The position numbers and the translations under genes are program-made. The notes under the pieces are model-generated. The model saw only the letters and a list, made by a program, of their open reading frames with translations, was not told the DNA's origin and ran no database searches. Shown one piece after another: positions 1 through 64,000 of a stretch of DNA of 64,000 bases. The stretch is from Prorocentrum cordatum (lineage: Eukaryota > Sar > Dinophyceae > Prorocentrales > Prorocentraceae): positions 30,001-94,000 of the forward strand of contig CAUYUJ010017654.1 of the NCBI GenBank assembly GCA_963575745.1, written 5' to 3'. Position 1 is the first letter of the stretch. Every line of letters starts with the position of its first letter.

Positions 1-54
1 AGGCTGAGGCTGAGGCTGAGGCTGAGGCCGAGGCAGGCTGAGGCCGAGGCAGGC
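1..54. repeat. AGGCTG hexamer array (edge)
   Basis: Tandem AGGCTG/AGGCCG hexamers run from the window edge to about base 54. This is the end of an array that continues outside the window. No gene is supported here. Confidence 0.9.
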
Positions 55-225
55 GAATCCTTCGGAATCCTTAGGATTCCCTAGGAATCCTTAGGAATCC
101 ACAGGAATCCCTAGGAATCAGGATTCCGAAGGATTCCTAAGGTTTCCTAAGGATTCCCATGGATTCCTAAGGATGCGTAAGGATGCCTTGGGAATCCGGG
201 AATCCCTAGGAATCCTTAGGATTCC
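55..225. repeat. AGGAATCC decamer array with orientation flip
   Basis: Degenerate 10-11 bp units (AGGAATCCTT) run in one direction, then switch to the complementary AAGGATTCCT, then back. Each unit is nearly palindromic, so the block can fold into many alternative hairpins. Similar blocks lie at 3241-3346, 3495-3660 and 5673-5831. Confidence 0.8.
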
Positions 226-231
226 ATTGGT

Positions 232-520
232 CCCAAGGCCGTTGCCACTGCGACTGTCATTGCGAATGCGACTGCGACTGCGAGAACAGCAGAATTCTAC
301 AACTGGATTCTCACCTGAATCTTAAAGGGAATGCTTCCAGATATGCTTATACACATTGCTGTTAGGTTGCTTTGCCAGGATAATTACCTGACAGCGAAGT
401 CTGATAGGCTTCTAGTGGGCTCAAAAAATAGCATCTTGACTCCCCAGGGGGGTCTGGGCGGGTGCCGGGAGAAGCTGGGGAACCCGGGGACTCCCCAGGA
501 CTCTTATATATTCCTATAGT
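232..520. repeat. Repeat module A, copy 1
   Basis: A unique-looking segment starts with GCCGTTGCCACTGCGACTG, passes through an (ACTGCG) run and AACAGCAGAATTC, and ends in a G-rich GGGGGGTCTGGGCGGG stretch. It recurs at 1632-1850 (5'-truncated), 3671-3960 and 5841-6075. It defines a higher-order repeat of about 2.2-3.4 kb together with the flanking arrays. No coding evidence. Confidence 0.75.
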
Positions 521-535
521 ATCCTATGGATTCTT

Positions 536-950
536 ATTCTTCGTGTTCCCAGAACACCATTCCCAGGCCACATTTTGAATGCCCGGAGCCAGCTGTAGGC
601 CACTTCGTGTTCTTCGTGTTCCCAGAATACCATTCCAAGGTCACATTTTGAATCCCCGGAGCCAACTGTAGGCCACTTCGTGTTCTTCGTGCTCCCAGAA
701 CACAATTTCTGTACCATATTTTGAATGCCCGGAGCCAACCGTAGGCCACTTCGTGTTCTTCGTGTTCCCAGAACACCGTTCCCAGGCCACATTTTGAATG
801 CCCAGAGCCAACTGTAGGCCACTTCGTGATCTTCGTGTTCCCAGAACACCATTCCTGTACCATATTTTGAATGCCCGGAGCCAACTGTGGGCCACTCCGT
901 GATCTTCGTGTTCCCAGAACAGCAGTCCTGTGCCATATTTTGAATGCCCG
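536..950. repeat. 73-bp tandem repeat, array 1
   Basis: About six units with CCCAGAACACC spaced at 73 bp (near 548, 621, 694, 767, 840, 912). Each contains TTCGTGTTC and a GGCCAC(A/T)TTTTGAATGCCC-like core. The open minus-strand frames across it are an effect of the repeat and not a gene. Confidence 0.85.
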
Positions 951-1634
951 AGCTGAGGCAGCCTGAGGCCGAGGCAGGCTGAGGCCGAGGCTGAGGCTGA
1001 GGCTGAGGCTGAGGCAGGCTGAGGCCTGAGGCAGGCTGAGGCTGAGGCTGAGGCAGGCTGAGGCTGAGGCAGGCTGAGGCTGAGGCTGAGGCAGGCTGAG
1101 GCTGAGGCTGAGGCTGAGCTGAGGCTGAGGCAGGCTGAGGCTGAGGCTGAGGCTGCTGGCTGAGGCTGATGCAGGCTGAGGCTCAGAGGCTGACGCTGAG
1201 GCTGAGGCAGGCTGAGGCTGAGGCTGAGGCCGAGGCAGGCTGAGGCTGAGGCTGAGGCAAGCCGAGTCAGGCTGAGGCTGAGAGGCTGAGGCTGAGGCAG
1301 GCTGAGGCTGAGGCTGAGGCTGAGGCTGTGGCCGAGGCAAGCTGCGGCTGAGGCAGGCTGAGGCTGAGGTTGATGCAGGCTGAGGCTGAGGCAGGCTGAG
1401 GCTGAGGCTGAGGCAGGCTGAGGCTGAGGCTGAGGCCGAGGCAGGCTGAGGCTGAGGCCGAGGCAAGCCGAGGCAGGCTGAGGCTGAGGCTGAGTCTGAG
1501 ACTGAGGCAGGCTGAGGCTGAGACAGGCTGAGGCTGAGGCTGAGGCTGAGGCAGGCTGAGGCTGAGGCAGGCTCAGGCTGAGACTGAGGCTGAGGCTGAG
1601 GATGAGGCCCAGGCAGGCCAAAGCTGAGACAAGG
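951..1634. repeat. AGGCTG hexamer array
   Basis: About 680 bp of imperfect AGGCTG with scattered AGGCCG and AGGCAGGCTG variants. On the minus strand it reads as Ser-Leu or Pro-Gln low-complexity peptide in every frame, as expected from a hexamer whose length is a multiple of three. Confidence 0.9.
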
Positions 1635-1850
1635 TGAATCTTAAAGGGAATGCTTCCAGATATGCTTAGACACATCGCTGTTAGGTTGCTTTGCCGGGAT
1701 CATTACCTAACAGCGAAGACTGATAGGTTTCTAGTGGGCTCAAAAGGGAGCATCTTGACTCCTCAGGCGGGTCTGGGCGGGTGCCGGGAGAAGGCAGGGA
1801 ACCCGGGGACTCCCCAGGACTCTTATAGATTCCTATAGTTTCCTATGGAT
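1632..1850. repeat. Repeat module A, copy 2 (5'-truncated)
   Basis: Begins within module A at TGAATCTTAAAGGGAATGC directly after the hexamer array, so the first ~75 bp of the module are missing. Otherwise it closely matches copy 1 through the G-rich end. Confidence 0.7.
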
Positions 1851-1856
1851 TCCTAT

Positions 1857-2237
1857 TCTTCGTGCTCCCAGAACACCATTCACAGGCTACATTTTGAATG
1901 CCTGGAGCCAGCTGAAGGCCACTTCGTGTTCTTCGTCTTCCCAGAACACCATTCCCAGGCCACATTTTGATGAATCCCCGGAGCCAACTGTAGGCCACTT
2001 CGTGTTCTTCGTCTTCCCAGAACACCATTCCCAGGCCACATTTTGAATGCCCGGAGCCAACCGTAGGCCACTTCGTGTTCTTCGTGTTCCCAGAACACCA
2101 TTTCCAGACCACATTTTGAATGCCCGGAGCCAACTGTAGGCCACTTCGTGATCTTCGTATTCCCAGAACACCATTCCTGTACAACGTGATCTTCGTGTTC
2201 CCAGAACACCAGTCCTGTGCCATATTTTGAATGCCCG
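1857..2237. repeat. 73-bp tandem repeat, array 2
   Basis: Five to six units of the 73-bp repeat seen at 536-950, with a partial deletion near 2180 where two half-units are fused. Confidence 0.8.
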
Positions 2238-3240
2238 AGCTGAGGCAGGCTGAGGCCGAGGCAGGTTGAGGCCGAGGCAGGCTGAGGCTGAGGCTGAGGC
2301 ACGCCGAGGCAGGCTGAGGCTGAGGCTGAGGCAGGCTGAGGCTGAGGCAGGCTGAGGCTGAGGCTGACGCAGGCTGAGGCCGAGGCGGGCTGAGGCTGAG
2401 GCTAAGGCAGGCTGAGGCTGAGGGTGAGGCTGAGGCTGAAGCTGAGGCTGAGGCTGAGGCTGATGCAGGCTGAGGCTGGGAGGCTGACGCTGAGGCTGCG
2501 GCAGGCTGAGGCTGAGGCTGAGTCCGAGGCAGGCTGAGGTTGAGGCTGAGGCACGCCGAGGCAGGCTGAGGCTGAGGCTGAAGCTGAGGCAGGCTGAGGC
2601 TGAGGCTGAGGCTGTGGCTGAGGCTGAGGCAAGGCTGCTGAGGCTGAGGCTGAGGCTGAGGCTGAGGCTGAGGCTGAGGCTGATGCTGAGGCTGAGGCTG
2701 AGGCTGAGGCTGAGGCCGAGGCAGAGGCCGAGGCAGGCTGAGGCTGAGGCCGAGGCAAGCCGAGGCAGGCTGAGCTGAGGCTGAGAGCTGCAGGCTGAGA
2801 CAGGCTGAGGCTGAGGCTGAGGCTGAGGCTGAGGCAGGCTGAGGCTGAGGCCTGAGGCTGAGGCCGAGCAGGCTGAGGCTGAGCAGGCTGAGGCTGAGAG
2901 CCGAGCAGCCGAAGCTGAGACAAGGTGAGGCTGAATGGGGGGGGGAAGGGGGGGGAGAGGAGGGGGGGCTGAGGCAGGCTGAGGCCGAGGCAGGTTGAGG
3001 CCGAGGCAGGCTGAGGCTGAGGCTGAGGCTGAGGCTGAGGCTGAGGCTGAGGCTGAGGCTGAGGCAGGCTGAGGCTGAGGCTGAAGCTGAGGCTGAGGCT
3101 GAGGCTGACGCAGGCTGAGGCCGAGGCAGGCTGAGGCTGAGGCTGAGGCAGGCTGAGGCTGAGGCCGAGGCAGGCTGAGGCTGAGGCTGAGGCAAGCCGA
3201 GGCAGGCTGAGCTGAGGCTGAAACTGAGGCAGGCTGAGGC
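2238..3240. repeat. AGGCTG hexamer array with G-rich break
   Basis: About 1 kb of hexamer repeat interrupted at 2936-2967 by a near-pure purine stretch (G-runs with a few A). The longest perfect runs are near 2640-2700 and 3010-3065. Confidence 0.9.
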
Positions 3241-3346
3241 ATCCTCAGGAATCCATAGGAATCCTTAGGAAGCCCTAAGAATCCTTAGGGATCCGTAGGC
3301 ATCCTTAGGAATCCGTAGGCATAGTTAAGCATCCTCAGGAATCCTT
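3241..3346. repeat. AGGAATCC decamer array
   Basis: Short degenerate block of AGGAATCCTTAGG-type units between two hexamer arrays. Confidence 0.7.
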
Positions 3347-3494
3347 AGGCCGAGGCAGGTTGAGGCCGAGGCAGGCTGAGGCTGAGGCTGAGGCTGAGGC
3401 TGAGGCTGAGGCTGAGGCTGAGGCTGAGGCAGGCTGAGGCTGAGGCTGAAGCTGAGGCTGAGGCTGAGGCCGAGGCAGGCTGAGGCCGAGGCAG
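3347..3494. repeat. AGGCTG hexamer array
   Basis: About 150 bp of AGGCTG hexamers between two AGGAATCC blocks. The right boundary (GGCAGGCGAATCC) is the same as at 45-60 and 5670-5680, so junctions are conserved between copies. Confidence 0.85.
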
Positions 3495-3660
3495 GCGAAT
3501 CCTTCGGAATCCTTCGGATTCCTCAGGAATCCTTAGGAGACCCTAGAAATCCCTAGGAATCAGGATTCCTAAGGATTCCCAAGGATTCCTGAGGATTCCT
3601 ATGGATTCCTAAGAATGCCTAAGGATGCCTTAGGAATCCCTAGGAATCCTTAGGATTCCA
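3495..3660. repeat. AGGAATCC decamer array with orientation flip
   Basis: Second long copy of the flipping AGGAATCCTT/AAGGATTCCT block, laid out as at 55-225. Confidence 0.8.
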
Positions 3661-3670
3661 TTGGATCCTA

Positions 3671-3960
3671 AGGCCGTTGCCACTGCGACTGTCATTGCGA
3701 ATGCGACTGCGACTGCGAGAACAGCAGAATTCTACAACTGGATTCTCACCTGAATCTTAAGGGGAATGCTTCCAGATATGCTTATACACATCGCTGTTAG
3801 GTTGCTTAGCCGGGATATTTTTTTTACCTAACAGCTTTTGCTGATAGGTTTCTAGTGGGATCAAAAGAGAGCATCTTGACGCCCCAGGGGGGTCTGGGCG
3901 GGATCCGGACAGAGCATCCGGACAGATCCGGACAAAAGTGCAGCCCCAGGAATCCTCAGG
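3671..3960. repeat. Repeat module A, copy 3
   Basis: Near copy of module A, with a T-run insertion near 3818 and a GATCCGGACAGA duplication near 3900-3930. Confidence 0.75.
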
Positions 3961-3997
3961 AATCTTTAGGAATTCTAAGGAATCCTTAAGAATCCAT

Positions 3998-4400
3998 TCT
4001 CAGAACACCATTCCCAGGCCACATTTTAAATGCCCGGAGCCAGCTGTAGGCCATTTCGTGTTCTTCGTGTCCCCAGAACACCATTCCCAGGCCATATTTT
4101 GAATGCCCGGAGCCAACTGTAGGCCACTTCGTGTTCTTCGTGTTCCCAGAACACCATTCCCAGGCCACATTTTGAATGCCCGGAGCCAATTGTAGGCCAC
4201 TTAGTGATCTTCGTGTTCCCAGAACACCATTCCCAGGCCACATTTTGAATGCCCGGAACCAACTGTAGGCCACTTCGTGTTCTTGGTGTTTTCGGGACGC
4301 CATTCCTGTACCATATTTTGATTGCCCGGGGCCAACTGTAGGCCACTTCGTGATCTTCGTGTTCCCAGACACGAGTCCTGTGCCATATTTCGAATGCCCG
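3998..4400. repeat. 73-bp tandem repeat, array 3
   Basis: Five to six units of the 73-bp repeat, in the same order relative to module A and the next hexamer array as in arrays 1 and 2. Confidence 0.85.
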
Positions 4401-5672
4401 AGCTGAGGCAGGCTGAGGCCGAGGCAGGCTGAGGCCGAGGCAGGCTGAGGCGGAGGCTGAGGCACGCCGAGGCAGGCTGAGGCTGAGGCTGAGGCAGGCT
4501 GAGGCTGAGGCTGAGGCTGAGGCTGAGGCTGAGGCTGAGGCTGAGGCTGAGGCTTGAGGCTGACGCAGGCTGAGGCCGAGGCAGGTGAGCTGAGGCTGAG
4601 GCAGGCTGAGGCTGAGGCAGGCTGAGACTGAGGCTGAGGCAGGCTGAGGGCTGAAGGCTGAGGCTCAGAGGCTGACGCTGAGGCAGGCTGAGGCTGAGCT
4701 GAGGCGAGGCTGAGGCAGGCTTGAGGCGGAGGCTGAGGCTGAGGCTGAAGCCAGGCTGAGGCTGAGGCTGAGGCTGTGGCTGTGGCTGAGGCTGAGGCAC
4801 GCTGCGGCTGAGGCAGGCTGAGGCTGATGCAGGCTGCAGGCTGAGGCTGAGGCTGAGGCAGGCTGAGGCTGAGGCCGAGGCAGGCTGAGGCTGAGGCCGA
4901 GGCAAGCCGAGGCAGGCTGAGGCTGAGGCTGAGGCTGAGGCAGGCTGAGGCTGAGGCAGGCTGAGGCTGAGGCTGAGGCAGGCTGAGGCTGAGGCAAGCT
5001 GAGGCTGAGGCCGATGCAGGGTCAGGAGGCTGAGGCAGGCTGGGGCTGAGGCAGGCTGAGACTGAGGCTGAGGCAAGCCGAGGCAGGCTGATGCTGAGGC
5101 TGAGGCTGATGCAGGCTGAGGCTGAGGCTGAGGCAGTGGCTGAGGCTGAGGCAAGCTGCGGCTGAGGCAGGCTGAGGCTGAGGGTGATGCAGGCTGAGGC
5201 TGAGACAGGCTGAGGCTGAGGCTGAGGCAGGCTGAGGCTGAGGCTGAGGCTGATGCAGGCTGAGGCTAAGAGGCTGACGCTGAGGCTGAGGCAGGCTGAG
5301 GCTGAGGCTGAGGCCGAGGCAGGCTGAGGCTGAGGCTGAGGCAAGCCGAGACAGGCTGAGGCTGAGGCTGAAGCTGAGGCAGGCTGAGGCTGAGGCTGAT
5401 GCTGAGGCTGTGGCTGAGGCTGAGGCAAGCTGAGACTGAGGCAGGCTGAGGCTGAGGGTGATGCAGGCTGAGGCTGAGGCAGGCTGAGGCTGAGGCTGAG
5501 GCAGGCTGAGACTGAGGCTGAGGCCGAGGCAGGCTGAGGCTGAGGCCGAGGCAAGCCGAGGCAGGCTGAGGCTGAGGCTGAGGCTGAGGCCGAGGCAGGC
5601 TGAGGCTGAGACAGGCTGAGGCTGAGGCTCAGGCATGCTGAGGCTGAGGCTGAGGCTGAGGCTGAGGCAGGC
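4401..5672. repeat. AGGCTG hexamer array (longest)
   Basis: About 1.27 kb of imperfect AGGCTG hexamers, the longest such array in the window. Frames on the minus strand are open only because of the repeat period. Confidence 0.9.
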
Positions 5673-6075
5673 GAATCCCTCGGAATCCTTAGGATTCCTT
5701 AGGAATCCTCCCTAGGAATCCCTAGGAATCAGGATTCCTAAGGATTCTTTTGGTTTCCTAAGGACTCCTATGTATTCCTAAGGATGCCTAAGAATGCCTT
5801 AGGAATCCCTAGGAATCCTTAGGATTCCATTGGATCCTAAGGCCGTTGCCACTGTGACTGTCATTGCGAATGCGACTGCGACTGCGAGAACAGCAAAATT
5901 CCACAACCAGATTCTCACCTGAATCTTAAGGGGAATGCTTCCAGATATGCTTATACACATCGCTGTTCGGTTGCTTTGCCGGGATCATTTTTACCTAACA
6001 GCGAAGACTGATGGGTTTTTTAAGGGGTTCTGGGCGGAAGCCGGGTGAAGCCAGGGAGCCCAGGGACTCCCTATT
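5673..6075. repeat. AGGAATCC block plus module A copy 4
   Basis: Third flipping AGGAATCC block (5673-5831), followed by module A copy 4, which is cut short near 6075 where the palindrome repeat family begins. Confidence 0.75.
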
Positions 6076-8540
6076 TTGATTGCTCCAAATACTCTGGAAG
6101 GGTTTCCTGAAGAGCTTTGGGGGGCTCTCCTGAAGCGCTTCTGAGACGCCGCCAGCGACGTTTCCACGCGTGCCTGCACGCGTGCAGGCACGCGTGGACG
6201 CGTGCCCGAAGCGCTCCAGGACACGCTGCGACCTTTTACAGGCCCCTCCGGGGATCGTTGAACGGCGGAGGTGGGCCTGTCCCCCTCACCACCCACCTCC
6301 GGCTTCTTCTCTGAAGCCCTCAGCTCTCCAAGGAGCTATCCGGGAAAAACCCGGATAGCAAAGAGGCATACTCTGGAAAGCTTTCCTGAAGAGCTCTGGA
6401 GAGCTCTCCTGAAGCGCTTCTGCAGCGATGCCAGCGACGCCTCCACGCGTGCCTGCACGCGTGCAGGCACGCGTGGACGCGTGCCTGAAGCGTTCCCGGA
6501 CACGCTGCGAACTTTTACTTGGTAGCGTCCAAAACCCAGAGAGCAAAGAGGCACTCACACTGGAAAACTCTCCTGGAGAGCTTTGGGGGGCTTTCCAAAG
6601 GCGCTTGTGAAGCGCTGCCAGGCACACTTCCACGCGTGCCAGCGCGCGTGCAGGCACGCGTGGACGCGTGCCGGAGGCGCTCCCGGACCCGCTGCGACCC
6701 CACACAAGTTTCTGCGTCGATTCTGGACCGCCGTGGAGGAGGTGCTGGCAGGCACCACCACCGTCCGGCTTCTACTCTAAAACCCTATAGCTCTCAGAGA
6801 GCTTTCCGGGAAAAACCCCGAGAGCAAAGAGGCACTCACACTGGAAAGCTTTCGTGGCGAGCTCTGGGAATCTCTCCTGAAGCGCTTCTGAAGAGCTGCC
6901 AGGCGCGCGTCCACGCGTGCCTGCACGCGCGCAGGCACGCGTGGACGCGTGCCGGAGGCGCTCCCACTTCTGGTTCCGGCAACTCGCTGCGACGAACGTG
7001 GAGCGCCGTGGAGGAGCTGCTGGCAGGCACCACCACCGTCCAGCTTCTAATCTAAAACCCTATAGCTCTCAGAGAGCTCTCCGGAAACAGGTATTTGCGG
7101 GGATCGTGGACCGGCGAAGATGGGCGTCTCCCCCTCGCCACCCACCCCCGGCTTCTTTTCTGAAGCCCTCAGCATTCCATGGAGCTATCCAGGAATCACA
7201 TTGTCCGCCCGGACCGAGCGGGCCAATTAGCTCCATCCCGAGCCGGAATCATGCTCATCGATGCCGAAGAGCTCGACGAGGTATTCCTCTAGCTCACCGA
7301 GCTCATCGATGCCGAAGAGCTGTACGAGGTACTAGCTCCACCCCGCGCCCGAATTCCTCTAGCTTATCGATAACGAAGAGCTCTGCCAGGTACTAACTGC
7401 ACCCCGCGCCCGAATCCCTCTAGCTCAGCGATCACGAAGAGCTCTACCTGGTATTCCTCTAGCTCGTCGGTGGCGAGGTAGTGGCTCCACCTCGCGCCCG
7501 AATTCCTCTTAGCTCAACTCGTCGAGAAGCTTTGCGAAGTACTCCTGTAGATCCGCCGCTAACGCTCTTCGGGAAAGCTTTGCGGGCGCTTGTCTCGAGT
7601 TTGAAGAGCTCCACGAGGGCTTATCGCCCGCGCCCAGTTCCCGGATAGCTCTCTGAGAGCTATAGGGTTTTAGAATAGAGGCCGGACGGTGGCGGTGCCT
7701 GCCAGCAACCCATCTTCGTCGGTCCACGACCCCCGCGGCGAGTTGCCGGAAACGGCAGCAGGTCCGGGAGCGCTTCCAGCACGCGTCCACGCGTGCTTGC
7801 ACGCGTGCAGGCACGCGTGGAAGCGTGCCCGGCAGCTCTTCAGAAGCGCTTCAGAAGAGCTTCCCCGGGCCCCTCAGGTAAGCTATCCAGTGTCAGTGTC
7901 TCTTTGCTCTCGGGGTTTTGGACGCTACCAAGGTTATGCGGGATTCCCGGTGAGCTCTCTGAGAGTTATAGGGTTTTAGATGAGAAGCCGGACGGTGGTG
8001 GTGCTTGCCAGCAGCCCATCTTCGCCGCTCCAGAATCCCCGCAAAAAGTTGTTTGAGGTCGCAGCGGGTCCGGGAGCGCTTCCCGCGCGCGTCCACGCGT
8101 GCCTGCTCGCGCGCAGGCACGCGTGGAAGCGTGCCTGGCAGCGCTTCAGTAGCGCTTCAGGAGAGCCCCCCAGAGCTCTTGAGGACAGCTTATCCAGCTC
8201 CCGGAGTGCCTCTTTGCTCTCCGGTTTTTTCCCGGAGAGCTCTCTGAGAGCTATAGGGTTTTATATTAGAAGCCAGACAGTGGTGGTGCCTGCCAACAGC
8301 CCATCTTCGCCGCTCCAGAATCCCCGCAGAAAGTTGTTTGAGGTCGCAGCGGGTCCGGGAGCGCTTCAGCCCGCTTCCACGCGTGCCTGCACGCGTGCAG
8401 GCACGCGTGGAAACGTGCCTGGCAGCGCTTCAGAAACGCTTCAGGAGGGCTCCCCAGAGCTTCCCAGGAAAGCCTTTCAAATTATCCTGGCGAAGGACCC
8501 CACCATGTGCAGTTGTGAATATCGCATTGCGGGTGCCGCT
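6076..8540. repeat. Dispersed repeat family with 34-bp palindrome
   Basis: Units of roughly 200-300 bp with recurring blocks: GAAGCGCTTC, a central 34-bp palindrome built from CCACGCGTGCCTGCACG and its reverse complement, then CTATAGGGTTTTAGA. Palindrome copies lie at 6164-6197, 6443-6476, 6630-6663, 6911-6944, 7787-7820, 8093-8126 and 8377-8410. Those at 6164, 6443 and 8377 read as perfect. Units change orientation near 7200-7600. No gene is supported. Confidence 0.8.
7195..7560 (-). repeat. GCCGAAGAGCTC-type repeat, inverted orientation
   Basis: Several ~70-bp units containing ATCGATGCCGAAGAGCT and CCCGCGCCCGAATTCCTCT. They are the reverse complement of plus-strand units at about 12460-12550, 13150-13320 and 24090-24180, so this family is scattered in both orientations. 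Confidence 0.7.
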
Positions 8541-10158
8541 TTCGGTGGAGCTCCCTGTGGGGCCACGAAACGCTGTGCTGGGTGGGGGTGACGCAGGCGG
8601 GCGGCACCACTGGGGCCTTCGGTGGAGGTCCCCGTGGGGCCACGAAACGCTGTACTGGGCGGGGGTGACGCATGCGGGCGGCACCACTGGGGCCGTCGGT
8701 GGAGCTCCCTGTGGGGCCACGAAACGCTGTGCTGGGTGGGGGTGGCGCATGCGGGCGGCGCCACTGGGGCCTTCGGTGGAGCTCCCTGTGGGGCCACGAA
8801 ATGCTGTGCTGGGGTGGGGGTGACGCATGCGGGCGGCGCCACTGGGGCCTTCGGTGGAGGTCCCTGTGGGGCCACGAAACGCTGTGTTTGGTGGAGGTGC
8901 CGAAATGGGTGTGCGGGACGCATGCGAGCGGTGGCACTGGGGCCTTCGGTGGAGCTCCCTATGGGGCCACGAAACGTGTGAGGGGTGTGCCGAAATGGGT
9001 GTGGCTGACGCATGCGGGCGGCACTGCGGCCTTCGGTGGAGCTCCCTATGGGGCCACGAAAGCGTGTGAGGGGTGTGCCGAATTGGGTGTGGCTGACGCA
9101 TGCGGGCGGCAGCACTGGGGCCTTCGGTGGAGCTCCCTATGGGGCCACGAAACGTGTGAGGGGTGTGCCGAATTGGGTGTGGCTGACGCATGCGGGCGGC
9201 GGCACTGGGGCCTTCGGTGGAGCTCCCTATGGGGCCACGAAACGTGTGAGGGGTGTGCCGAACTGGGTGTGGCTGACGCATGCGGGCGGCGCACTGGTGC
9301 CTTCGGTGGAGCTCCCTATGGGGCCACGAAGCGTGTGAGGGGTGTGCCGAATTGGGTGTGGCTGACGCATGCGGGCGGCGGCACTGGGGCCTTCGGTGGA
9401 GGTCCCTATGGGGCCACGAAACGTGTGAAAGGGGTTTGTCGAATTGGGTGTGGCTGACGCATGCGGGCGGCGGCGCTGGGGCATTTGGTGGAGCTCCCTA
9501 TGGGGCCACGAAGCGTGTGAGGGGTGTGCCGAACTGGGTGGGCTGACGCATGCGGGCGGCAACACTGGGGCCTTCGGTGGAGCTCCCAATGGGGCCACGA
9601 AAGCGCATGAGGGGTGTGCCGAAGTGGGTGTGGCTGACGCATGCGGGCGGCGGCGCTGGGGCCTTCGGTGGAGCTCCCTATGGGGCCACGAAACGTGTGA
9701 GGGGTGTGCCGAATTGGGTGTGGCTGACGCATGCGGGCGGCAGCACTGGGGCCTTCGGTGGAGCTCCCTATGGGGCCACGAAACGTGTGAGGGGTGTGTC
9801 GAATTGGGTGTGGCTGACGCATGCGAGCGGCAGCGCTGGGGCCTTCGGTGGAGCTCCCTATGGGGCCACGAAACATGTGAGGGGTGTGCCGAATTTGGTG
9901 TGGCTGACGCATGCGGGCGGCGGCGCTGGGGCCTTTGGTGGAGCTCCCTATGGGGCCACGAAACGTGTGAGGGGTGTGCCGAACTGGGTGTGGCTGACGC
10001 ATGCGGGCGGCAGCGCTGGGGCCTTCGGTGAAGCTCCCTATGGGGCCACGAAACGTGTGAGGGGTATGCCGAATTGGGTGTGGCTGACGCATGTGGGCGG
10101 CAGCATTGGGGCCTTCGGTGGAGCTCCCTATGGGGCCACGAAACGTGTGAGAGGTGTG
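8541..10158. repeat. 77-bp then 90-bp minisatellite
   Basis: Tandem units share TTCGGTGGAGCTCCCT and GGGGCCACGAAACG. The first few are about 77 bp. From about 8900 the unit becomes 90 bp through addition of a GTGTGCCGAA(T/C)TGGGTGTG segment. A 90-bp unit keeps every frame in phase, so long ORFs appear on both strands. None has an independent sign of being a gene. Confidence 0.9.
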
Positions 10159-10263
10159 ACGATGGTGGTAATGATGACGATGATGGTGGGTGATGGCGAT
10201 GGCGATGATGATGATGATGATGACGATGATGATGACGATGATGATGATGATGATGATGATGAT
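10159..10263. repeat. GAT/GAC trinucleotide microsatellite
   Basis: About 100 bp of GATGATGAC-type triplets directly after the last minisatellite unit, followed by a purine-rich AGGAGGAGGAAGAG stretch. Confidence 0.9.
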
Positions 10264-10329
10264 GCTGATGGGAGGAGGGAGGAGGGGGAAGAGGAGGAGG
10301 AAGAGAGGAGGAACGCGGGGCGCTGTCTC

Positions 10330-11700
10330 TTCAAAACGAGGACCCAACACCACAGGATGGTTGGGAAATATTTGCCTCTTTGCTTTTCGAGTTTTGGACG
10401 CTACCAAATGGACGCTATCAAGTTCCCGGAGAGCTCTCTCAGAGCTATAGGGTTTTAGATTAGAAGCCGGACGGTGGTGGTGCCTGCCAGCAGCCCATCT
10501 TCGCCGCTCCAGAATCCCCGCAGCGACTTGTTTGGGGTCGCAGCGGGTCCGGGAGCGCTTCAGGGGAGCTCCCCAGAGCTCTTCAGGAAAGCTTTCCAGT
10601 GTGAGTGCCTCTTCGCTCTCCGGATTTTGGACGCTGCCAAGTTCCCGGAGAGCTCTCTGAGAGCTATAGGGTTTTAGATTAGAAGCCAGGCGGTGGTGGT
10701 GCCTGCCAGCAGCCCATCTTCGCCGGTCCAGAATCCCCGCAGCGACTTGTTTGGGGTCGCAGCGGGTCCGGGAGCGCTTCCGGCAGCGCTTCTGAAGCGC
10801 TTCAGGGGAGCTCCCCCGAGCTTTTCAGGAAAGCTGTCCAGTGTGAGTGCCTCTTCGCTCTCCGGTTTTTTGCCGGAGAGCTCACTGAGAGCTATAGGGC
10901 TTAAGATTAGAAGCCGGAAGGTGGTGGTGCCTGCCAGCAGCCCATATTCGCCGGTCCAGAATCCCCGCAGCGACTTGTTTGGGGTCGCAGTGGGTCCGGG
11001 AGCGCTTCCGGCACGCGTCCACGCGTGCCTGCACGCGTGCAGGCACGCGTGGATGCGTGCTTGGCAGCGCTTCTGATGCGCTTCAGGGGAGCTCCCCAGA
11101 GCTCTTCAGGAAAGCTTTCCAGTGTGAGTGTCTCTTCGCTCTCCGGGTTTTGGACGCTATCAAGTTCCCGGAGAGCTCTCTGAGAGCTATATGGTTTTAG
11201 ATTAGAAGCCGGACGGTGGTGGTGCCTGCCAGCAGCCCATCTTCGCCGGTCCAGAATTCCCGCAGCGACTTGTTTGGGGTCGCAGCGGGTCCTGGATCGC
11301 TTCCGGCACGCGTCCACGCGTGCCTGCGCGCGTGCAGGCACGCGTGGACGCGTGCCTGGCAGCGCTTCTGAAGCGCTTCAGGGGAGCTTCCCAAAGCTCT
11401 TCAGGAAAGCTTTCCAGTGTGAGTGCCTCTTCGCTCTCCGGGTTTTTCCCGGGGGGCTCTCTGAGAGCTATAGGCTTTAAGATTAGAAGCCCGACGGTGG
11501 TTGTGCCTGCCAGCGGCCCAAACTCGCCGGTCCAGAATCCCCGCAGAGGCCTGTTTGAACCGGCAGCCCGTCCGGAAGGGTGCCTGGCAGCGCTTGAGAA
11601 GCGCTTCGGGAAAGCGTCCCAGAGCTCGTCAGGAAAGCTTTCGAGAGCAACCTTTTCGCTCTCCCGGTTTTGGACACTTCCAAGTAACTCGTAGAGCTTC
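10330..11700. repeat. Palindrome repeat family, second block
   Basis: Tandem ~230-300-bp units of the family at 6076-8540, each with CTATAGGGTTTTAGATTAGAAGCC and CAGCAGCCCATCTTCGCC blocks. Two carry the 34-bp palindrome (11019-11052 perfect; 11314-11347 with one base change). The units near 10474 and 10693 lack it. Confidence 0.8.
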
Positions 11701-14120
11701 CCTTAGCTAGTTGCTGGAAGCTTAAGAGTAATTCCGGCGCGCTGGAGAGCTAGTTGGCAAGACAAATCTCGACGGACTTTTTGGTGACTATTGCTCGGCT
11801 AATTTTTTCGAAATTCAACCATTCGTTAGAGCTCTAGTATTTTTTCCCGTGATATTCGATCTCATTCCCGCTCGCCGTCTTAATCTCAGCTCGATCGGGT
11901 ACCTATTACTGCCAAGAAGCGTCCGGGCGGGATCGGCTCTTTCGAGTTATCTTGACGGGTGCTGCCGGTTTTCTGTACCTAACTCGAGCTTTAGGAGAGC
12001 TACAGAGCTGGTACGCACGCGTAGTCGATTCAGAATCACCAGGCGCGTTCGTCTGAAGCATCTAGAGGCCTGAGCTCGGTCTGCTACTCGAGCTAGGTAC
12101 GCGAAACGATTAGTACTTTACCGATTCGTGTCGAGATGATGGTGGGTTTCTTGACTTAATTCGAGCCTCATATGAGCTTGAGAGCCCTTCGGCACAGCAG
12201 TCGGAAGGAAATCATCAGGCGCGCTACTCTGCTGTATGTAGACGCTTGGATTGGGTCTGTTATGAGCGCAGAAACCGAACAACTAGTCATACTCTGTTCT
12301 TTTTCTGGCGATGGAATTGGTTTGCCTGACTGAAATCGAGGTGCAGATGAGCTTCACAGCTCTTGGGCAGATCAATCGGAAGAAAATTATCAGGCCCGCC
12401 ATTGAAAGTATCTAGACACCTGAACTCAGGCTGCTATCAGCGCTGGGGCTGAACAGCTATACCTCGTAGAGCTCTTCGGCATCGATGAGCTAGAGGAATT
12501 CCGGCGCGGGGTGGAGCTAGTTGGCCCACCCGGCCCGGGCGGGCAATGTGGTAACTTTGGGTCGGTTTTGCTAAGATTTGAAAGATATTTGGCCATTCAT
12601 GTTGAGAAACCATATTTTTACTCCCAGCATTCGTGTGTAAACTTTGTTCTCATGGCAGCTCAGCTCCCTAGAGAGAGTTTTACTATCGAAACATTTGGAG
12701 CAACCAACATCCGGTTGACACCGAAAAATGTCAATTTGACGTTTTTTTTTTGTTTTCCTCTTCTCCTTCTTCTTCTTCTTCTAGAAATGCTCTGAGAAGC
12801 TCTCTGCTTGGATTCTGAGCACTCTTACGCGTGTAACGAGCTCTACGAGGTTCCCGGCGGTGACCAGGCACCGCCGGCGCCAGTTCGTACTCTGTGAAAA
12901 CTTCTTGGGGATAGTATTGGTTTTCTTGACTTAACTCGAGCTGCAGATGAGCTACAGAGCTGTTCAGCACAGCAATTGGAAGGAAATTATCAGGGGCGCT
13001 AGTGAAAGGTATCTGGACGCCTGAAATAAGTCTGCTCTTAGCGCTCGGGCTGAACAACTATTCGTTCTCTGCTGATTTTCTGGAGATGATATATGGCAAG
13101 GAAGCTGTACGAGTCTCCCGGCGGTAACCAAGGTTGACGGTTTACATCCGGCGCCCAGTGCCTCGTAGAGCTCTTCGGCATCGATGAGCTAGAGGAATTC
13201 CAGCGCGGGGTGCAGCTAGTACCTCGTGGAGCTCTTCGGCATCGATGAGCTAGAGGAATTCCGGCGTGGGGTGGAGCTAGTTGGTCGACCCGGCCCGGGC
13301 GGACAATGTGTCAACCTGGGGTCGGTTTTCGGAGATTGTGAGAGATTTTGAAATTCGTTTCAAGAACCCGCATTTTTCGCACCTGTAGTGGGTTATGTCG
13401 CGCCTGCCAGTGCAATTCTCAAGTCCGTAGCTGCAGTATTACTATCAAAACACTTGAAGCAACCGACTTTGGATAAAGACGAACAGACGTGTTTTTTTCT
13501 TGAGGAAGCTCCTTGTATTCCGAGCAGTCTCACGCGAGAAAAGAGCTCTACGATGCTCCTGGCGGTAACCTGGTTGACGGTTTACCGCCGGCTCCCAGTT
13601 GACCGACCCAGCCTGGGCGGACTATGTGTCAACCTGGGGTCGGTTTTCTCGAAGATTGTGAGAGATTTTGAAATTCGTTTTGCAAATCCAAATCTTTATC
13701 CTCTGGAATCGATCATAGCGCGTTCGATGGAGCAATTTTCAGGGCTCTCGCTGCATTATTCCGATCAAAAGACTAGGAGGAACCGACGTTGTGTAAAACC
13801 GGAAGAAATATTTCTTCAGTTTTCAAGCTCATATTCACGAATGTCTTCCTCCTGTTATCTGGGAACTGATTCGTTCTCTGCAGAGCTCTACGAGGGTCCT
13901 GGCGGTATCCTGGTTGACGGTTTACTGCCGGCTCCCAGTTGGCCGACCCGGCCCGCGGACAATGACAATTGTGAGAGATTTTGAAATTCGTTTCGAGGAT
14001 TGGTATTTTTCGCACCTGTAGTGGGTTATGCCGCGTCTGCCAGTCATATTCTTAGATTCGTAGCTGCAGTATTACTATTAAAACATTTGGCGGAACCGAT
14101 TTTGGGCGAAAACCGAAACA

Positions 14121-14158
14121 TTTTTTTTTTTTTTTTTTTTGTTCCCCCCCCCCCCCCC
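14121..14158. repeat. T20 and C15 homopolymer runs
   Basis: Twenty T, then GTT, then fifteen C. Possibly a slippage hotspot inside the dispersed repeat. Length is uncertain because such runs are prone to sequencing error. Confidence 0.9.
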
Positions 14159-14868
14159 GAGTTTTTCAGCTCGCGCTTAAGAAAGCTTTCTCCATTTGTT
14201 CCGAGCAGCGCCGTGCGAGAAAAGAGCTCTACGAGGCTTCCGGCGGTGACCTGGTTGACGGCTTACCGCCGGCTCCCAGTTGGCAAGAAAAATCTCGACG
14301 GAACTTTTGGCGACTTTTGGTCGGTTGAAAAATTTGTTCTCGAAATTTGACCATTCGTTAGAGCTCTAGTATTTTTTCCCGTGATATTCGATCTTATTCC
14401 CGCTCGCCATCTTGACCTCAGCTCGATCGGGTAACTTTGAAGGCCAAAAAGCAGGCAGGCGGGAACGGCCGTTTCGAGTCATCTTGATACGCGCTGTCTG
14501 TATTTTGTACTTAACTCGAGCTGTAGGGCAGCTACAGAGCTGGTAAGCACAGCTATCGCACTCAGGATCATCACGCGCGTTCGCCTGTTGAATCCAGAGG
14601 TCTGAACTCGGCCTGTGAGCCGAGCTAGGTCCGCAAACCTATTCGTATTATTGGAGTCATCTTCACAGACACTGTCGGTATTTTGTGCTTAACTCGAGCT
14701 GTAGGGTAGCTACAGAGCTGGTAAGCACAACTATCGCATTCAGAATGATCAGGCGCGTTTGCTTGTTGAATCTAGAGGTCTGAACTCGTTCTGTGAGCCG
14801 CACTAGGTCCACAAATCTATTCGTACTATTCGAGTCATCTTGACAGACACTATCGGTTTTCTGTACTT

Positions 14869-14872
14869 AACT
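14869..14872. repeat. Target-site duplication AACT (left)
   Basis: Matches AACT at 20361-20364. Four bases could match by chance, but the two flanks also rejoin into an intact copy of the surrounding repeat unit, which supports the call. Confidence 0.6.
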
Positions 14873-14875
14873 GTC

Positions 14876-14885
14876 TTGGCTCAAG
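14876..14885 (+). other. Relict spliced leader (3' part)
   Basis: TTGGCTCAAG equals the last ten bases of the conserved dinoflagellate spliced leader and lies at the exact 5' end of the LINE. Retroposed dinoflagellate mRNAs commonly keep such relics. Here it suggests that the LINE RNA was trans-spliced before reverse transcription. Confidence 0.6.
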
Positions 14886-15073
14886 ACGTCAGGGTTCGAG
14901 ACGTCAGGGTTCGACGTCGAACAGGGCCCACGTCAGGGCGCACACACAGGCTTGCCTCGAGCCCCCCTCTCGTGCGGTGCGTGTTTGACGTATCGCGGGG
15001 GCTGTGTTCACATTGATTCCTCGCTCTCGTCCTTGATATCAAGATATCGTGGGGATCGCAGGAAGATCAGGAT

Positions 15074-16570
15074 TTGTCTGGATTTTACAAAAGACCACTG
15101 TGGGCGGTTGGATTGAAAACGGACTCGCAGGGAGCATATATTATACCGTCAGAAGAAGATCAGAGTGAATATTTCACGTCAGCTGACTTTGGTGTGGATA
15201 GTGACCCACATCCGTGTGACTGGTTGAAAGACACATCAGCTACTGTGCCGCGATTAACGACGCAGGAGAAGAGGGAAGATCATATAGCACTTGAGTTGGA
15301 AATTTCCCCACCAGAGGCATTTGTTCAGCAGGAAGCGTACGATTTCAAGAAGATTGGGCAATCAGATAGATATCAGGCTGCACTTCACACATTGCGTACA
15401 GTCAAAGAGAGGAATAAACGACGTTCGCCAGCAATCATGGCGGATGACAAAGCAGAAGATAGCAAAATGGGAGGGAATGCGAGTAGTGAATGGTTGAGAG
15501 AGGTGAGGGCGAAAGGGGAGGGCAAAGGTTCCAGTGCTTCGAGTGGTCTGGCCGCGGCTTCCAGTGCTGCTGTCCAGGCGCCTCATTTAGCTACAGCCCG
15601 AGTCCCCAATGCTACGAGTGGTCTGGCCGTGGCCCAAAGTGCTGCTGTCCAGGCGCCTCAACCAGCTACAATGACGCCCGAGGAAATGTTCAGACAGATT
15701 TTGAAAGGCCAGAGTGAAGTAACTGCGACGGTTAGTGAGTTCAAAACATCGGTTGCAGCTGATTTACATGTCATGGAGGAGAAGATTGACAGAACAACGT
15801 CAGATGTCAAAACGTTATCGGAGCAAATGAAACAGGCCCAAGCTGACATTCAGAATCTGAAAAATGGAGACGCTCAATCTTGCGCAAGCGGGTCGACTAG
15901 ATACGGATCAGGTGACGCGGGCAGTGGTGCAGGGCATAATTCGAACTGGGTACCATCATATATTGAGTTCAAAGGATGGATATCACGTGAGGGTTGGAAG
16001 AATAGAGAGATAAAACAAAGGGAGGCCATGAAACAACAGGTGCTGACCGACAACGTAACGAAATTATTGGGATTGGCATCGCTGGACGCAACACATAATG
16101 CTGCTTTTGATCATGCGAGAACTGCGGCGGAGAATGCTAGCAGGTACTGGCCATACACACGAGGGCGGATCTATTTCAAAAAGGGGGCGGCAGTGGATAT
16201 CATATGGCAGGCTCGGAATTGTTTCGACAGCGAATACAAGAAGGGAAACGCTGACCTCCCACCGAATGTAAAGTTTCATGTAGAATGCGCGCCATGGAGA
16301 ACACCCCATGTCCAACAGGTTGGTAAGTTCCAGAGTTGCTTTGCGGAAGTGAAGAAGACGACGGGGACAATGTGCAAGGGGGAGCCAGGGCCGCCAAAAT
16401 CATACATATGGTTTACACAAAACCCACAGGCAGATCCAGACACAAGAGTACTGATTGCTGAGTGGGGTGTGCACAGCGGGTGGGCGCTACACACTAATAA
16501 TCTGAGGAGGGTAGAGCCTGAGGTGGATCAAGAGGGGTTACTCACGAAGCTCAGACAGATGAACAATTGA
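15074..16570 (+). CDS. LINE ORF1 protein, coiled coil
   Basis: An open frame of 498 codons ends in TGA. The true start is unclear. The first codon of the frame here is TTG, and the first good ATG is near 15437, giving a protein of about 378 residues. It has an Ala/Ser-rich stretch containing a 75-bp internal duplication (about 15537-15665), then a heptad-like coiled coil (about 15730-15870, VMEEKIDRTTSDVKTLSEQM). A basic and aromatic C-terminal half (about 15950-16560) follows, probably nucleic-acid binding. The order coiled coil then binding domain is that of LINE ORF1 proteins, which package the RNA. I recognise no exact family. It shares its frame with ORF2, with one TGA between them. Confidence 0.7.
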   Translation: MSGFYKRPLWAVGLKTDSQGAYIIPSEEDQSEYFTSADFGVDSDPHPCDWLKDTSATVPRLTTQEKREDHIALELEISPPEAFVQQEAYDFKKIGQSDRYQAALHTLRTVKERNKRRSPAIMADDKAEDSKMGGNASSEWLREVRAKGEGKGSSASSGLAAASSAAVQAPHLATARVPNATSGLAVAQSAAVQAPQPATMTPEEMFRQILKGQSEVTATVSEFKTSVAADLHVMEEKIDRTTSDVKTLSEQMKQAQADIQNLKNGDAQSCASGSTRYGSGDAGSGAGHNSNWVPSYIEFKGWISREGWKNREIKQREAMKQQVLTDNVTKLLGLASLDATHNAAFDHARTAAENASRYWPYTRGRIYFKKGAAVDIIWQARNCFDSEYKKGNADLPPNVKFHVECAPWRTPHVQQVGKFQSCFAEVKKTTGTMCKGEPGPPKSYIWFTQNPQADPDTRVLIAEWGVHSGWALHTNNLRRVEPEVDQEGLLTKLRQMNN

Positions 16571-16603
16571 CGGTGCCAGTCTGCCACTCAGCTCGCGGTG
16601 GCA
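16568..16603 (+). promoter_or_regulatory. Putative UGA-CGG readthrough site with hairpin
   Basis: ORF1 stops at TGA (16568-16570) followed by CGG. Twelve bases after the stop, TGCCAC (16582-16587) can pair with GTGGCA (16598-16603) across a 10-base loop. A UGA followed by CGG or CUA with a downstream stem is a known leaky-stop arrangement. ORF2 is in the same frame, has no stop between, and has no ATG before its endonuclease domain, so readthrough into an ORF1-ORF2 fusion is plausible. Not proven. Confidence 0.45.
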
Positions 16604-19144
16604 ACTTGGAATGTCAACATGAGGAATAGCGAGCTTTTGCCAGCAATGCTGGAGTTTTGTCATTATGATGTGTTGTGCTTGCAGGAGTGTCAGTACATGT
16701 CATCTGCAGCATTTGAAGCATGTGGGTGGCAGGTGCGTTTTAGTGTGTGCCGACGAGCTGCTGTGGCCTTCAGGGGCCCATGGGCGGCGACTATTTCGGA
16801 CAGTAAATGCGGTGAGAGGTTTGCTGTTGTACAATTTGCATCTGTGGTTGTGTCCTCAGTGTACCTACCCACAGTGCAGCGGGGAGATGATAGGCTCGAT
16901 GAATATTGTGACGTTCTAGCTAAGCTGTGTGCATGCATGCAACTATGTAGCGAGCAATACCAGGGGTCCAAAGTATTGCAGTTTGTGGGGACAGATGCGC
17001 AGACGGAGCTGGAACCAAATCTCTTGGGGTTCACGGGAGAAGGATTGGAGGAGGTGTGGATGAGGTCGGAGGCGAAACATCATGAGGAGAGGAGGGACAT
17101 GCTCGTGCGCTTTCTGAATCACTGGGGTCTTTGTGCAGCCAACACCTACGGCGTGCGACAAGTGACGCACAGGCCGTGGAGTACCAGCAGCTACTCCAGG
17201 GTGTTGGACTACGTATTTGTGCCGACACAATTGGCAGGTACCGGGGTGGCTCGGACCAACTGCTCATTTGAATGCACGGTGGAATTTGTGGATCCTACAC
17301 AGGATCGAGCGTCACGCTACAGTGACCATGCGAAGGTAGGTGTGAGGATAAAACATGTGTCGGTGCGCAAGCCTTTCGTGCGACCCAGGCCCCCGAGCCT
17401 CATCAATTGGGCCCCGGAGGATTATGAGTCAGCGAATGTGTTCAGTACACTGGCCGATGTGCAGGTACAACAACATATGAACCAACAGGGTGACATAAAT
17501 ATACAAACAGTTGGACAGATACTTGTGAGTGCTGCGACGATGTGTAGGCATACAAAGGGCAGGGCGGATACTAAACCAATCAAAAAACCTGACCAACTCG
17601 TGGACGTTGAAGCGGAGTTAAGGAGGGGTGTCTTCGGTGAGCGTAGGAAACAATTACTGAGACGTCAAAAAACACTCCGAAGAAAGTTCAGGCGGGAACA
17701 GCTCCTGAAGGACTCCACTGGCCTCAAACATGGACCCCGTAGGTGCATCAAGGAAATGCTGTGTGACGGGATACTGACAGAAAATAAACAAAGATGGGTG
17801 GAGGAGCTCAACAAACACGTACAACGGTCATATACATGTGATGGGGAGGGAGGAGCTGCAAAGAGAGAGTTGCATCGACTACGGACACAGTGGGAGGCAG
17901 AGGGCAGAACTACGAACAGGGTCATATCTATGGGTGTGTTGCTGGGGGCTCGAGCCCGATTGAAGGGCGGCACCGCAGCGGGCTCTGATGGCCTGGTGGC
18001 GGAGATTCTCAAAGCAATACCTTGGAATGCATTGAGATTGATACGACACTCATTTCAAGAAATACATGATCAGAAAAAGTCGTCACCTGATTCGTGGAGA
18101 AAGTTGTGTGTGCAGTTGATTCCAAAAATGAGCATGATCCAAACATTTGGGGAGACTCGTGCAATATCGCTGTTAAGTGTTATGAGCAAGTGGTACATGG
18201 CGTGCCTTCTTATTCTTGTGGAGGAACATGGACATATCAAAAAATTGGCGACATATGGATTCCAGAAGAGTCACAAAGTTCATCACATGACGGCCCCTTT
18301 GCTGCACATGACACGTCATGCCACTCTCTGGGGAAAAGGCGAGTCGGTACATATGGGAATAATGGATATAAAGAAAGCGTTTGATCATGTCACTGTCTCG
18401 ATGGTGATCCGCGCGATGGAACATCTGAGATACCCAACAGATCTGATTATTGCAATTGTGGGGCCTATGATTGGAAACACAGCAGTTTTTGATGTCCAGG
18501 ATGTGTGCAGCAAAGAGATCCTGTATAACAAGTCGGTGCGAACTGGAGGGAAAGAAGGCCCAGTACTCTTCAATATTGTGTTGGAGGCAATTTGGGCCTC
18601 TATTGCTGAATCATGGGAAGCATGTCATTATGGAGTACGATTGGAAGGCGAGGGGACACAACAGGCGCTGGTCAACCATTACATATGGGCTGACAATGTG
18701 GTGCTGCTGGCATCTTCGGCGAATCAGCTGAGGAATATGGTGAGTATGTTGACCGTGGCCCTCAGACGGGCTGGTATGGACTGGAAGATTGAGAGCCTGG
18801 AGTACCTTGTTTTTGGGCTGAGACAAAACCAGGGACCACAATCATTAGTTTGCGAACTGGGAGATGATATTTGTGCACGGGCTGGAGACCCCAGCCTACC
18901 CTATCAATTACGTGAGGCAGTGGTTTTGCCGAGGAAAAGCGAGTGCGAAATACTGGGAGTTAAATTTGTGACGAACCCGAAGGATTTCCATGCAGTGCGG
19001 CACCGTATTGATGCAGGCAGGCGGTGTTTCTATGCTGATATTAAATTCTATCGATCACGCGCGGTGGGCATGAGGGAAAAATTCAGACGGTATCAGAGCA
19101 GAGTTCAACAGATCATATGCCATGGATGTGGGGTGGAGCTGTAA
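16598..19144 (+). CDS. LINE ORF2: AP-type endonuclease + reverse transcriptase
   Basis: About 848 codons. No ATG precedes the endonuclease start (ATWNVNMRN), so it may be expressed by readthrough from ORF1. N-terminal endonuclease/exonuclease/phosphatase fold: LQEC, VYLP, GTDAQ where GDxN is usual, and SDHAKVG near residue 245. Reverse transcriptase from about residue 450: AAGSDG, motif A MDIKKAFDHV (Asp about 590), motif B RTGGKEGPVLFN, and motif C IWADN (Asp 699, Asn 700) in place of the usual xxDD. The protein nicks the target and primes cDNA synthesis there. The frame ends at TAA near the RT C-terminus. The natural continuation lies in another frame (19122-20303), so a 1-base indel or frameshift is likely. 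Confidence 0.88.
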   Translation: MATWNVNMRNSELLPAMLEFCHYDVLCLQECQYMSSAAFEACGWQVRFSVCRRAAVAFRGPWAATISDSKCGERFAVVQFASVVVSSVYLPTVQRGDDRLDEYCDVLAKLCACMQLCSEQYQGSKVLQFVGTDAQTELEPNLLGFTGEGLEEVWMRSEAKHHEERRDMLVRFLNHWGLCAANTYGVRQVTHRPWSTSSYSRVLDYVFVPTQLAGTGVARTNCSFECTVEFVDPTQDRASRYSDHAKVGVRIKHVSVRKPFVRPRPPSLINWAPEDYESANVFSTLADVQVQQHMNQQGDINIQTVGQILVSAATMCRHTKGRADTKPIKKPDQLVDVEAELRRGVFGERRKQLLRRQKTLRRKFRREQLLKDSTGLKHGPRRCIKEMLCDGILTENKQRWVEELNKHVQRSYTCDGEGGAAKRELHRLRTQWEAEGRTTNRVISMGVLLGARARLKGGTAAGSDGLVAEILKAIPWNALRLIRHSFQEIHDQKKSSPDSWRKLCVQLIPKMSMIQTFGETRAISLLSVMSKWYMACLLILVEEHGHIKKLATYGFQKSHKVHHMTAPLLHMTRHATLWGKGESVHMGIMDIKKAFDHVTVSMVIRAMEHLRYPTDLIIAIVGPMIGNTAVFDVQDVCSKEILYNKSVRTGGKEGPVLFNIVLEAIWASIAESWEACHYGVRLEGEGTQQALVNHYIWADNVVLLASSANQLRNMVSMLTVALRRAGMDWKIESLEYLVFGLRQNQGPQSLVCELGDDICARAGDPSLPYQLREAVVLPRKSECEILGVKFVTNPKDFHAVRHRIDAGRRCFYADIKFYRSRAVGMREKFRRYQSRVQQIICHGCGVEL

Positions 19145-20303
19145 TGAACATGTGCTGAACATATTGAGGAGCTTTGAAGGAAGATGTTTGAACACAATGC
19201 GGGGATTACATAGAAAAGAGACGGAAACGTGGGAGGAGTTCAGGGATCGCAGTACCAACAGATCCAGGGAGATGTTCAAGGAGGGGGGGTTCAAAACGTT
19301 GGTGGAGAAAGTTGTGAGGTACAATTTTGAATTCGCCGTGGAGGTATCCCAATATAAGTGCCACATGCCGTCCACTGTGTATAGCAAATCGTGGCAGCAG
19401 ACGCTGCGCTCCATGTTGCACGTATCGGGGGAGTGGACGGTGCAGAGGGATGAAATGCTGGCGGCAGTAAGTCGGACGATGTCGAGAGAGGGAACGAGAC
19501 GGCTCAGAGGCAGACCACGAATCGTGGCGAGCAGCTGGCATGCACCCTTTGAAAAGTGGAGGTCGCTTCTGTGGCACGACACGTGCGTTGTACTGACGGA
19601 TTGGGAGGAGTTTGTGGAACACATATCACAGATACCCAAAGTGGAGGATATGTTTGTGAGGAGGAGTAAGGAGAGGAGGATGGGAGGGTTTGCGAAGACA
19701 CCGACAGATGACGAGTTGGCCCGACGTCTTGCAGTTATTAATGAACAGACTACGATATGGGACCCTGGGATGGAAGGTATCGCTGTTGAAATGTGCGGAG
19801 ACAGTAAAACGGTTGTACAATGGTTGAGGGGAGTCTGGGCCTGTGACAACAGTGGGTATGCCAAACGGATCGCCAGAATACAAAATATCATGTATGACGT
19901 GAGTGAACAACACAACATACGGTGCCCGACGTACGGTAGGGATTTCTGGAAACATATCTATAGGGAAGCCAATGCCTATGCTGATGAGCTGACACACCAT
20001 GCGAGAGAAGGAAACTGTTACAGAATTTACAAGCATGACTATATCAAACAGAACAGGACAAACATCAAATACATCAGAGGATGTTGGGATGGTGGAGTGA
20101 GCAGTGAGGGTGCTGCAGGAGGTCACTGGATCGAAGTTGCTCCAGAGAATGGCCCGTGGACACTCGTGAGCTCAGAAGCCTACATGTTTGATGTAGGTGC
20201 CACCGTGACGGAGGCAGAATTATCTGCTGCCGAGCGCCTGTGCACAGGTGTGGAGCACATTGTTAAAGAAATTTCCTCTGCAAAGCGGAGGAGGCGGATT
20301 TAA
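19122..20303 (+). CDS. LINE ORF2 C-terminal part with RNase H-like domain
   Basis: 393 codons from ATG 19122, overlapping the preceding frame by 23 bases. The first ~100 residues (WSCNEHVLNILRSFEGRCL...) look like the usual thumb/linker after a LINE RT. The C-terminal ~150 residues carry RNase H-like blocks: CGDSKTVVQWLRG, then YREANAYADEL about 75 residues later. The first RNase H strands with their catalytic Asp are not obvious, so the domain may be diverged or partly lost. The overlap with a frame change suggests a frameshift in one original ORF2, although translational frameshifting cannot be excluded. Confidence 0.72.
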   Translation: MDVGWSCNEHVLNILRSFEGRCLNTMRGLHRKETETWEEFRDRSTNRSREMFKEGGFKTLVEKVVRYNFEFAVEVSQYKCHMPSTVYSKSWQQTLRSMLHVSGEWTVQRDEMLAAVSRTMSREGTRRLRGRPRIVASSWHAPFEKWRSLLWHDTCVVLTDWEEFVEHISQIPKVEDMFVRRSKERRMGGFAKTPTDDELARRLAVINEQTTIWDPGMEGIAVEMCGDSKTVVQWLRGVWACDNSGYAKRIARIQNIMYDVSEQHNIRCPTYGRDFWKHIYREANAYADELTHHAREGNCYRIYKHDYIKQNRTNIKYIRGCWDGGVSSEGAAGGHWIEVAPENGPWTLVSSEAYMFDVGATVTEAELSAAERLCTGVEHIVKEISSAKRRRRI

Positions 20304-20360
20304 CTGGCTCTAGCCCTTAGGCTTGGGCGCACGCGCCCTGTGTAGCCTGACCAAACACCA
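20304..20360 (+). other. LINE 3' UTR with terminal hairpin
   Basis: 57 bases containing GGGCGCACGCGCCC, which can form a six-pair GC stem, followed by TGTGTAGCCTGACCAAACACC. There is no poly-A or simple tail. A 3' hairpin is a common recognition site for LINE reverse transcriptases. Confidence 0.5.
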
Positions 20361-23300
20361 AACTCGAGCTGTAGGGCAGCTACAGAGCTGGTAAGCACAT
20401 CTATCGCATTCAGAATGATTAGGCGCATTCGCCTGTTGAATCCAAGGGTCTGAAGTCGGTCTGTGAGCCGAGCTAGGTGCGCAATCCTATTCGTATTATT
20501 CGAGTCATCTTGACAGAAACTCTCGGTTTTCTGTACTTAACTCGAGCTGTGAGACAGCTACAGAGCTGATATTTACAGAATCTGATTCAGAATCGTCAGT
20601 TGCGTTTGTCTGTCGAATCCAGAGCTCTGAACTCAATCTTCTGCCGATTTAGAATCGCGAAATTATTAGTATTGGTCGAGTGATCTTGAGAAGTGCTCTC
20701 GGTTTTCTTACATAACTTGCGCCAAGAGGGGGCTACAGTGCTTGTTGTCATACGAATCGATTTAAAGAGATCATGCGCGTCCGTCTGTCGAATCGAGAGC
20801 TCGGAACTCGGTCTGCTGCTCGAACTAGGTTCGCGAATCTATTGTATTGTTCGAGTCATCCTGAGTGATGCTGTCGGTTTTCTGCACTGATCTCGGGCTG
20901 TAGGGGGGCTGCGGGGCTGGTAATGACAGGAGTCGATTCGCAGACATCAGACGCGTCCGCTTGTCACATTCAGAGGTCAAAAAATATTGACTATGAGTCA
21001 GAATGTTGGTAGGTGCTGTCGATTTTCTCAACTTAAGTCGAGCTTGGAAGCTCTACGAGTTCCCCGGCGGCAACCAAGGTTGACGGTTTACCGCCGGCGC
21101 CCAGTTCCGGAGCGCTGGAGAGCTAGTTGGCAAGAAAAATCTCGACGGACCTTTTGCTGACTTTTGGTCGGTTGAAAATTTTGTTCTCGAAATTTGACCA
21201 TTCGTTAGAGCTCTAGTATTTTGTCCCATGATATTCGATCTTATTCCCGCTCGCCATCTTGATCTCAGCTCGATCGGGTAACTTTGAAGGCCAAAAAGCA
21301 GGCAGGCGGGAACGGCCGTTTCGAGTCATCTTGACACGCGCTCTCGGTATTCTGTACATAACTCGAGCTGTAGGGCAGCTACAGAGCTGGTAAGCACAGC
21401 TATCGCACTCAGAATCATCACGCGCGTTCGCCTGTTGAATCCAGAGGTCTGAACTCGGTCTGCTAGCCGAGCTAGGGTCGCAAACCTATTTGTATTATTC
21501 GAGTCATCTTGATAGACGCTCTCGGTTTTCTGTACATAACTCGAGCTGTAGGGTTGCTACAGAGCTGGTAAGCACATCTATCGCATTCAGAATAATTAGG
21601 CGCGTTCGCCTGTTGAATCCAGAGGTCTGAACTCGGTCTGCTAGCCGAGCTAGGGTCGCAAACCTATTTGTATTATTCGAGTTATCTTGGTAGACGCTCT
21701 CGGTTTTCTGTACTTAACTCGAGCTCTAGGGCAGCTACAGAGTCGGTAAGCACAGGCATCGCATCCAGAATTATCACGCGCGTTCGCCTGTTGAATCCAG
21801 AGGTCTGAACTCGGTCTGCTAGCCGAGCTAGGTTCGCAAACCTATTTGTATTATTTGAGTCATCTTGATAGACGCTCTCGTTTTTTTCTGTACTTCTCTC
21901 GAGCTGTAGGGCAGCTACAGGGCTCATTGTGACAGACATCGATGGGAAATCATCAGTCGCGTTCGTTCATTGAACCGAGAGCTCTGAACTCGGCCTGCTG
22001 CCCGAGCTAGGTTCTCGAAACTATTGTATTGTCCGAATGATCTTGAGGCGTGCTCTCAATTTTCTGCACTCAATTCGTGCTGGGGGAGGGCTACAGTGCT
22101 GCCGGTCACATATATAGATTTGCACACATCAGGCGCGTCTTTCGGTCGATTCCAGAGTTCGGAACTCGGTCTGCTCCTCGAACTAGGTTCGCAAAACTAT
22201 TATATTACTCGAGTCGATACTGTCGGTTTTCTGCACTTAAATCGGGCTGCAGGGGGGCTTCAAGGCTGGGAATCACAGGAGTGGATTCGCAGACATCAGA
22301 CGCGCCCGCCTGTCGCATTCAGAGGTCTGAACTCGGTTTGATACTCGAACTGGGTTGCGAAACTAGTTGTTTTTTTGTTAGCGTAATCTTGAGAGGTCTG
22401 AAATCGCTTGGACATAAAAGATAGTCGTTCTTTGCAGTTTTTCCCCACAATATATATTGTCAGGAAGCTCTACGAGTCCCCCGGCGGTAAGGAAGGTTGA
22501 CGGTTTACCGCCGGCGCCCAGTTCCGGAGCGCTGGAGAGCTAGTTGGCAAGAAAAATCTCGACGGACCTTTTGCTGACTTTTGGTCGGTTGAAAATTTTG
22601 TTCTCGAAATTTGACCATTCGTTAGAGCTCTAGTATTTTTTCCCATGATATTCGATCTTATTCCCGCTCGCCATCTTGATCTCAGCTCGATCGGGTAACT
22701 TTGAAGGCCAAAAAGCAGGCAGGCGGGAACGGCCGTTTCGAGTCATCTTGATACGCGCTGTCGGTATTTTGTACTTAACTCGAGCTGTAGAGCAGCTACA
22801 GAGCTGGTAAGCACAGCTATCGCACTCAGAATTATCACGCGCGTTCGCCTGTTGAATCCAGAGGTCTGAACTCGGTCTGCTAGCCGAGCTAGGTCCGCAA
22901 ACCTATTCGTATTATTCGAGTCATCTTGATAGACGCTCTCGGTTTTCTGTACATAACTCGAGCTGTAGGGCAGCTACAGGGCTCATTGTGACAGACATCG
23001 ATGGGAAATCATCAGTCGCGTTCGTCTATTGAACCGAGAGCTCTGAACTCGGCCTGCTGCCCGAGCAAGGTTCGCGAAACTATTCGTATTGTTCGAGCGA
23101 TCTTGAGACGTGCTCTGGATTTTCTGCACTCAACTCGTGCTGGGAGAGGGCTACAGTGCTGCGGGTCACATATACCGATTTGCACACATCAGGCGCGTCT
23201 TTCGGTCGATTCCAGAGCTCGGAACTCGGTCTGCTGCTCGAACTAGGCTCGCAAAACTATTATATTATTTGAGTCGATATTGTCGGTTTTCTGCACTTAA

Positions 23301-25644
23301 CTCGGGCTGTAGAGGGGCTTCAGGGCTGGGAATCGTATCAGTGAATTCGCAGGCATCAGACGCGCCCGCCTGTCGCATTCAGAGGTCTGAACTCGGTTTG
23401 ATACTCGAACTGGGTTGCGAAACTGTTTGTTTTTGTTGTTAGCGTTATCTTGAGAAATCGGAAATCGCTTGGGTCTGAAAGATAGTCGTTCTTTAGAGTT
23501 TTTTCCCACGGTATACATTCTCAGGAAGCTCTACGAGTCCCCCGGCGGTAAGAAAGGTTGACGGTTTACCGCCGGCGCCCAGGTTAGAAAATATATTGCA
23601 GAGAACGAATAGTTTTTCAGCCCAAGCGATTTCAGACCTCTGATGCTTCTGGATTGTCTTATGTACGAGCTCTGTAGCTCTGCTACAGCCCGAGTTACGT
23701 GCGCTAATCAACAGCACTCTCAAGATAACTCAAACAAAACTAATAGTTTCTTTCGCCCAGCTCGAGTATCAGACCGAGTTCAGGCCTCTGAATGCGACAG
23801 GCGAACGCGTCTGATGTCTGCAAATCGATTCCTGTGATTACCAGCCATGCAGCTCCCCTACAGCCCGAGTTAAGTCCAGAAAATGGATAGCATCTTTCAG
23901 GATGACTCGAACAATACGAAAAGGTTCGCGGACCGAGTTCAGGCAGCAGGCCGATTTCTGGCTTCCACAGGCGGATGCGCCTGATGTCTTCAAATCGATT
24001 GCTGTCCCGAGCAGCACTGTAGCCCCCTACAGCCCGAGTTAAGTTTAGAAAGCGACAGTATCTCTTGAGATGATTCGAACAATACGAATAGCACCTCGTA
24101 GAGCTCTTCGGCGTCGATGAGCTAGAGGAATTCCGGCGCGGGGTGGAGCTAGTTGGCCCACCCGGCCGAGGCGGACAATGTGACAACTTTTGGGTGATTT
24201 TGCGATTTTTTGAAAGATATTTGACCATTTATTTTGATAAAGCAGATTTTTCGCACCTGTAATGGATTAAGACGCGTCTGCCAGTAACATTTTCAGGTCC
24301 GTAGGTGCAGTATTTCTACCAAAACACTTGGAGCAACCCACTATACATAAAAACAGAAAAACGTGATTTTTCTATTTTTCTGTCTCGCACTCCAGAAGTT
24401 TACTGCCTACGTTCTGGGGAGCGCTATGTGAGAAGCGAGCTCTACGAGGGTCCCGGCGGTAACCTTGTTGACGGTTTACCGCCGGTTCCCAGTTTCGCGA
24501 TTCTAGCTCGGGCAGCAGCGCGAGTTGAGAGCTTTCGATTCAAAAGACAAAGGCGCCTGATGCTTCCGAATCAATTTCTGTGACTATCAGCTCTGTAGCT
24601 GCCCTACAACTCGAGTTAAGCACAAAATATCTCGTAGAGCTTCCCTTAGCTAGTTATAGCTGGAAGCTCAGAGTGATTCCAGCGCGCTGGAGAGCTAGTT
24701 GGCTCGAAAAAAAAAACTCTGATCTTTTCACAACTTTTGGTCGGTTGAAAATTTGGTTCTCGAAATTCAACAATTCGTTTGTGCTCTAGTATTTCTTCCC
24801 GTGATATTCGATCTGATTCCCGCCTGTCATCTTGATCTCAGCTCGATCGGGTAACTTTGGAGGCCAAAAAGCACACTGGCGGGATCGGCCGTTTCGAGTC
24901 ATCTTGATACGCGTTGTCGGTATTTTGTACTTAACTCGAGCTGTAGGACAGCTACAGAGCTGGTAAGCACAGCTATCGCACTCAGAATCAGCAGGCGCGT
25001 TCGCCTGTTGAATCCATAGGTCTGAACTCGGTCTGCTAGCCGAGCTAGGCCCGCAAACCTATTCGTATTATTCGAGTGACCTTGATACACGTCGGTATTT
25101 TCTACTGAAGTCGAGCTGTAGGGCAGCTACAGTGCTGGTAAGCACACCTATCGCACTCAGAATCATCAGGCGCGTTCGCCTCTTGACTCCAGAGGTCTGA
25201 ACTCGGTCTGTTTAGGTCCGCAAATCCATTCGTACTATTCGAGTGAACTTGATACGCGCTGTCGGTATTGCTACTTAACTCGAGCTGTAGGGCTGCTACA
25301 GTGCTGGTAAGCACAGCTATCGCACTCAGAATCATCAGGCGCGTTCGCCTGTTAAATCCATAGGTCTGAACTCGGTCTGCTAGCCGAGCTAGGTCCGCAA
25401 ACCTATTCGTATTATTCGAGTCAACTTGATACGCGTGTTGGGTATTTTGTACTTAATTCGAGCTGCAGGGCAGCTACAGTGCTGGTAAGCACACCTATCG
25501 CACTCAGAATCATCAGGCGCGTTCGCCTCTTAACTCCAGAGGTCTGAACTCGGTCTGCTAGCCGAGCTAGGTCTGCAAATCTATTCGTATTATTCGAGTC
25601 ATCTTCTCAAATGCTCTCGGTATTTTCTGTACTTAACTCGAGCT
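20361..25644. repeat. Non-coding repeat field, ~180-bp unit and ~290-bp unit
   Basis: No gene supported. Main unit of about 170-180 bp: AACTCGAGCTGTAGGGCAGC, TACAGAGCTGGTAAGCAC, TCAG(G/T)CGCGTTCGCCTGTTG, GGTCTGAACTCGGTCTGC, CTATTCGTATTATTCGAGTC, with starts near 20363, 20543, 21360, 21540, 21716, 21900, 22777, 22957, 24935, 25112, 25277 and 25456. Inverted copies lie at about 23640-24090 and 24530-24620. A second unit of about 290 bp (GTTGACGGTTTACCGCCGG to GGCAGGCGGGAACGGCCG) recurs at about 21045-21340, 22465-22755 and, partly, 24640-24905. Each ~180-bp unit has a CTGTAG...CTACAG stem. Confidence 0.75.
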
Positions 25645-26972
25645 GGGTCCTCTGACCTGAGCGCGGGGTTGGTGACGCCCCTGCAGTCCAGGAGCGGCCG
25701 CTGAGGGACTGGCAGCTCAGGCAGGATTTCCATGAGCTGCGCGAGAGTCCTGGGGGCTTGCTCGGCCACGGGGGCGGCTGCGCCCGAGGCGCTGGACCCA
25801 GGGAGGTTTGCCGCTCCTGTCTTGGTGAAGCGATCTGGGGCCTTGGCGTCAGCGCCCATCCAGGGAAGGGTGCTAAGAATGTCCACTGGCGCATTCTCTA
25901 CTATCTGGCTGTTGAGCGTTGGCAGGACAGGGGCCTCAGCTGGATACAGTGCCCTGTAATCTCTCCCGATGATGTGGTCTAGAGTCGCGGGTCCGATGTT
26001 CCAGATGGGGACCAGACACCGCCGGCAGCACCAAGTGGCGTTCCAGTCGCGCTCCCACCAGGATGTGGCTCGCCGCTCGATGGGAGGCAGCCCAGCTTGC
26101 TCGGGCACACCCACTCCTTGCTTTGGCTTCCATATGAAGCAGCCCAGGGGAGGTGCTCCAGTATTCCAGACTAGGAGCGGTGCCCCTGGGGGGCATGTGT
26201 CGCACCGAGCAGAGTAGATTTTGTTTTCCGCAGCTTTGAGGCCGAACCGCTCATCCCTGACCCGGAGGATGGGAATAGTGGTATTGGCGCGCTTAGGGAT
26301 CTGTATGCCCGTCGGCGTCATGATGAGATCCGCCAGCGTCCTCGTGTCCGATTGGGGGCTGCATCCGAAGCCAAGTGGGAGATGACCCAAGGAGGGGAGG
26401 GCATCCGCCTTCTTGCCACTTGCGCCACCGGTCCTCCGATGTTCGTACTCCTTGACTTTATCCGCGACTGTTGCACCTGTTGGTGCTGGGATGCCCTTTT
26501 CCTCCAGGTGTCGGATCCAGCAGGTCTCGCAGTGCCACCCCATGTTTGTACCATCGAGGTAGGCCTGGGGCCGGTTCTGCGCTATCATCAGGCGTGTATC
26601 GTCTGAGATCCATGTGCCGTCTGTGGAGCGTAGCTGGTCCTTGCCGCCTCTGTCGCACTTGAACCTGCCATGCTTCTGCTCAGCCAACAGCCTGTCGTCG
26701 GGGATGTGTGGAGGGTCCTGCTTGGTACCTGGAGCAGGGGCGGACGGCATGGGGGCGTTCAGATCGGTGTTGGAAAGCGCGAATCCGCCGCCGATGTAGG
26801 CGAGCCCAGCACCCCGGTCGTCGTCGCCCAGGGAGGCGTCTGAGCCCGCGAGCGCGATGTGAAGTGCGCACACGGAGCAGTGGTGCGTACCCAGGGGGGC
26901 CAGGGAGGCGGCTGGGACGATCTTCTCGAGGACGAGCATCGGGGCCTTCAGCTGAAAGTCTTGTCTGTCCAT
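25599..26972 (-). CDS. Cys-rich C-terminal protein of the giant element
   Basis: 457 codons, ATG 26972 one base after the TGA of the upstream frame (TGAAATG), an arrangement that suits re-initiation. Four CxxC-type groups are visible: HHCSVCALH, HCETCWIRH, ARCDTCPPG and WCCRRCLVP, so it probably binds zinc. The WxCETC...H group resembles the matrin-type finger encoded at 31377-31436. No enzyme motif recognised. The last ~15 codons run past the element end into flanking satellite (from about 25644), so the natural C-terminus is either lost or is the point where cDNA synthesis began. Confidence 0.62.
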   Translation of the reverse strand: MDRQDFQLKAPMLVLEKIVPAASLAPLGTHHCSVCALHIALAGSDASLGDDDRGAGLAYIGGGFALSNTDLNAPMPSAPAPGTKQDPPHIPDDRLLAEQKHGRFKCDRGGKDQLRSTDGTWISDDTRLMIAQNRPQAYLDGTNMGWHCETCWIRHLEEKGIPAPTGATVADKVKEYEHRRTGGASGKKADALPSLGHLPLGFGCSPQSDTRTLADLIMTPTGIQIPKRANTTIPILRVRDERFGLKAAENKIYSARCDTCPPGAPLLVWNTGAPPLGCFIWKPKQGVGVPEQAGLPPIERRATSWWERDWNATWCCRRCLVPIWNIGPATLDHIIGRDYRALYPAEAPVLPTLNSQIVENAPVDILSTLPWMGADAKAPDRFTKTGAANLPGSSASGAAAPVAEQAPRTLAQLMEILPELPVPQRPLLDCRGVTNPALRSEDPARVKYRKYREHLRR

Positions 26973-26973
26973 T

Positions 26974-28722
26974 TCACTCCAGGTCTGCGGGCAGCCAGCT
27001 GCCCCGTGCGTCGGGGTGGTGGTGTGCCACCGCTACGAGCTTGGAGATGTGGGGCAGGATTGCCTCGATGCGGCCGTGGAGATCGGCCAGATCGTCCAGC
27101 GTGTGTCCCCAGGTGCTCGCGAAGTCCTGCCGGAACCCTCGATGCGCTTCCTGCCATGGGACACAGAAGCCCAAGATGGCTTCAATCACGTCCCCAGCCT
27201 GCTCGGCGTGAGGGATAGGCCACAAGAACACGCGCGGCTCGCGGAGCATTAACATCACGACCACCAAGAGCGACCGGGTCTTGCAAGACTCCATGGGGAG
27301 GCCATCTGTGTCCTTGATCTCCTCCCGGAATTGGACCCAGGTTGGATCGACGGAGGCGCCGCCAAGGGTCTCTTGCAGGCCAACCATCCCAGGGTGCTTC
27401 CTGTGTCTGCAGCACAACGTTGCTGCGCTCCACGCCTGGGGAACCTGCCGAAAAAGCCCCTTGGGAGTGCACTGGCGCCGACTGCAGAGCGTTGCACGTC
27501 GGCCCCTGACGCGCGGCACCGGGGGGAGGGGGTCATGGCACGCTGCGCGGCCTGCGTCCTCCCAGGGAGTGCTAAGGCCGAGTGACCACACTATGGCTGC
27601 CCAGAGCATGTTGTAGACCAGATTGGTCGCTTCTAAACCCAGGGACATGTCGAACAGGAAGCCCAGGTGCGACCAAGCCTTCCGGTCGAGTCTGCCAGGC
27701 TGCCGCGGTGTCTCTGACAGCGAGAACTCGTGCGGGTGGAGCCCCGCCACCAGGTAGATAAGCACGTTGAAGGCAGGCGTCGGGAGGATCTCGTTTAAGC
27801 CGACAGAGATGAGCTTGCCCAGTGAGTCCCAATCGAAGTCATCGGCCAGCGGGGTGTTGTAGCGATCGGCGACGCTGTTCGCCTGAGCGTCGCGGGCTGT
27901 CCTCCTGGCCGCATCGAGCTCATTGCGCCCGTCCTCGCCCTTCTCGTCACAGCTCCAGGCGACGGGGGATGGTGCCCAGGTGGCGAGGTCGGGCAGTGGG
28001 TCAAAGCTTTCGTCTATGACCAGAGATCGCCTGTGGCCGGCAGGTCCGTCGCCCCCAAACCGGATCCAGAGGCGGGTCAAGCGTCCATATTCGGGAAGCA
28101 CACGTAGCTGGGACCACGTGGCATTGGCGAACGTGCGCCCGTCTCCCAACATCATGATGTTCCGCTTGGCCCTCGTGATTGCCACGTTCAGCCGCTTGGC
28201 GTCATCGACAAAGCCCCAATTGTGCTTCCCGTTGCTCCTGGTGGTCAGCACAATCACGATGTCTGCCTCTCCACCCTGGCTGGAGTCGATGGTAGTGAGC
28301 TTGAGGGCCCCACTTTTCATGTGCTTGCCCGCAATCTGCCTGAGACCAGGGAAGGCTGTGCCGATGGCTGTGTGGGCGTTACGATCCTCCCGAAAGACGG
28401 TTTCCCAGCGGTATTTGTCCACCTCATGCTCTTGGGAGTCTGCTCCAGGGCGGGGGATGTCTTGCCCGCCACGACCGCCGCTGCCTTTTCCCTTGCCAGA
28501 TTTCCCTTTCTTGCCACTCTTCGAGTTCCGAAGGGCGCCGCTGAGGTGGCGCGGGCCTTGTGGCCAGCCGTCCATGAGGATGGCCGTCTGGAGCTGGTAG
28601 CCAACGACGATTCTGACGGTGGTGCCTCTTTCGAGCTCGGGCAGGAGTGCCCGCGCGATGTCCACGGCCTGCGCTGCCTCGGTGAGGTTGGCGTAGCCTG
28701 GCTGGAGGCCTGACGAAACCTC
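26974..28722 (-). CDS. UPF1-like helicase, C-terminal half plus extension
   Basis: Continues in frame after an in-frame TAG (28723-28725). RecA2-type blocks of a UPF1-like superfamily 1 helicase: a Gln-containing VVGYQLQTAIL segment, motif V TIDSSQGGEADIVIV (about 28250-28292) and motif VI RLNVAITRAKRNIMMLGD (about 28145-28198) with the arginine finger. These residues contact nucleic acid and ATP in this family. About 370 residues of unrecognised sequence follow, ending in TGA one base before the next ATG. Between RecA2 blocks lies a basic Lys/Gly-rich insert (near 28470-28520). Sense continuity with the N-terminal half is clear despite the stop. Confidence 0.82.
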   Translation of the reverse strand, partial: EVSSGLQPGYANLTEAAQAVDIARALLPELERGTTVRIVVGYQLQTAILMDGWPQGPRHLSGALRNSKSGKKGKSGKGKGSGGRGGQDIPRPGADSQEHEVDKYRWETVFREDRNAHTAIGTAFPGLRQIAGKHMKSGALKLTTIDSSQGGEADIVIVLTTRSNGKHNWGFVDDAKRLNVAITRAKRNIMMLGDGRTFANATWSQLRVLPEYGRLTRLWIRFGGDGPAGHRRSLVIDESFDPLPDLATWAPSPVAWSCDEKGEDGRNELDAARRTARDAQANSVADRYNTPLADDFDWDSLGKLISVGLNEILPTPAFNVLIYLVAGLHPHEFSLSETPRQPGRLDRKAWSHLGFLFDMSLGLEATNLVYNMLWAAIVWSLGLSTPWEDAGRAACHDPLPPVPRVRGRRATLCSRRQCTPKGLFRQVPQAWSAATLCCRHRKHPGMVGLQETLGGASVDPTWVQFREEIKDTDGLPMESCKTRSLLVVVMLMLREPRVFLWPIPHAEQAGDVIEAILGFCVPWQEAHRGFRQDFASTWGHTLDDLADLHGRIEAILPHISKLVAVAHHHPDARGSWLPADLE

Positions 28723-29135
28723 CTACGAGGGTGTGTCGACTAGCAGGAAGCGGTGCTTGTCGCCGTTCTGTGGAGGGTCCAACTGCCTGAAGGTCGCGCT
28801 GAGGTCGGCCTCGTTGGAACTGGTGAGCTTGGCGAGTTCCGTCAGGCGACCAGGTTCCCAGGGTGTGATGTCTCTCCATGGGATGCCTTGAACTATAGGC
28901 CTGTCTCTGAGCGGGTCCATGATGCCGCTCGTCATACCCTTGCCGTAGCAGGCTGCGTTCGGAAAGGCGAGCAGCTGCGGATGCATGCGGTAGCAAATCG
29001 ACAGGTGGACCACAGCCGTGTCCTGGCCGCGGAGTGCGTGAAGCATCCTGTCAAATATGCTGACACAGAGTCCCAGGTCGTTGGCAAGCTTTGAGAGAAC
29101 CGTAGGGGCAACTGGTTCGGGTCGCCCACCAGTAC
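28723..29135 (-). CDS. UPF1-like helicase, middle part (shifted frame)
   Basis: This frame takes over from the N-terminal half at a CCCC run near 29106-29112 right after GDPNQLP. It reads APTVLSKLANDLGLCVSIFD and then CYRMHPQLLAFPN (about 28955-28993), which is the YRMHP motif IV of UPF1-like helicases. It ends at an in-frame TAG (28723-28725) in the linker to the next block. A single missing C in the run would explain the frame change, so this is either a real 1-base deletion, a sequencing indel, or a shift site. Confidence 0.82.
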
Positions 29136-30419
29136 CTGGGCTCCGCCGCTGTTGATCACGTTCACCATAGACATGAGCGCATGCAGCTCCGTGGCCTGTC
29201 CGGCTTCGTCGATTACCAGGAGGACAATGTGCGGGCCGTCTTTCTGTCCGAGGGCTTCGGCTGCCCCGTGTGTGGACATGATCACCCTGGCACCCCGGAG
29301 CAGGTTGGCCTTGAAGGGCTTGAAGTCCGAGCTCTTGTCCCCATCCTGACAAGGGAATTCGCCGTGGGCGTTCTTGTAGTGGCCCTCTGGTGTCAGGTCC
29401 ACAAGCTCCTCGTTGACGCGCTCCTTCCTGGCCAGGCGCGCGAATTTCCCAGGGAAGCCCGTGTCGGGATCGAGACGGAGCTGCTGATGTGCTTCGGACA
29501 TTGCCAGGGCGGGCTGGTCTACCGCCGTGTTCGAACCGGCTGCCAGCGCGACTGCTTGGCCCAGACGTAGGCAGCATCCCCACATGTCCAGGCAGGCGAC
29601 GGAAAAGGTGGTCTTGCTTGTCCCGGGGGGTCCGTGCACCAGTACGGCATGGTGACGTAGGGTGGCCTGCAGGGCTCTGATCGCGTCGTTGTTTGGCTTG
29701 TGCTTGTCCACCCTTTCGCTAAAGGTCGTCTGACTAGGTGTGGTGCGCACCCTCTGGAAAACCGACCCCGTCGAGTCCGAGAGCTCGTCGTCCGAGAACG
29801 CCGTCAAACCCAAGGGAAGCGGCGGTACCTGCTGTAAAAGGCCACATCGGACAGCCTGGGTGAGGTCAGCATCGGGGACGTCCATCTCCAGGGTAGCGGC
29901 GGCTCTGGCCCGCAGGTTCGAGCCGACTGTGCTGGTACGCCGTAGGTCGTTGGCCGCGAGTCGGTCGGCCCGGGGAGCGTGCAAGAAGGCCGAGAGGAAC
30001 GTCGAGAGGGGACAGTGCGCGGGCGAACAGATCCGCCGCGTTCTGCCGGAGGTAGTAGATCTGGTCGAGAGCCCAACACTGGCGCCAGTACTGGGTGTCG
30101 GAGGGTGCCTCGTCCACTCGGTACCAGGGAACGTCCTCACTTGGGGGTCGTCCCGCCTTGGTTTCATCTCCATGGAATGGCCCCCGCTTCCCGCTGTTGT
30201 ACTGCACGATGCATCTGTCCGAGGGGTACCTGGTGGCCGGGTTGATGCCGAGCACTTTTGCGTCTCTTGGGTGGATGGCGCCGCCCAGGGAGGGTGGCCA
30301 CCAGATCGTGACGTCCGCAATATTGTCAACTGTGTCGGCCGGTGACGGACATGTACAGATCCTTGCTTTCTTTGTCTCCCTCCTGGGTTCTGGATGCCAC
30401 CCTGTACTCGGAGGGCCAC
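28932..30419 (-). CDS. UPF1-like superfamily 1 helicase, N-terminal half
   Basis: Meaningful down to about 29107. Motif Q-like NNDAIRALQATL is followed by Walker A GPPGTSKTT (about 29608-29634), GSNTAVDQ (Ia), Walker B DEAGQATE (about 29188-29214) and motif III GDPNQLP (about 29106-29126). These are diagnostic of the UPF1/senataxin branch of 5'-3' RNA/DNA helicases and not of Pif1 or viral SF1 types. The first ~150 codons overlap another frame and probably do not all belong here. Lying 3' of a LINE RT on the same strand, it could unwind template RNA or the RNA:DNA hybrid, or remodel decay complexes. That role is inference. Confidence 0.85.
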   Translation of the reverse strand: MALRVQGGIQNPGGRQRKQGSVHVRHRPTQLTILRTSRSGGHPPWAAPSTQETQKCSASTRPPGTPRTDASCSTTAGSGGHSMEMKPRRDDPQVRTFPGTEWTRHPPTPSTGASVGLSTRSTTSGRTRRICSPAHCPLSTFLSAFLHAPRADRLAANDLRRTSTVGSNLRARAAATLEMDVPDADLTQAVRCGLLQQVPPLPLGLTAFSDDELSDSTGSVFQRVRTTPSQTTFSERVDKHKPNNDAIRALQATLRHHAVLVHGPPGTSKTTFSVACLDMWGCCLRLGQAVALAAGSNTAVDQPALAMSEAHQQLRLDPDTGFPGKFARLARKERVNEELVDLTPEGHYKNAHGEFPCQDGDKSSDFKPFKANLLRGARVIMSTHGAAEALGQKDGPHIVLLVIDEAGQATELHALMSMVNVINSGGAQVLVGDPNQLPLRFSQSLPTTWDSVSAYLTGCFTHSAARTRLWSTCRFATACIRSCSPFRTQPATARV

Positions 30420-31590
30420 TCCAACAGGTAGAGTTCCTTACCCTCTGGGAGGTCCAGCGCATTGCGCAACTGGAAGGTGTCCAGGTCGTCCAGGTGCGAG
30501 TTGCCGTCGATCTTGGTGACACGGACGTCGAGAGCGCAGTTGCCTTTCCTGGCCAGGTCTTCGCGCGTGGTGTCTTTTCTGTTGTCCACCGTCTCGACTG
30601 ACGCTTGGCTTTCAACCCAGGCGATTCTCCGAAGTGTCTGCGCACGATCCTGGAGGGTGTAAGGCCACTGTGAGGGGGGGCGGACGGCCTCGGGCAGGCC
30701 CCCCAGCGCCGCCTTGGGGTGGACTCGCAAGTGTGGAGAATCCAGGGGCAGAGAGTAAAGACTAAGTACCTCGGCGGCCGCTTGGACTGCCAGCGACTCG
30801 TCCAGCTGCCGATCCGAAGGGCCTGGCTGTGATGTCTCTTCTTTTGTGCCAGTCTCACTATTCGCTTCTGGCTAGGCTGCCCCCAAGCGGTCGGAGGATG
30901 GGGCGGCGGGGGCGGAGGCAAAGGAACACCCGAGGATGCTGCGGGCTGCCCAGGCGCGGCAGGCAGTGACCCGACGGAGGACTGTGCCAACGCATTAGCC
31001 CCTCCGCCAACGTCGGGCCCTCGGACGCCCGTCTGTCTAGCCTCGCGGATGCCCATCTGGTGCGACCTCACGTGGTCTGGGTCGATTCTCGTGCCTCCCG
31101 GGCTGTTGTGCGTCCATTCGTCGTCCCAGAGAGGGTAGATGGCGGGCACATGCAGCGCGTCCTCCGGAATCACAAGACCAGGGAGTGAGCGGGCGCCGTC
31201 GTGGGATAGCAAGGGTTGCACGGGCCTCCAGCCTAGCCAGGCCCTTCGCTCGATATGCGCACGGTGCACTGCGCCCCAGGTCGATCCACCGCACATGCTC
31301 CACAGGTTCCCCGGGGTGACAAAGGTGCTTGGGTCATGCCACCCGTCGCTGTAGCGCTTTTGCGACATGTCGTAGTGCTTGTCGCTCAGGATGTGCCCAG
31401 TGTCGTCCACCGGCTCCTGGCAGATCTCGCACCAGTAGCGCCACTCGCCGTTGAAGAAGGCCCAACGCATCCAGGGATAGTACCGAGCAAGGAAGACACA
31501 AGAGCCCAGTCTGACAGGCGGGCCGTCCTCACAGTGTGGCAGGCACGAGGGCCAGCGACGGGTGGGACCTTGGTTGTTCCTAGGCCCCAT
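29866..31590 (-). CDS. Matrin/U1-type zinc-finger protein and helicase lead-in
   Basis: ATG at 31590 (MGPRNNQGPTRRW). Near residue 55 it has C-x2-C-x8-H-x5-H in CEICQEPVDDTGHILSDKH (about 31377-31436), the HxxSxxH style of matrin/U1-type zinc fingers that bind double-stranded RNA or splicing RNAs. The middle of this frame (about 30360-30800) is Thr/Arg/Trp-rich and probably not translated, because another frame (30326-30730) looks better there. From about 30340 to 29960 this frame again looks like real protein (DTVDNIADVTIWWPPSLGG..., YLRQNAADLFARALSPL), leading into the helicase frame. So at least two frame changes occur. Confidence 0.6.
   Translation of the reverse strand: MGPRNNQGPTRRWPSCLPHCEDGPPVRLGSCVFLARYYPWMRWAFFNGEWRYWCEICQEPVDDTGHILSDKHYDMSQKRYSDGWHDPSTFVTPGNLWSMCGGSTWGAVHRAHIERRAWLGWRPVQPLLSHDGARSLPGLVIPEDALHVPAIYPLWDDEWTHNSPGGTRIDPDHVRSHQMGIREARQTGVRGPDVGGGANALAQSSVGSLPAAPGQPAASSGVPLPPPPPPHPPTAWGQPSQKRIVRLAQKKRHHSQALRIGSWTSRWQSKRPPRYLVFTLCPWILHTCESTPRRRWGACPRPSAPPHSGLTPSRIVRRHFGESPGLKAKRQSRRWTTEKTPRAKTWPGKATALSTSVSPRSTATRTWTTWTPSSCAMRWTSQRVRNSTCWSGPPSTGWHPEPRRETKKARICTCPSPADTVDNIADVTIWWPPSLGGAIHPRDAKVLGINPATRYPSDRCIVQYNSGKRGPFHGDETKAGRPPSEDVPWYRVDEAPSDTQYWRQCWALDQIYYLRQNAADLFARALSPLDVPLGLLARSPGRPTRGQRPTAYQHSRLEPAGQSRRYPGDGRPRC
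30326..30730 (-). CDS. Segment before helicase in a third frame
   Basis: 134 codons. The last ~75 (KGNCALDVRVTKIDGNSHLD, then DTFQLRNALDLPEGKELYLL) look like an ordinary folded protein, unlike the overlapping frame. They are continued by the 29866-31590 frame after about 30340. I take it as part of the same helicase-containing polyprotein broken by small indels. No domain recognised. Confidence 0.5.
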   Translation of the reverse strand: MRVHPKAALGGLPEAVRPPSQWPYTLQDRAQTLRRIAWVESQASVETVDNRKDTTREDLARKGNCALDVRVTKIDGNSHLDDLDTFQLRNALDLPEGKELYLLEWPSEYRVASRTQEGDKESKDLYMSVTGRHS

Positions 31591-31687
31591 CGTGTGCCGA
31601 GTAGACCCAGGGAGCGTCCAGTAAAACCCAGGGAGGCAGCTGAAGGCTGCAAGCTGTAGTGACCTTAGTGCGTCGGACCAGGAGCGA

Positions 31688-32479
31688 TCAGGGGAGATGA
31701 GGAAGAGGGGGATTTTCGAGAGCGTCAACAACCTGGGCGACCTGGTCCGAGTCGCAGAGGTCAATTCCCGCAGCGGGGAAGAGAGGGGGAGTGGGGCGAT
31801 CGGTGTTTTCCCACACGACCCAGGTGGTGACCGTATGATCACCGGCGTGATTGAGGGCGCTGGCCCACAAGACCCCTAACGTGGCGAGGCGGTCGGCCGC
31901 TTTCTTGAGCCGTCGCCGCACTGCCTGCCATGTGGGGGCCCATCCCGAATCACTGGCCTGCCTAAGGGCAAAGTCCATCTGTTGTGCCAGATGGAGCCGC
32001 CGATGGCGCCCAGTGCCGGCTCCGTATCGAATGGCGGCAAGGTTGTCCCCAACCACCCTGGCGCCCCGGAGCGCGTCTTCAACATGTGGGAGCAGGGCGA
32101 GACCGGCTCTGCACCCCGAGGCCTCGGCCGTCTGTGCATTGTCACAGCCTGGGAGGGCCGCCGCAGCGACCGCCGCGACGCGCGGGTAGCCGCGGCGTGG
32201 GTCATGTCGCCAGAGAACAGCCGCCGCCCCAGAGACCTTGTCTCCTTCTCCAATCCGACGAGCCCTTCCGTCGAACGTGAGCTCGTAAGGCCATTGGGCA
32301 GAGTCTGCGGCGGGGGGCGGGGAGTCTCTGACTGTGATTTCTTCGCCACTGCCCGTGTCCCTGCCAGCTCTGAGCACGAGGGTGTGTTGGTCACAGAGTC
32401 TGCAATGCGCTTTGGTCCAGAGGGCACTGGGATCCCTATCCGTCCTGGGGCATGGAAACCAGCCCTGCCCAGGGGGCAT
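31688..32479 (-). CDS. RNase H domain of the giant element
   Basis: About 263 codons. A CRLCDQH Cys pair comes first, then an RNase H fold: ELTFDGRARR (first Asp), NAQTAEASGCRAGLALL (Glu), RVVGDNLAAIRY (second Asp) and ALNHAGDHT (possible last acidic residue) at about 31830-32290. The enzyme removes RNA from the RNA:DNA hybrid. It follows RT in the sense direction, as in RNase H-bearing LINE clades. The frame begins inside the preceding frame (31876-33054), where a switch near 32470 is needed. It ends at a stop 98 bases upstream of the zinc-finger ATG. Confidence 0.75.
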   Translation of the reverse strand: MPPGQGWFPCPRTDRDPSALWTKAHCRLCDQHTLVLRAGRDTGSGEEITVRDSPPPAADSAQWPYELTFDGRARRIGEGDKVSGAAAVLWRHDPRRGYPRVAAVAAAALPGCDNAQTAEASGCRAGLALLPHVEDALRGARVVGDNLAAIRYGAGTGRHRRLHLAQQMDFALRQASDSGWAPTWQAVRRRLKKAADRLATLGVLWASALNHAGDHTVTTWVVWENTDRPTPPLFPAAGIDLCDSDQVAQVVDALENPPLPHLP

Positions 32480-33054
32480 CCAGCCCGCCCTGGGGTCACC
32501 GGCTTGGAGGACTGCGAGCCTATCGCCACTAAGTCTGGCTCTCGTGGTGATGGGTAGGCGCCGAATTTCCCTTCCGGCGCGTGGTGCTTGCCTGCCGAGA
32601 TGAGGTCCGGCGGCACCGCAGATGCGCCGTAAGTGCGGCCCTTGGGGGTTGCACAGCTGGCAACGTCGAGCATAGGAGCCCAGACTGCGGTTTCGTCAGC
32701 CGGGGCGACGGGGGGCTGCCCTTCATGCAGGTCATCATCAGCTTCGTCGTCGTCCTGAACGTCGGTGTCGGGGACAACGATACCCTGGACAATGAGTCTG
32801 GCGGCTTCCTCCGCACCAATGGGGGTGCAGTCCAAATTCACGCAGTACCTGAAGGAGATCTGGTGCAAAAGCCGACAGACTAGCCTCTGGTGTTGTCCCC
32901 GAGTGCACATTGCCGTGGCCAGGTCCCTGGGGTGGTCTGGGGCTCTGGCTTTTTCCCAGGCAAGGGCGGCCGCGGGGCACCAGCGCCACACGTGCTCGCT
33001 TGTGGCCTCTCCAAGGCCGCTCAGTGGACAGACTCCGTATAGCCCTTGTCGCAT
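31876..33054 (-). CDS. Post-RT segment with zinc-knuckle-like motif
   Basis: Meaningful from 33054 to about 32480. It starts with GVCPLSGLGEATSEHVWRWC, a C...H...C arrangement like the C-terminal zinc motif found after many LINE RTs. A helical stretch and then an acidic Asp/Glu run (DVQDDDEADDD) follow. After about 32480 the frame turns Pro/Ser-rich and the RNase H continues in another frame. Confidence 0.58.
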   Translation of the reverse strand: MRQGLYGVCPLSGLGEATSEHVWRWCPAAALAWEKARAPDHPRDLATAMCTRGQHQRLVCRLLHQISFRYCVNLDCTPIGAEEAARLIVQGIVVPDTDVQDDDEADDDLHEGQPPVAPADETAVWAPMLDVASCATPKGRTYGASAVPPDLISAGKHHAPEGKFGAYPSPREPDLVAIGSQSSKPVTPGRAGCPLGRAGFHAPGRIGIPVPSGPKRIADSVTNTPSCSELAGTRAVAKKSQSETPRPPPQTLPNGLTSSRSTEGLVGLEKETRSLGRRLFSGDMTHAAATRASRRSLRRPSQAVTMHRRPRPRGAEPVSPCSHMLKTRSGAPGWLGTTLPPFDTEPALGAIGGSIWHNRWTLPLGRPVIRDGPPHGRQCGDGSRKRPTASPR

Positions 33055-33440
33055 AGAGACCCAGATGCTAGCCTGGTGCCTTTCTACGCTCGGCCGCTAG
33101 TGCGCGAAGGTCTTCGGGGAGGGCGTCATCGTCCAGAAGAGGCCAGAGCGCGGCCTCACCCGTCCAGGTCCTAAGGCAAGTGTCACACCAGGCCTGTCCG
33201 TCGTCTCACCCGTCCAGGTCCAGGCGGCGCGGTGAGCAACGCTCTCTTGGCGGGTCTGCCGCAGCTGCACTGGTGGGGGATCCTGTCGGCCACGCTTCGC
33301 CGCCGCGCGGAGCCGGGCAGGCCGTTGGCCAGAAGCCGGAGGACGTGGTGTGCCTCGGTGAAGGATGCACAGTGTTGCAGTAGAGACCATTCCGCGCCGT
33401 CTGTCTGTGCCCACCTGCGTTCGTCACTGGTTGCGGTGAA

Positions 33441-34952
33441 CTATTTGCCCACGATGTGTCCATGTAACTGCGACCAAGCCGCGACGTAGACCACCCGACC
33501 GAAGTAGCGAGCACGTAATCGAGCAGGCTCCCTCACCGCTCGATTGAATAAGTCGGCTGCCCTGGATTCGGTCAGAACCTTGGAGCCGGGTCTGAAGGGC
33601 CCTTGCCGCGGCGGAAATTCCCGTGCCCATTTCCCGAGTTTGTTCCACCTCCTTCCGGCCTTCTGTCGTGACTGGGGCGGGCCCCACAGGTCATCAAGGA
33701 CGTGGGCTCTGGCTGCAATCGCGCGCGAGGTGGCAACAGGGCACTTGGGGCAACCAGGGACCTGAAACCGGATGCCCAGGCCAGTGAGAATGTTGTCGGG
33801 AATCCACGAGGCCGAGGCCAGGCCGAGAGCAACTCTAAGGTGGGCACGCAGCGCCCTTTCCTGAACGGTGTCGGGGAGAGAGTAGTGCGAGGGGTAGGGG
33901 ATGAGCGCAATCAGATATGTATTCCAGGCAAGGGCGGTCTTGTTCGGCGACATGTTGGCCAGGTGTAGGGCCATGGCTATGTCCCGGAGTTTGGGAAGCG
34001 GTTTGCCCCAGGTGCCAGCAACGAGGGCATCGAGTTGTCCACGGGTCATGGCGCCCCCGGGCGGTGACGCTTCTCCTTCGGCCGCCCGAGATACGACGCA
34101 GGCGCCGAGGTAGGACCACTGTGGCCTCACAGCGGACGAGCCGAAGGGAGTGTAATCCATGGCACATCTCCACCACTCGTGGTTGCTGGCTGGAACCAGG
34201 GCCGTTTTGAAATTGCACCTGCAAGGGCAGGTCCATGGAGTACACAGGGCGGCGGTGTCTGGTCCTCCGACCCGGCTGATCATGTCCAATATGAGTATAT
34301 CCGGAAGGCCGGTGACTATCGTCGTGGCGCCATTGTCAGTGAAGTCCACGGGGGCAGTGGCCAGGAGTTGCCTGACGTTGATCTTGCTCGGTGCCTCGAC
34401 TCCTCTGCACTTGTGGGCCTCAACCAGGAGTCCCGCAGCCCTGGCAAGCCACGGCAGCGCGATGCCAGCACGGAGTGTTTGAGCTGTGGCGCCTAGCAGC
34501 GCAGCCAGGTCGTCCGCGTACGTCGGGTCGTCCGACCCCGTGATGTTTTCAAGGGCGCAGATGAGGGGGTCGTAGCCCAGGCACCAGAGGAGCGGGGAGG
34601 CAGTGCCCCCCATTCCGATGGAGCGAAGGAGCCTCCTTATTCTGCTCTTATACTTTCCTTTGCAGGTGCGTACGCTTCTGCAGCTGACCAGGGCGTCCAC
34701 TGAGTGAAGAAGCCAGCTGGGGAGTTGCCATCGATCCGCCAACTGCCCCATCCATTGCAGGGATATACGCTCAAAGGCTTTGTTCTGGTCGCAGAAGAGG
34801 ACGGCCGTGCTGGGGGCTGGGCCCAGGGATCGAGCAGCGTCTTGTATGTACTGGTCCAGGGCCACCTGGTGCTCCCCACATTGGCCCAGGTTTGGTGTCG
34901 GGCACCGGGTCCAGGGCAAGGTGGTTAGTGGCAGATGTGATGTTGGGACCAC
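33441..34952 (-). CDS. Reverse transcriptase, palm and thumb
   Basis: RT palm blocks: motif A AVLFCDQNKAFERIS (about 34762-34805, Asp as metal ligand), motif B SIGMGGTASPLLWCLGYDPL, and motif C TYADDLAALLG (Asp pair at 34510-34515). A long thumb/linker region of about 330 codons follows. Both catalytic aspartates of motif C are intact, unlike the LINE at 14.9-20.4 kb. The first ~20 codons overlap the preceding frame. The fingers are in frame 34771-35406, so a 1-base shift near 34890 separates fingers from palm. The frame ends at TAA 33441; bases 33055-33440 hold only frame fragments. Confidence 0.85.
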   Translation of the reverse strand: MVPTSHLPLTTLPWTRCPTPNLGQCGEHQVALDQYIQDAARSLGPAPSTAVLFCDQNKAFERISLQWMGQLADRWQLPSWLLHSVDALVSCRSVRTCKGKYKSRIRRLLRSIGMGGTASPLLWCLGYDPLICALENITGSDDPTYADDLAALLGATAQTLRAGIALPWLARAAGLLVEAHKCRGVEAPSKINVRQLLATAPVDFTDNGATTIVTGLPDILILDMISRVGGPDTAALCTPWTCPCRCNFKTALVPASNHEWWRCAMDYTPFGSSAVRPQWSYLGACVVSRAAEGEASPPGGAMTRGQLDALVAGTWGKPLPKLRDIAMALHLANMSPNKTALAWNTYLIALIPYPSHYSLPDTVQERALRAHLRVALGLASASWIPDNILTGLGIRFQVPGCPKCPVATSRAIAARAHVLDDLWGPPQSRQKAGRRWNKLGKWAREFPPRQGPFRPGSKVLTESRAADLFNRAVREPARLRARYFGRVVYVAAWSQLHGHIVGK

Positions 34953-35406
34953 ACTGCCCCCCTCGCTTGGCCGCTTGATTAGGGCTGAGTCTGGGTTCGA
35001 TCACCGGACCTAGCTGGTCAGCAATGGTCGCGCCGTGCAGTCTCCGTAGGCAGGTGGGGAGCTGCAAGGGTCGCATGTCGTTGGGCATTTCGGCGGCGGC
35101 CTTTCTGCCAATCCAGACCAACAAATCGATGGAAGGGCCTAGGACCGGGTCGATAAGCTCTGGGTTCAGGTCCGCAGCATACCAGGCCTGCGCGAGCAGG
35201 CAGGCGACGAAGCGGGCCCCGGGGTGGTACAGTTCATACGGTTCACCATCCACCCCAGGAGCACTACCACTTGGGCCCAGGACGAGAGAGGCAATCTTGC
35301 CCCACTGCGGGTTGGGGGAGTCCGGGAACTGCCCGAGTTCTTTGTGCCGGAAATATTCGTCGAGGATTCGGTCCGCGGCTGAGGGAAGGGTGGGGCAGTT
35401 TGCCAA
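34771..35406 (-). CDS. Reverse transcriptase, fingers
   Basis: Meaningful from 35406 to about 34890. APGVDGEPYELYH (RT motif 0/1), then NDMRPLQLPTCLRRLHG (motif 2), then RLSPNQAAKRGGQCG (the Q-G block before motif A). It continues the endonuclease frame after a shift near 35400, where the two frames share the reading NCPTLPSAADRILDEYF / IWQTAPPF. It is followed by another shift into the palm frame. Confidence 0.8.
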   Translation of the reverse strand: MANCPTLPSAADRILDEYFRHKELGQFPDSPNPQWGKIASLVLGPSGSAPGVDGEPYELYHPGARFVACLLAQAWYAADLNPELIDPVLGPSIDLLVWIGRKAAAEMPNDMRPLQLPTCLRRLHGATIADQLGPVIEPRLSPNQAAKRGGQCGPNITSATNHLALDPVPDTKPGPMWGAPGGPGPVHTRRCSIPGPSPQHGRPLLRPEQSL

Positions 35407-36845
35407 ATATGGTTACGGCTCAGCCAGAGGACGTCGTCGACTTCTTTCGTACGCTCATTCCATCTCCCATCAGTGTCACGCACCCCGAGAATGGCGTGCG
35501 TTTTGACGAAGATTTCTCGGCCCGTGCGGCAATGCGAGGAGAGGGCGGGGCGCTCGACGCCAGGGCCCCTCTGTGCGGGGGTGAGCCGGGCCGCCCGCCT
35601 CTGGGCGGTGTCGTTGTCCCACTTTCTCAACCAGGTGGCGGCCTGTTGGGGGGTCAGGTCGTTGCCGTCCCAATCATACTCGGCTAGCCAGGCCGCGATT
35701 GTCCCCACAGGGCGTGTGTTGGATTCGGATCTCGCCGCTGCAGCGAGGAGAGTACCTGGAGAGCGGTTGGTCTTGTTCCTGCGCCACTTCCTCCACCAGT
35801 CCTGGATGGCCGCCGACATAGCGTGACGACCAAGAGTGAGTAGTGCAGGAAAGAGGGGGACAGTGTGGTCGCCCACCAGGGGAGGGGGCGGAGGTGGAGC
35901 TGAAGGCTCCTGCCCCATGTCTCCTTCACCGTCATCGTTGTCCCTGTGTCTCGCTGGGAATTGGCGAGGGGCCGCCGGGCGGACCCAGTGGGCGGGCTGC
36001 AGGAGCCCGGTCAGGTCGACGTCGGGCAGTCCGAAGGTACGCTCGAGGAACGCGTAGATGGCTCTTAGCTCTGCGTGCGCCTCGTCCGGCAGGAGGCGCA
36101 AGTCATCGGCCCGTATTGTGTTGTCTCTGCGGGTTCTGGGGGCGCCCTGAGGTTCCAGGTGCATGATGGCGTGGTCCGATACGGACGCTTTCCATGCCTT
36201 CCTGACTCCATCTGCCCCAAGCTGTCGGTAAGGGCCCGCGACGATGTCGATTTGCGACTCGTTGTCTGCGTCGACCCTCGTGGGGCCGTCGCAGTGGCAG
36301 ATGCACGATCCTGTCTGGGCGAGCAGATCGGTGAGGGCCGCAGCATCGTCGGTTTCGCCTTCCCTGGGGTTGTCAACCTGTATGTTCACGTCGCCGCCCC
36401 AGTACGTGGGGGTGTCGTCCCATCTCTCGATGGCCTGGCGAATGGCATCTATGGATTCGGTCTTCCTAGACGGAGGGAGATACACCAACACCAGGCGGTA
36501 GACGCTTTCACCTCGTCTGATCGCGGCAGCAGCGGCGCACCCAGGGACAAGATCCTCAGAACGATTAAGAGCAGCACCGTGCGGGATGAGGATCGCCACC
36601 CCGCCGGCGCGGCCCCCGGCCGGTCCTATGTAGGCAGGCGATGCTATAAGCGTGCGGGCGTGGAACATGGTGGACCAGACCGCCGCTTCATGCTCGGTCC
36701 AGTGGGTCTCCTGAACGAGTCCAATTCTCCCGTTGGTGGTCAGCTGCGTCAGAAAGGCGTGCTTGATCATGTTCTTGTGTGCTGTCGTACTCTTAAGGTC
36801 TGACGTTCCAGCAGCCAAGTTTGAGCGTACCGGGCTGCGTGGCAT
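35166..36845 (-). CDS. AP-type endonuclease domain and linker to RT
   Basis: Endonuclease/exonuclease/phosphatase fold after its first strand. LVQETHWTEHE carries the metal-binding Glu, then GGVAILIPHG, LVLVYLPPSR, GGDVNIQ (about 36375-36398, GDxN block), ESQIDIVAG, and SDHAIMHLE (about 36163-36183, catalytic Asp-His). All usual catalytic positions are present. It cuts target DNA to prime cDNA. The first strand, LKLGCWNVR, lies in the neighbouring frame up to 36793, so a 1-base indel near 36803 splits the domain. The C-terminal ~250 codons form a linker. After about 35400 the frame no longer matches RT. Confidence 0.85.
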   Translation of the reverse strand: MPRSPVRSNLAAGTSDLKSTTAHKNMIKHAFLTQLTTNGRIGLVQETHWTEHEAAVWSTMFHARTLIASPAYIGPAGGRAGGVAILIPHGAALNRSEDLVPGCAAAAAIRRGESVYRLVLVYLPPSRKTESIDAIRQAIERWDDTPTYWGGDVNIQVDNPREGETDDAAALTDLLAQTGSCICHCDGPTRVDADNESQIDIVAGPYRQLGADGVRKAWKASVSDHAIMHLEPQGAPRTRRDNTIRADDLRLLPDEAHAELRAIYAFLERTFGLPDVDLTGLLQPAHWVRPAAPRQFPARHRDNDDGEGDMGQEPSAPPPPPPLVGDHTVPLFPALLTLGRHAMSAAIQDWWRKWRRNKTNRSPGTLLAAAARSESNTRPVGTIAAWLAEYDWDGNDLTPQQAATWLRKWDNDTAQRRAARLTPAQRGPGVERPALSSHCRTGREIFVKTHAILGVRDTDGRWNERTKEVDDVLWLSRNHIWQTAPPFPQPRTESSTNISGTKNSGSSRTPPTRSGARLPLSSWAQVVVLLGWMVNRMNCTTPGPASSPACSRRPGMLRT

Positions 36846-37305
36846 TAGCTATTGCGTCTACAAGGGTCCGCAGAGACCGGTCCCCACACATGTCCGCCCA
36901 TGTGGGATTGTCCCAGGCGGTGGCGTGCAGGTAGGCCCAGAGGGACCGTGGCCGCCTGACGGTGTAGTTGCAGTGCAGTGCTAAGGCACGACCCAGGGAT
37001 GAGCTGGCGGCTTGCCACGCTCTAGCTCTCGCCCCCGGTACGAGGTTCGTGGTCGGGGGGGGCCCGAGGGCGCGATAAAGCGACCCTGGGTCCTCAGGCG
37101 AGTCTAGGGGGACGGCGGTCCGGGCGGGACGTGCTGCTGCCGCTGCATTGTTCGTAGTATGTCGTCTAGAAAAGGGGTTTCCGCGAGGGGTGCCCATGGG
37201 CAGTTTCTGCCCGCGAAGCTGCGCGCCTGTCTCCATGCGGTCCACGCGTGCCTCTCGGTCGGTGCAGTGTGTTGCTGTCCGGGCATGGGTTCGTCCCGGC
37301 TCCAT
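36793..37305 (-). CDS. Methyltransferase-endonuclease linker, ends in endonuclease strand 1
   Basis: 170 codons overlapping the end of the methyltransferase frame by about 200 bases. The last residues, GTLKLGCWNVRP, are the start of an AP-type endonuclease domain (WNVR carries the first catalytic Asn). The rest is Arg/Ala-rich linker. This shows that the methyltransferase and endonuclease lie in one transcript and probably one polyprotein, with frame changes near 37110-37300 and 36803. Confidence 0.65.
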   Translation of the reverse strand: MEPGRTHARTATHCTDREARVDRMETGAQLRGQKLPMGTPRGNPFSRRHTTNNAAAAARPARTAVPLDSPEDPGSLYRALGPPPTTNLVPGARARAWQAASSSLGRALALHCNYTVRRPRSLWAYLHATAWDNPTWADMCGDRSLRTLVDAIANATQPGTLKLGCWNVRP

Positions 37306-38507
37306 GCTAGGATGGCAGACACGAGTCTACGTTGGAGGCACCTTGGGTTGTAGTGGATGCTTACGGCGTCGTAGAGCATTCTCCCGCTGATGGCTAAGGA
37401 CCGGTAGTAGGACCCAAGCCCCACTGCTCGAGCCCGCTCTTCGGGGGATGGGACTCGGAGTCCATGCTCTCTTCCGTGAGCAAGCAGCCATCCTGCCCAG
37501 GCCTTGACCTTTCCTTCGCTGGCCAGGCTCTCCCGCTCGCTGCCTTGGCAGACGAGAGCCAGCCCCTCAGTGCACCCCTGGAAGCACTGCTCGGCTCCTG
37601 TCTCCGCGAGTATGTTCTTAATGCCGTTCCTGGTGTCGGCGAGAGTGCGGAGGAGCCACCTGTAGCTGCTGTCTTCGCTATACAGGAGGCACAACGGGTG
37701 CGTCTGGTAGCTGCTCGGGACTATGGCTTCAGGGGCACTCGCTGGGGCTCTGGACTGGGTCCACGTGGGGATGCGTCCATCTGGGCGGTCTGTCCACCGT
37801 CTTTCCCAGGGACTCGGGAGTCTGGGATACGTAATGGTGTCTTCAGCGGGGGGACAATTGCTGAGCCAGAGGCGGTCTCTTGGGCTAGCCACTGAGGAGG
37901 CGGCATCGAGGCGTACCGCCCAGTCGAGCGGTATCTCTCCCAGGGCTGTACACATCGCCTGCTTGTGTGCCGCTTGCATTGTGGCTACGCTTTCGCAGCA
38001 CACTAGCACGCGGACGTCCAGCCGCACCCTGCGCGCGATGGTCCAAAGGAGCGGGACGACGAAGAAGTGCACCGACTGGGAACCGGCAAGTCCATCCAAT
38101 CCTCCGTGCTGGCTCGCTGAGGACAGGTTCGTGCACGGAAGTCCGGCAATGATGACGAGGAGGCTTCCAGGGTCAAGGGTTCTCAGGTGGATGGTCCAGG
38201 AATTCTGATCTTCCTCTCCCCTCAGCAGGTCCCAGACGTCTACTCCCAGCCTCTCGTGTGGAGGACCTCCATCAAAGAGTGTAGCATTGTCGCGGTCCCA
38301 GCGCCTCTCAACTCGAGAAGCGGCTTCTTCGTTAATTCCGACAAAGGTGGAAGACCTGAAGCGTGGAACGGTGGCGACCTTCGCCATGAGGTCTCCGATC
38401 GCGAGTCTTGCCAGTCCACATCCGTCGAAGAGTGAGACCAGGTGTAGGCTTGGGCCTGTATCCGCACACGGATTCGGTCTCGGGTCTACAACTCGAGCTC
38501 TTGCCTG
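37104..38507 (-). CDS. DNMT3-like DNA cytosine-5 methyltransferase
   Basis: Open from the codon after TAG 38508-38510 to TAG 37104. There is no ATG before motif I; the first ATG (38387) lies just after it. Motif I LVSLFDGCGLARL (38415-38435 core) binds AdoMet. Motif II is VGINEEAASRV and III DVWDLL. Motif IV IIAGLPCTNLSSAS (38121-38138) holds the catalytic Cys. Motif VI reads CCESVATM, with Ser where ENV has Asn. Motif VIII is ASSVASPRDRLWLSN and the IX/X region is VPSPEERARAVGL...DAVSIHYNPR. Order and style fit DNMT3 and not DNMT1/CMT. It would methylate DNA, perhaps new cDNA copies. Retrotransposon-borne methyltransferases are known from dinoflagellates. The Ser substitution may lower activity. 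Confidence 0.85.
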   Translation of the reverse strand, partial: QARARVVDPRPNPCADTGPSLHLVSLFDGCGLARLAIGDLMAKVATVPRFRSSTFVGINEEAASRVERRWDRDNATLFDGGPPHERLGVDVWDLLRGEEDQNSWTIHLRTLDPGSLLVIIAGLPCTNLSSASQHGGLDGLAGSQSVHFFVVPLLWTIARRVRLDVRVLVCCESVATMQAAHKQAMCTALGEIPLDWAVRLDAASSVASPRDRLWLSNCPPAEDTITYPRLPSPWERRWTDRPDGRIPTWTQSRAPASAPEAIVPSSYQTHPLCLLYSEDSSYRWLLRTLADTRNGIKNILAETGAEQCFQGCTEGLALVCQGSERESLASEGKVKAWAGWLLAHGREHGLRVPSPEERARAVGLGSYYRSLAISGRMLYDAVSIHYNPRCLQRRLVSAILAWSRDEPMPGQQHTAPTERHAWTAWRQARSFAGRNCPWAPLAETPFLDDILRTMQRQQHVPPGPPSP

Positions 38508-41500
38508 CTACGTGAAATCGAGTGTCCAGTCGTCGCCTTGTCCAGGGCCGGCGCTTGTATTGAGCCTGAGGTGTCCCGAGATATCCCAGGCGTCGTCGGT
38601 GGGCCAGAGGGAGACTAGGCCGTCCTGCTGAAGAGTCCGGAGCGTGCCGATGATCTGCGTGCTATCCAGACCTGCAAGTTGATACGCAGCAAGCGTAGTG
38701 TCTGCAGGGGCAAGTGGGGAGAGACCCGTCCGTTCATCCCTGTGGCGCTCCCAAACCTGTTGGAGCACGTCGGCAGGCTGGGGAGCCGCGGTGGCCTCGT
38801 CTGGTGTGAATCCCGCTGGTCGGGGCCGTGCTCTGCGTGCTTGGCCGTCCTCTGCGCTTGCTGGCCCCGATGCCTGTCTGGTAATGCCGCGGCCTGTGAC
38901 GGCGGGAGGGGCGCCCTCGGCCGCTCGATGGCTGGTGCACTCCCAGAGATCGATAAGGGACCTGGAGTTGGGTGCCCTGGTGCCTGGCCAGGTGGATCTT
39001 TCTCTGCTCGCGTTGCCTACTGTTCTGGCTCGTGGGGTGCCCCGTGGGGTTGTCCGCTGCACGTCGTCTGTCGTCCCCCGGGGAGCTCGGCGGGAAGCAG
39101 TGCTGCGCGGCTGAGCACTAGTTCTAGGCAGTCGTGGTCCAGCCGCGCTTCTGGTTCGACCACGCCTGGCTGCGGCGGTCTCTGCTGTGCTTCCGCCAGT
39201 TGCGGCCGTTGCGCGCGCGGGTCTGGGCGTGCTGGCACGACGGGCAGTGCTTTCAGTTAAGTGGAGGTTCCTCGTTGAGGCCTCTACCGTCTCTCGTAAG
39301 ACCTGGTCTCTGTCGTCAGAGCATGGGGAGCCAGCGCCCGCACGCAGGATGGTGCGGAGCATGCCAGGTGTGAGGTCCTGGAAGGGGGCATCGGGAGCCA
39401 GTGCGCTGTCCGAACGCGCCGCTGGGCTGCCTGCGAGCTGTCGAAGTTGGGCACAGGCCGCGTCCGCCGTTAGTGCCGCAACGCGTGTGTGTATTCTTCT
39501 ACCCATGGGGTTGCGCGTCCCAGGGGGAGGATAGGTGCTCCAATAGGCGCTGAAGGCGTCTGGTATTCTCATTGATATGCCAAGCTCTTCATGCAGGTCC
39601 CGCACAGTTTTGTCAAGTTGCGGTATTGCGGCGGCCCACGCTATCGTGCTCAGCACCCGATTCCACTCTTCTGCGGTGGGAGGACTACCTGTGCCATCTG
39701 TGGCTTGGGTTTGCGCTTGCCTAAGCGTGCGCGCCATTGCCTCGTACTCCCGTCGCCAATCCGATTCCATGCACGGTGGGAGCTCTAGCCCGTTTCTCGG
39801 TGTGTCTCCTCGACCAAGGGGGTCGCTACTGCATTTTTCCACAGTGCCGGGAGGCGGTCTTCTGCCCTGGGCTGGTGGCGGGTCCGTTGAGACCCGTGGA
39901 GGTGCGGTTGTCATGGGTCCCTCTCTCCTCCTGCCCGCTGTCCTGGTGGCGTCTGGTGCTTTGCCTGCTCCTGGCGGCCTCTGGCGCCGCGGTCCTCCCG
40001 CTTCCTGCTGTGGGCTGCTCGGGCTGGCTCGCGCGTCTGTTGGGGAGGTCTGATCGCTTCTGGGGGGATCTGTGGTAATGGCGGTCTCGGGACTGTCCGA
40101 GGTGCCCGTCCCGTTTTCTCCTGCTGGCGCGGCGGGGGCGTCCGTCGGCACGGGGCCGTCTGCACTCCCAGGGCTCCGTCCCCCTTCGGCTGAAGGGGCC
40201 CGGATCTGTCCAGTTTCCCCGCAGGGTAGCGCGGGATTCACTGGGATCACCCGCGGGGGCACTTGCCTGGTGTTACCTCCGCAGCTTTCGCCGCTGTCCA
40301 CCGCTCCGTCTCCTTCTGGCGTGCTGCCCAGGGATGGTGGTACCGCAACCACGCCTGGTGCTGGTGCCGCTGGCTGTGGTTGTGTCCCACTCGCATCCGT
40401 AGCAGGGCTGCCTTCAGCCCCGGTAGCGTCTCTGCTGGTTTGCTGGCCAGTCGCCAAAGGACCTGCACCCGCCTGTTCTGGTGGCGCTGTCGTCGCCGCG
40501 GGGCCTGCGGGGGGCGCTGTCGAATCTAGGCTTGTGGTGGCTGATGGCCTTTCGGCGCTGGCTTGCGTTCCTGCTGCGTCGGCCGCGGGGTTTACTCGGC
40601 TGCGACTTCTGCGACCGTCAGCACCTGGGGGGCCGACGTGCCTGTCTCCCGCGTCTGCGGTTCTGGCCACCTGAGAGCCTCCTCTCCGCCCCCGAGTCAA
40701 TCTGCCAGGATCGTGGCGTTGCCGTTCTTCCCAGTGGAGGTTGGAGAGCCTGTTGTTCAGGGCGTCCAGGGCGGTGGTGACATCTTCTGGGATGGGATGT
40801 GAAGTGGCAGCGTCCACTTCAGCGCCTCTCGATCCAGGGACTTCGAGCCATGGCTGGTGTGCCGAGTATGTGGCGTCGGGTTCGGGCGCGAGCCATTGTG
40901 TGGACGGGAGCTGCCTTGTGACTTCCTCTCGGATCCCGAGCTCCCGGATGAGTTGCCACACGTGGTCACGGTCCAGGTTCCTCGGATTGGCAAGCTGCAG
41001 GATCCAAATGGCAGCGAACATGTCCCAGTTGTATCTCTGTATGGGCCGGCCTTCCAATTGCCTGCGAATTTCGAGCGCGATCCGGCGCTGCACACCTCGG
41101 GCCATGTCGTGGGCCAATTGCCCAGGGACAACTGCGACAAGCCTACCCAACATGCCTCGCGCGATTCCTACTGCATCCTCGTCTGCTCGTACCAAGTCGC
41201 CCGGGGAGGGTCTGCATGTGCTCGCGAGGACCTCGGCAAGCTCTGGGAAGTGGGTAGGTCTGGCTGGACCAGGGAGTGGGTTAAGAGAGGCGGTGGTGCG
41301 TCTGGGGAGAGGTTGCTGGATGGGCACGTTGAGCTGCAATCCCACGGAGGCGGGGGATGGGGTCACCGCGGGAGTGGAGTCCAGGCGCGCGACGTGGATT
41401 GTGCCAGCGGCCAGCTGGAGCTTCAACCTGGCTTGTGGTCTGTCTGCGCCTCTTGTGGCCGCTCTAATGTCTGCATCGGCGGGGGGGAGTATCGTCACCC

Positions 41501-41993
41501 AGGTGGGAACCGAGGTGAAGAGAAATCCTGCCTCGCCGCTAGTGGTAAGCTCTACTGCTCCCCCCGCAGCCACTGCTGCAAGGAGGTACTCCCCTGGCTG
41601 GAGGACAGTCTCGTAGTCCCGTAAGCCTTCTTCGAAGTACTCGCTGGGTAGCGTGTTGGGAGCATTCCTGCTCATAGCCCTGGTGTTGTCTCGTAGCCAG
41701 TCGTCTGTGAGGGCAGGTGGGGCGGCCCTGGTGTTGGCTGGGTGCGAAGTTCCATTCGGGCCGGCAGGTAGCGGCCAGAGTCGAGTTAGTATCTGAGCAT
41801 TCGCTGAGCCCACTGCCGCCGAGTAGAGTCGAAGAGTGCTGTGTCCAGGGAGCCACGCATTCGGGCGCATACTGCGTAGGTGCGCTCCTCCCAGTTGGGC
41901 GCCGTGTCTATCCATCGTGGTGATTTCGAGTATTTGGCGCTGTATGGCACGACTGGGGGCTTGTCGGACGGAGGTTCTGGCCAGCGCGTCCAC
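38508..41993 (-). CDS. Large Pro/Ala-rich protein upstream of methyltransferase
   Basis: 1161 codons starting at GTG; first ATG near 41915. Not recognised. It has two compact, possibly folded parts: about 40800-41250 (ARGMLGRLVAVVPGQLAHDM..., a Trp/Leu-rich helical stretch) and about 39430-39780 (DWRREYEAMARTLRQAQTQ..., HEELGISMRIPDAFSAYWS). Long disordered Pro/Ala/Gly/Thr stretches separate them, and the C-terminal ~60 residues (YQLAGLDSTQIIGTLRTL) resemble a small winged-helix-like end. It ends at TAG 38508-38510 and the methyltransferase continues in the same frame. It begins after a TAA (42006-42008), again in the same frame as the protein before it. Gag-like structural function is possible but unproven. 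Confidence 0.6.
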   Translation of the reverse strand: MDALARTSVRQAPSRAIQRQILEITTMDRHGAQLGGAHLRSMRPNAWLPGHSTLRLYSAAVGSANAQILTRLWPLPAGPNGTSHPANTRAAPPALTDDWLRDNTRAMSRNAPNTLPSEYFEEGLRDYETVLQPGEYLLAAVAAGGAVELTTSGEAGFLFTSVPTWVTILPPADADIRAATRGADRPQARLKLQLAAGTIHVARLDSTPAVTPSPASVGLQLNVPIQQPLPRRTTASLNPLPGPARPTHFPELAEVLASTCRPSPGDLVRADEDAVGIARGMLGRLVAVVPGQLAHDMARGVQRRIALEIRRQLEGRPIQRYNWDMFAAIWILQLANPRNLDRDHVWQLIRELGIREEVTRQLPSTQWLAPEPDATYSAHQPWLEVPGSRGAEVDAATSHPIPEDVTTALDALNNRLSNLHWEERQRHDPGRLTRGRRGGSQVARTADAGDRHVGPPGADGRRSRSRVNPAADAAGTQASAERPSATTSLDSTAPPAGPAATTAPPEQAGAGPLATGQQTSRDATGAEGSPATDASGTQPQPAAPAPGVVAVPPSLGSTPEGDGAVDSGESCGGNTRQVPPRVIPVNPALPCGETGQIRAPSAEGGRSPGSADGPVPTDAPAAPAGENGTGTSDSPETAITTDPPRSDQTSPTDARASPSSPQQEAGGPRRQRPPGAGKAPDATRTAGRRREGPMTTAPPRVSTDPPPAQGRRPPPGTVEKCSSDPLGRGDTPRNGLELPPCMESDWRREYEAMARTLRQAQTQATDGTGSPPTAEEWNRVLSTIAWAAAIPQLDKTVRDLHEELGISMRIPDAFSAYWSTYPPPGTRNPMGRRIHTRVAALTADAACAQLRQLAGSPAARSDSALAPDAPFQDLTPGMLRTILRAGAGSPCSDDRDQVLRETVEASTRNLHLTESTARRASTPRPARATAATGGSTAETAAARRGRTRSAAGPRLPRTSAQPRSTASRRAPRGTTDDVQRTTPRGTPRARTVGNASRERSTWPGTRAPNSRSLIDLWECTSHRAAEGAPPAVTGRGITRQASGPASAEDGQARRARPRPAGFTPDEATAAPQPADVLQQVWERHRDERTGLSPLAPADTTLAAYQLAGLDSTQIIGTLRTLQQDGLVSLWPTDDAWDISGHLRLNTSAGPGQGDDWTLDFT

Positions 41994-42005
41994 GTGCTCT
42001 TGCTG

Positions 42006-43415
42006 TTATCTGGAGACGGCGGCCGCTCTGTGCATGGGATCCCTGCTCGGTGTCGCGGGAAAGATCCTGATCGTTTGGGCGCCGACCACGATGCAGCTGG
42101 TGCCGACGAAGGCCGCCGCCATGGCGTCCGCGGCCGCCAGGCGTATGCGGACTTGCGTCATGCACCTATAGTCCGAGACGTCGGGGAACCAGGCGTACAC
42201 GGTGGAAACTTGCTCGACAGTGTCGGGCCCGGTGGTGGCCTCTACGGCTTGCATGACGTCAGCAGGCCGTGTCTGCCCCATGTCGGCCAGGTTCCATCGC
42301 AGGTGGAGGCCGTCCTCGGGGTCGGAGAGGCGTACAAAGGAGGGTCCCCCGTCCCAGGGTCCTTCCAGGAGAATGCGGCGCGGTCCCAGGGCTGGTGTGG
42401 AGGATTCTTCTCCAAATACACGCGGGAGCTCGTCGCGAAGGTGCCTCAGGACAAGGGCAGCGATCCTTTCGGGAGTAGCAAGGAGGGGCAACCCTGTTCC
42501 ACAGATACCTACTCTGTGCCCCATGGCCCCAGCTGTCGCAGAAGCTATGGCGTGAGCCAGGCACGCTGCTCTAGGGGGGACTGGGATGTGCACTGAGTCG
42601 TTCGTCTCGTGGGCCCTCCAAATGCACGCGGTAGGGTGGGCCAGCGTGGTAATTTGCGCTGCCGCCTGCAGGTTGTCCAGGGGGGCACGGAGGCCGTCGC
42701 TTCTGGTTATGGGTCCCGCTGTCCGACAGCGAAGTACATGATGGAAGAGCATCTCGAGCCCTTGGTGCCTTAGCAGCTCGTCCCGAGGGAGCTGTACTCT
42801 CGTGGTGACCCATTCGGCTGTAATTCTACCGTTGCTGGATTGTCTCGGCTCTTCCTTCCACCTGATGATCTGCGCGACGACGCCGTCGTTGCCGCTCTCA
42901 GGGGTTAGAGCATGGAGAGCGTCGGAGGTGTCTCCAGATCTCCCTCCCCAGTGTACGACCATAGACGGGGGGGGAATCGTGCGAAGTGCCCTGCCTGCTA
43001 TGTCGAATTGCGCCGCAAACAGCTGCTGCATCGGCGGGCTGGGCTTGCCGTTTCGATAGCGGTAGCCGATCGGGACAAGGTGTGTGATCTTGCTCGTCGC
43101 TCTGTGCCCCCACTGCGCGTTCGCCAGGGTCGCAAGCTCAATGGGGCCTGGCCCTCCAGGGGATGGCACTCCCTCGGTGGCCAGGGAAAGGACACAGCAC
43201 GGACCTCCCGCTGAAGAGGCTGCCGCCAATGCGGCGTCCATCTGTGAGGCTTGCGCATCTACCATGAAGATCGTTGGGGCGGAGTTCCCAGGGGCCTGAC
43301 CTCTGCGCTCCGTGACCAGGGCTTTGATCTGCTCCCACGCGTCAGGGCCGGCGAGGGCAAAGGTGACCCCAGTTTCATCGGCGACTCGATCGCCAACGTA
43401 CGCCGTTCTGGAGAC
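42006..43415 (-). CDS. Unrecognised protein of the giant element
   Basis: Open from 43415 after TAG 43416-43418. The first ATG is 43265 (MVDAQASQMD), but the 50 codons before it (TGVTFALAGPDAWEQIKALV) also read like protein. Length is 419 codons from the ATG. It is an ordinary mixed-composition protein with aliphatic strands (VLSLATEG, TTRVQLPRDELL, RRILLEGPWDGGP, TSCIVVGAQTIRIF). No known domain seen. It lies in the same frame as the RING protein before it and the Pro/Ala-rich protein after it, separated only by stop codons. Confidence 0.6.
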   Translation of the reverse strand, partial: VSRTAYVGDRVADETGVTFALAGPDAWEQIKALVTERRGQAPGNSAPTIFMVDAQASQMDAALAAASSAGGPCCVLSLATEGVPSPGGPGPIELATLANAQWGHRATSKITHLVPIGYRYRNGKPSPPMQQLFAAQFDIAGRALRTIPPPSMVVHWGGRSGDTSDALHALTPESGNDGVVAQIIRWKEEPRQSSNGRITAEWVTTRVQLPRDELLRHQGLEMLFHHVLRCRTAGPITRSDGLRAPLDNLQAAAQITTLAHPTACIWRAHETNDSVHIPVPPRAACLAHAIASATAGAMGHRVGICGTGLPLLATPERIAALVLRHLRDELPRVFGEESSTPALGPRRILLEGPWDGGPSFVRLSDPEDGLHLRWNLADMGQTRPADVMQAVEATTGPDTVEQVSTVYAWFPDVSDYRCMTQVRIRLAAADAMAAAFVGTSCIVVGAQTIRIFPATPSRDPMHRAAAVSR

Positions 43416-43487
43416 CTACCAGATCGGCTCCAATGTCTCGGACTGCCGTGGTCAGTAGGCTCACGGGAAAACGCAGCTGTCCTCTCT

Positions 43488-45980
43488 TCACGAGCTCGTC
43501 CTGGGGAGGATTCCGTCCGAGAAGTAGGGCCCATCTCTTTCAAATGTGATCCGCGGAGTTTGTCGTATCCTGTCAGCCCTGCTGGTGGGACCGGGAGGTC
43601 CTGCTGGCGGTGGGGATTCAGGGCTTTGCGAGCTGTCTTGCGCATCGTCATGGTCCGGGCCGGCTCCGCCCTCGGGCGGCGCTCCGTCCACATCCATTGG
43701 GGCTTGCTCCCTCTCCTGTGCGGTCCTTCTCTCGCTCGCATGCTCGTGGATCCTGCGCATGTCGGCAAGCGTGACATACGTGTGGGGCCGTCGAATCGCC
43801 AGCGTCTGTGCTCTAAGGCAGTCAAGGTCCGGGGCCACCTGCCTGACCGCTTCGGCTAGCTCGTGTAGGCCCAGGAACGGCTGTAGCGGGGCTAGGGCAC
43901 CGTCCCGTAGTTGCAGCAGGTCTGGTGGCACCGCAGCAGCAGCGGCGTCGGCGTCACAGACTCGTCCGGGCAGTCTTACGATGATACTACCCCTGTCGTT
44001 CGAACGGCAGTTGGGGCAGTTTACTGGGAAGCATCTTCCATAGGTGTGGGCCTGGGTCGGCTGGCTCACTCTCCACTGACTCAGACACTCGCCATGGAAC
44101 AAATGGCCGCATGGCATCAGGACTTCCGCGGTGCCCAGAATGTTTTCGCTGCAGATCATGCATAAGGGAGTGCCTTCGTCGAGATCCCAGGAGGGGACCT
44201 CTACGGCGTCCATGCTCTCTGGGGGGAGTCTGGCGTTGTCTCCAGGGGGGTGGCCGATCCGGGCAAGGCCGTCTCCCAGGCTCTCGATGAGAGCTCTGGC
44301 GGAGACGCTCGCCTCAAGATGCGTCAGACAGGCCGCCTCGCCTAGGTGACTGATGAGGGCCTGGATTTGCACGTTACTGAGTTCGGAGTATGGCGTCAGA
44401 TTGGCCCCTGGCACCTCTCTGCTGAGGCAGGTAACCACGTCTTCCGGTGTGTGCATTTCAGCTCTCGTCATCCACCGATAGAGTACGTCGTAGGGCTGGG
44501 AGTCCAGCGCTCGCACCGTCAGTACTGGCCTCAGGCGGGGGAAGTAATGTGGGGCCAGGCAGAGCCACAGGGCTTTAGAGATCCAGGAGCCTGGTTGCCC
44601 ATTAGCTCTGTGGTCTAGCAGCATGCTCTGTGCGAGGCACTGCGCCTGATCGCCGTTGACGGAGGTCCTTCCTTCGGGGGCGGGCATGGTTCCCCTGCCT
44701 GCGCCTTCCTCATCTCGCTGTCTGGCGTCTAGCGTGCGGATGAGTCTGTCCAGGTGCTCCTCTCTCGTGCTGCCTGGTGGTAGTCTACCCTGGGGGAGAG
44801 CACCTTGCGCTCGATTGAGCAGTTGTCGTGTGTCTGCGTGCCAGGGAGTGGTTGTGCTCGCAGCTTCCGCCGCCGCGGCCTCTGATCCACGCTGCGCCCT
44901 TCCTACATGCGTCGGCGCTTGGTTCCTCGGATTCGTTCTCTGTTCGGCCCTGGCCTGCTCCGCTCGCGCTCTCGCTCCCGCTTCTACTGCCTGCCGATCC
45001 CCTGACAAGATGGCTGACTGGAGGGAGCCACTCGCGTCTAGTTGCTCCATCATCCTCTCCTGAAGCCGTGGCGCAATATAACTGCCCGCTTCAGGCGCCT
45101 CAAGTGTGGATCCAGTGGCCCTGGAGGATGTGTCTGCCTCTGCAGCAAGGACTACCTGGGCGTGTGACAGGACGTCTCGCGATCTCCACCATGTGCTTGC
45201 CTGATTGATGATGTTAGTATTGATATTGGTGGACCTAAACGCCTGCTCGAGTACGATGCGACCCCTGCCTGTGGCGGTGCCCCAGATGAAAGGGACCAAG
45301 ATCCGGCACCGCTGCATGCCTGGGGTGACGGAGTTACTGGCCACCATCCTCCTGATTCGGTGGACCTCGTCGACGAAAGCTCCTCGTTGGGAACGCTCAG
45401 CGGGGGGGGGGCCTTGCACGGGATCAGGGGGAGGCCTGTATAGGGCTGTTCCTCTGCTTCCATCTCCGCTACTAGAGCTTCTTCCGCCATCCCTGGTGTC
45501 GTCCACGTCCATGGGGGCGCCTCCGCCACTGGGTCGATCCGTAGGTGCGTACTCTCGAGCACAGCTGTCTGCACCTAAGCGTCGGATGACGGCATCTGTA
45601 ACGAGGTTTCCCAGGGGGGGTCCTTGTCCCATGTGGGCATGTAGCGGGCGCCAGTCGGTGCGGGCTGCGGCCTGTAGCGCACCTCTCATAACCTCAGCTG
45701 CCTGAGCGTGGGGGCTGTCTCTGGCGTGCCACCAGCGCCTACTTAGGTCTACGTCATTTCGGGTATCGCTTATTGCCTGGTCAAGGTAGTCACCGACAAT
45801 GGTGTTGTTTAGCCAGCGCAGATCATCCAGGTCCACCACTGTGTTCGGTCCGGGCCTATCGTAATCGTCGTGGTTGGCCTGTTCATTGGGGGACCCCTCC
45901 AGTGCGGTGGTGGGTGCGCGATCGGGTCTTCGTGATAGAGCTGCGGTGGGAACCATCCGCCAAGTCGTCCATCGGGGCAA
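43488..45980 (-). CDS. RING-H2 finger protein, probable E3 ubiquitin ligase
   Basis: About 830 codons. Residues ~607-660 (plus-strand 44005-44162) form a RING: CMIC, a 13-residue loop, CGHLFHGECLSQW, then CPNC. All eight zinc ligands are seen in C3H2C3 order. RING proteins of this kind recruit an E2 enzyme and ubiquitinate partners. The rest is disordered, with Arg/Ala-rich coiled stretches (ARARAEQARAEQ) and two MDVD patches. Its position between other element ORFs on the same strand, with the same scattered motifs, argues that it is element cargo and not a host gene. It ends at TGA 43488; the next frame is the same. Start codon uncertain. Confidence 0.78.
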   Translation of the reverse strand: MPRWTTWRMVPTAALSRRPDRAPTTALEGSPNEQANHDDYDRPGPNTVVDLDDLRWLNNTIVGDYLDQAISDTRNDVDLSRRWWHARDSPHAQAAEVMRGALQAAARTDWRPLHAHMGQGPPLGNLVTDAVIRRLGADSCAREYAPTDRPSGGGAPMDVDDTRDGGRSSSSGDGSRGTALYRPPPDPVQGPPPAERSQRGAFVDEVHRIRRMVASNSVTPGMQRCRILVPFIWGTATGRGRIVLEQAFRSTNINTNIINQASTWWRSRDVLSHAQVVLAAEADTSSRATGSTLEAPEAGSYIAPRLQERMMEQLDASGSLQSAILSGDRQAVEAGARARAEQARAEQRTNPRNQAPTHVGRAQRGSEAAAAEAASTTTPWHADTRQLLNRAQGALPQGRLPPGSTREEHLDRLIRTLDARQRDEEGAGRGTMPAPEGRTSVNGDQAQCLAQSMLLDHRANGQPGSWISKALWLCLAPHYFPRLRPVLTVRALDSQPYDVLYRWMTRAEMHTPEDVVTCLSREVPGANLTPYSELSNVQIQALISHLGEAACLTHLEASVSARALIESLGDGLARIGHPPGDNARLPPESMDAVEVPSWDLDEGTPLCMICSENILGTAEVLMPCGHLFHGECLSQWRVSQPTQAHTYGRCFPVNCPNCRSNDRGSIIVRLPGRVCDADAAAAAVPPDLLQLRDGALAPLQPFLGLHELAEAVRQVAPDLDCLRAQTLAIRRPHTYVTLADMRRIHEHASERRTAQEREQAPMDVDGAPPEGGAGPDHDDAQDSSQSPESPPPAGPPGPTSRADRIRQTPRITFERDGPYFSDGILPRTSS

Positions 45981-46013
45981 GTCCTAAGGACCCGGCGTAC
46001 TCTTACGCAGGCA

Positions 46014-46550
46014 TCAAGGGCCCAGGAATCTGGCGCGGAGCAAAGTAGGGCCAGGGAGGCCATTGGCTGTGCGCAGTTGCATCTCATCTCCAAGGTCTGC
46101 CCTGTCGATGGAGCCGCTGTTGGCCCAGGTCTCGGCTTGGGACGCCATGTGCCTCCGGGCTCCCAGAAGCTCGCCCACGAGCCAGGTCGGGGTAAGATCC
46201 GTGGGGCCCGGCTGAGCTGGAGAGTAGAGGTGCTTTGCGATTGGGGCATATCGCATGCCTGCCCTGACCAGCTGAAGTTGCAAGGTGCTATCGAGGAGGT
46301 CGAGGGCGTGCCTGTTGAGTGGCTGGCCCGTTTCCGCGCTGGGGTGAACCTGGTGGGGGTCGCCCGATTGCTGCTCGCCCCCGCTATAGCTCCACGGGTT
46401 GGCCAACCTCTGGCAGGTCACCTGCCGCAGGTGATGCAGCGTCGGCCCGCCGGGTCTCGAAGCATCCACGACCCGCAGAAGGCGCGCCCTTGAGTCGGGC
46501 AAAAGAAATCCTGTAGCAGCAGGCGGTGCGCTGTGGTGGACCAGGGCCAC
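46014..46550 (-). CDS. Frame linking first protein to RING protein
   Basis: 178 codons. The middle part (HALDLLDSTLQLQLVRAGMR, TWLVGELLGARRHM) looks translated. It overlaps the end of the preceding frame (46418-47940) by about 130 bases and shares its frame with the RING ORF. It probably continues the upstream protein after a frame change. No domain recognised. Confidence 0.5.
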   Translation of the reverse strand: MALVHHSAPPAATGFLLPDSRARLLRVVDASRPGGPTLHHLRQVTCQRLANPWSYSGGEQQSGDPHQVHPSAETGQPLNRHALDLLDSTLQLQLVRAGMRYAPIAKHLYSPAQPGPTDLTPTWLVGELLGARRHMASQAETWANSGSIDRADLGDEMQLRTANGLPGPTLLRARFLGP

Positions 46551-47940
46551 GCGTTGTCATTTCTGTCGCCACCTTGGATCGTTACCCCAGGGATGCCCGT
46601 TGTGCTGGCCGTTACTCCTATTAGAACTGGCTCTGCCCACGGTACGGGGCCTCTACCTGATTGTCGTCTCGAGTGTACGTCGTCGCCAACCCGTTCGAGA
46701 TTGCCCCTCCTGGTGGCCCACTGTCTGACGTCCCTGTGGTCCGGAAAATGAACTATGTTTTGCCTGCGCTCGTGGATTAGGACTCTGTACGCGTACGCCC
46801 TGGTTTCGTCGTCCATGGGGTCTTGGGTACCGTCTGGCCGGTTAGGGCCGCTACTGTGCAGTGGCACAGCATCACGGGGAGGCCTGGTAGGCGAGAGCAT
46901 GTTGTTCGTGTCGTATCTATTCGGAAGTTCCGTACCGATGTCGCAGTGGTGTGCTGCGGTCGTCATGGCGGCGTACTCGAGACGTGCTAGTTGCATTTCC
47001 ACCACGGAGGGATCGTCCGCGTCCAGTCTTTCCATCCTTATTATGGGGTCGTGAGTGACACTCGCGAAGTGGAAGACTAGCACCTGCGTCGGGTCTGGTT
47101 GAGTACCCCCTAAGCGTCCTTCGTGGTCTCCGCCTGTGATTGACCAGACCAGCCAGGAGAGGTCCATGATGGCGAGGGCTGGTGCCGAGGTGGCTCGTTG
47201 AGATCCGAACCCAGGGAGGAGAGCGTCGTTTGGGACCGCTCGCAGGGGGCTGCCTACCCGTATGCCAGGATGCCCAGGGCGGTGCCCCCTCCACGCGTGG
47301 TGGGTGAGGAGCTCCAGGTTACTGGTTTGGTCTGCGGTTCTCGGTGCCCCTCGTTCGGGGATTTCACGCCAGGGGCCGTCGATACGCACTAGGTGGCGAC
47401 GGAGGGCATTCATGGTGCCTCCCCTGCCTGTGACCCTAGGGTCAGCAACGCGCGGCCCACACATGGGTCCGTCAGCCTCTCGACTGACTGCCCAGTCTGC
47501 GTTCGTGTGTCCAGTGGCGTCCATCCATCGAGCATGCAGGTCGGTTGCATACTGCGCCCTCTCTCTATGGGCCTGGCTGGTGCCATCCTCAGCGTCGGAG
47601 GGGGCGCCCTGGCTCGCCATCCGCAGCTCCTCCTCCAGGGCTAGGTCTGGAGAAGGGAAGGGGAGTGGGATGGGCGTACTGGGCGTTCTGGGAGCCGCGC
47701 GCCTCAACGCGAACGGAGAACCGTTGGCAGTCCTGACGAGGGGTCCGCGGCCCACCCTTTGGGACGGGTCTTCGCGGCCATGGCCACTACCGCCCGGAAT
47801 GGCGTCTGGATGTTCTAGCCCAGGGGGGGGGTCGGGAGAGGAGTGGATGGGAGGGGAGCGGGTAGGCGAGGAGAGGGAGACCCAGGGCGGTCCAGCGACG
47901 ACGATCGGAGGTCCGATGCGATCGATCAGATGGACCAGGG
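46418..47940 (-). CDS. First element protein, 3' part (after copia insertion)
   Basis: Open from the copia junction (47940) to a stop at 46418. Joined to 55812-56975 across the insertion, the frame continues without a stop: the codons spanning the 5-bp duplication read Ser-Leu-Val-His. Content: Pro/Ser-rich start, then a more structured region (LAIMDLSWLVWSITGG, VLVFHFASVTHDPIIRMERL, AYAYRVLIHERRQNIVHFPD), ending with Cys near CITCGR. Function unknown. As the first ORF of a LINE-like element it could be the RNA-binding ORF1 protein. Confidence 0.65.
47936..47940. repeat. Copia target-site duplication CAGGG (left)
   Basis: CAGGG here and at 55812-55816 directly flank the two LTRs. Five bases is the usual duplication length for Ty1/copia integrases. 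Confidence 0.9.
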
Positions 47941-48189
47941 TGTCGTTATCACCTTTGTTCTACCGAATTTGTGTATTGTTTATTCTTGCCAGTGTGTATG
48001 CAGATTAGCACAGACGTGAAGTATTGTTTGCAGCGTTGCTGTTCGATTGCCATGTACCATCGCCGTTTGATGTTCAGGGGCCCCTGAGTCACGTAAAAGG
48101 TTGCGTTTTGTTTCATACGGCCGATAATCAAGATTATCATCTCTTTACGACAATCCCGAGTAGACTTCGTGTGCTACCATCGGTTGATA
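47941..48189 (+). repeat. Copia 5' LTR
   Basis: 249 bp, TGTCGTTATC...CGGTTGATA, reads as identical to 55563-55811. Ends TG...TA and not TG...CA. It contains a 14-bp palindrome TCAGGGGCCCCTGA and a hairpin GATAATC-AA-GATTATC near its 3' third, possible termination or packaging structures. The promoter is expected here, but no TATA box is evident. Confidence 0.95.
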
Positions 48190-48190
48190 T

Positions 48191-48203
48191 TGGTAGCGGA
48201 GCC
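48191..48203 (+). promoter_or_regulatory. Copia primer-binding site (initiator Met tRNA-like)
   Basis: TGGTAGCGGAGCC starts two bases after the LTR. Its complement ends GCTACCA, like the 3' end of eukaryotic initiator tRNA-Met, the usual primer of copia elements. Assignment to a specific tRNA needs the host tRNA set. Confidence 0.75.
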
Positions 48204-48242
48204 GGAGATCCACACCCATCTCCGGCACCCCGTCCCCGCGCC

Positions 48243-51200
48243 ATGCCCGCTGGCGCGACGCCGCCCCGCGGAGCGGCGAAGCCGCCAGGACCGCCGCCGG
48301 CGAAACCGCCGGGCACCCCGCCCCCTGCCGCCGCGGCTGCTTCGGCTGCCAGCGGCGTGGACCCCGCTGCCGCGACCACTCGGATCCCCGGCAGCGAGGG
48401 CGACGAGGCAGCCTACGCCGAGGAGTGGGCTGGCTGGACGGGCGGAGGCTGGTGGCGCCAGGAGAGTTCCAACTGGGACGGGGGCAGAGGACTCGACGCA
48501 GGCCTGTCCAAGACGGCACCAACATACGAGCTGCTCAAGACCGACGGCTACAGAGTCTTTCGTCGAAAGCTAGAGGTCTTCGAGCGCTGCTGCAGGAAGC
48601 GCGGCACCACCGCAATCAGCGAGGGCGCGTTCTTGATCATGAACTCGCTGCAGGGTGAAGCCGCGGAGGCTACGGAGGATATCGACCTGGACCAGCTGGA
48701 GTCCGAGGACGCCTTCAAGCCGCTGTTCCAGGTCCTCGACGAATACTACAAGTACGACAACCAGACCGAGCTGCCAGCCCGCACAGATCAGTTTTTCGGC
48801 AAGTTCGCTCGCCAGGATAAGGAGACGATGAAGCTTTACTGCTTGCGTCACAAGCGAGAGCTGAGGAAGCTCAAGGAGGTCGGTATGGAGATTCCCGACA
48901 TGCTGGCGGGCTGGCACCTCCTCTCACGAGCGGCCGTCCCGCCTTCGGGCGCCGCCCAGGTGCGAAGTCAATGTGCCAATGGCCTCAGTTGGATCAGTGT
49001 GAAGAAGGCCCTACTCGATACATACGGAGCCGAAGCCGTACCCGACAAGCGCGACGTGAAGCGAGTTGAGAGGATGCTGGTCGGGCAGGGTCACAAGGAC
49101 GACGTGCACTACACGAACGATTACGAGGAGTGGGAGCGAGGCCTGAGCTACGAGGACTCATACCTGGAGGAGGAAGAGTACGATTACGACGAATACGAAG
49201 AGTACGACGCTGAAGAGTACGAGGAAGAGGCCGACGTCGCCGAGGAGCTGCCGCAGGACGTGGAAGAAGCCCAGATTGCGTGCGACGAGGCCTACCTCAG
49301 TTTCGTGGATGCGAAGAAGCGTGTAGCGGAGATCGCCAAGTCGAGAGGGTTTTACCCGATTGTAGCTGTCGCGCCTGACAACAACTATCAACACGGCAAG
49401 GGCGCGTCGCGCCCCGCCAAGCCGACGGGCGGCAAGGGCAAGGGCCGCAGCAAAGGCAAAGGCAAAGGCAAGGGCACCGGCTCGCGCCAGGTGTTCAGGC
49501 CGAAAGTGAACATCTTCAACAGGCCCCCGACGGCGACGCCGGCAGGATCGACCGCTACAGGCTCGACACAGCAGCACGGCCCGAGGTTCAAGCGATTCCG
49601 TGGAGGAGGTTTCGTGAAGCCCGATTCGGAGCACGCCGCCATGGTAGAAGACGTGGAGACGCTAGAGTACGCTAACTCGACCGAGGAGGTGTACCTGATG
49701 TCGACTGGCAAGGGCATCAGCGACGGCGGTGCGACGCGACCCGTCATGGGCGACAAGATCTGGGCGCAGTGGGAGGAGCTGCTGCGTTCACGCCAGCTGC
49801 TGCACGAGGTCGAGTACGGCAAGAGCGACCGACGATTTCGATTCGGAGACGGCAAGACGCTGGAGGCCAAACGGTCCGTGACCTTGAACGTGTGGCCGTT
49901 CGGCGTCAAGAAGCAGATCACGATCCATCTCGTCGAGGGGTGGACGCCGCTGCTCATCGCCCGTCCGTGTATGGAAGAGTGGGGTTTGGTCCAGGACTAC
50001 CGCGCCGGCACGTTCATGATGAAGGACCTCCCCGACAAAGGCTGGATGAAGTCCGAGCGAGACGAGAAGGGGCACTTCATCATCGACCTGCTGGGTGGCG
50101 CCGGCAGGCCCACCGACGACGCGATGAACGAGGGCGCGCCGACCGAGGGCGAGCCCAGCAGCGACGACTCGACCGACAAGGAGTCCGAGGCACCGCCGAC
50201 CGAGTCCGAGGACGATTCTGAATCGTCCGACGTGGACCCCGACGCGTACTACCTCGAGACGGTCACCGAGTTTTATGACATCAGCGACAATGACGACGTG
50301 GGAAGTGAGCGGACCCAGGAGTTTTCGGTGGCGGGTTCGAACGAGAGCGCTAAACCGAGCACGATGGACCCCGACACCTACACCGACCTGGCCCTGGCTC
50401 TCGAGCAGGCATGCGACGGCATGAAGGAGATGCTCCGAGGACCCCCGCCGCGCAAGGTCTGGGAGGTATTCGTGGACGCAGGAGGTCTGTCGCAAGCGCT
50501 GCTCGAGTACCCCATGGTGGACGTCATGCAGTTCCGCCTCGAGGACGGCTGGGATTTCTCCAAGCCGAAGGTGATCAAGGCGTTCTTGAGGAAGATCGAC
50601 GTCGAGAGACCCGACGACATCTTCTTCGCACCCCCGTGCAAAGTATGGTGCTCGTGGCAGTACGTGAACGCCTCGCTCTCAGCGGAGCGCGCCGCGGAGA
50701 TCCACGAGGCGAGAGTGCGCGAGGAGAAGACGTTTCTGAAGTTGGTCCGTGACTCGTTCGTGAAGCAGCTGAGTGGAGGCCGACACGCCTACGTGGAAGG
50801 CCCATGGTCAGGAGCGCACTGGAACACCAAGACGTGGAAGGCACTGCCGGGACATCACTGCCGACTGGACCAGTGCCGCCTGGGAGCTAAGTTCCCCATG
50901 AAGGGAGTGGACATGCCGTACCAGAAGCCGACGCGATTGCAGTCCACTAACAAGGAGTTCGTCGATCACATGGGTCTGAGGTGCGAGTGCAGGGGCGAGC
51001 GCGTGACACTACGCGGCAAGCTCGCCCAGCAGGCTCAGAACTACCCCGCACCGATGGCCCGGCGGATGGCCTACCTGATTGCTTACCAGGGCATGGCCGC
51101 CGACATCGACGAGATTTACACAGCCGAGGAAGTGCACAAGGACATCGACGCCATCGAGTACACAGACGTAATGCAGGAGCTGATGAAGCGCTTCAACGTC

Positions 51201-54200
51201 TCGACCATCCGTGCGGTCAAGCGCGCCCACGTCAGCCTGGGACACCCCTCGAATGCGGCGCTGGCCAACGCCATGCGACACGCAGGTGCCCCAGCAGAGT
51301 GGATCCAGTGCGCCAGGCTTTATCAGTGCGAGATTTGCCTCAAGAGACAGCGACCGCGCACCGTGCGCGTGGCCGTGCTCCCGAAGGCCAAGCGCTTCAA
51401 CGAGGTGGTCTGCACCGACGTGTACTACGTTACCTGGAAGACGAAGGAACGGAAGATCCTAGCGATGATGGACGAGTTCACGCGCTACGAGGTTGACTAC
51501 CCTATCGCAAAGGAGACCTTCAAGAAGGAGAAGAAGCTCTTCGAGAAGCTCTGGATCAGCTGGGCCGGCAAGCCCGAGACGATGCGCATGGACATGGGCG
51601 GTTCGCACACGTCCAAGAAGATGCACTCCTGGATGAGCAAGCACGACATCAAGCTCGACCTGATACCGAAGGGCGCGCATCACAAGCTGGGCTTGATGGA
51701 GCGGAACCACGCGGTTCGGAGGGAGCAGCTGAGCAAGTACCACATGCAGTTCCCCGACGACTCGCTCAAGACAGCCCTTCGGATGACGGCCAGCCAGCGC
51801 AACCTACTGCGGAACGTGCACGGGTTCTCACCCGCCATGCTGGTGCTGGGGACTCAGCCCCGCGTGCCGGGCGCCCTCACCGACGAGGACTTCGGCCTGG
51901 CCGAGCAGTCCGCGCTGGTCGACCCGAGGAGCGAGGTGCACGAGATGATGCTGCGGCGTGTCGCCGCCGGCACGGCCTTCATCGAGGCCAACTGCTCGCG
52001 CGCCGTGCGCGCGGCCCTGTTGGCCCGCAGCAGGCCGACCCGGCGAGAATACGAGGTTGGCGAGTGGGTCTACATTTGGAGACCGGAGCCTTCGCGTGGC
52101 CTGGAGAAGTGCCACTGGTTCGGCCCCGCGCTGGTGGTGGCCGTGGAGGCGAAGCGCAACGAGGACGACGTGCTGCACACCTCAGTGGTCTGGGCCACAC
52201 ACGGGTGCGTGATCTACAGGTGCACGGTCGAGCAGCTTCGACCTGAACTGCCGGGCGAGGCCCGCGAGCGCGAGGGCCGCAGGGACGACCCCGACAGTCC
52301 GCTCAGCTTGATCGAGAAGCTGCGCCGCGCATTGAGGCGGACGAAGGGTACCTGCAACTACAGGGACCTGGCGGAGGAGGGGCAGACGCCCCAGTACGAC
52401 GGCAACCTGGACGACATGGGGGACCAGCCGCAGGCGCGGGGACCCGACGTCCAGGAGACAGACATGGAGGAGCCCGGCGAGGCATCGGGGGCAGCTGCAG
52501 CGGCAACTCCCGAGGAGGCTCAGCCTGGCGACACTGGTGGCGTGGAAGCAGTTGATCGAGACTCACCACGTTCCCCAGCAGCTGACGATGGCGCCGCCGC
52601 GAGCGGAAGTGCATCAAGCCATGCAGCGCCAGAGCCCAGCCGGCTCCACATCGAGACGATGGCCAAGAGGAGCGTAGAGGAGGCCGAGAAGCTGGATGGC
52701 GTGCCGCTATCGAAGCGAGCCCGCTTGACGTGGGCCAAGCTGAACCCTCCTGACGAGCACGCCACGCTGCTTGAAGAAGTAGACGACGAGATGCTATTGT
52801 TGGAAGAGTCCACTGAGACGGTCTACATGCTGGCCTTCAAGCGGAAAGCCCCCACCATCGTGGAGGGAAAGCTGACGCCCGAGGAGAAGGAACAATTCTA
52901 CGCAGCGAAGCTGGAGGCCCTCGAGGTGTTCAATCGGAACGACGGCTGGGAGCCCATCAACGAGGAAGACGTGGACCCAGCAGCTTGCTGTCCGTTGCGG
53001 TTCTTGCTGAAGTGGAAGATGAAAGACGGACAGAAGGTGGCTAACGCGCGCGTGCTGTACCAGGGGTTCAAGCATCGCGACGTCGCCGAGGGCCAGCTCG
53101 ACAAGGAGGCGCCGACCTTGAGCAGACTGGGCCGGCACACGGTCATGCTCTGGGCGTCCCTACGGAAGTGGAGGCTGTTCACGGCGGATGTGAAGTCCGC
53201 ATTCCTGCAGGCGGAGGACGTGAGCGTACGCGGACTCAAGCTGTACGCGAGCCCGACGAAGGAGATGAGGGAGATGCTCTCTCAGCAGATCGGCCTGCAG
53301 CCTGGACAGCTGCTGAAGATGATCAAGCCGTGTTTCGGAGACCCGAGGTCGCCGAAGCTCTGGCACTACCGGTCGGATGAAGTCACGAAGGAGATCGGGT
53401 TCAGGAACCACTGGCTTGAGGACTGCCTCTTGCTGTCCCTGCGCCCGGCGAAGGTCGAGGACGACCCGTTCGACGTGTGCAGCTTCGAGGACCAGACCTA
53501 CGTGGTGGACGGCCTGATCGGCAAGCACGTGGACGACTTCATCGGATGCGGCGAGGGAGTCAACTGTGAGGACGACTTGCACACCATGCTGGACAACTCG
53601 GAGTGCTTCCAAGCGAGATTGGGCGCGCTCAACCAGAAGTTCACGTTCGGCAAGTGGGACTTCGGGCCGAGCCTGATCTTCACTGGTGGCGAGGTGGAGC
53701 AGTCTCTCAGCACCTACGCGGTGACCCTGAAGTTCGAGAAGTACCTGCACGCGGTGAAGCCCATCACCATCGAGAAGCACCGCCGGGCGGACCCGACGAG
53801 CGCGCTGACGCCGAGGGAGCTCACCAGTTTCAGGACCCTGAACGGGCAGCTGCAGTGGCCCGCGGCCCAAGGAGTGATGATAGCCGCAGCGACTGTTTCT
53901 TTCAGGGCCGCGGCCACGGGAAGTGCTACGGTGCAGGACCTCCTGGACGCGAACAAGGACCTGCGCTTTCTGAAGGCCAACGCGGACGTGGGACTCTACT
54001 TCGGGTTCGACAAGGCCTGGAGCGAGCTGCGCGTGGGAGGCTACTCCGACGCGAGTTGGGCCAGCCGCCTGGACGGGAGCTCGCAGGGTGGCTATGCGAT
54101 CTTCGTTGGACCCGACGACGACCTGCGAAACGGCAACCCGACACCGTTCGTGGGGGTGGAGTGGGCCTCGAAGAAGCTCGTGCGGCTGTGCAGGAGCTCG

Positions 54201-55166
54201 CTGTCCGCGGAGGCGCAGGCAGCTGCGCTAGGCGTGGATTCGTTGATGTGGGTGAAGATCTACCTGACGCTGAGCTTGCGGCCAGACTTCAAGCCAGACC
54301 AAGCGATGCTGTACCTCGGAGAGTCGCCGTTCATCACGGACGCGAAGTGTCTCTACGACGCCTCAAGGTCAGCCACAGCAGGCCTGGGCATCACGGAGAA
54401 GCGGACAGCCATCGAGGTGAAGATTGTGAACGAACAGATGGAAGAGATCGGAGCAGTGTGGAAGTGGGTGAATACCCAGCAGCAGATGGCGGACGGGTTG
54501 ACGAAGCTCTCCGCGCGCCAGCAGATGGCGGACGTGCTGCGCCGTGGAGTTCACGCTCTACGGTACGACCCGAATTTCGTGGCCGGGAAGAAGCTGACCA
54601 AGCGCGCGATGGAGCAGCGCGAGAAGGAGCTGGACCAGGCTGGAGATGACCTGGCGGACGAGTTTGAGGCAAAGCCAAAGGAGAAGCCCAAGCAGAGGAA
54701 GCGCCATTTCGGCGCGAGTGGTGCGAGGTTGGCGGCAACCTTGGCAGCGAGCGCAGCATCGAGTGCAGCCGGAGAGTTGATGAAGTACACGCCCAGCGGC
54801 GTTGAGCTGTTCAACACACCGGGGCCCGACGACTGGAGCGGCCTGATCACGAAGCTGCTCATGATAGGCATCGTGACATGCCTCATCCTGGCGTTCGGCT
54901 GTGGGTTCTGCGCAGGGGTGTGGTGGATGCACCTGACGAGCAAGACGACGAGCGCAGCCTACAAGACGCTGGAGCTGGAGACGGGACAGATCCCGACCAG
55001 ATCGACGACGGCGGGGACCGCCACGACAGGAACGAGCACGAAGCCGATCAAGCAGAAGAAGACGCGCGACATGTGCTGCCAGGCTCCGACACGCTACAAT
55101 CTCGACCTGGCACAGCCGAGGTTCCAGCCGTTGCCGGAGTACGCCCACGGGGCATTCTTCAGCTGA
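48243..55166 (+). CDS. Copia Gag-Pol polyprotein
   Basis: 2307 residues from the first in-frame ATG. Pro/Ala-rich start; Gag about 97-280; acidic patch about 307-340; Lys-Gly run about 397-414 where a zinc knuckle would be expected (no CCHC). Protease with DGGAT at Asp 494 in place of DSGAT. An extra domain about 741-925 carries PPC at 797-799. Then pre-integrase HHCC zinc (HVSLGHPSN, CEICLKRQ) and integrase Asp1059, Asp1117, Glu1153 with D,D-35-E spacing. RT ADVKSAFLQ (Asp 1649) and HVDDF (1764-1765). RNase H YSDASWAS (Asp 1936). A C-terminal extension has a hydrophobic segment about 2204-2230. The whole coding frame is uninterrupted. Gag and Pol share one frame, so the Gag:Pol ratio must be set some other way. 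Confidence 0.95.
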   Translation: MPAGATPPRGAAKPPGPPPAKPPGTPPPAAAAASAASGVDPAAATTRIPGSEGDEAAYAEEWAGWTGGGWWRQESSNWDGGRGLDAGLSKTAPTYELLKTDGYRVFRRKLEVFERCCRKRGTTAISEGAFLIMNSLQGEAAEATEDIDLDQLESEDAFKPLFQVLDEYYKYDNQTELPARTDQFFGKFARQDKETMKLYCLRHKRELRKLKEVGMEIPDMLAGWHLLSRAAVPPSGAAQVRSQCANGLSWISVKKALLDTYGAEAVPDKRDVKRVERMLVGQGHKDDVHYTNDYEEWERGLSYEDSYLEEEEYDYDEYEEYDAEEYEEEADVAEELPQDVEEAQIACDEAYLSFVDAKKRVAEIAKSRGFYPIVAVAPDNNYQHGKGASRPAKPTGGKGKGRSKGKGKGKGTGSRQVFRPKVNIFNRPPTATPAGSTATGSTQQHGPRFKRFRGGGFVKPDSEHAAMVEDVETLEYANSTEEVYLMSTGKGISDGGATRPVMGDKIWAQWEELLRSRQLLHEVEYGKSDRRFRFGDGKTLEAKRSVTLNVWPFGVKKQITIHLVEGWTPLLIARPCMEEWGLVQDYRAGTFMMKDLPDKGWMKSERDEKGHFIIDLLGGAGRPTDDAMNEGAPTEGEPSSDDSTDKESEAPPTESEDDSESSDVDPDAYYLETVTEFYDISDNDDVGSERTQEFSVAGSNESAKPSTMDPDTYTDLALALEQACDGMKEMLRGPPPRKVWEVFVDAGGLSQALLEYPMVDVMQFRLEDGWDFSKPKVIKAFLRKIDVERPDDIFFAPPCKVWCSWQYVNASLSAERAAEIHEARVREEKTFLKLVRDSFVKQLSGGRHAYVEGPWSGAHWNTKTWKALPGHHCRLDQCRLGAKFPMKGVDMPYQKPTRLQSTNKEFVDHMGLRCECRGERVTLRGKLAQQAQNYPAPMARRMAYLIAYQGMAADIDEIYTAEEVHKDIDAIEYTDVMQELMKRFNVSTIRAVKRAHVSLGHPSNAALANAMRHAGAPAEWIQCARLYQCEICLKRQRPRTVRVAVLPKAKRFNEVVCTDVYYVTWKTKERKILAMMDEFTRYEVDYPIAKETFKKEKKLFEKLWISWAGKPETMRMDMGGSHTSKKMHSWMSKHDIKLDLIPKGAHHKLGLMERNHAVRREQLSKYHMQFPDDSLKTALRMTASQRNLLRNVHGFSPAMLVLGTQPRVPGALTDEDFGLAEQSALVDPRSEVHEMMLRRVAAGTAFIEANCSRAVRAALLARSRPTRREYEVGEWVYIWRPEPSRGLEKCHWFGPALVVAVEAKRNEDDVLHTSVVWATHGCVIYRCTVEQLRPELPGEAREREGRRDDPDSPLSLIEKLRRALRRTKGTCNYRDLAEEGQTPQYDGNLDDMGDQPQARGPDVQETDMEEPGEASGAAAAATPEEAQPGDTGGVEAVDRDSPRSPAADDGAAASGSASSHAAPEPSRLHIETMAKRSVEEAEKLDGVPLSKRARLTWAKLNPPDEHATLLEEVDDEMLLLEESTETVYMLAFKRKAPTIVEGKLTPEEKEQFYAAKLEALEVFNRNDGWEPINEEDVDPAACCPLRFLLKWKMKDGQKVANARVLYQGFKHRDVAEGQLDKEAPTLSRLGRHTVMLWASLRKWRLFTADVKSAFLQAEDVSVRGLKLYASPTKEMREMLSQQIGLQPGQLLKMIKPCFGDPRSPKLWHYRSDEVTKEIGFRNHWLEDCLLLSLRPAKVEDDPFDVCSFEDQTYVVDGLIGKHVDDFIGCGEGVNCEDDLHTMLDNSECFQARLGALNQKFTFGKWDFGPSLIFTGGEVEQSLSTYAVTLKFEKYLHAVKPITIEKHRRADPTSALTPRELTSFRTLNGQLQWPAAQGVMIAAATVSFRAAATGSATVQDLLDANKDLRFLKANADVGLYFGFDKAWSELRVGGYSDASWASRLDGSSQGGYAIFVGPDDDLRNGNPTPFVGVEWASKKLVRLCRSSLSAEAQAAALGVDSLMWVKIYLTLSLRPDFKPDQAMLYLGESPFITDAKCLYDASRSATAGLGITEKRTAIEVKIVNEQMEEIGAVWKWVNTQQQMADGLTKLSARQQMADVLRRGVHALRYDPNFVAGKKLTKRAMEQREKELDQAGDDLADEFEAKPKEKPKQRKRHFGASGARLAATLAASAASSAAGELMKYTPSGVELFNTPGPDDWSGLITKLLMIGIVTCLILAFGCGFCAGVWWMHLTSKTTSAAYKTLELETGQIPTRSTTAGTATTGTSTKPIKQKKTRDMCCQAPTRYNLDLAQPRFQPLPEYAHGAFFS
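50463..51015 (+). other. Extra PPC domain inside copia Pol (methyltransferase-like?)
   Basis: Between protease and pre-integrase. FVDAGGLSQALLEYP (possible cofactor-binding start), LEDGWDFSKP, then DDIFFAPPCKVWCSW with PPC at residues 797-799, YVEGPWSGAHW about 55 residues later, and LDQCRLGAKFPMKG. The order xPPCxxxxxxW ... ExPxSxxxW ... DQC recalls a class I AdoMet-dependent methyltransferase. I recall similar blocks in other dinoflagellate copia-type polyproteins. The enzyme assignment is inference. Confidence 0.5.
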
Positions 55167-55562
55167 TCACTACGACGAGGGGAACCCACGCCTATGGCGA
55201 CGTGGCGGCGATGCCGCACTACCTGAAGTGCTTCGAGAAGCACGACATGCTGAGCGCCGTGGAGGCGCGGACTTGTTTGCCGGGCGAGATCGACCGATCG
55301 CCTGGCTGCTGAAAATAATTAAGGAGATGTACGTCGCTGTCGCGACCGCCGGTGGTTTCACAGTCTTGTCAGACAAGGTTTGTGTCCTGGGACCTGCGGT
55401 GTCAGGGATGTTTGTCTGTTTTAGCTTCGGTCCTGTTCCCGAGCGTTTTGATGCTCTGTTTAGTTTCGAGTTGAGTTTTGTTTCCTGGTAAAGTTCCGGG
55501 GAGCCCTGTTCTAGGCGATGATTGGTTTATAGCGTATCTGTGCTAACTCCTTTTTCCGCCCG
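55167..55562 (+). other. Copia 3' untranslated region
   Basis: About 395 bp between the Gag-Pol stop and the 3' LTR. T/G-rich in the middle (TTTGTGTCC to GAGTTGAGTTTTGTTTCC). The last bases before the LTR are CTCCTTTTTCCGCCCG, pyrimidine-rich, so the expected polypurine tract is absent in the usual place. The nearest purine run is short (GGGGAG near 55498). Confidence 0.7.
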
Positions 55563-55811
55563 TGTCGTTATCACCTTTGTTCTACCGAATTTGTGTATTG
55601 TTTATTCTTGCCAGTGTGTATGCAGATTAGCACAGACGTGAAGTATTGTTTGCAGCGTTGCTGTTCGATTGCCATGTACCATCGCCGTTTGATGTTCAGG
55701 GGCCCCTGAGTCACGTAAAAGGTTGCGTTTTGTTTCATACGGCCGATAATCAAGATTATCATCTCTTTACGACAATCCCGAGTAGACTTCGTGTGCTACC
55801 ATCGGTTGATA
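55563..55811 (+). repeat. Copia 3' LTR
   Basis: 249 bp, no difference from the 5' LTR by reading. Followed directly by the CAGGG duplication (55812-55816). Confidence 0.95.
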
Positions 55812-55816
55812 CAGGG
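55812..55816. repeat. Copia target-site duplication CAGGG (right)
   Basis: Second copy of the duplication at 47936-47940. It lies inside one of the CCAGGGA heptamers enriched in the giant element, next to a GCCCA-CTTCG-TGGGC hairpin. Confidence 0.9.
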
Positions 55817-56975
55817 AGCCCACTTCGTGGGCAGGGTCAGATGGGACCGTGCTGGCATGGGACGTATGTGGTCGGCCCGCGGATACAGCCGTCGTCGCTA
55901 CCAGGGAGAGTTGGTCGCGGTCGATCGTTTCGGCGCTGTCTGTGCCGGGACGCGCCGCTCTGTAGCCCCTGTCGAGCGCAGCATCCGGCATGCTCGTCGC
56001 GTCCACCCCACCTGTCTCCTGCTCATTTCTTCCTGGCTGAAGGCCAGTCCCATCGGTGAGGTTAACGACGTGGGAGCTGGGTGCTACTGCCGTCGTGGTG
56101 CCCGTGCCTCCAGGGAGGGGAGCGGCGGTGTCATGGCGGCAGCCACCTAGTCCGCCTGTGCCGCTGGCTGTGCCAGCCGCACAATCATCGAAGTGTCTTC
56201 TCTGGGTCGGCCCTGTTGCGGAGCCTGGCACTTCCATGACTACGTCGGCGGTGTCGGCCGCTCGCCCGCCGCTGGCCTGGGAATCCGCCTGCTGAGGGGG
56301 GCCCTGAGTTGCTTCACCAGGGATGGCTGGAGGCTCGATGTCGCCGCCACTCGTGGCCACAGTCTCTGCGGCGCTCTCGGCATCCGTCTCTGGTTCTCGA
56401 GCTGAAGGCTCGTCCCTTCTGTAACTGCCAGATACGCCTTGGAGACTCGAGCTGAAGGCTCGTCCCGCCTGTGACTCCCGAGCTGAAGGCTCGTCCCGTC
56501 TGTGACTGTCAGCTTGGGGGGCGGATGAAGGACGGGAGTCCTCGGGATTACGGGGGTGACCAGGGAGCTGATTGGCAGCCGTGCCGCCGTCAGCGCCCAT
56601 CTGTCCATTTGAAGAATCCTGGGCTACCGGCTCGCCCACTCCTGCTGTCTCGCACGGCGCTCCCCGGGCTGAAGGCCCGTCTTCTGTGTGTACCACACTG
56701 GCGTGCCCGGGGGAGGCGGCGGGCGGGGGGCGGAAGCCGTCTTGCCGTCGGCTCACATCAGTGGGAGGGGTCGGCTGTGCGACCGGGACGACGGTCTCCA
56801 CGGTCAAAGGATCGGCCCCTTCGCAGCTGAAGGCTGCTCCTCTCTGTATTGAAGCGTCCAAGGGAGGGCGGTCGGCGGAGTGGGGGCGTGAGCCAAAGGG
56901 ATGTGGATCGGGGACGTGAGCGGACGACGGTCCGTCCACCCACCCATCGTCACCGTGGTCACCCCCTGGGTAGCC
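55812..56975 (-). CDS. First element protein, 5' part (before copia insertion)
   Basis: Open on the minus strand from about 56975 (after TGA 56976-56978) to the copia junction. No early ATG. Pro/Ser/Gly/Glu-rich, probably disordered, with repeated RRDEPSARE peptides encoded by the hairpin repeats at 56397-56500. It is interrupted in frame by the copia element and continues at 47940. The previous frame (56987-57604) ends 12 bases upstream, so one small frame change probably joins them. Confidence 0.6.
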
Positions 56976-57353
56976 TCAAGCATAGGTCAACCCCCCTCGT
57001 CGGTCAAGCTCCTGGGCCGTTCTCCGAGAGCGCCTCTCTGGCGGGAGCTCCTGCGCGGCCCAAATGGGCCTGAGCCTCTCGGGGGATGCTCTTCATCAGG
57101 AACGGGGCCAAGGCCCCCCGTGGTCCTGGTATCGCGCGCGATCCAGTCCTGCCCTTCACCGCCAGGAGAGAAGGATATTGGACGCCCAGCCAGGGGCAGA
57201 GGAAGCGTCGGGGTAAGGGAGGGAAACAGGTCTGGCGGGAAGGAGTCATTGCTGTCAATATCAAACCCAGGGAAGCGACTGAAGGTCGCAGTGTCACTGT
57301 GTCTCGCGGCGCTCACCGTGGCACCCTCAATTCCCGTCCGGCTGAAGGCCGAT
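56036..57353. repeat. Cluster of TGAAG-loop hairpins
   Basis: Short inverted repeats with loop TGAAG and different, complementary stems: CTGGC/GCCAG (56036), CGAGC/GCTCG (three copies, about 56397-56490), CGGGC/GCCCG (56666), GCAGC/GCTGC (56825), GCGAC/GTCGC (57272) and CGGC/GCCG (57340). More copies lie at 31632 (GCAGC/GCTGC), 35895 (GGAGC/GCTCC), 33587 and 39544 (one G:T pair each). Plus-strand sense given. Confidence 0.75.
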
Positions 57354-57604
57354 AGTTCTCGTATGTCTGCTGAGTCGACGGGTACGATCAAGGGATCCAC
57401 GGACGCGATCGGACCGATCGAGCCCGGAGGGTCGCAGGGAGCGAGGGGCGACGGCTGCCCTGGAGGGATGGTATCCTGTGATCCTGGGGGAGGAGGGCTT
57501 GAACCAGCCAGTACGTGGGCCCCCTGGCCATCGACTAGGCTTCCGTCTTCACCCGCAGGGTTCCCAGGGATCCTAGACCTGTCACCGATCGGGTTCCCAT
57601 CCAT
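56987..57604 (-). CDS. N-terminal Pro-rich protein of the giant element
   Basis: 205 codons from ATG 57604 (MDGNPIGDRS), 173 bases downstream of the spliced-leader relic, so it is a good candidate for the first start in the transcript. Pro/Ser/Gly-rich and Arg-rich near the end, with no known domain. Stops 12 bases before the next open frame, which has no ATG; a single frame change would fuse them into one ORF1-like protein. Confidence 0.55.
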   Translation of the reverse strand: MDGNPIGDRSRIPGNPAGEDGSLVDGQGAHVLAGSSPPPPGSQDTIPPGQPSPLAPCDPPGSIGPIASVDPLIVPVDSADIRELSAFSRTGIEGATVSAARHSDTATFSRFPGFDIDSNDSFPPDLFPSLTPTLPLPLAGRPISFSPGGEGQDWIARDTRTTGGLGPVPDEEHPPRGSGPFGPRRSSRQRGALGERPRSLTDEGG

Positions 57605-57776
57605 GCTAAGCCTGACCTGGCAGGCTGGCTGCCGCGCCGCGCCGCTGGGGGAGGTGTAGCCCAGGGAGTCTGATATGGCCGAAGCGCGGCCCGGGGGCAG
57701 CGCGCGGCCCGCAAACTCCTAGGGGATACCCCCTTGGGCTGGGAGACCCGGCCGAGGGGCCAGGGCCCAGAGACGG

Positions 57777-57795
57777 CTTGAGCCAAAGGCTACGG
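57777..57795 (-). other. Relict dinoflagellate spliced leader
   Basis: Minus strand reads CCGTAGCCTTTGGCTCAAG. This is the conserved dinoflagellate leader lacking only two bases (AT) in the middle. It lies directly 5' of the giant element's coding block on the same strand. It marks the 5' end of a trans-spliced RNA that was reverse-transcribed into this locus, and dates the block as RNA-derived. Confidence 0.85.
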
Positions 57796-58870
57796 GCTGG
57801 CGGGGATACGCGAAGCGTCAAGAATAAGACCAGCTCGCGACCCCACGTGTGCAAGCACCGTTTGGAGCTAACGCGAGCATAACGACAACACGTTTCAAAC
57901 CGATACCAGTTGGACAAGATTGGAGTGGAGAATCAATGCTTCTCAAACCCTGGGATATGCGTGATCGTAAAAATACGCCTATGATTGTCATCGCCTTCGT
58001 TTCTTGACGATCGTCCTCATCCTGTTGTTGCTGCTGGCCCCCACGATGTTCATCGACCTCGTGATTCATCATCCGATCCTCCTCTCGATACTCACGATCC
58101 TCAGCCTGTTGGCCATGACCCTCCGTATCGGTATCATCGGCCTCTTCGTAATCAGCCCCTTGTCCACCTGTGTGTCATGGGCCTCATCCTGGCCACCCGC
58201 CCCCTCAAGTTATCCTCATGACCCTGGCCATTATCATCTTCATGCCCCATCTTCTTCCTGGTCCTCATGTTTATCATGACCCATTCCAGTAGCCAGTCCA
58301 GAACCGATCGCTAAGCGAGCTGCCCATTCCGTCCTCCATCGTTCCCCCGACGTCGTTATGTTTGTCCTCCTCATTCTCCTCCTCTGGCTGCATGCTCGGT
58401 CGTCGGCCCTTCCTTTCCCTCGCACTCCTCATTCCTCCTCCTTCTCCTCCTCGGCGATGGCGGCCCCGAGCAAGCGCGCAGCGCCGCCTTCTCAGTGAAG
58501 TCGCACTCGACGTAAGCGGCAGGCAGGCGAGAGAGCAACAGGCGAGAGAGCAGACCAACCAGGTTCGTTTGATTGAGATTCGCTCGACTAGGACAAAGTG
58601 AGGTGTGCCACTTGGATTGCACGCGTCGGTCCTGTGGCCCACCTCCCTGCGAGACAGCAGCAGGCGAAAGGGCGATAGCGCCACGAAATCCCAGGCACTG
58701 CTGAACTCAGGCACTGCTCAACTCAAACCGCGCTTGCGACTAGCAACCCAAAAGCTGGCCTTGACAAAATTCGTGAGCGCAGGACGCGCGCTGCGGAGAC
58801 TGCAAAGGCACGAAATGGGCACTGGCTAATGAACTCATAGGTGACCACCGAGCGGGTCGGTGTCTGGAAC
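57796..58870. other. No gene recognised; CT-rich low complexity
   Basis: 57796-57990 is ordinary sequence upstream of the spliced-leader relic and does not match the satellite on the other side of the element. 58000-58460 is rich in TCATCCT/CCTC triplets and encodes hydrophobic or Ser/Pro-rich low-complexity peptide in several frames. 58480-58560 has a short GGCAGGCGAGAGAGCA duplication, and 58700-58725 a CAGGCACTGCT duplication. Nothing is convincingly a gene. Confidence 0.6.
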
Positions 58871-58872
58871 GT

Positions 58873-59628
58873 TCAAAGCGTCAGGGTACAACTCCTCTGC
58901 ATCAGCGCCGATCCCCAGATCGCAAAGGACATCTGAGAAGCAAGGTTGTGAAGCATCACCCCCTGCGGCTGGACCAAGATCAAGATGCCCCCCTGCGGCT
59001 TGATCAACAGAGAACTCTTGAAGACCACCCCCTGCGAACTCATCAACACCTGGGCGCGCTGGCACTGGAGTCTCAACTTGAGTATCCCCCCTGCGGCTTC
59101 AACACCAGCGTCGCCGCCATGGAAGTGGAGCGTGGCCGTTGCTGCCACTTTGGGACCTGCATCTGCCTCATTAGCCTGCGTGATCGACGACTTGCCCGCC
59201 TCCTCGTGCTGACCCCCGTCCTTGGCCTTGGCCTTGCCATCTAGCGGCTCTGGTGACGACACGATCTCCTCCGTTATCTGAAGAATCGACGTCCCCGAGC
59301 CTCGAATCATCTTGGCGTCCCTCTCTGGGTGGTCAGAGTGCTGGCTGCTCTGGGCACCAGCGCCACCTTCAGCTGGAATATCATCTCGAAGCCTCTTCAA
59401 AAAACATCGTTGCTCCTGGCACGTGTCAATCCGTGGGCCATGAACGCATACGCATAATGGAAAGGTGATCGTGACGTTCTTCTGGAAGCCTGGTGGGAGT
59501 TCCTTCAAGTGCACGTCCAGCACGGGCACCGCTCCGGGCAGGCTGACATAGTCCTTGATTCGATCATCCTTTGACATGCCTGACGAAGAACAATAAACCG
59601 CAGCTACTGTTTGAACTTGAAAGTACAC
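58873..59628 (-). CDS. Hypothetical ORF, possibly host exon
   Basis: 251 codons, no clear ATG start (frame opens at GTG; an internal ATG gives GMSKDDRIKDY). The N-terminal half reads like a folded protein (VSLPGAVPVLDVHLKELPPG, NVTITFPLCVCVHGP). The C-terminal half overlaps a degenerate plus-strand CCCCCTGCGGCTT repeat (four copies, 58958-59100) and looks repeat-derived. No domain recognised. It may be an exon of a host gene or a chance frame. Confidence 0.3.
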   Translation of the reverse strand: MYFQVQTVAAVYCSSSGMSKDDRIKDYVSLPGAVPVLDVHLKELPPGFQKNVTITFPLCVCVHGPRIDTCQEQRCFLKRLRDDIPAEGGAGAQSSQHSDHPERDAKMIRGSGTSILQITEEIVSSPEPLDGKAKAKDGGQHEEAGKSSITQANEADAGPKVAATATLHFHGGDAGVEAAGGILKLRLQCQRAQVLMSSQGVVFKSSLLIKPQGGILILVQPQGVMLHNLASQMSFAIWGSALMQRSCTLTL

Positions 59629-60100
59629 GCTAGGCTAAGGCTGAGTGAACGTGCAAGAACAACTCTCGAGCAACACATTGCATACAGTGGTGAAATCGAT
59701 ATCAATCCGCCCTCTGGGCGCTGGTGGTTGAGAAAACTCCTCCGTTGAACCCCATCAGACAGTTCCAAGACGGCCCACAGAGCTTTCAGATGACTCCGAG
59801 ATTGCCCAACACGGTCGCCTCGATCTTAATCCAAGGCAAGGTCTGTTCTCCAAGGGGGTGTTCAATCATAAACCTTGCATCGGACAGGCCATGATGGCGT
59901 CCAATGTGTTACTTTTGAGAACTCATGCATTGCCGTAGCAGTCATTATTTATTTAAGCCGCTCCACTGTAACATGAAAGTTGTCCTTACTGGAAGTAGCC
60001 GAACAACGTAGCCTTGATCAGTACATAACTTACATTGACCAGAACGTCAATCACCCAGTTGTGCTAGCTTACATGTAGCTATGCATCATACCGAACACGA
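59629..60100. other. AT-richer spacer, nothing recognised
   Basis: Less GC-rich than its surroundings, with no long frame, no tandem repeat and no recognisable RNA gene. Confidence 0.6.
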
Positions 60101-60119
60101 GCCTTGGAAGCCTCTTATC

Positions 60120-60420
60120 CCTGAAAGGTTCTTACCCTTGAAGGCCTCTTACCCTTGAAGGCCCCTTGGGGGCTCTTACCCTTGAACGCCTCTTACCCTT
60201 GAACGCCTCTTACCCTTGAAAGCCCCCGGGGGACTCTTACCCTTGAAAGCCTCAGCATTGAACGCCCCTTACACTTGAAAGCCTCTTGGGGGCTCCTGTG
60301 GTTTTTTGTCGGCCTCCTGGCAGGCTCTGAGGGGCCTCATGGGGGCCTCTGGAGGGCCCCTTAGGGGCATCTGAGGGGCCTCTTGGGGGGCCTTTTGGGG
60401 GCACATGAAGGGCGTCTTAG
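60120..60420. repeat. CTTACCCTTGAA repeats and GGGGCCTC repeats
   Basis: About eight copies of (T)CTTACCCTTGAANGCC spaced 18-40 bp apart (60125-60290), followed by a G/C-rich GGGGCCTCTGGGGGC block (60305-60420). Non-coding minisatellite. Confidence 0.8.
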
Positions 60421-61500
60421 GAGCCCCCTGAGCTCGAGCGGGGCAGACGCTCGGGTATTCTTGAGTCTCGGCGAAAGCGAACGGCTAGGTGCGTGCGCTG
60501 AAGAGTGGCAGAGCGCGGGCAGCCGCCTGACCTGAAGAACGTGCGCTGGCCGCTTGAACTTGCCAGCGGAGTGAACTGAAACGCGTGCACTGGCCGCCTG
60601 ACCTGGCCGCCTGCTGCACACAACACAGACTTTGCACTATATAGCCAGCCTGCACTAGCCGTTGGAACACACAACTTGCGCCACCTGTGCCTCAAGCTGG
60701 CCTTGCCGCCTACTGCTGCCGACGGCCTGCCGCCGCCGCTGGACGAGGGGCTCGTGGCTGTCGTGGCGGTGGCTGGTGCACCTTCCAAGGCTCCTGCAAT
60801 GCCTCCGTGATCCCAATTGCCCCCTTGCTCAAGTGGTGGCTGACCCTTCTCATCAATTGCCCGTGCTTCTTCATCCGCCTCCTGAGGGTGATCACGAGCA
60901 GCCCTCGAGTCACGTACGTCTGCTTGAGGCTGTTGTACCGCTGCACTGGCACTGTGCCGTGCTGCCCTCCCTTGGGAGGCATCACCGAGCGCAAAGTGAT
61001 TGAGTAAGGAGCAAGTGATGCAGCAAGCACGCTGCGTGATCGAGTATATGAATGAGCGGCGAAAAACCTTGGTACATCTACTTCAGTCAGAATGGCCACG
61101 CATGGAGACGCGGATGAGGGGGCCAAATTACACCCAACATGCATCACCAATCACCGATGCTGCAATAAACTTTTTCCGCCCCATGCCCCCTCCCCAGTCA
61201 ATGAACGCTTTCGTTTTTACAATTGGAGGCGGGCCTTTGAGAGACGGATGCGCCATGGGTTTGGTAGTAATGGAAGGAGTCCCGTTATTTGACCAGCCAC
61301 CCTCCATCTTTGTAAACTCGTGCTGGTTTGCTTGCGAGTGTCGTCCAGGGATGTCTGGAGCGAGAGTCGCATGTTGGAAAATGTCTTAACCCTCGGGGGG
61401 ACCCCCCTCGCGGTAAAGAGCGCCGTTTGACCGTATGGCACTTGCGAGACATGTGGGGCGTTTTGGGACCTGTGGGATCTGTGGGACCTGTGGGACTTGC
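60421..61500. other. No confident gene; short open frames only
   Basis: GC-rich with CTGACCTG(G/A)CCGCCTG duplications near 60530-60610. Frames of 113-146 codons exist on both strands (e.g. plus 61000-61389, minus 60710-61150), but none has a domain, good start or neighbour support. Confidence 0.5.
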
Positions 61501-62060
61501 TACGAGGGGGGGGGATTAGGTTGCGTTACGAGGGGGGGGTCGGTTAGGTCCCCGTTACGAGGGGCTGTCGATTAGGTCCCCGCTGCGATGGGGGGTCGAT
61601 TGAGTCACCGCTACGTGGGAGGGGGGGGGGGTCGATTAGGTCCCCGCTATAAGGGTGGTCGATTCGGCCCCCGCTACGAGGGGGTGTGATTAGGTCCCCG
61701 CTATAGGGGGTGTTTACTGGGGCCCCTTCGTCGTCGTCGTCGCCGTCGTCGCCAGGATGGGGGTCGATTAGGTCCCCGCTACGAGAGGGTCGACTTGGCC
61801 ATTGGCCCCCGCTACGATTGGGGGGGATTAGATCCCCGCAGTGGGGGGGCGGTGAGATCCACGGTGCGAAGGGGATTCGATTAGACCCCCGCTGTGCGGG
61901 GGAGGTAGGGCCCCCCTTCATCGTCGCCGTGGCCCCTATGCTGGGGGATTGATTCTGCCCCCACTGCGAGGGGGTCGATTAGGTCACCGCTACGAGGGGA
62001 GTCGAGCAAATCACCCCTATGGGGGGGGGGGCGACCTAGGTCCCCGCTACGAGCGTTGTT
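61500..62060. repeat. G-rich CCCCGCTACGAGGGG hairpin repeats
   Basis: About fifteen degenerate units of roughly 25-40 bp containing GATTAGGTCCCCGCTACGAG and runs of 5-10 G. Each CCCC...GGGG pair can form a small hairpin with a variable loop. A CGTCGTCGTCGCCGTCGTCG triplet block lies at 61727-61750. Non-coding. Confidence 0.8.
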
Positions 62061-62258
62061 TTTTACATCCACGACCAGCGACGCAGCTTCGATGGCACAC
62101 AAGAAAGGGCTGCCAGGCACGGAAACCATGCCCGAGACGACGAAGGACAGGCCCAAAGCTTCAGAGCGGCGAGAACCGCGCCCCCCATCAACTCTGCGAA
62201 AGGGCCCTACAACGGGAATTCTGCAGAGCTCGTGGGGGGTGTTCTGGCGGCGCGGCCC

Positions 62259-62465
62259 AAGAAGAGGGTGAGTTACGGTTCGTTGGGTGTACATTTCCCG
62301 ACCCCAAGAGGACCCCAGGAGGGGCCGAAGAAGAGGGTGCGTTACAGTTCGGTGGGTGTACATTTCCTTACCTCAAGGGGACCCAAAGAGGGGCCCAAGA
62401 AGAGGGTGTTCTACGGTTCGTTGGGTGTATTTTTTTCCATCCCACGAGGGCCCGACGCCGAACCC
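62259..62465 (+). repeat. 69-bp tandem repeat, three units
   Basis: AAGAAGAGGGTG recurs at 62259, 62328 and 62397, so the period is exactly 69 bp (23 codons). It lies directly upstream of the Pro-Thr repeat and is open in frame with it. Confidence 0.85.
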
Positions 62466-63546
62466 AACGCCGAACCCGACGCCCTACCCAACGCCCTACC
62501 CGACGCCCTACCCGACGCTGTACCCGACGCCGTACCCGACGGCATTCCCGACGCCGTACCCGACGCCCTACCCAACGCCCTACCCGACGCCCTACCCGAC
62601 GCTGTACCCGACGCCGTACCCGACGGCATTCCCGACGCCCTACCCGACGCCCTACCCGACGCTGTACCCGACGCCGTACCCGACGGCATTCCCGACGCCG
62701 TACCCGACGGCCTACCCGACGCCGTTTCCCACACCCTTCCCGACGTCGTTCCCGACGCCCTTCCCGACGGCCTTCCCGACGGCATTACCGACGCCCTACC
62801 CGACGCCCTACCCGACGCTGTACCCGACGCCGTACCCGACGGCATTCCCGACGCCGTACCCGACGGCCTACCCGACGCCGTTTCCCACACCCTTCCCGAC
62901 GTCGTTCCCGACGCCCTTCCCGACGGCCTTCCCGACGCCGTTTCCGACAGCTTTCCCGACGCCCTTCCCAACGGGCTTCCCGACGCCGTTCCCGACGCCC
63001 AGCCCGACCCCCAGTCCGACGTATCCTCCGGGCTGGCCGACGCCACATCCGACGTTTCCTCCTGGAGCTCCCATGCCGGGTGGAGCAAGCGTGGCTGCCA
63101 CTGGCGACCCCCTCCTTCAGAACGTTCTTGGTCAGCGGTTCGACTTGATGAAACCAGGAAAGCATGTTCTGATTAACATCCCCCGTGGAAGGCGTTCCAA
63201 AGCAATGCTTCGCGTGGAGGCTGAGGTGCGTCAATATGGAGGGCAGTGCGCAGACATGTACTTCCACGAGCTGAATATCACAGGTGCGTGGGTGGAGGCG
63301 AAGGGAACCGACGGTCTCCGTTTCCACGCTGAGGGTGCGCGCGATGAGCATCCGCAGTGGTTAAAGTTTGGGAGCGTAGAAATCAAAGTTGTCCATGGGC
63401 ACACTGAGCATGGCGCCTTGTACTTGAACTTCTACGTCAAGCACCTTGGGCGCGGTGGGTTTGCCGTCGGAGGGTTGCTAGGAGAGGATGACCACACCGA
63501 GGCATCGATAGCTTCGAAGGCATGTGTTCACCGCGTTTCCCTTTAG
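62287..63546 (+). CDS. Pro-Thr repeat protein with conserved-looking C-terminal domain
   Basis: Frame of 419 codons ending at TAG 63544-63546. There is no ATG near its start, so the N-terminus is probably in an upstream exon. About 62445-63060 encodes ([20 protein letters not shown])-type repeats from 12-bp and longer DNA units, a stiff extended spacer. About 63100-63546 is non-repetitive and protein-like: [56 protein letters not shown], then [16 protein letters not shown] near the end. I recall this arrangement, Pro/Thr repeat then this type of ending, from dinoflagellate extracellular-type proteins. The GGLLGEDDH segment resembles a von Willebrand D-type ending. Function unknown. The two other frames across the repeat are open only because of the repeat. 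Confidence 0.68.
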
Positions 63547-64000
63547 GAGACTGCGGCTCCGAGGCATAGAGGTGCTGGCGTCTTCTCGACCGCAGAGGCA
63601 ATCTTATCATGACGACAGGGGTGCGAGGGGAGAGCTGAATACTTTTCGCCTGCGCAAGCCCTGGTTCCTGTGTGTACCATGAGAAAAAAGAAGGACATCA
63701 AGAGTGCTCATCCATGTCGCTACGTTTCCATGTGTCTCGAAGCCCCATGGGCATCCGCTCCAGACGCGGTCCTCACGTGGACTCGTCTCCACGATGGGGC
63801 AGAGCGTTGCGCGACAGCTTCCCCCGCGTAGAAGTCTAGCGAACTTTTGTGGCCTTGCCGGTGATGCTGGCGCATTCCCCTGCTGCTGCCGCTGCCTGGG
63901 CTGCCTGCGCCGCCGCTGGTATGGCACAAACCATGCCCCACCCCTCGTGGGGCACCCCCAGTGCGTTATGGTTGGCGGAAATGGCTTCTGGTTTCTGGCC
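63547..64000. other. Nothing recognised
   Basis: Downstream of the Pro-Thr gene. Contains CTGCTGCCGCTGCCTGGGCTGCC low complexity near 63883-63905. The small minus-strand frame at 63607-63927 has no supporting feature. Confidence 0.5.

Follow-up and report, generated by a model that had tools for sequence, protein, structure and literature searches.

Between 25.6 and 57.8 kb of the window, the whole 64,000-nucleotide stretch of Prorocentrum cordatum DNA analysed here, the minus strand carries three open reading frames encoding a RING finger and a DNMT-like domain (ORF1), an AP endonuclease, reverse transcriptase and RNase H (ORF2), and a zinc finger, a UPF1/SEN1-like helicase and a Cys-rich part (ORF3). 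An HMM of codon usage, trained on this same block, follows the minus strand as coding from 57675 to 25647 with zero noncoding gap once a nested Copia element is removed, along a path that in the window copy shifts frame 22 times and crosses 8 stop codons. Two of these shifts correspond to natural ORF ends and the HMM may have produced a few others as artefacts; the rest show that the window copy is decayed. The nearly continuous one-strand coding described in the initial annotation thus stands as regards the lack of noncoding gaps, but it belongs to a broken copy interrupted by another transposon. The nested Copia LTR retrotransposon (47941..55811, plus strand) is not part of the element proper and is delimited by identical 249-nt LTRs (47941-48189 and 55563-55811) and the TSD CAGGG, and its empty site restores an 893-codon frame. 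The only long direct-repeat pair in 25.7-57.8 kb is that of the Copia, so the surrounding element, as represented by the window copy, has no LTRs.

ORF1 (37104..57604, minus strand) is Pro/Ala-rich and would comprise ~4,150 codons when intact; it is broken in the window and split by the Copia. The region from the RING finger through the DNMT end forms a single 2405-aa stop-free frame in another copy, L044, and the end of ORF1 is the same in L044 and in contigs C13378 and C17285. The RING finger (44004..44165, minus strand) matches PF13639 above the cut-off, with an E-value of 2.7e-8 in the window and 7.4e-8 in L044. The DNMT-like domain (37158..38447, minus strand) has a homologue, P0001, that aligns at 42% over 92% of the query. 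Against C5-MTases, hhalign returns an E-value of 0.014 but a Prob of only 3 (control E-value 0.49), and this same low-Prob alignment places a Pro-Cys, a Glu and an R.R in the order of what we take to be motifs IV, VI and VIII. The window ORF matches no Pfam family up to an E-value of 10, and the PF00145 cut-off is missed both by this ORF, which gives no match, and by P0001 (E-value 0.31, 10.9 bits against a cut-off of 22). PDB searches give no supporting match for a DNMT, and the structure model of the ORF has a mean pLDDT of 37.9, with no match at E <= 0.001 in a fold search and no methyltransferase among the best 50 rows. The identity of the domain as a DNMT is thus weakly suggested by sequence.

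ORF2 (31688..37208, minus strand) runs from a putative start to a stop after ...HLP that is common to C13378, C15199, C17285 and C17321. The AP endonuclease (36160..36830, minus strand; PF14529 at 5.1e-5 and PF03372 at 5.4e-4, both under the cut-off) lies N-terminal to the reverse transcriptase in a single ORF, the two being arranged in this order from 36.8 to 33.4 kb; the frame is broken in both the window copy and C13378. The reverse transcriptase (34392..35412, minus strand) matches PF00078 (RVT_1) above the cut-off at 2.7e-7, and the RNase H (31811..32240, minus strand) gives a weak profile match to PF13456 (E-value 0.091) and aligns with two metagenome homologues, P0002 and P0003, at 45% and 41%. 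P0001, P0002 and P0003 are the homologues of element parts found outside this genome.

ORF3 (25646..31687, minus strand) is 3'-truncated in the window and exists as one 2502-aa frame without stops in C13378, on which a Pfam run was also performed. It carries a matrin-type zinc finger, recognised by eye only, followed by the RecA1 (29097..29693, minus strand; AAA_11 at 4.9e-20) and RecA2 (28141..28326, minus strand; AAA_12 at 1.6e-20) parts of the helicase, both above the cut-off. The nearest solved structures in the PDB are SEN1 (1.7e-6) and UPF1 (3.6e-4), which together with the AAA_11 and AAA_12 matches places the helicase in the UPF1/SEN1-like SF1B group; a protein search with a mixed-frame helicase ORF gave no informative match. 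A TGAAATG at 26.98 kb was considered as a natural ORF boundary and rejected, as the 2502-aa frame of C13378 spans it. Helicase and Cys-rich part, which had been listed as separate proteins, are accordingly one ORF, and it is the reverse transcriptase and the helicase that reside in different ORFs. The remainder of the originally proposed module list is upheld to differing degrees, with RING, reverse transcriptase and helicase above their cut-offs, the endonuclease below, the RNase H and DNMT weak, and the finger seen by eye.

The proposal that all these parts form one element, to be examined by looking for further copies that match it in internal order and in their ends, is borne out in the 4.13-Gb genome. 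C13378 is colinear with the entire block at 87-90% identity, ORF ends recur across copies, and 11 modules compared with C13378 have a dS of 0.22-0.30 and a dN/dS of 0.17-0.49. Among the matches listed, the DNMT-like and helicase modules occur together on 21 contigs including the window, in the same order and strand in 21/21 and with a spacing of 8.9-10.0 kb in 18. Also among the matches listed, the element's 5' end is followed on the same strand by a DNMT match 2.2-21.7 kb downstream in 11 of 12 pairs (three at 11.4-11.5 kb, 11.44 being expected) and by a helicase match downstream in 11 of 12 (seven at 19.6-22.3 kb, 21.2 being expected); one 5' end has its closest DNMT match at least 309 kb away, and one its closest helicase match at least 255 kb away. 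An endonuclease-RT-RNase H part with its own ends, which would have spoken against a single element, occurs in none of six other contigs inspected; all six were selected by their helicase, so shorter relatives may exist. Scans of viral contigs and one scan of genome contigs returned no relative.

At its 3' end the window copy is joined at 25645 to a 178-bp satellite. The CTCGAG palindrome at this junction was considered as the end of the element and discarded, as the element continues past this point in 6/6 other contigs, among them C17285 and C13378, which are identical to each other across the part compared; the satellite therefore marks a truncation. The same palindrome is also the insertion point of a small LINE. 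Other copies extend up to ~3.07 kb beyond the cut and share a true 3' end, marked by a short tail rich in A or AT, from which the full element is estimated at ~27 kb, a length summed over several copies that were each read in part; the initially annotated ~24 kb describes the remnant in the window. The 3' copy of the target is lost in the window and absent after the 3' end of C18900. C17321 is a clear 5'-truncated copy, starting 21 nt behind the target motif, and C15199 and C18688, which both start inside the element, may be truncated or interrupted. C18900 was at one point taken for a further 5'-truncated copy, a view dropped once a 5' match was found 38.6 kb from its helicase.

The 5' end is formed by a spliced-leader relic (57777..57796, minus strand), with which the element starts here as in the initial annotation, preceded by a motif whose last letters are TATCCCCACCAG. 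This start is shared with other copies, 32/39 other matches beginning at query positions 36-38. The alignment at 57795-57777 to what is presumably the leader sequence covers 19/21 nt with one 2-nt gap and scores 16.5, against a best score of 13.5 in eight single-strand shuffles. Directly before the relic lie a 12-bp target (57797..57808, minus strand), here TATCCCCGCCAG, and a conserved upstream part, ATTCTTGACGCTTCGCG (57809..57825, minus strand), common to copies whose further flanks seem unrelated by eye. After the A-rich tail, 10/14 other 3' ends show a form of the same 12-mer. The 12-mers before 5' ends and after tails are mostly at different loci, with one stretch upstream of C13378 flanked by the 12-mer on both sides. 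The occurrence of the 12-mer both at 5' starts and after 3' tails points to a site-specific LINE; word searches for TSDs in five to six copies, made before the target was recognised, had found none except an 8-mer in C18900.

Taken together, the data indicate, with a probability of about 0.93, that the block at 25.6-57.8 kb represents a giant LINE-type, site-specific retrotransposon of ~27 kb, here in a degraded copy truncated at its 3' end, and not a patchwork of several elements. Nesting does occur here, as with the Copia, and C13378 holds its full copy behind a stretch whose end resembles the 3' end of the element. Yet the least credible reading is that host genes and several insertions, adjacent or nested, share one strand by chance, given the module order kept in other copies, the lack of noncoding gaps and the similar dS across modules. 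Scarcely more credible is the spread, by segmental duplication and not by retrotransposition, of an integrated virus or of a host locus with several genes. C17285 is identical to C13378 across the compared stretch, so that duplication, or an allelic contig, occurs, but the block contains an AP endonuclease, reverse transcriptase and RNase H, ends in an A-rich tail, has a 5'-truncated copy, and shares its ends, with the 12-mer at both end types, amid seemingly unrelated flanks. A further alternative, which we regard as unlikely, is that the element includes the conserved 30 nt ahead of the relic, the relic being an old internal fossil and an upstream promoter driving the copies. The start shared by these 32/39 other matches agrees with such an arrangement, but it leaves aside the 12-mer form after the 3' tails and the presence of the upstream motif both ahead of the truncated C17321, as also ahead of a short piece that lies upstream of C13378, and at the apparently empty site L008, where it directly precedes (3/23 mismatches) sequence resembling the 3' flanks of two filled sites.

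For the site-specific LINE, a life cycle can be proposed in which one long mRNA would be transcribed from the element and receive a spliced leader, the AP endonuclease would nick the target, the reverse transcriptase would prime there on the A-rich tail and copy back to the leader, and the RNase H would remove the template. As the target usually ends in AG, insertion may set the element behind a trans-splice acceptor, with each copy regaining the leader; this part is weakened by the presence of AG immediately before the relic in only 10/16 fetched 5' ends, read by eye, and its absence in six. The UPF1-like helicase probably aids handling of the very long RNA, and host proteins, and RNA or cDNA, are the probable targets of the RING and DNMT-like parts, both suggestions being guesses. 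The complete scheme, a ~27-kb three-ORF LINE with a trans-splice-acceptor target, whose leader is renewed in each cycle by host trans-splicing and whose helicase, RING and DNMT-like parts handle the RNA and the host response, is put forward tentatively, as possible and somewhat less than an even bet.

LINEs are usually 4-8 kb long, and to our knowledge this element is longer than any known LINE; no element with such size, module set and target appeared among the literature records listed. LINEs bearing a DNMT are already known from dinoflagellates through the Symbiodinium element SymbioLINE-Dnmt (de Mendoza et al. 2018, PMC5890265), which shares with the present element a DNMT-type domain, here weakly called, in an ORF upstream of the endonuclease-RT-RNase H ORF, and purifying selection on both. 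As described in the parts of that report available to us, SymbioLINE-Dnmt comes without a RING finger, helicase ORF, giant size, spliced leader or target 12-mer, and poly-A tails are reported lacking, in contrast to the A-rich tail here. SF1 helicases also occur in proteins of the insect LINEs TRAS and Jockey, where the accessible text describes them as RNA-virus-derived (Morozov et al. 2019, PMC6338049), whereas the helicase here is UPF1/SEN1-like and occupies a separate ORF with the Cys-rich part. Giant retroelements with accessory ORFs are likewise known among the large transposons of eukaryotes, such as Terminons, but in the account consulted these are of Penelope-like type and Burro belongs to the Gypsy-like LTR elements (PMC6431247), unlike the AP endonuclease-bearing, LTR-free element here. 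Relict-spliced-leader genes of dinoflagellates, in the sections consulted, carry relics, also repeated, at the 5' end of a reinserted mRNA (PMC3229502), as does this element, the reinserted mRNA of which differs in encoding its own retrotransposition enzymes.

A LINE of ~27 kb with a dN/dS of 0.17-0.49 in all modules suggests that the copying of very long mRNAs can be sustained, with selection retaining the element, and that a helicase as well as RING and DNMT-like proteins can be acquired by a LINE. With a leader that begins at the element's first base, following a target that has AG as its usual last letters, the idea of dinoflagellate mRNA recycling becomes testable on a defined element. 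In base composition, CpG O/E is 0.82 across 25.6-47.9 kb, 1.08 in the Copia, 1.14 in the satellite, 0.89 in the 5' flank, 0.76 in the small LINE and 0.61 in the left part of the window.

The giant LINE copy on the minus strand of the window (57.8 to 25.6 kb) has numerous relatives in the 4.128-Gb genome on whose contig C16805 the window occupies 30001-94000; this genome was the target of all copy searches. The helicase ORF query returns at least 75 scored matches (4762 candidates) at 75-100% identity, and the DNMT ORF query at least 93 rows from 91 scored (1924 candidates) at 70-100% identity, the window being included in both. With all 75 listed helicase rows set against 91 of the 93 DNMT rows (two second pieces left out), the two modules lie together on at least 21 contigs, window included, among the matches listed. 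Order and strand are the same in 21 of these 21 pairs, and the spacing is 8.9-10.0 kb in 18 and 11.9, 18.0 and 24.0 kb in the remaining three; C14031 and C19266, two of the 18 with equal spacing, may be one duplicated locus. Among six other contigs fetched, C13378 matches the window over 57808 to 25643 at 87-90% identity and is the one copy read across the whole block. Copies on C15199, C18688 and C17321 start at window-equivalent positions 43261, 36473 and 32691, respectively, that on C18900 is interrupted, and that on C17285 is cut by the contig end. C13378 and C17285 are identical over the stretch compared, in both copy and 3′ flank, so that allelism or duplication may account for one of the two contigs.

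The junction with a 178-bp satellite at 25645 is not the end of the element, which extends beyond this position in all six other contigs fetched. In these, ORF3 ends 1.48-1.56 kb past 25645 with ...RGEK(R/K)QRWGD, and C15199 and C18900 share a further common part reaching 3.07-3.10 kb past it; 24.3 plus 3.07 kb thus gives an element of about 27.3 kb, a sum over copies. The 3′ query yields at least 40 scored matches (587 candidates) and, because it stopped at the supposed end, the 3′ end was placed by means of C15199, C18900, the sequence preceding the C13378 copy and 14 fetched 3′ flanks. In 12 of the 14 flanks, ...CGGCTGT is followed by an A- or AT-rich tail. A form of TATCCCCACCAG, the last 12 nt of a conserved ~30-nt motif, ATTCTTGACGCTTCGCG-TATCCCCACCAG, found before 5′ ends, comes after the tail in ten of those 12 (exact in five) and is succeeded by mostly unrelated sequence; the other two are a masked flank and one that passes into AT repeats. 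The remaining two flanks lack the search word and carry ...CGGCTGG and ...CGGCTGC instead; the sequence past this point was read in the other 12. After the C15199 tail comes TACCCCCACTGG, a less exact form of the target, and after the C18900 tail come AT repeats, where the target was not found. On C13378, two copies of TATCCCCACCAG are separated by about 500 bp whose last 109 bp match the 3′ end of the element, and the full copy begins right after the second TATCCCCACCAG.

At the opposite end, a 241-nt 5′ query gives at least 40 scored matches (577 candidates); apart from the window itself, 39 are listed, of which 32 begin at query 36-38. The 16 fetched 5′ ends present a common order of flank, ATTCTTGACGCTTCGCG-TATCCCCACCAG with small changes, spliced-leader relic (57795-57777 in the window) and conserved element, with flanks that appear unrelated by eye. 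The leader in C14100 has one mismatch, the first half is missing in C3359, and by our own reading AG immediately precedes the relic in 10 of 16. On C17321, the motif stands 21 nt ahead of the internal start of the copy. In the fetched stretch L008, the motif recurs near 3249 with 3/23 mismatches and is directly followed by sequence resembling what lies 3′ of the filled sites C4825 and C15722, making this a possible empty target site that adjoins another RT locus. The patterns in the 5′ ends, 3′ flanks, C13378, L008 and C17321 indicate that the 30-nt motif is most likely the target and the relic the start of the element. The target might also act as a trans-splice acceptor. At the candidate empty site, the target is apparently carried by a host repeat. 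C847 (L050) and C18900 (L054) have two spliced-leader relics in tandem at the 5′ end, an arrangement that could arise if trans-splicing and reinsertion took place more than once.

The 39 5′ ends form at least 12 pairs with the DNMT list, all same-strand. Among the matches listed, the DNMT lies 2.2, 9.8, 11.37, 11.39, 11.47, 13.2, 13.2, 15.7, 19.1, 20.9 and 21.7 kb downstream (11.44 expected) and, in one further pair, 309 kb upstream. Among at least 12 pairs with the helicase in the matches listed, the distances are 11.1, 14.4, 19.6, 20.0, 20.7, 21.0, 21.8, 22.2, 22.3, 30.7 and 38.6 kb (21.2 expected), and the twelfth pair is 255 kb apart on opposite strands. Given this spread, the copies therefore differ through deletions and insertions.

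Comparison of copies outlines three ORFs. ORF1 (Pro/Ala, RING and DNMT-like) terminates with ...QQQHV.PGLPFP and a stop in C13378, C17285 and the fetched stretch L044, the window counterpart being ...QQHVPPGPPSP and a stop; L044 holds one 2405-aa frame from the RING through the DNMT end, and a full ORF1 would comprise about 4,150 codons. The end of ORF2 (AP endonuclease-RT-RNase H), ...HLP and a stop, is found again in C13378, C15199, C17285 and C17321, and C13378 and C17285 each carry ORF3 (finger, helicase and Cys-rich) as a single frame of 2502 aa. Like the window, C13378 has breaks in ORF1 and ORF2. In the window, Pfam matches exceed the cut-off for RING, RT and AAA_11/AAA_12, the AP endonuclease match falls under it, and the RNase H profile match is weak. 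Two metagenome proteins with 37% identity align with the window path from the RT C-terminus to RNase H, spanning three frame switches and two stops, which are thus lesions. SEN1 and UPF1 are nearest to the helicase. Among 7996 scored metagenome candidates, a single homologue of the DNMT-like ORF emerged (42% over 92%). It aligns on upstream through the window's stop at 38508 and terminates within a few residues of the window ORF1 stop, an end that a short contig could set. The window ORF has no Pfam match and its homologue one of only E 0.31; profile comparison with six C5-methyltransferases brought motifs IV, VI and VIII into alignment, with E 0.014 but a probability of only 3 (control, E 0.49), and the domain is labelled DNMT-like.

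Consecutive long frames fill the minus strand of the window from 57.7 to 25.6 kb, interrupted by a plus-strand Copia element (47941-55811) with a 2385-aa frame including integrase, identical 249-nt LTRs and the TSD CAGGG. With Copia removed, a codon HMM calls the whole of 57675 to 25647 coding, a descriptive result since the model was trained on the same block. GC3 is 0.65-0.78 in the element modules, 0.83 in Copia and 0.49-0.53 in a separate small LINE. Synonymous codon use stays inside the random range in nine of 11 modules and outside it in the Pro/Ala part (0.058 vs a largest random value of 0.042) and the RNase H part (0.107 vs 0.096), with larger departures in Copia (0.108 vs 0.035) and the small LINE (0.167 and 0.170 vs 0.062 and 0.092). 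Between the window and C13378, dS is 0.219-0.297 and dN/dS 0.17-0.49 across the 11 modules, peaking in the N-terminal part and finger region; in four more copies dN/dS is 0.18-0.64 in the modules covered, with the finger region highest in every copy. As decayed copies push dN/dS up, the real constraint is likely stronger than that measured.

Judged from its sequence, the element behaves as a LINE because it combines AP endonuclease and RT with a common 3′ end whose A-rich tail is short, copies of the target at both end types and 5′ truncation. Earlier reports describe a DNMT within LINE ORF1 in Symbiodinium (PMC5890265), SF1 helicases in insect LINEs (PMC6338049), giant retroelements of different kinds (PMC6431247) and relict leaders (PMC3229502). 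New here are the length, third ORF, RING, leader at base one and 12-bp target. The available portion of a 2024 review of dinoflagellate genomics makes no mention of such an element (PMC11453091), and a survey of titles and abstract openings, with most subscription journals outside its scope, found none with this set, which is weak evidence of absence.

The 178-bp satellite, which carries a CTCGAG palindrome, occupies 24893-25645 and 14473-23273 of the window. Inserted in it on the plus strand is the small LINE (14875-20360; ORF1, endonuclease-RT and RNase H), which likewise starts with the spliced-leader end, TTGGCTCAAG, and apparently has an AACT duplication; comparison with the giant element found no significant similarity. 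Its insertion and the truncation of the giant element both meet the satellite within a few bases of the palindrome. A 12-bp tandem repeat, CCCGACGCCCTA, is present in about 47 copies at 62451-63012.
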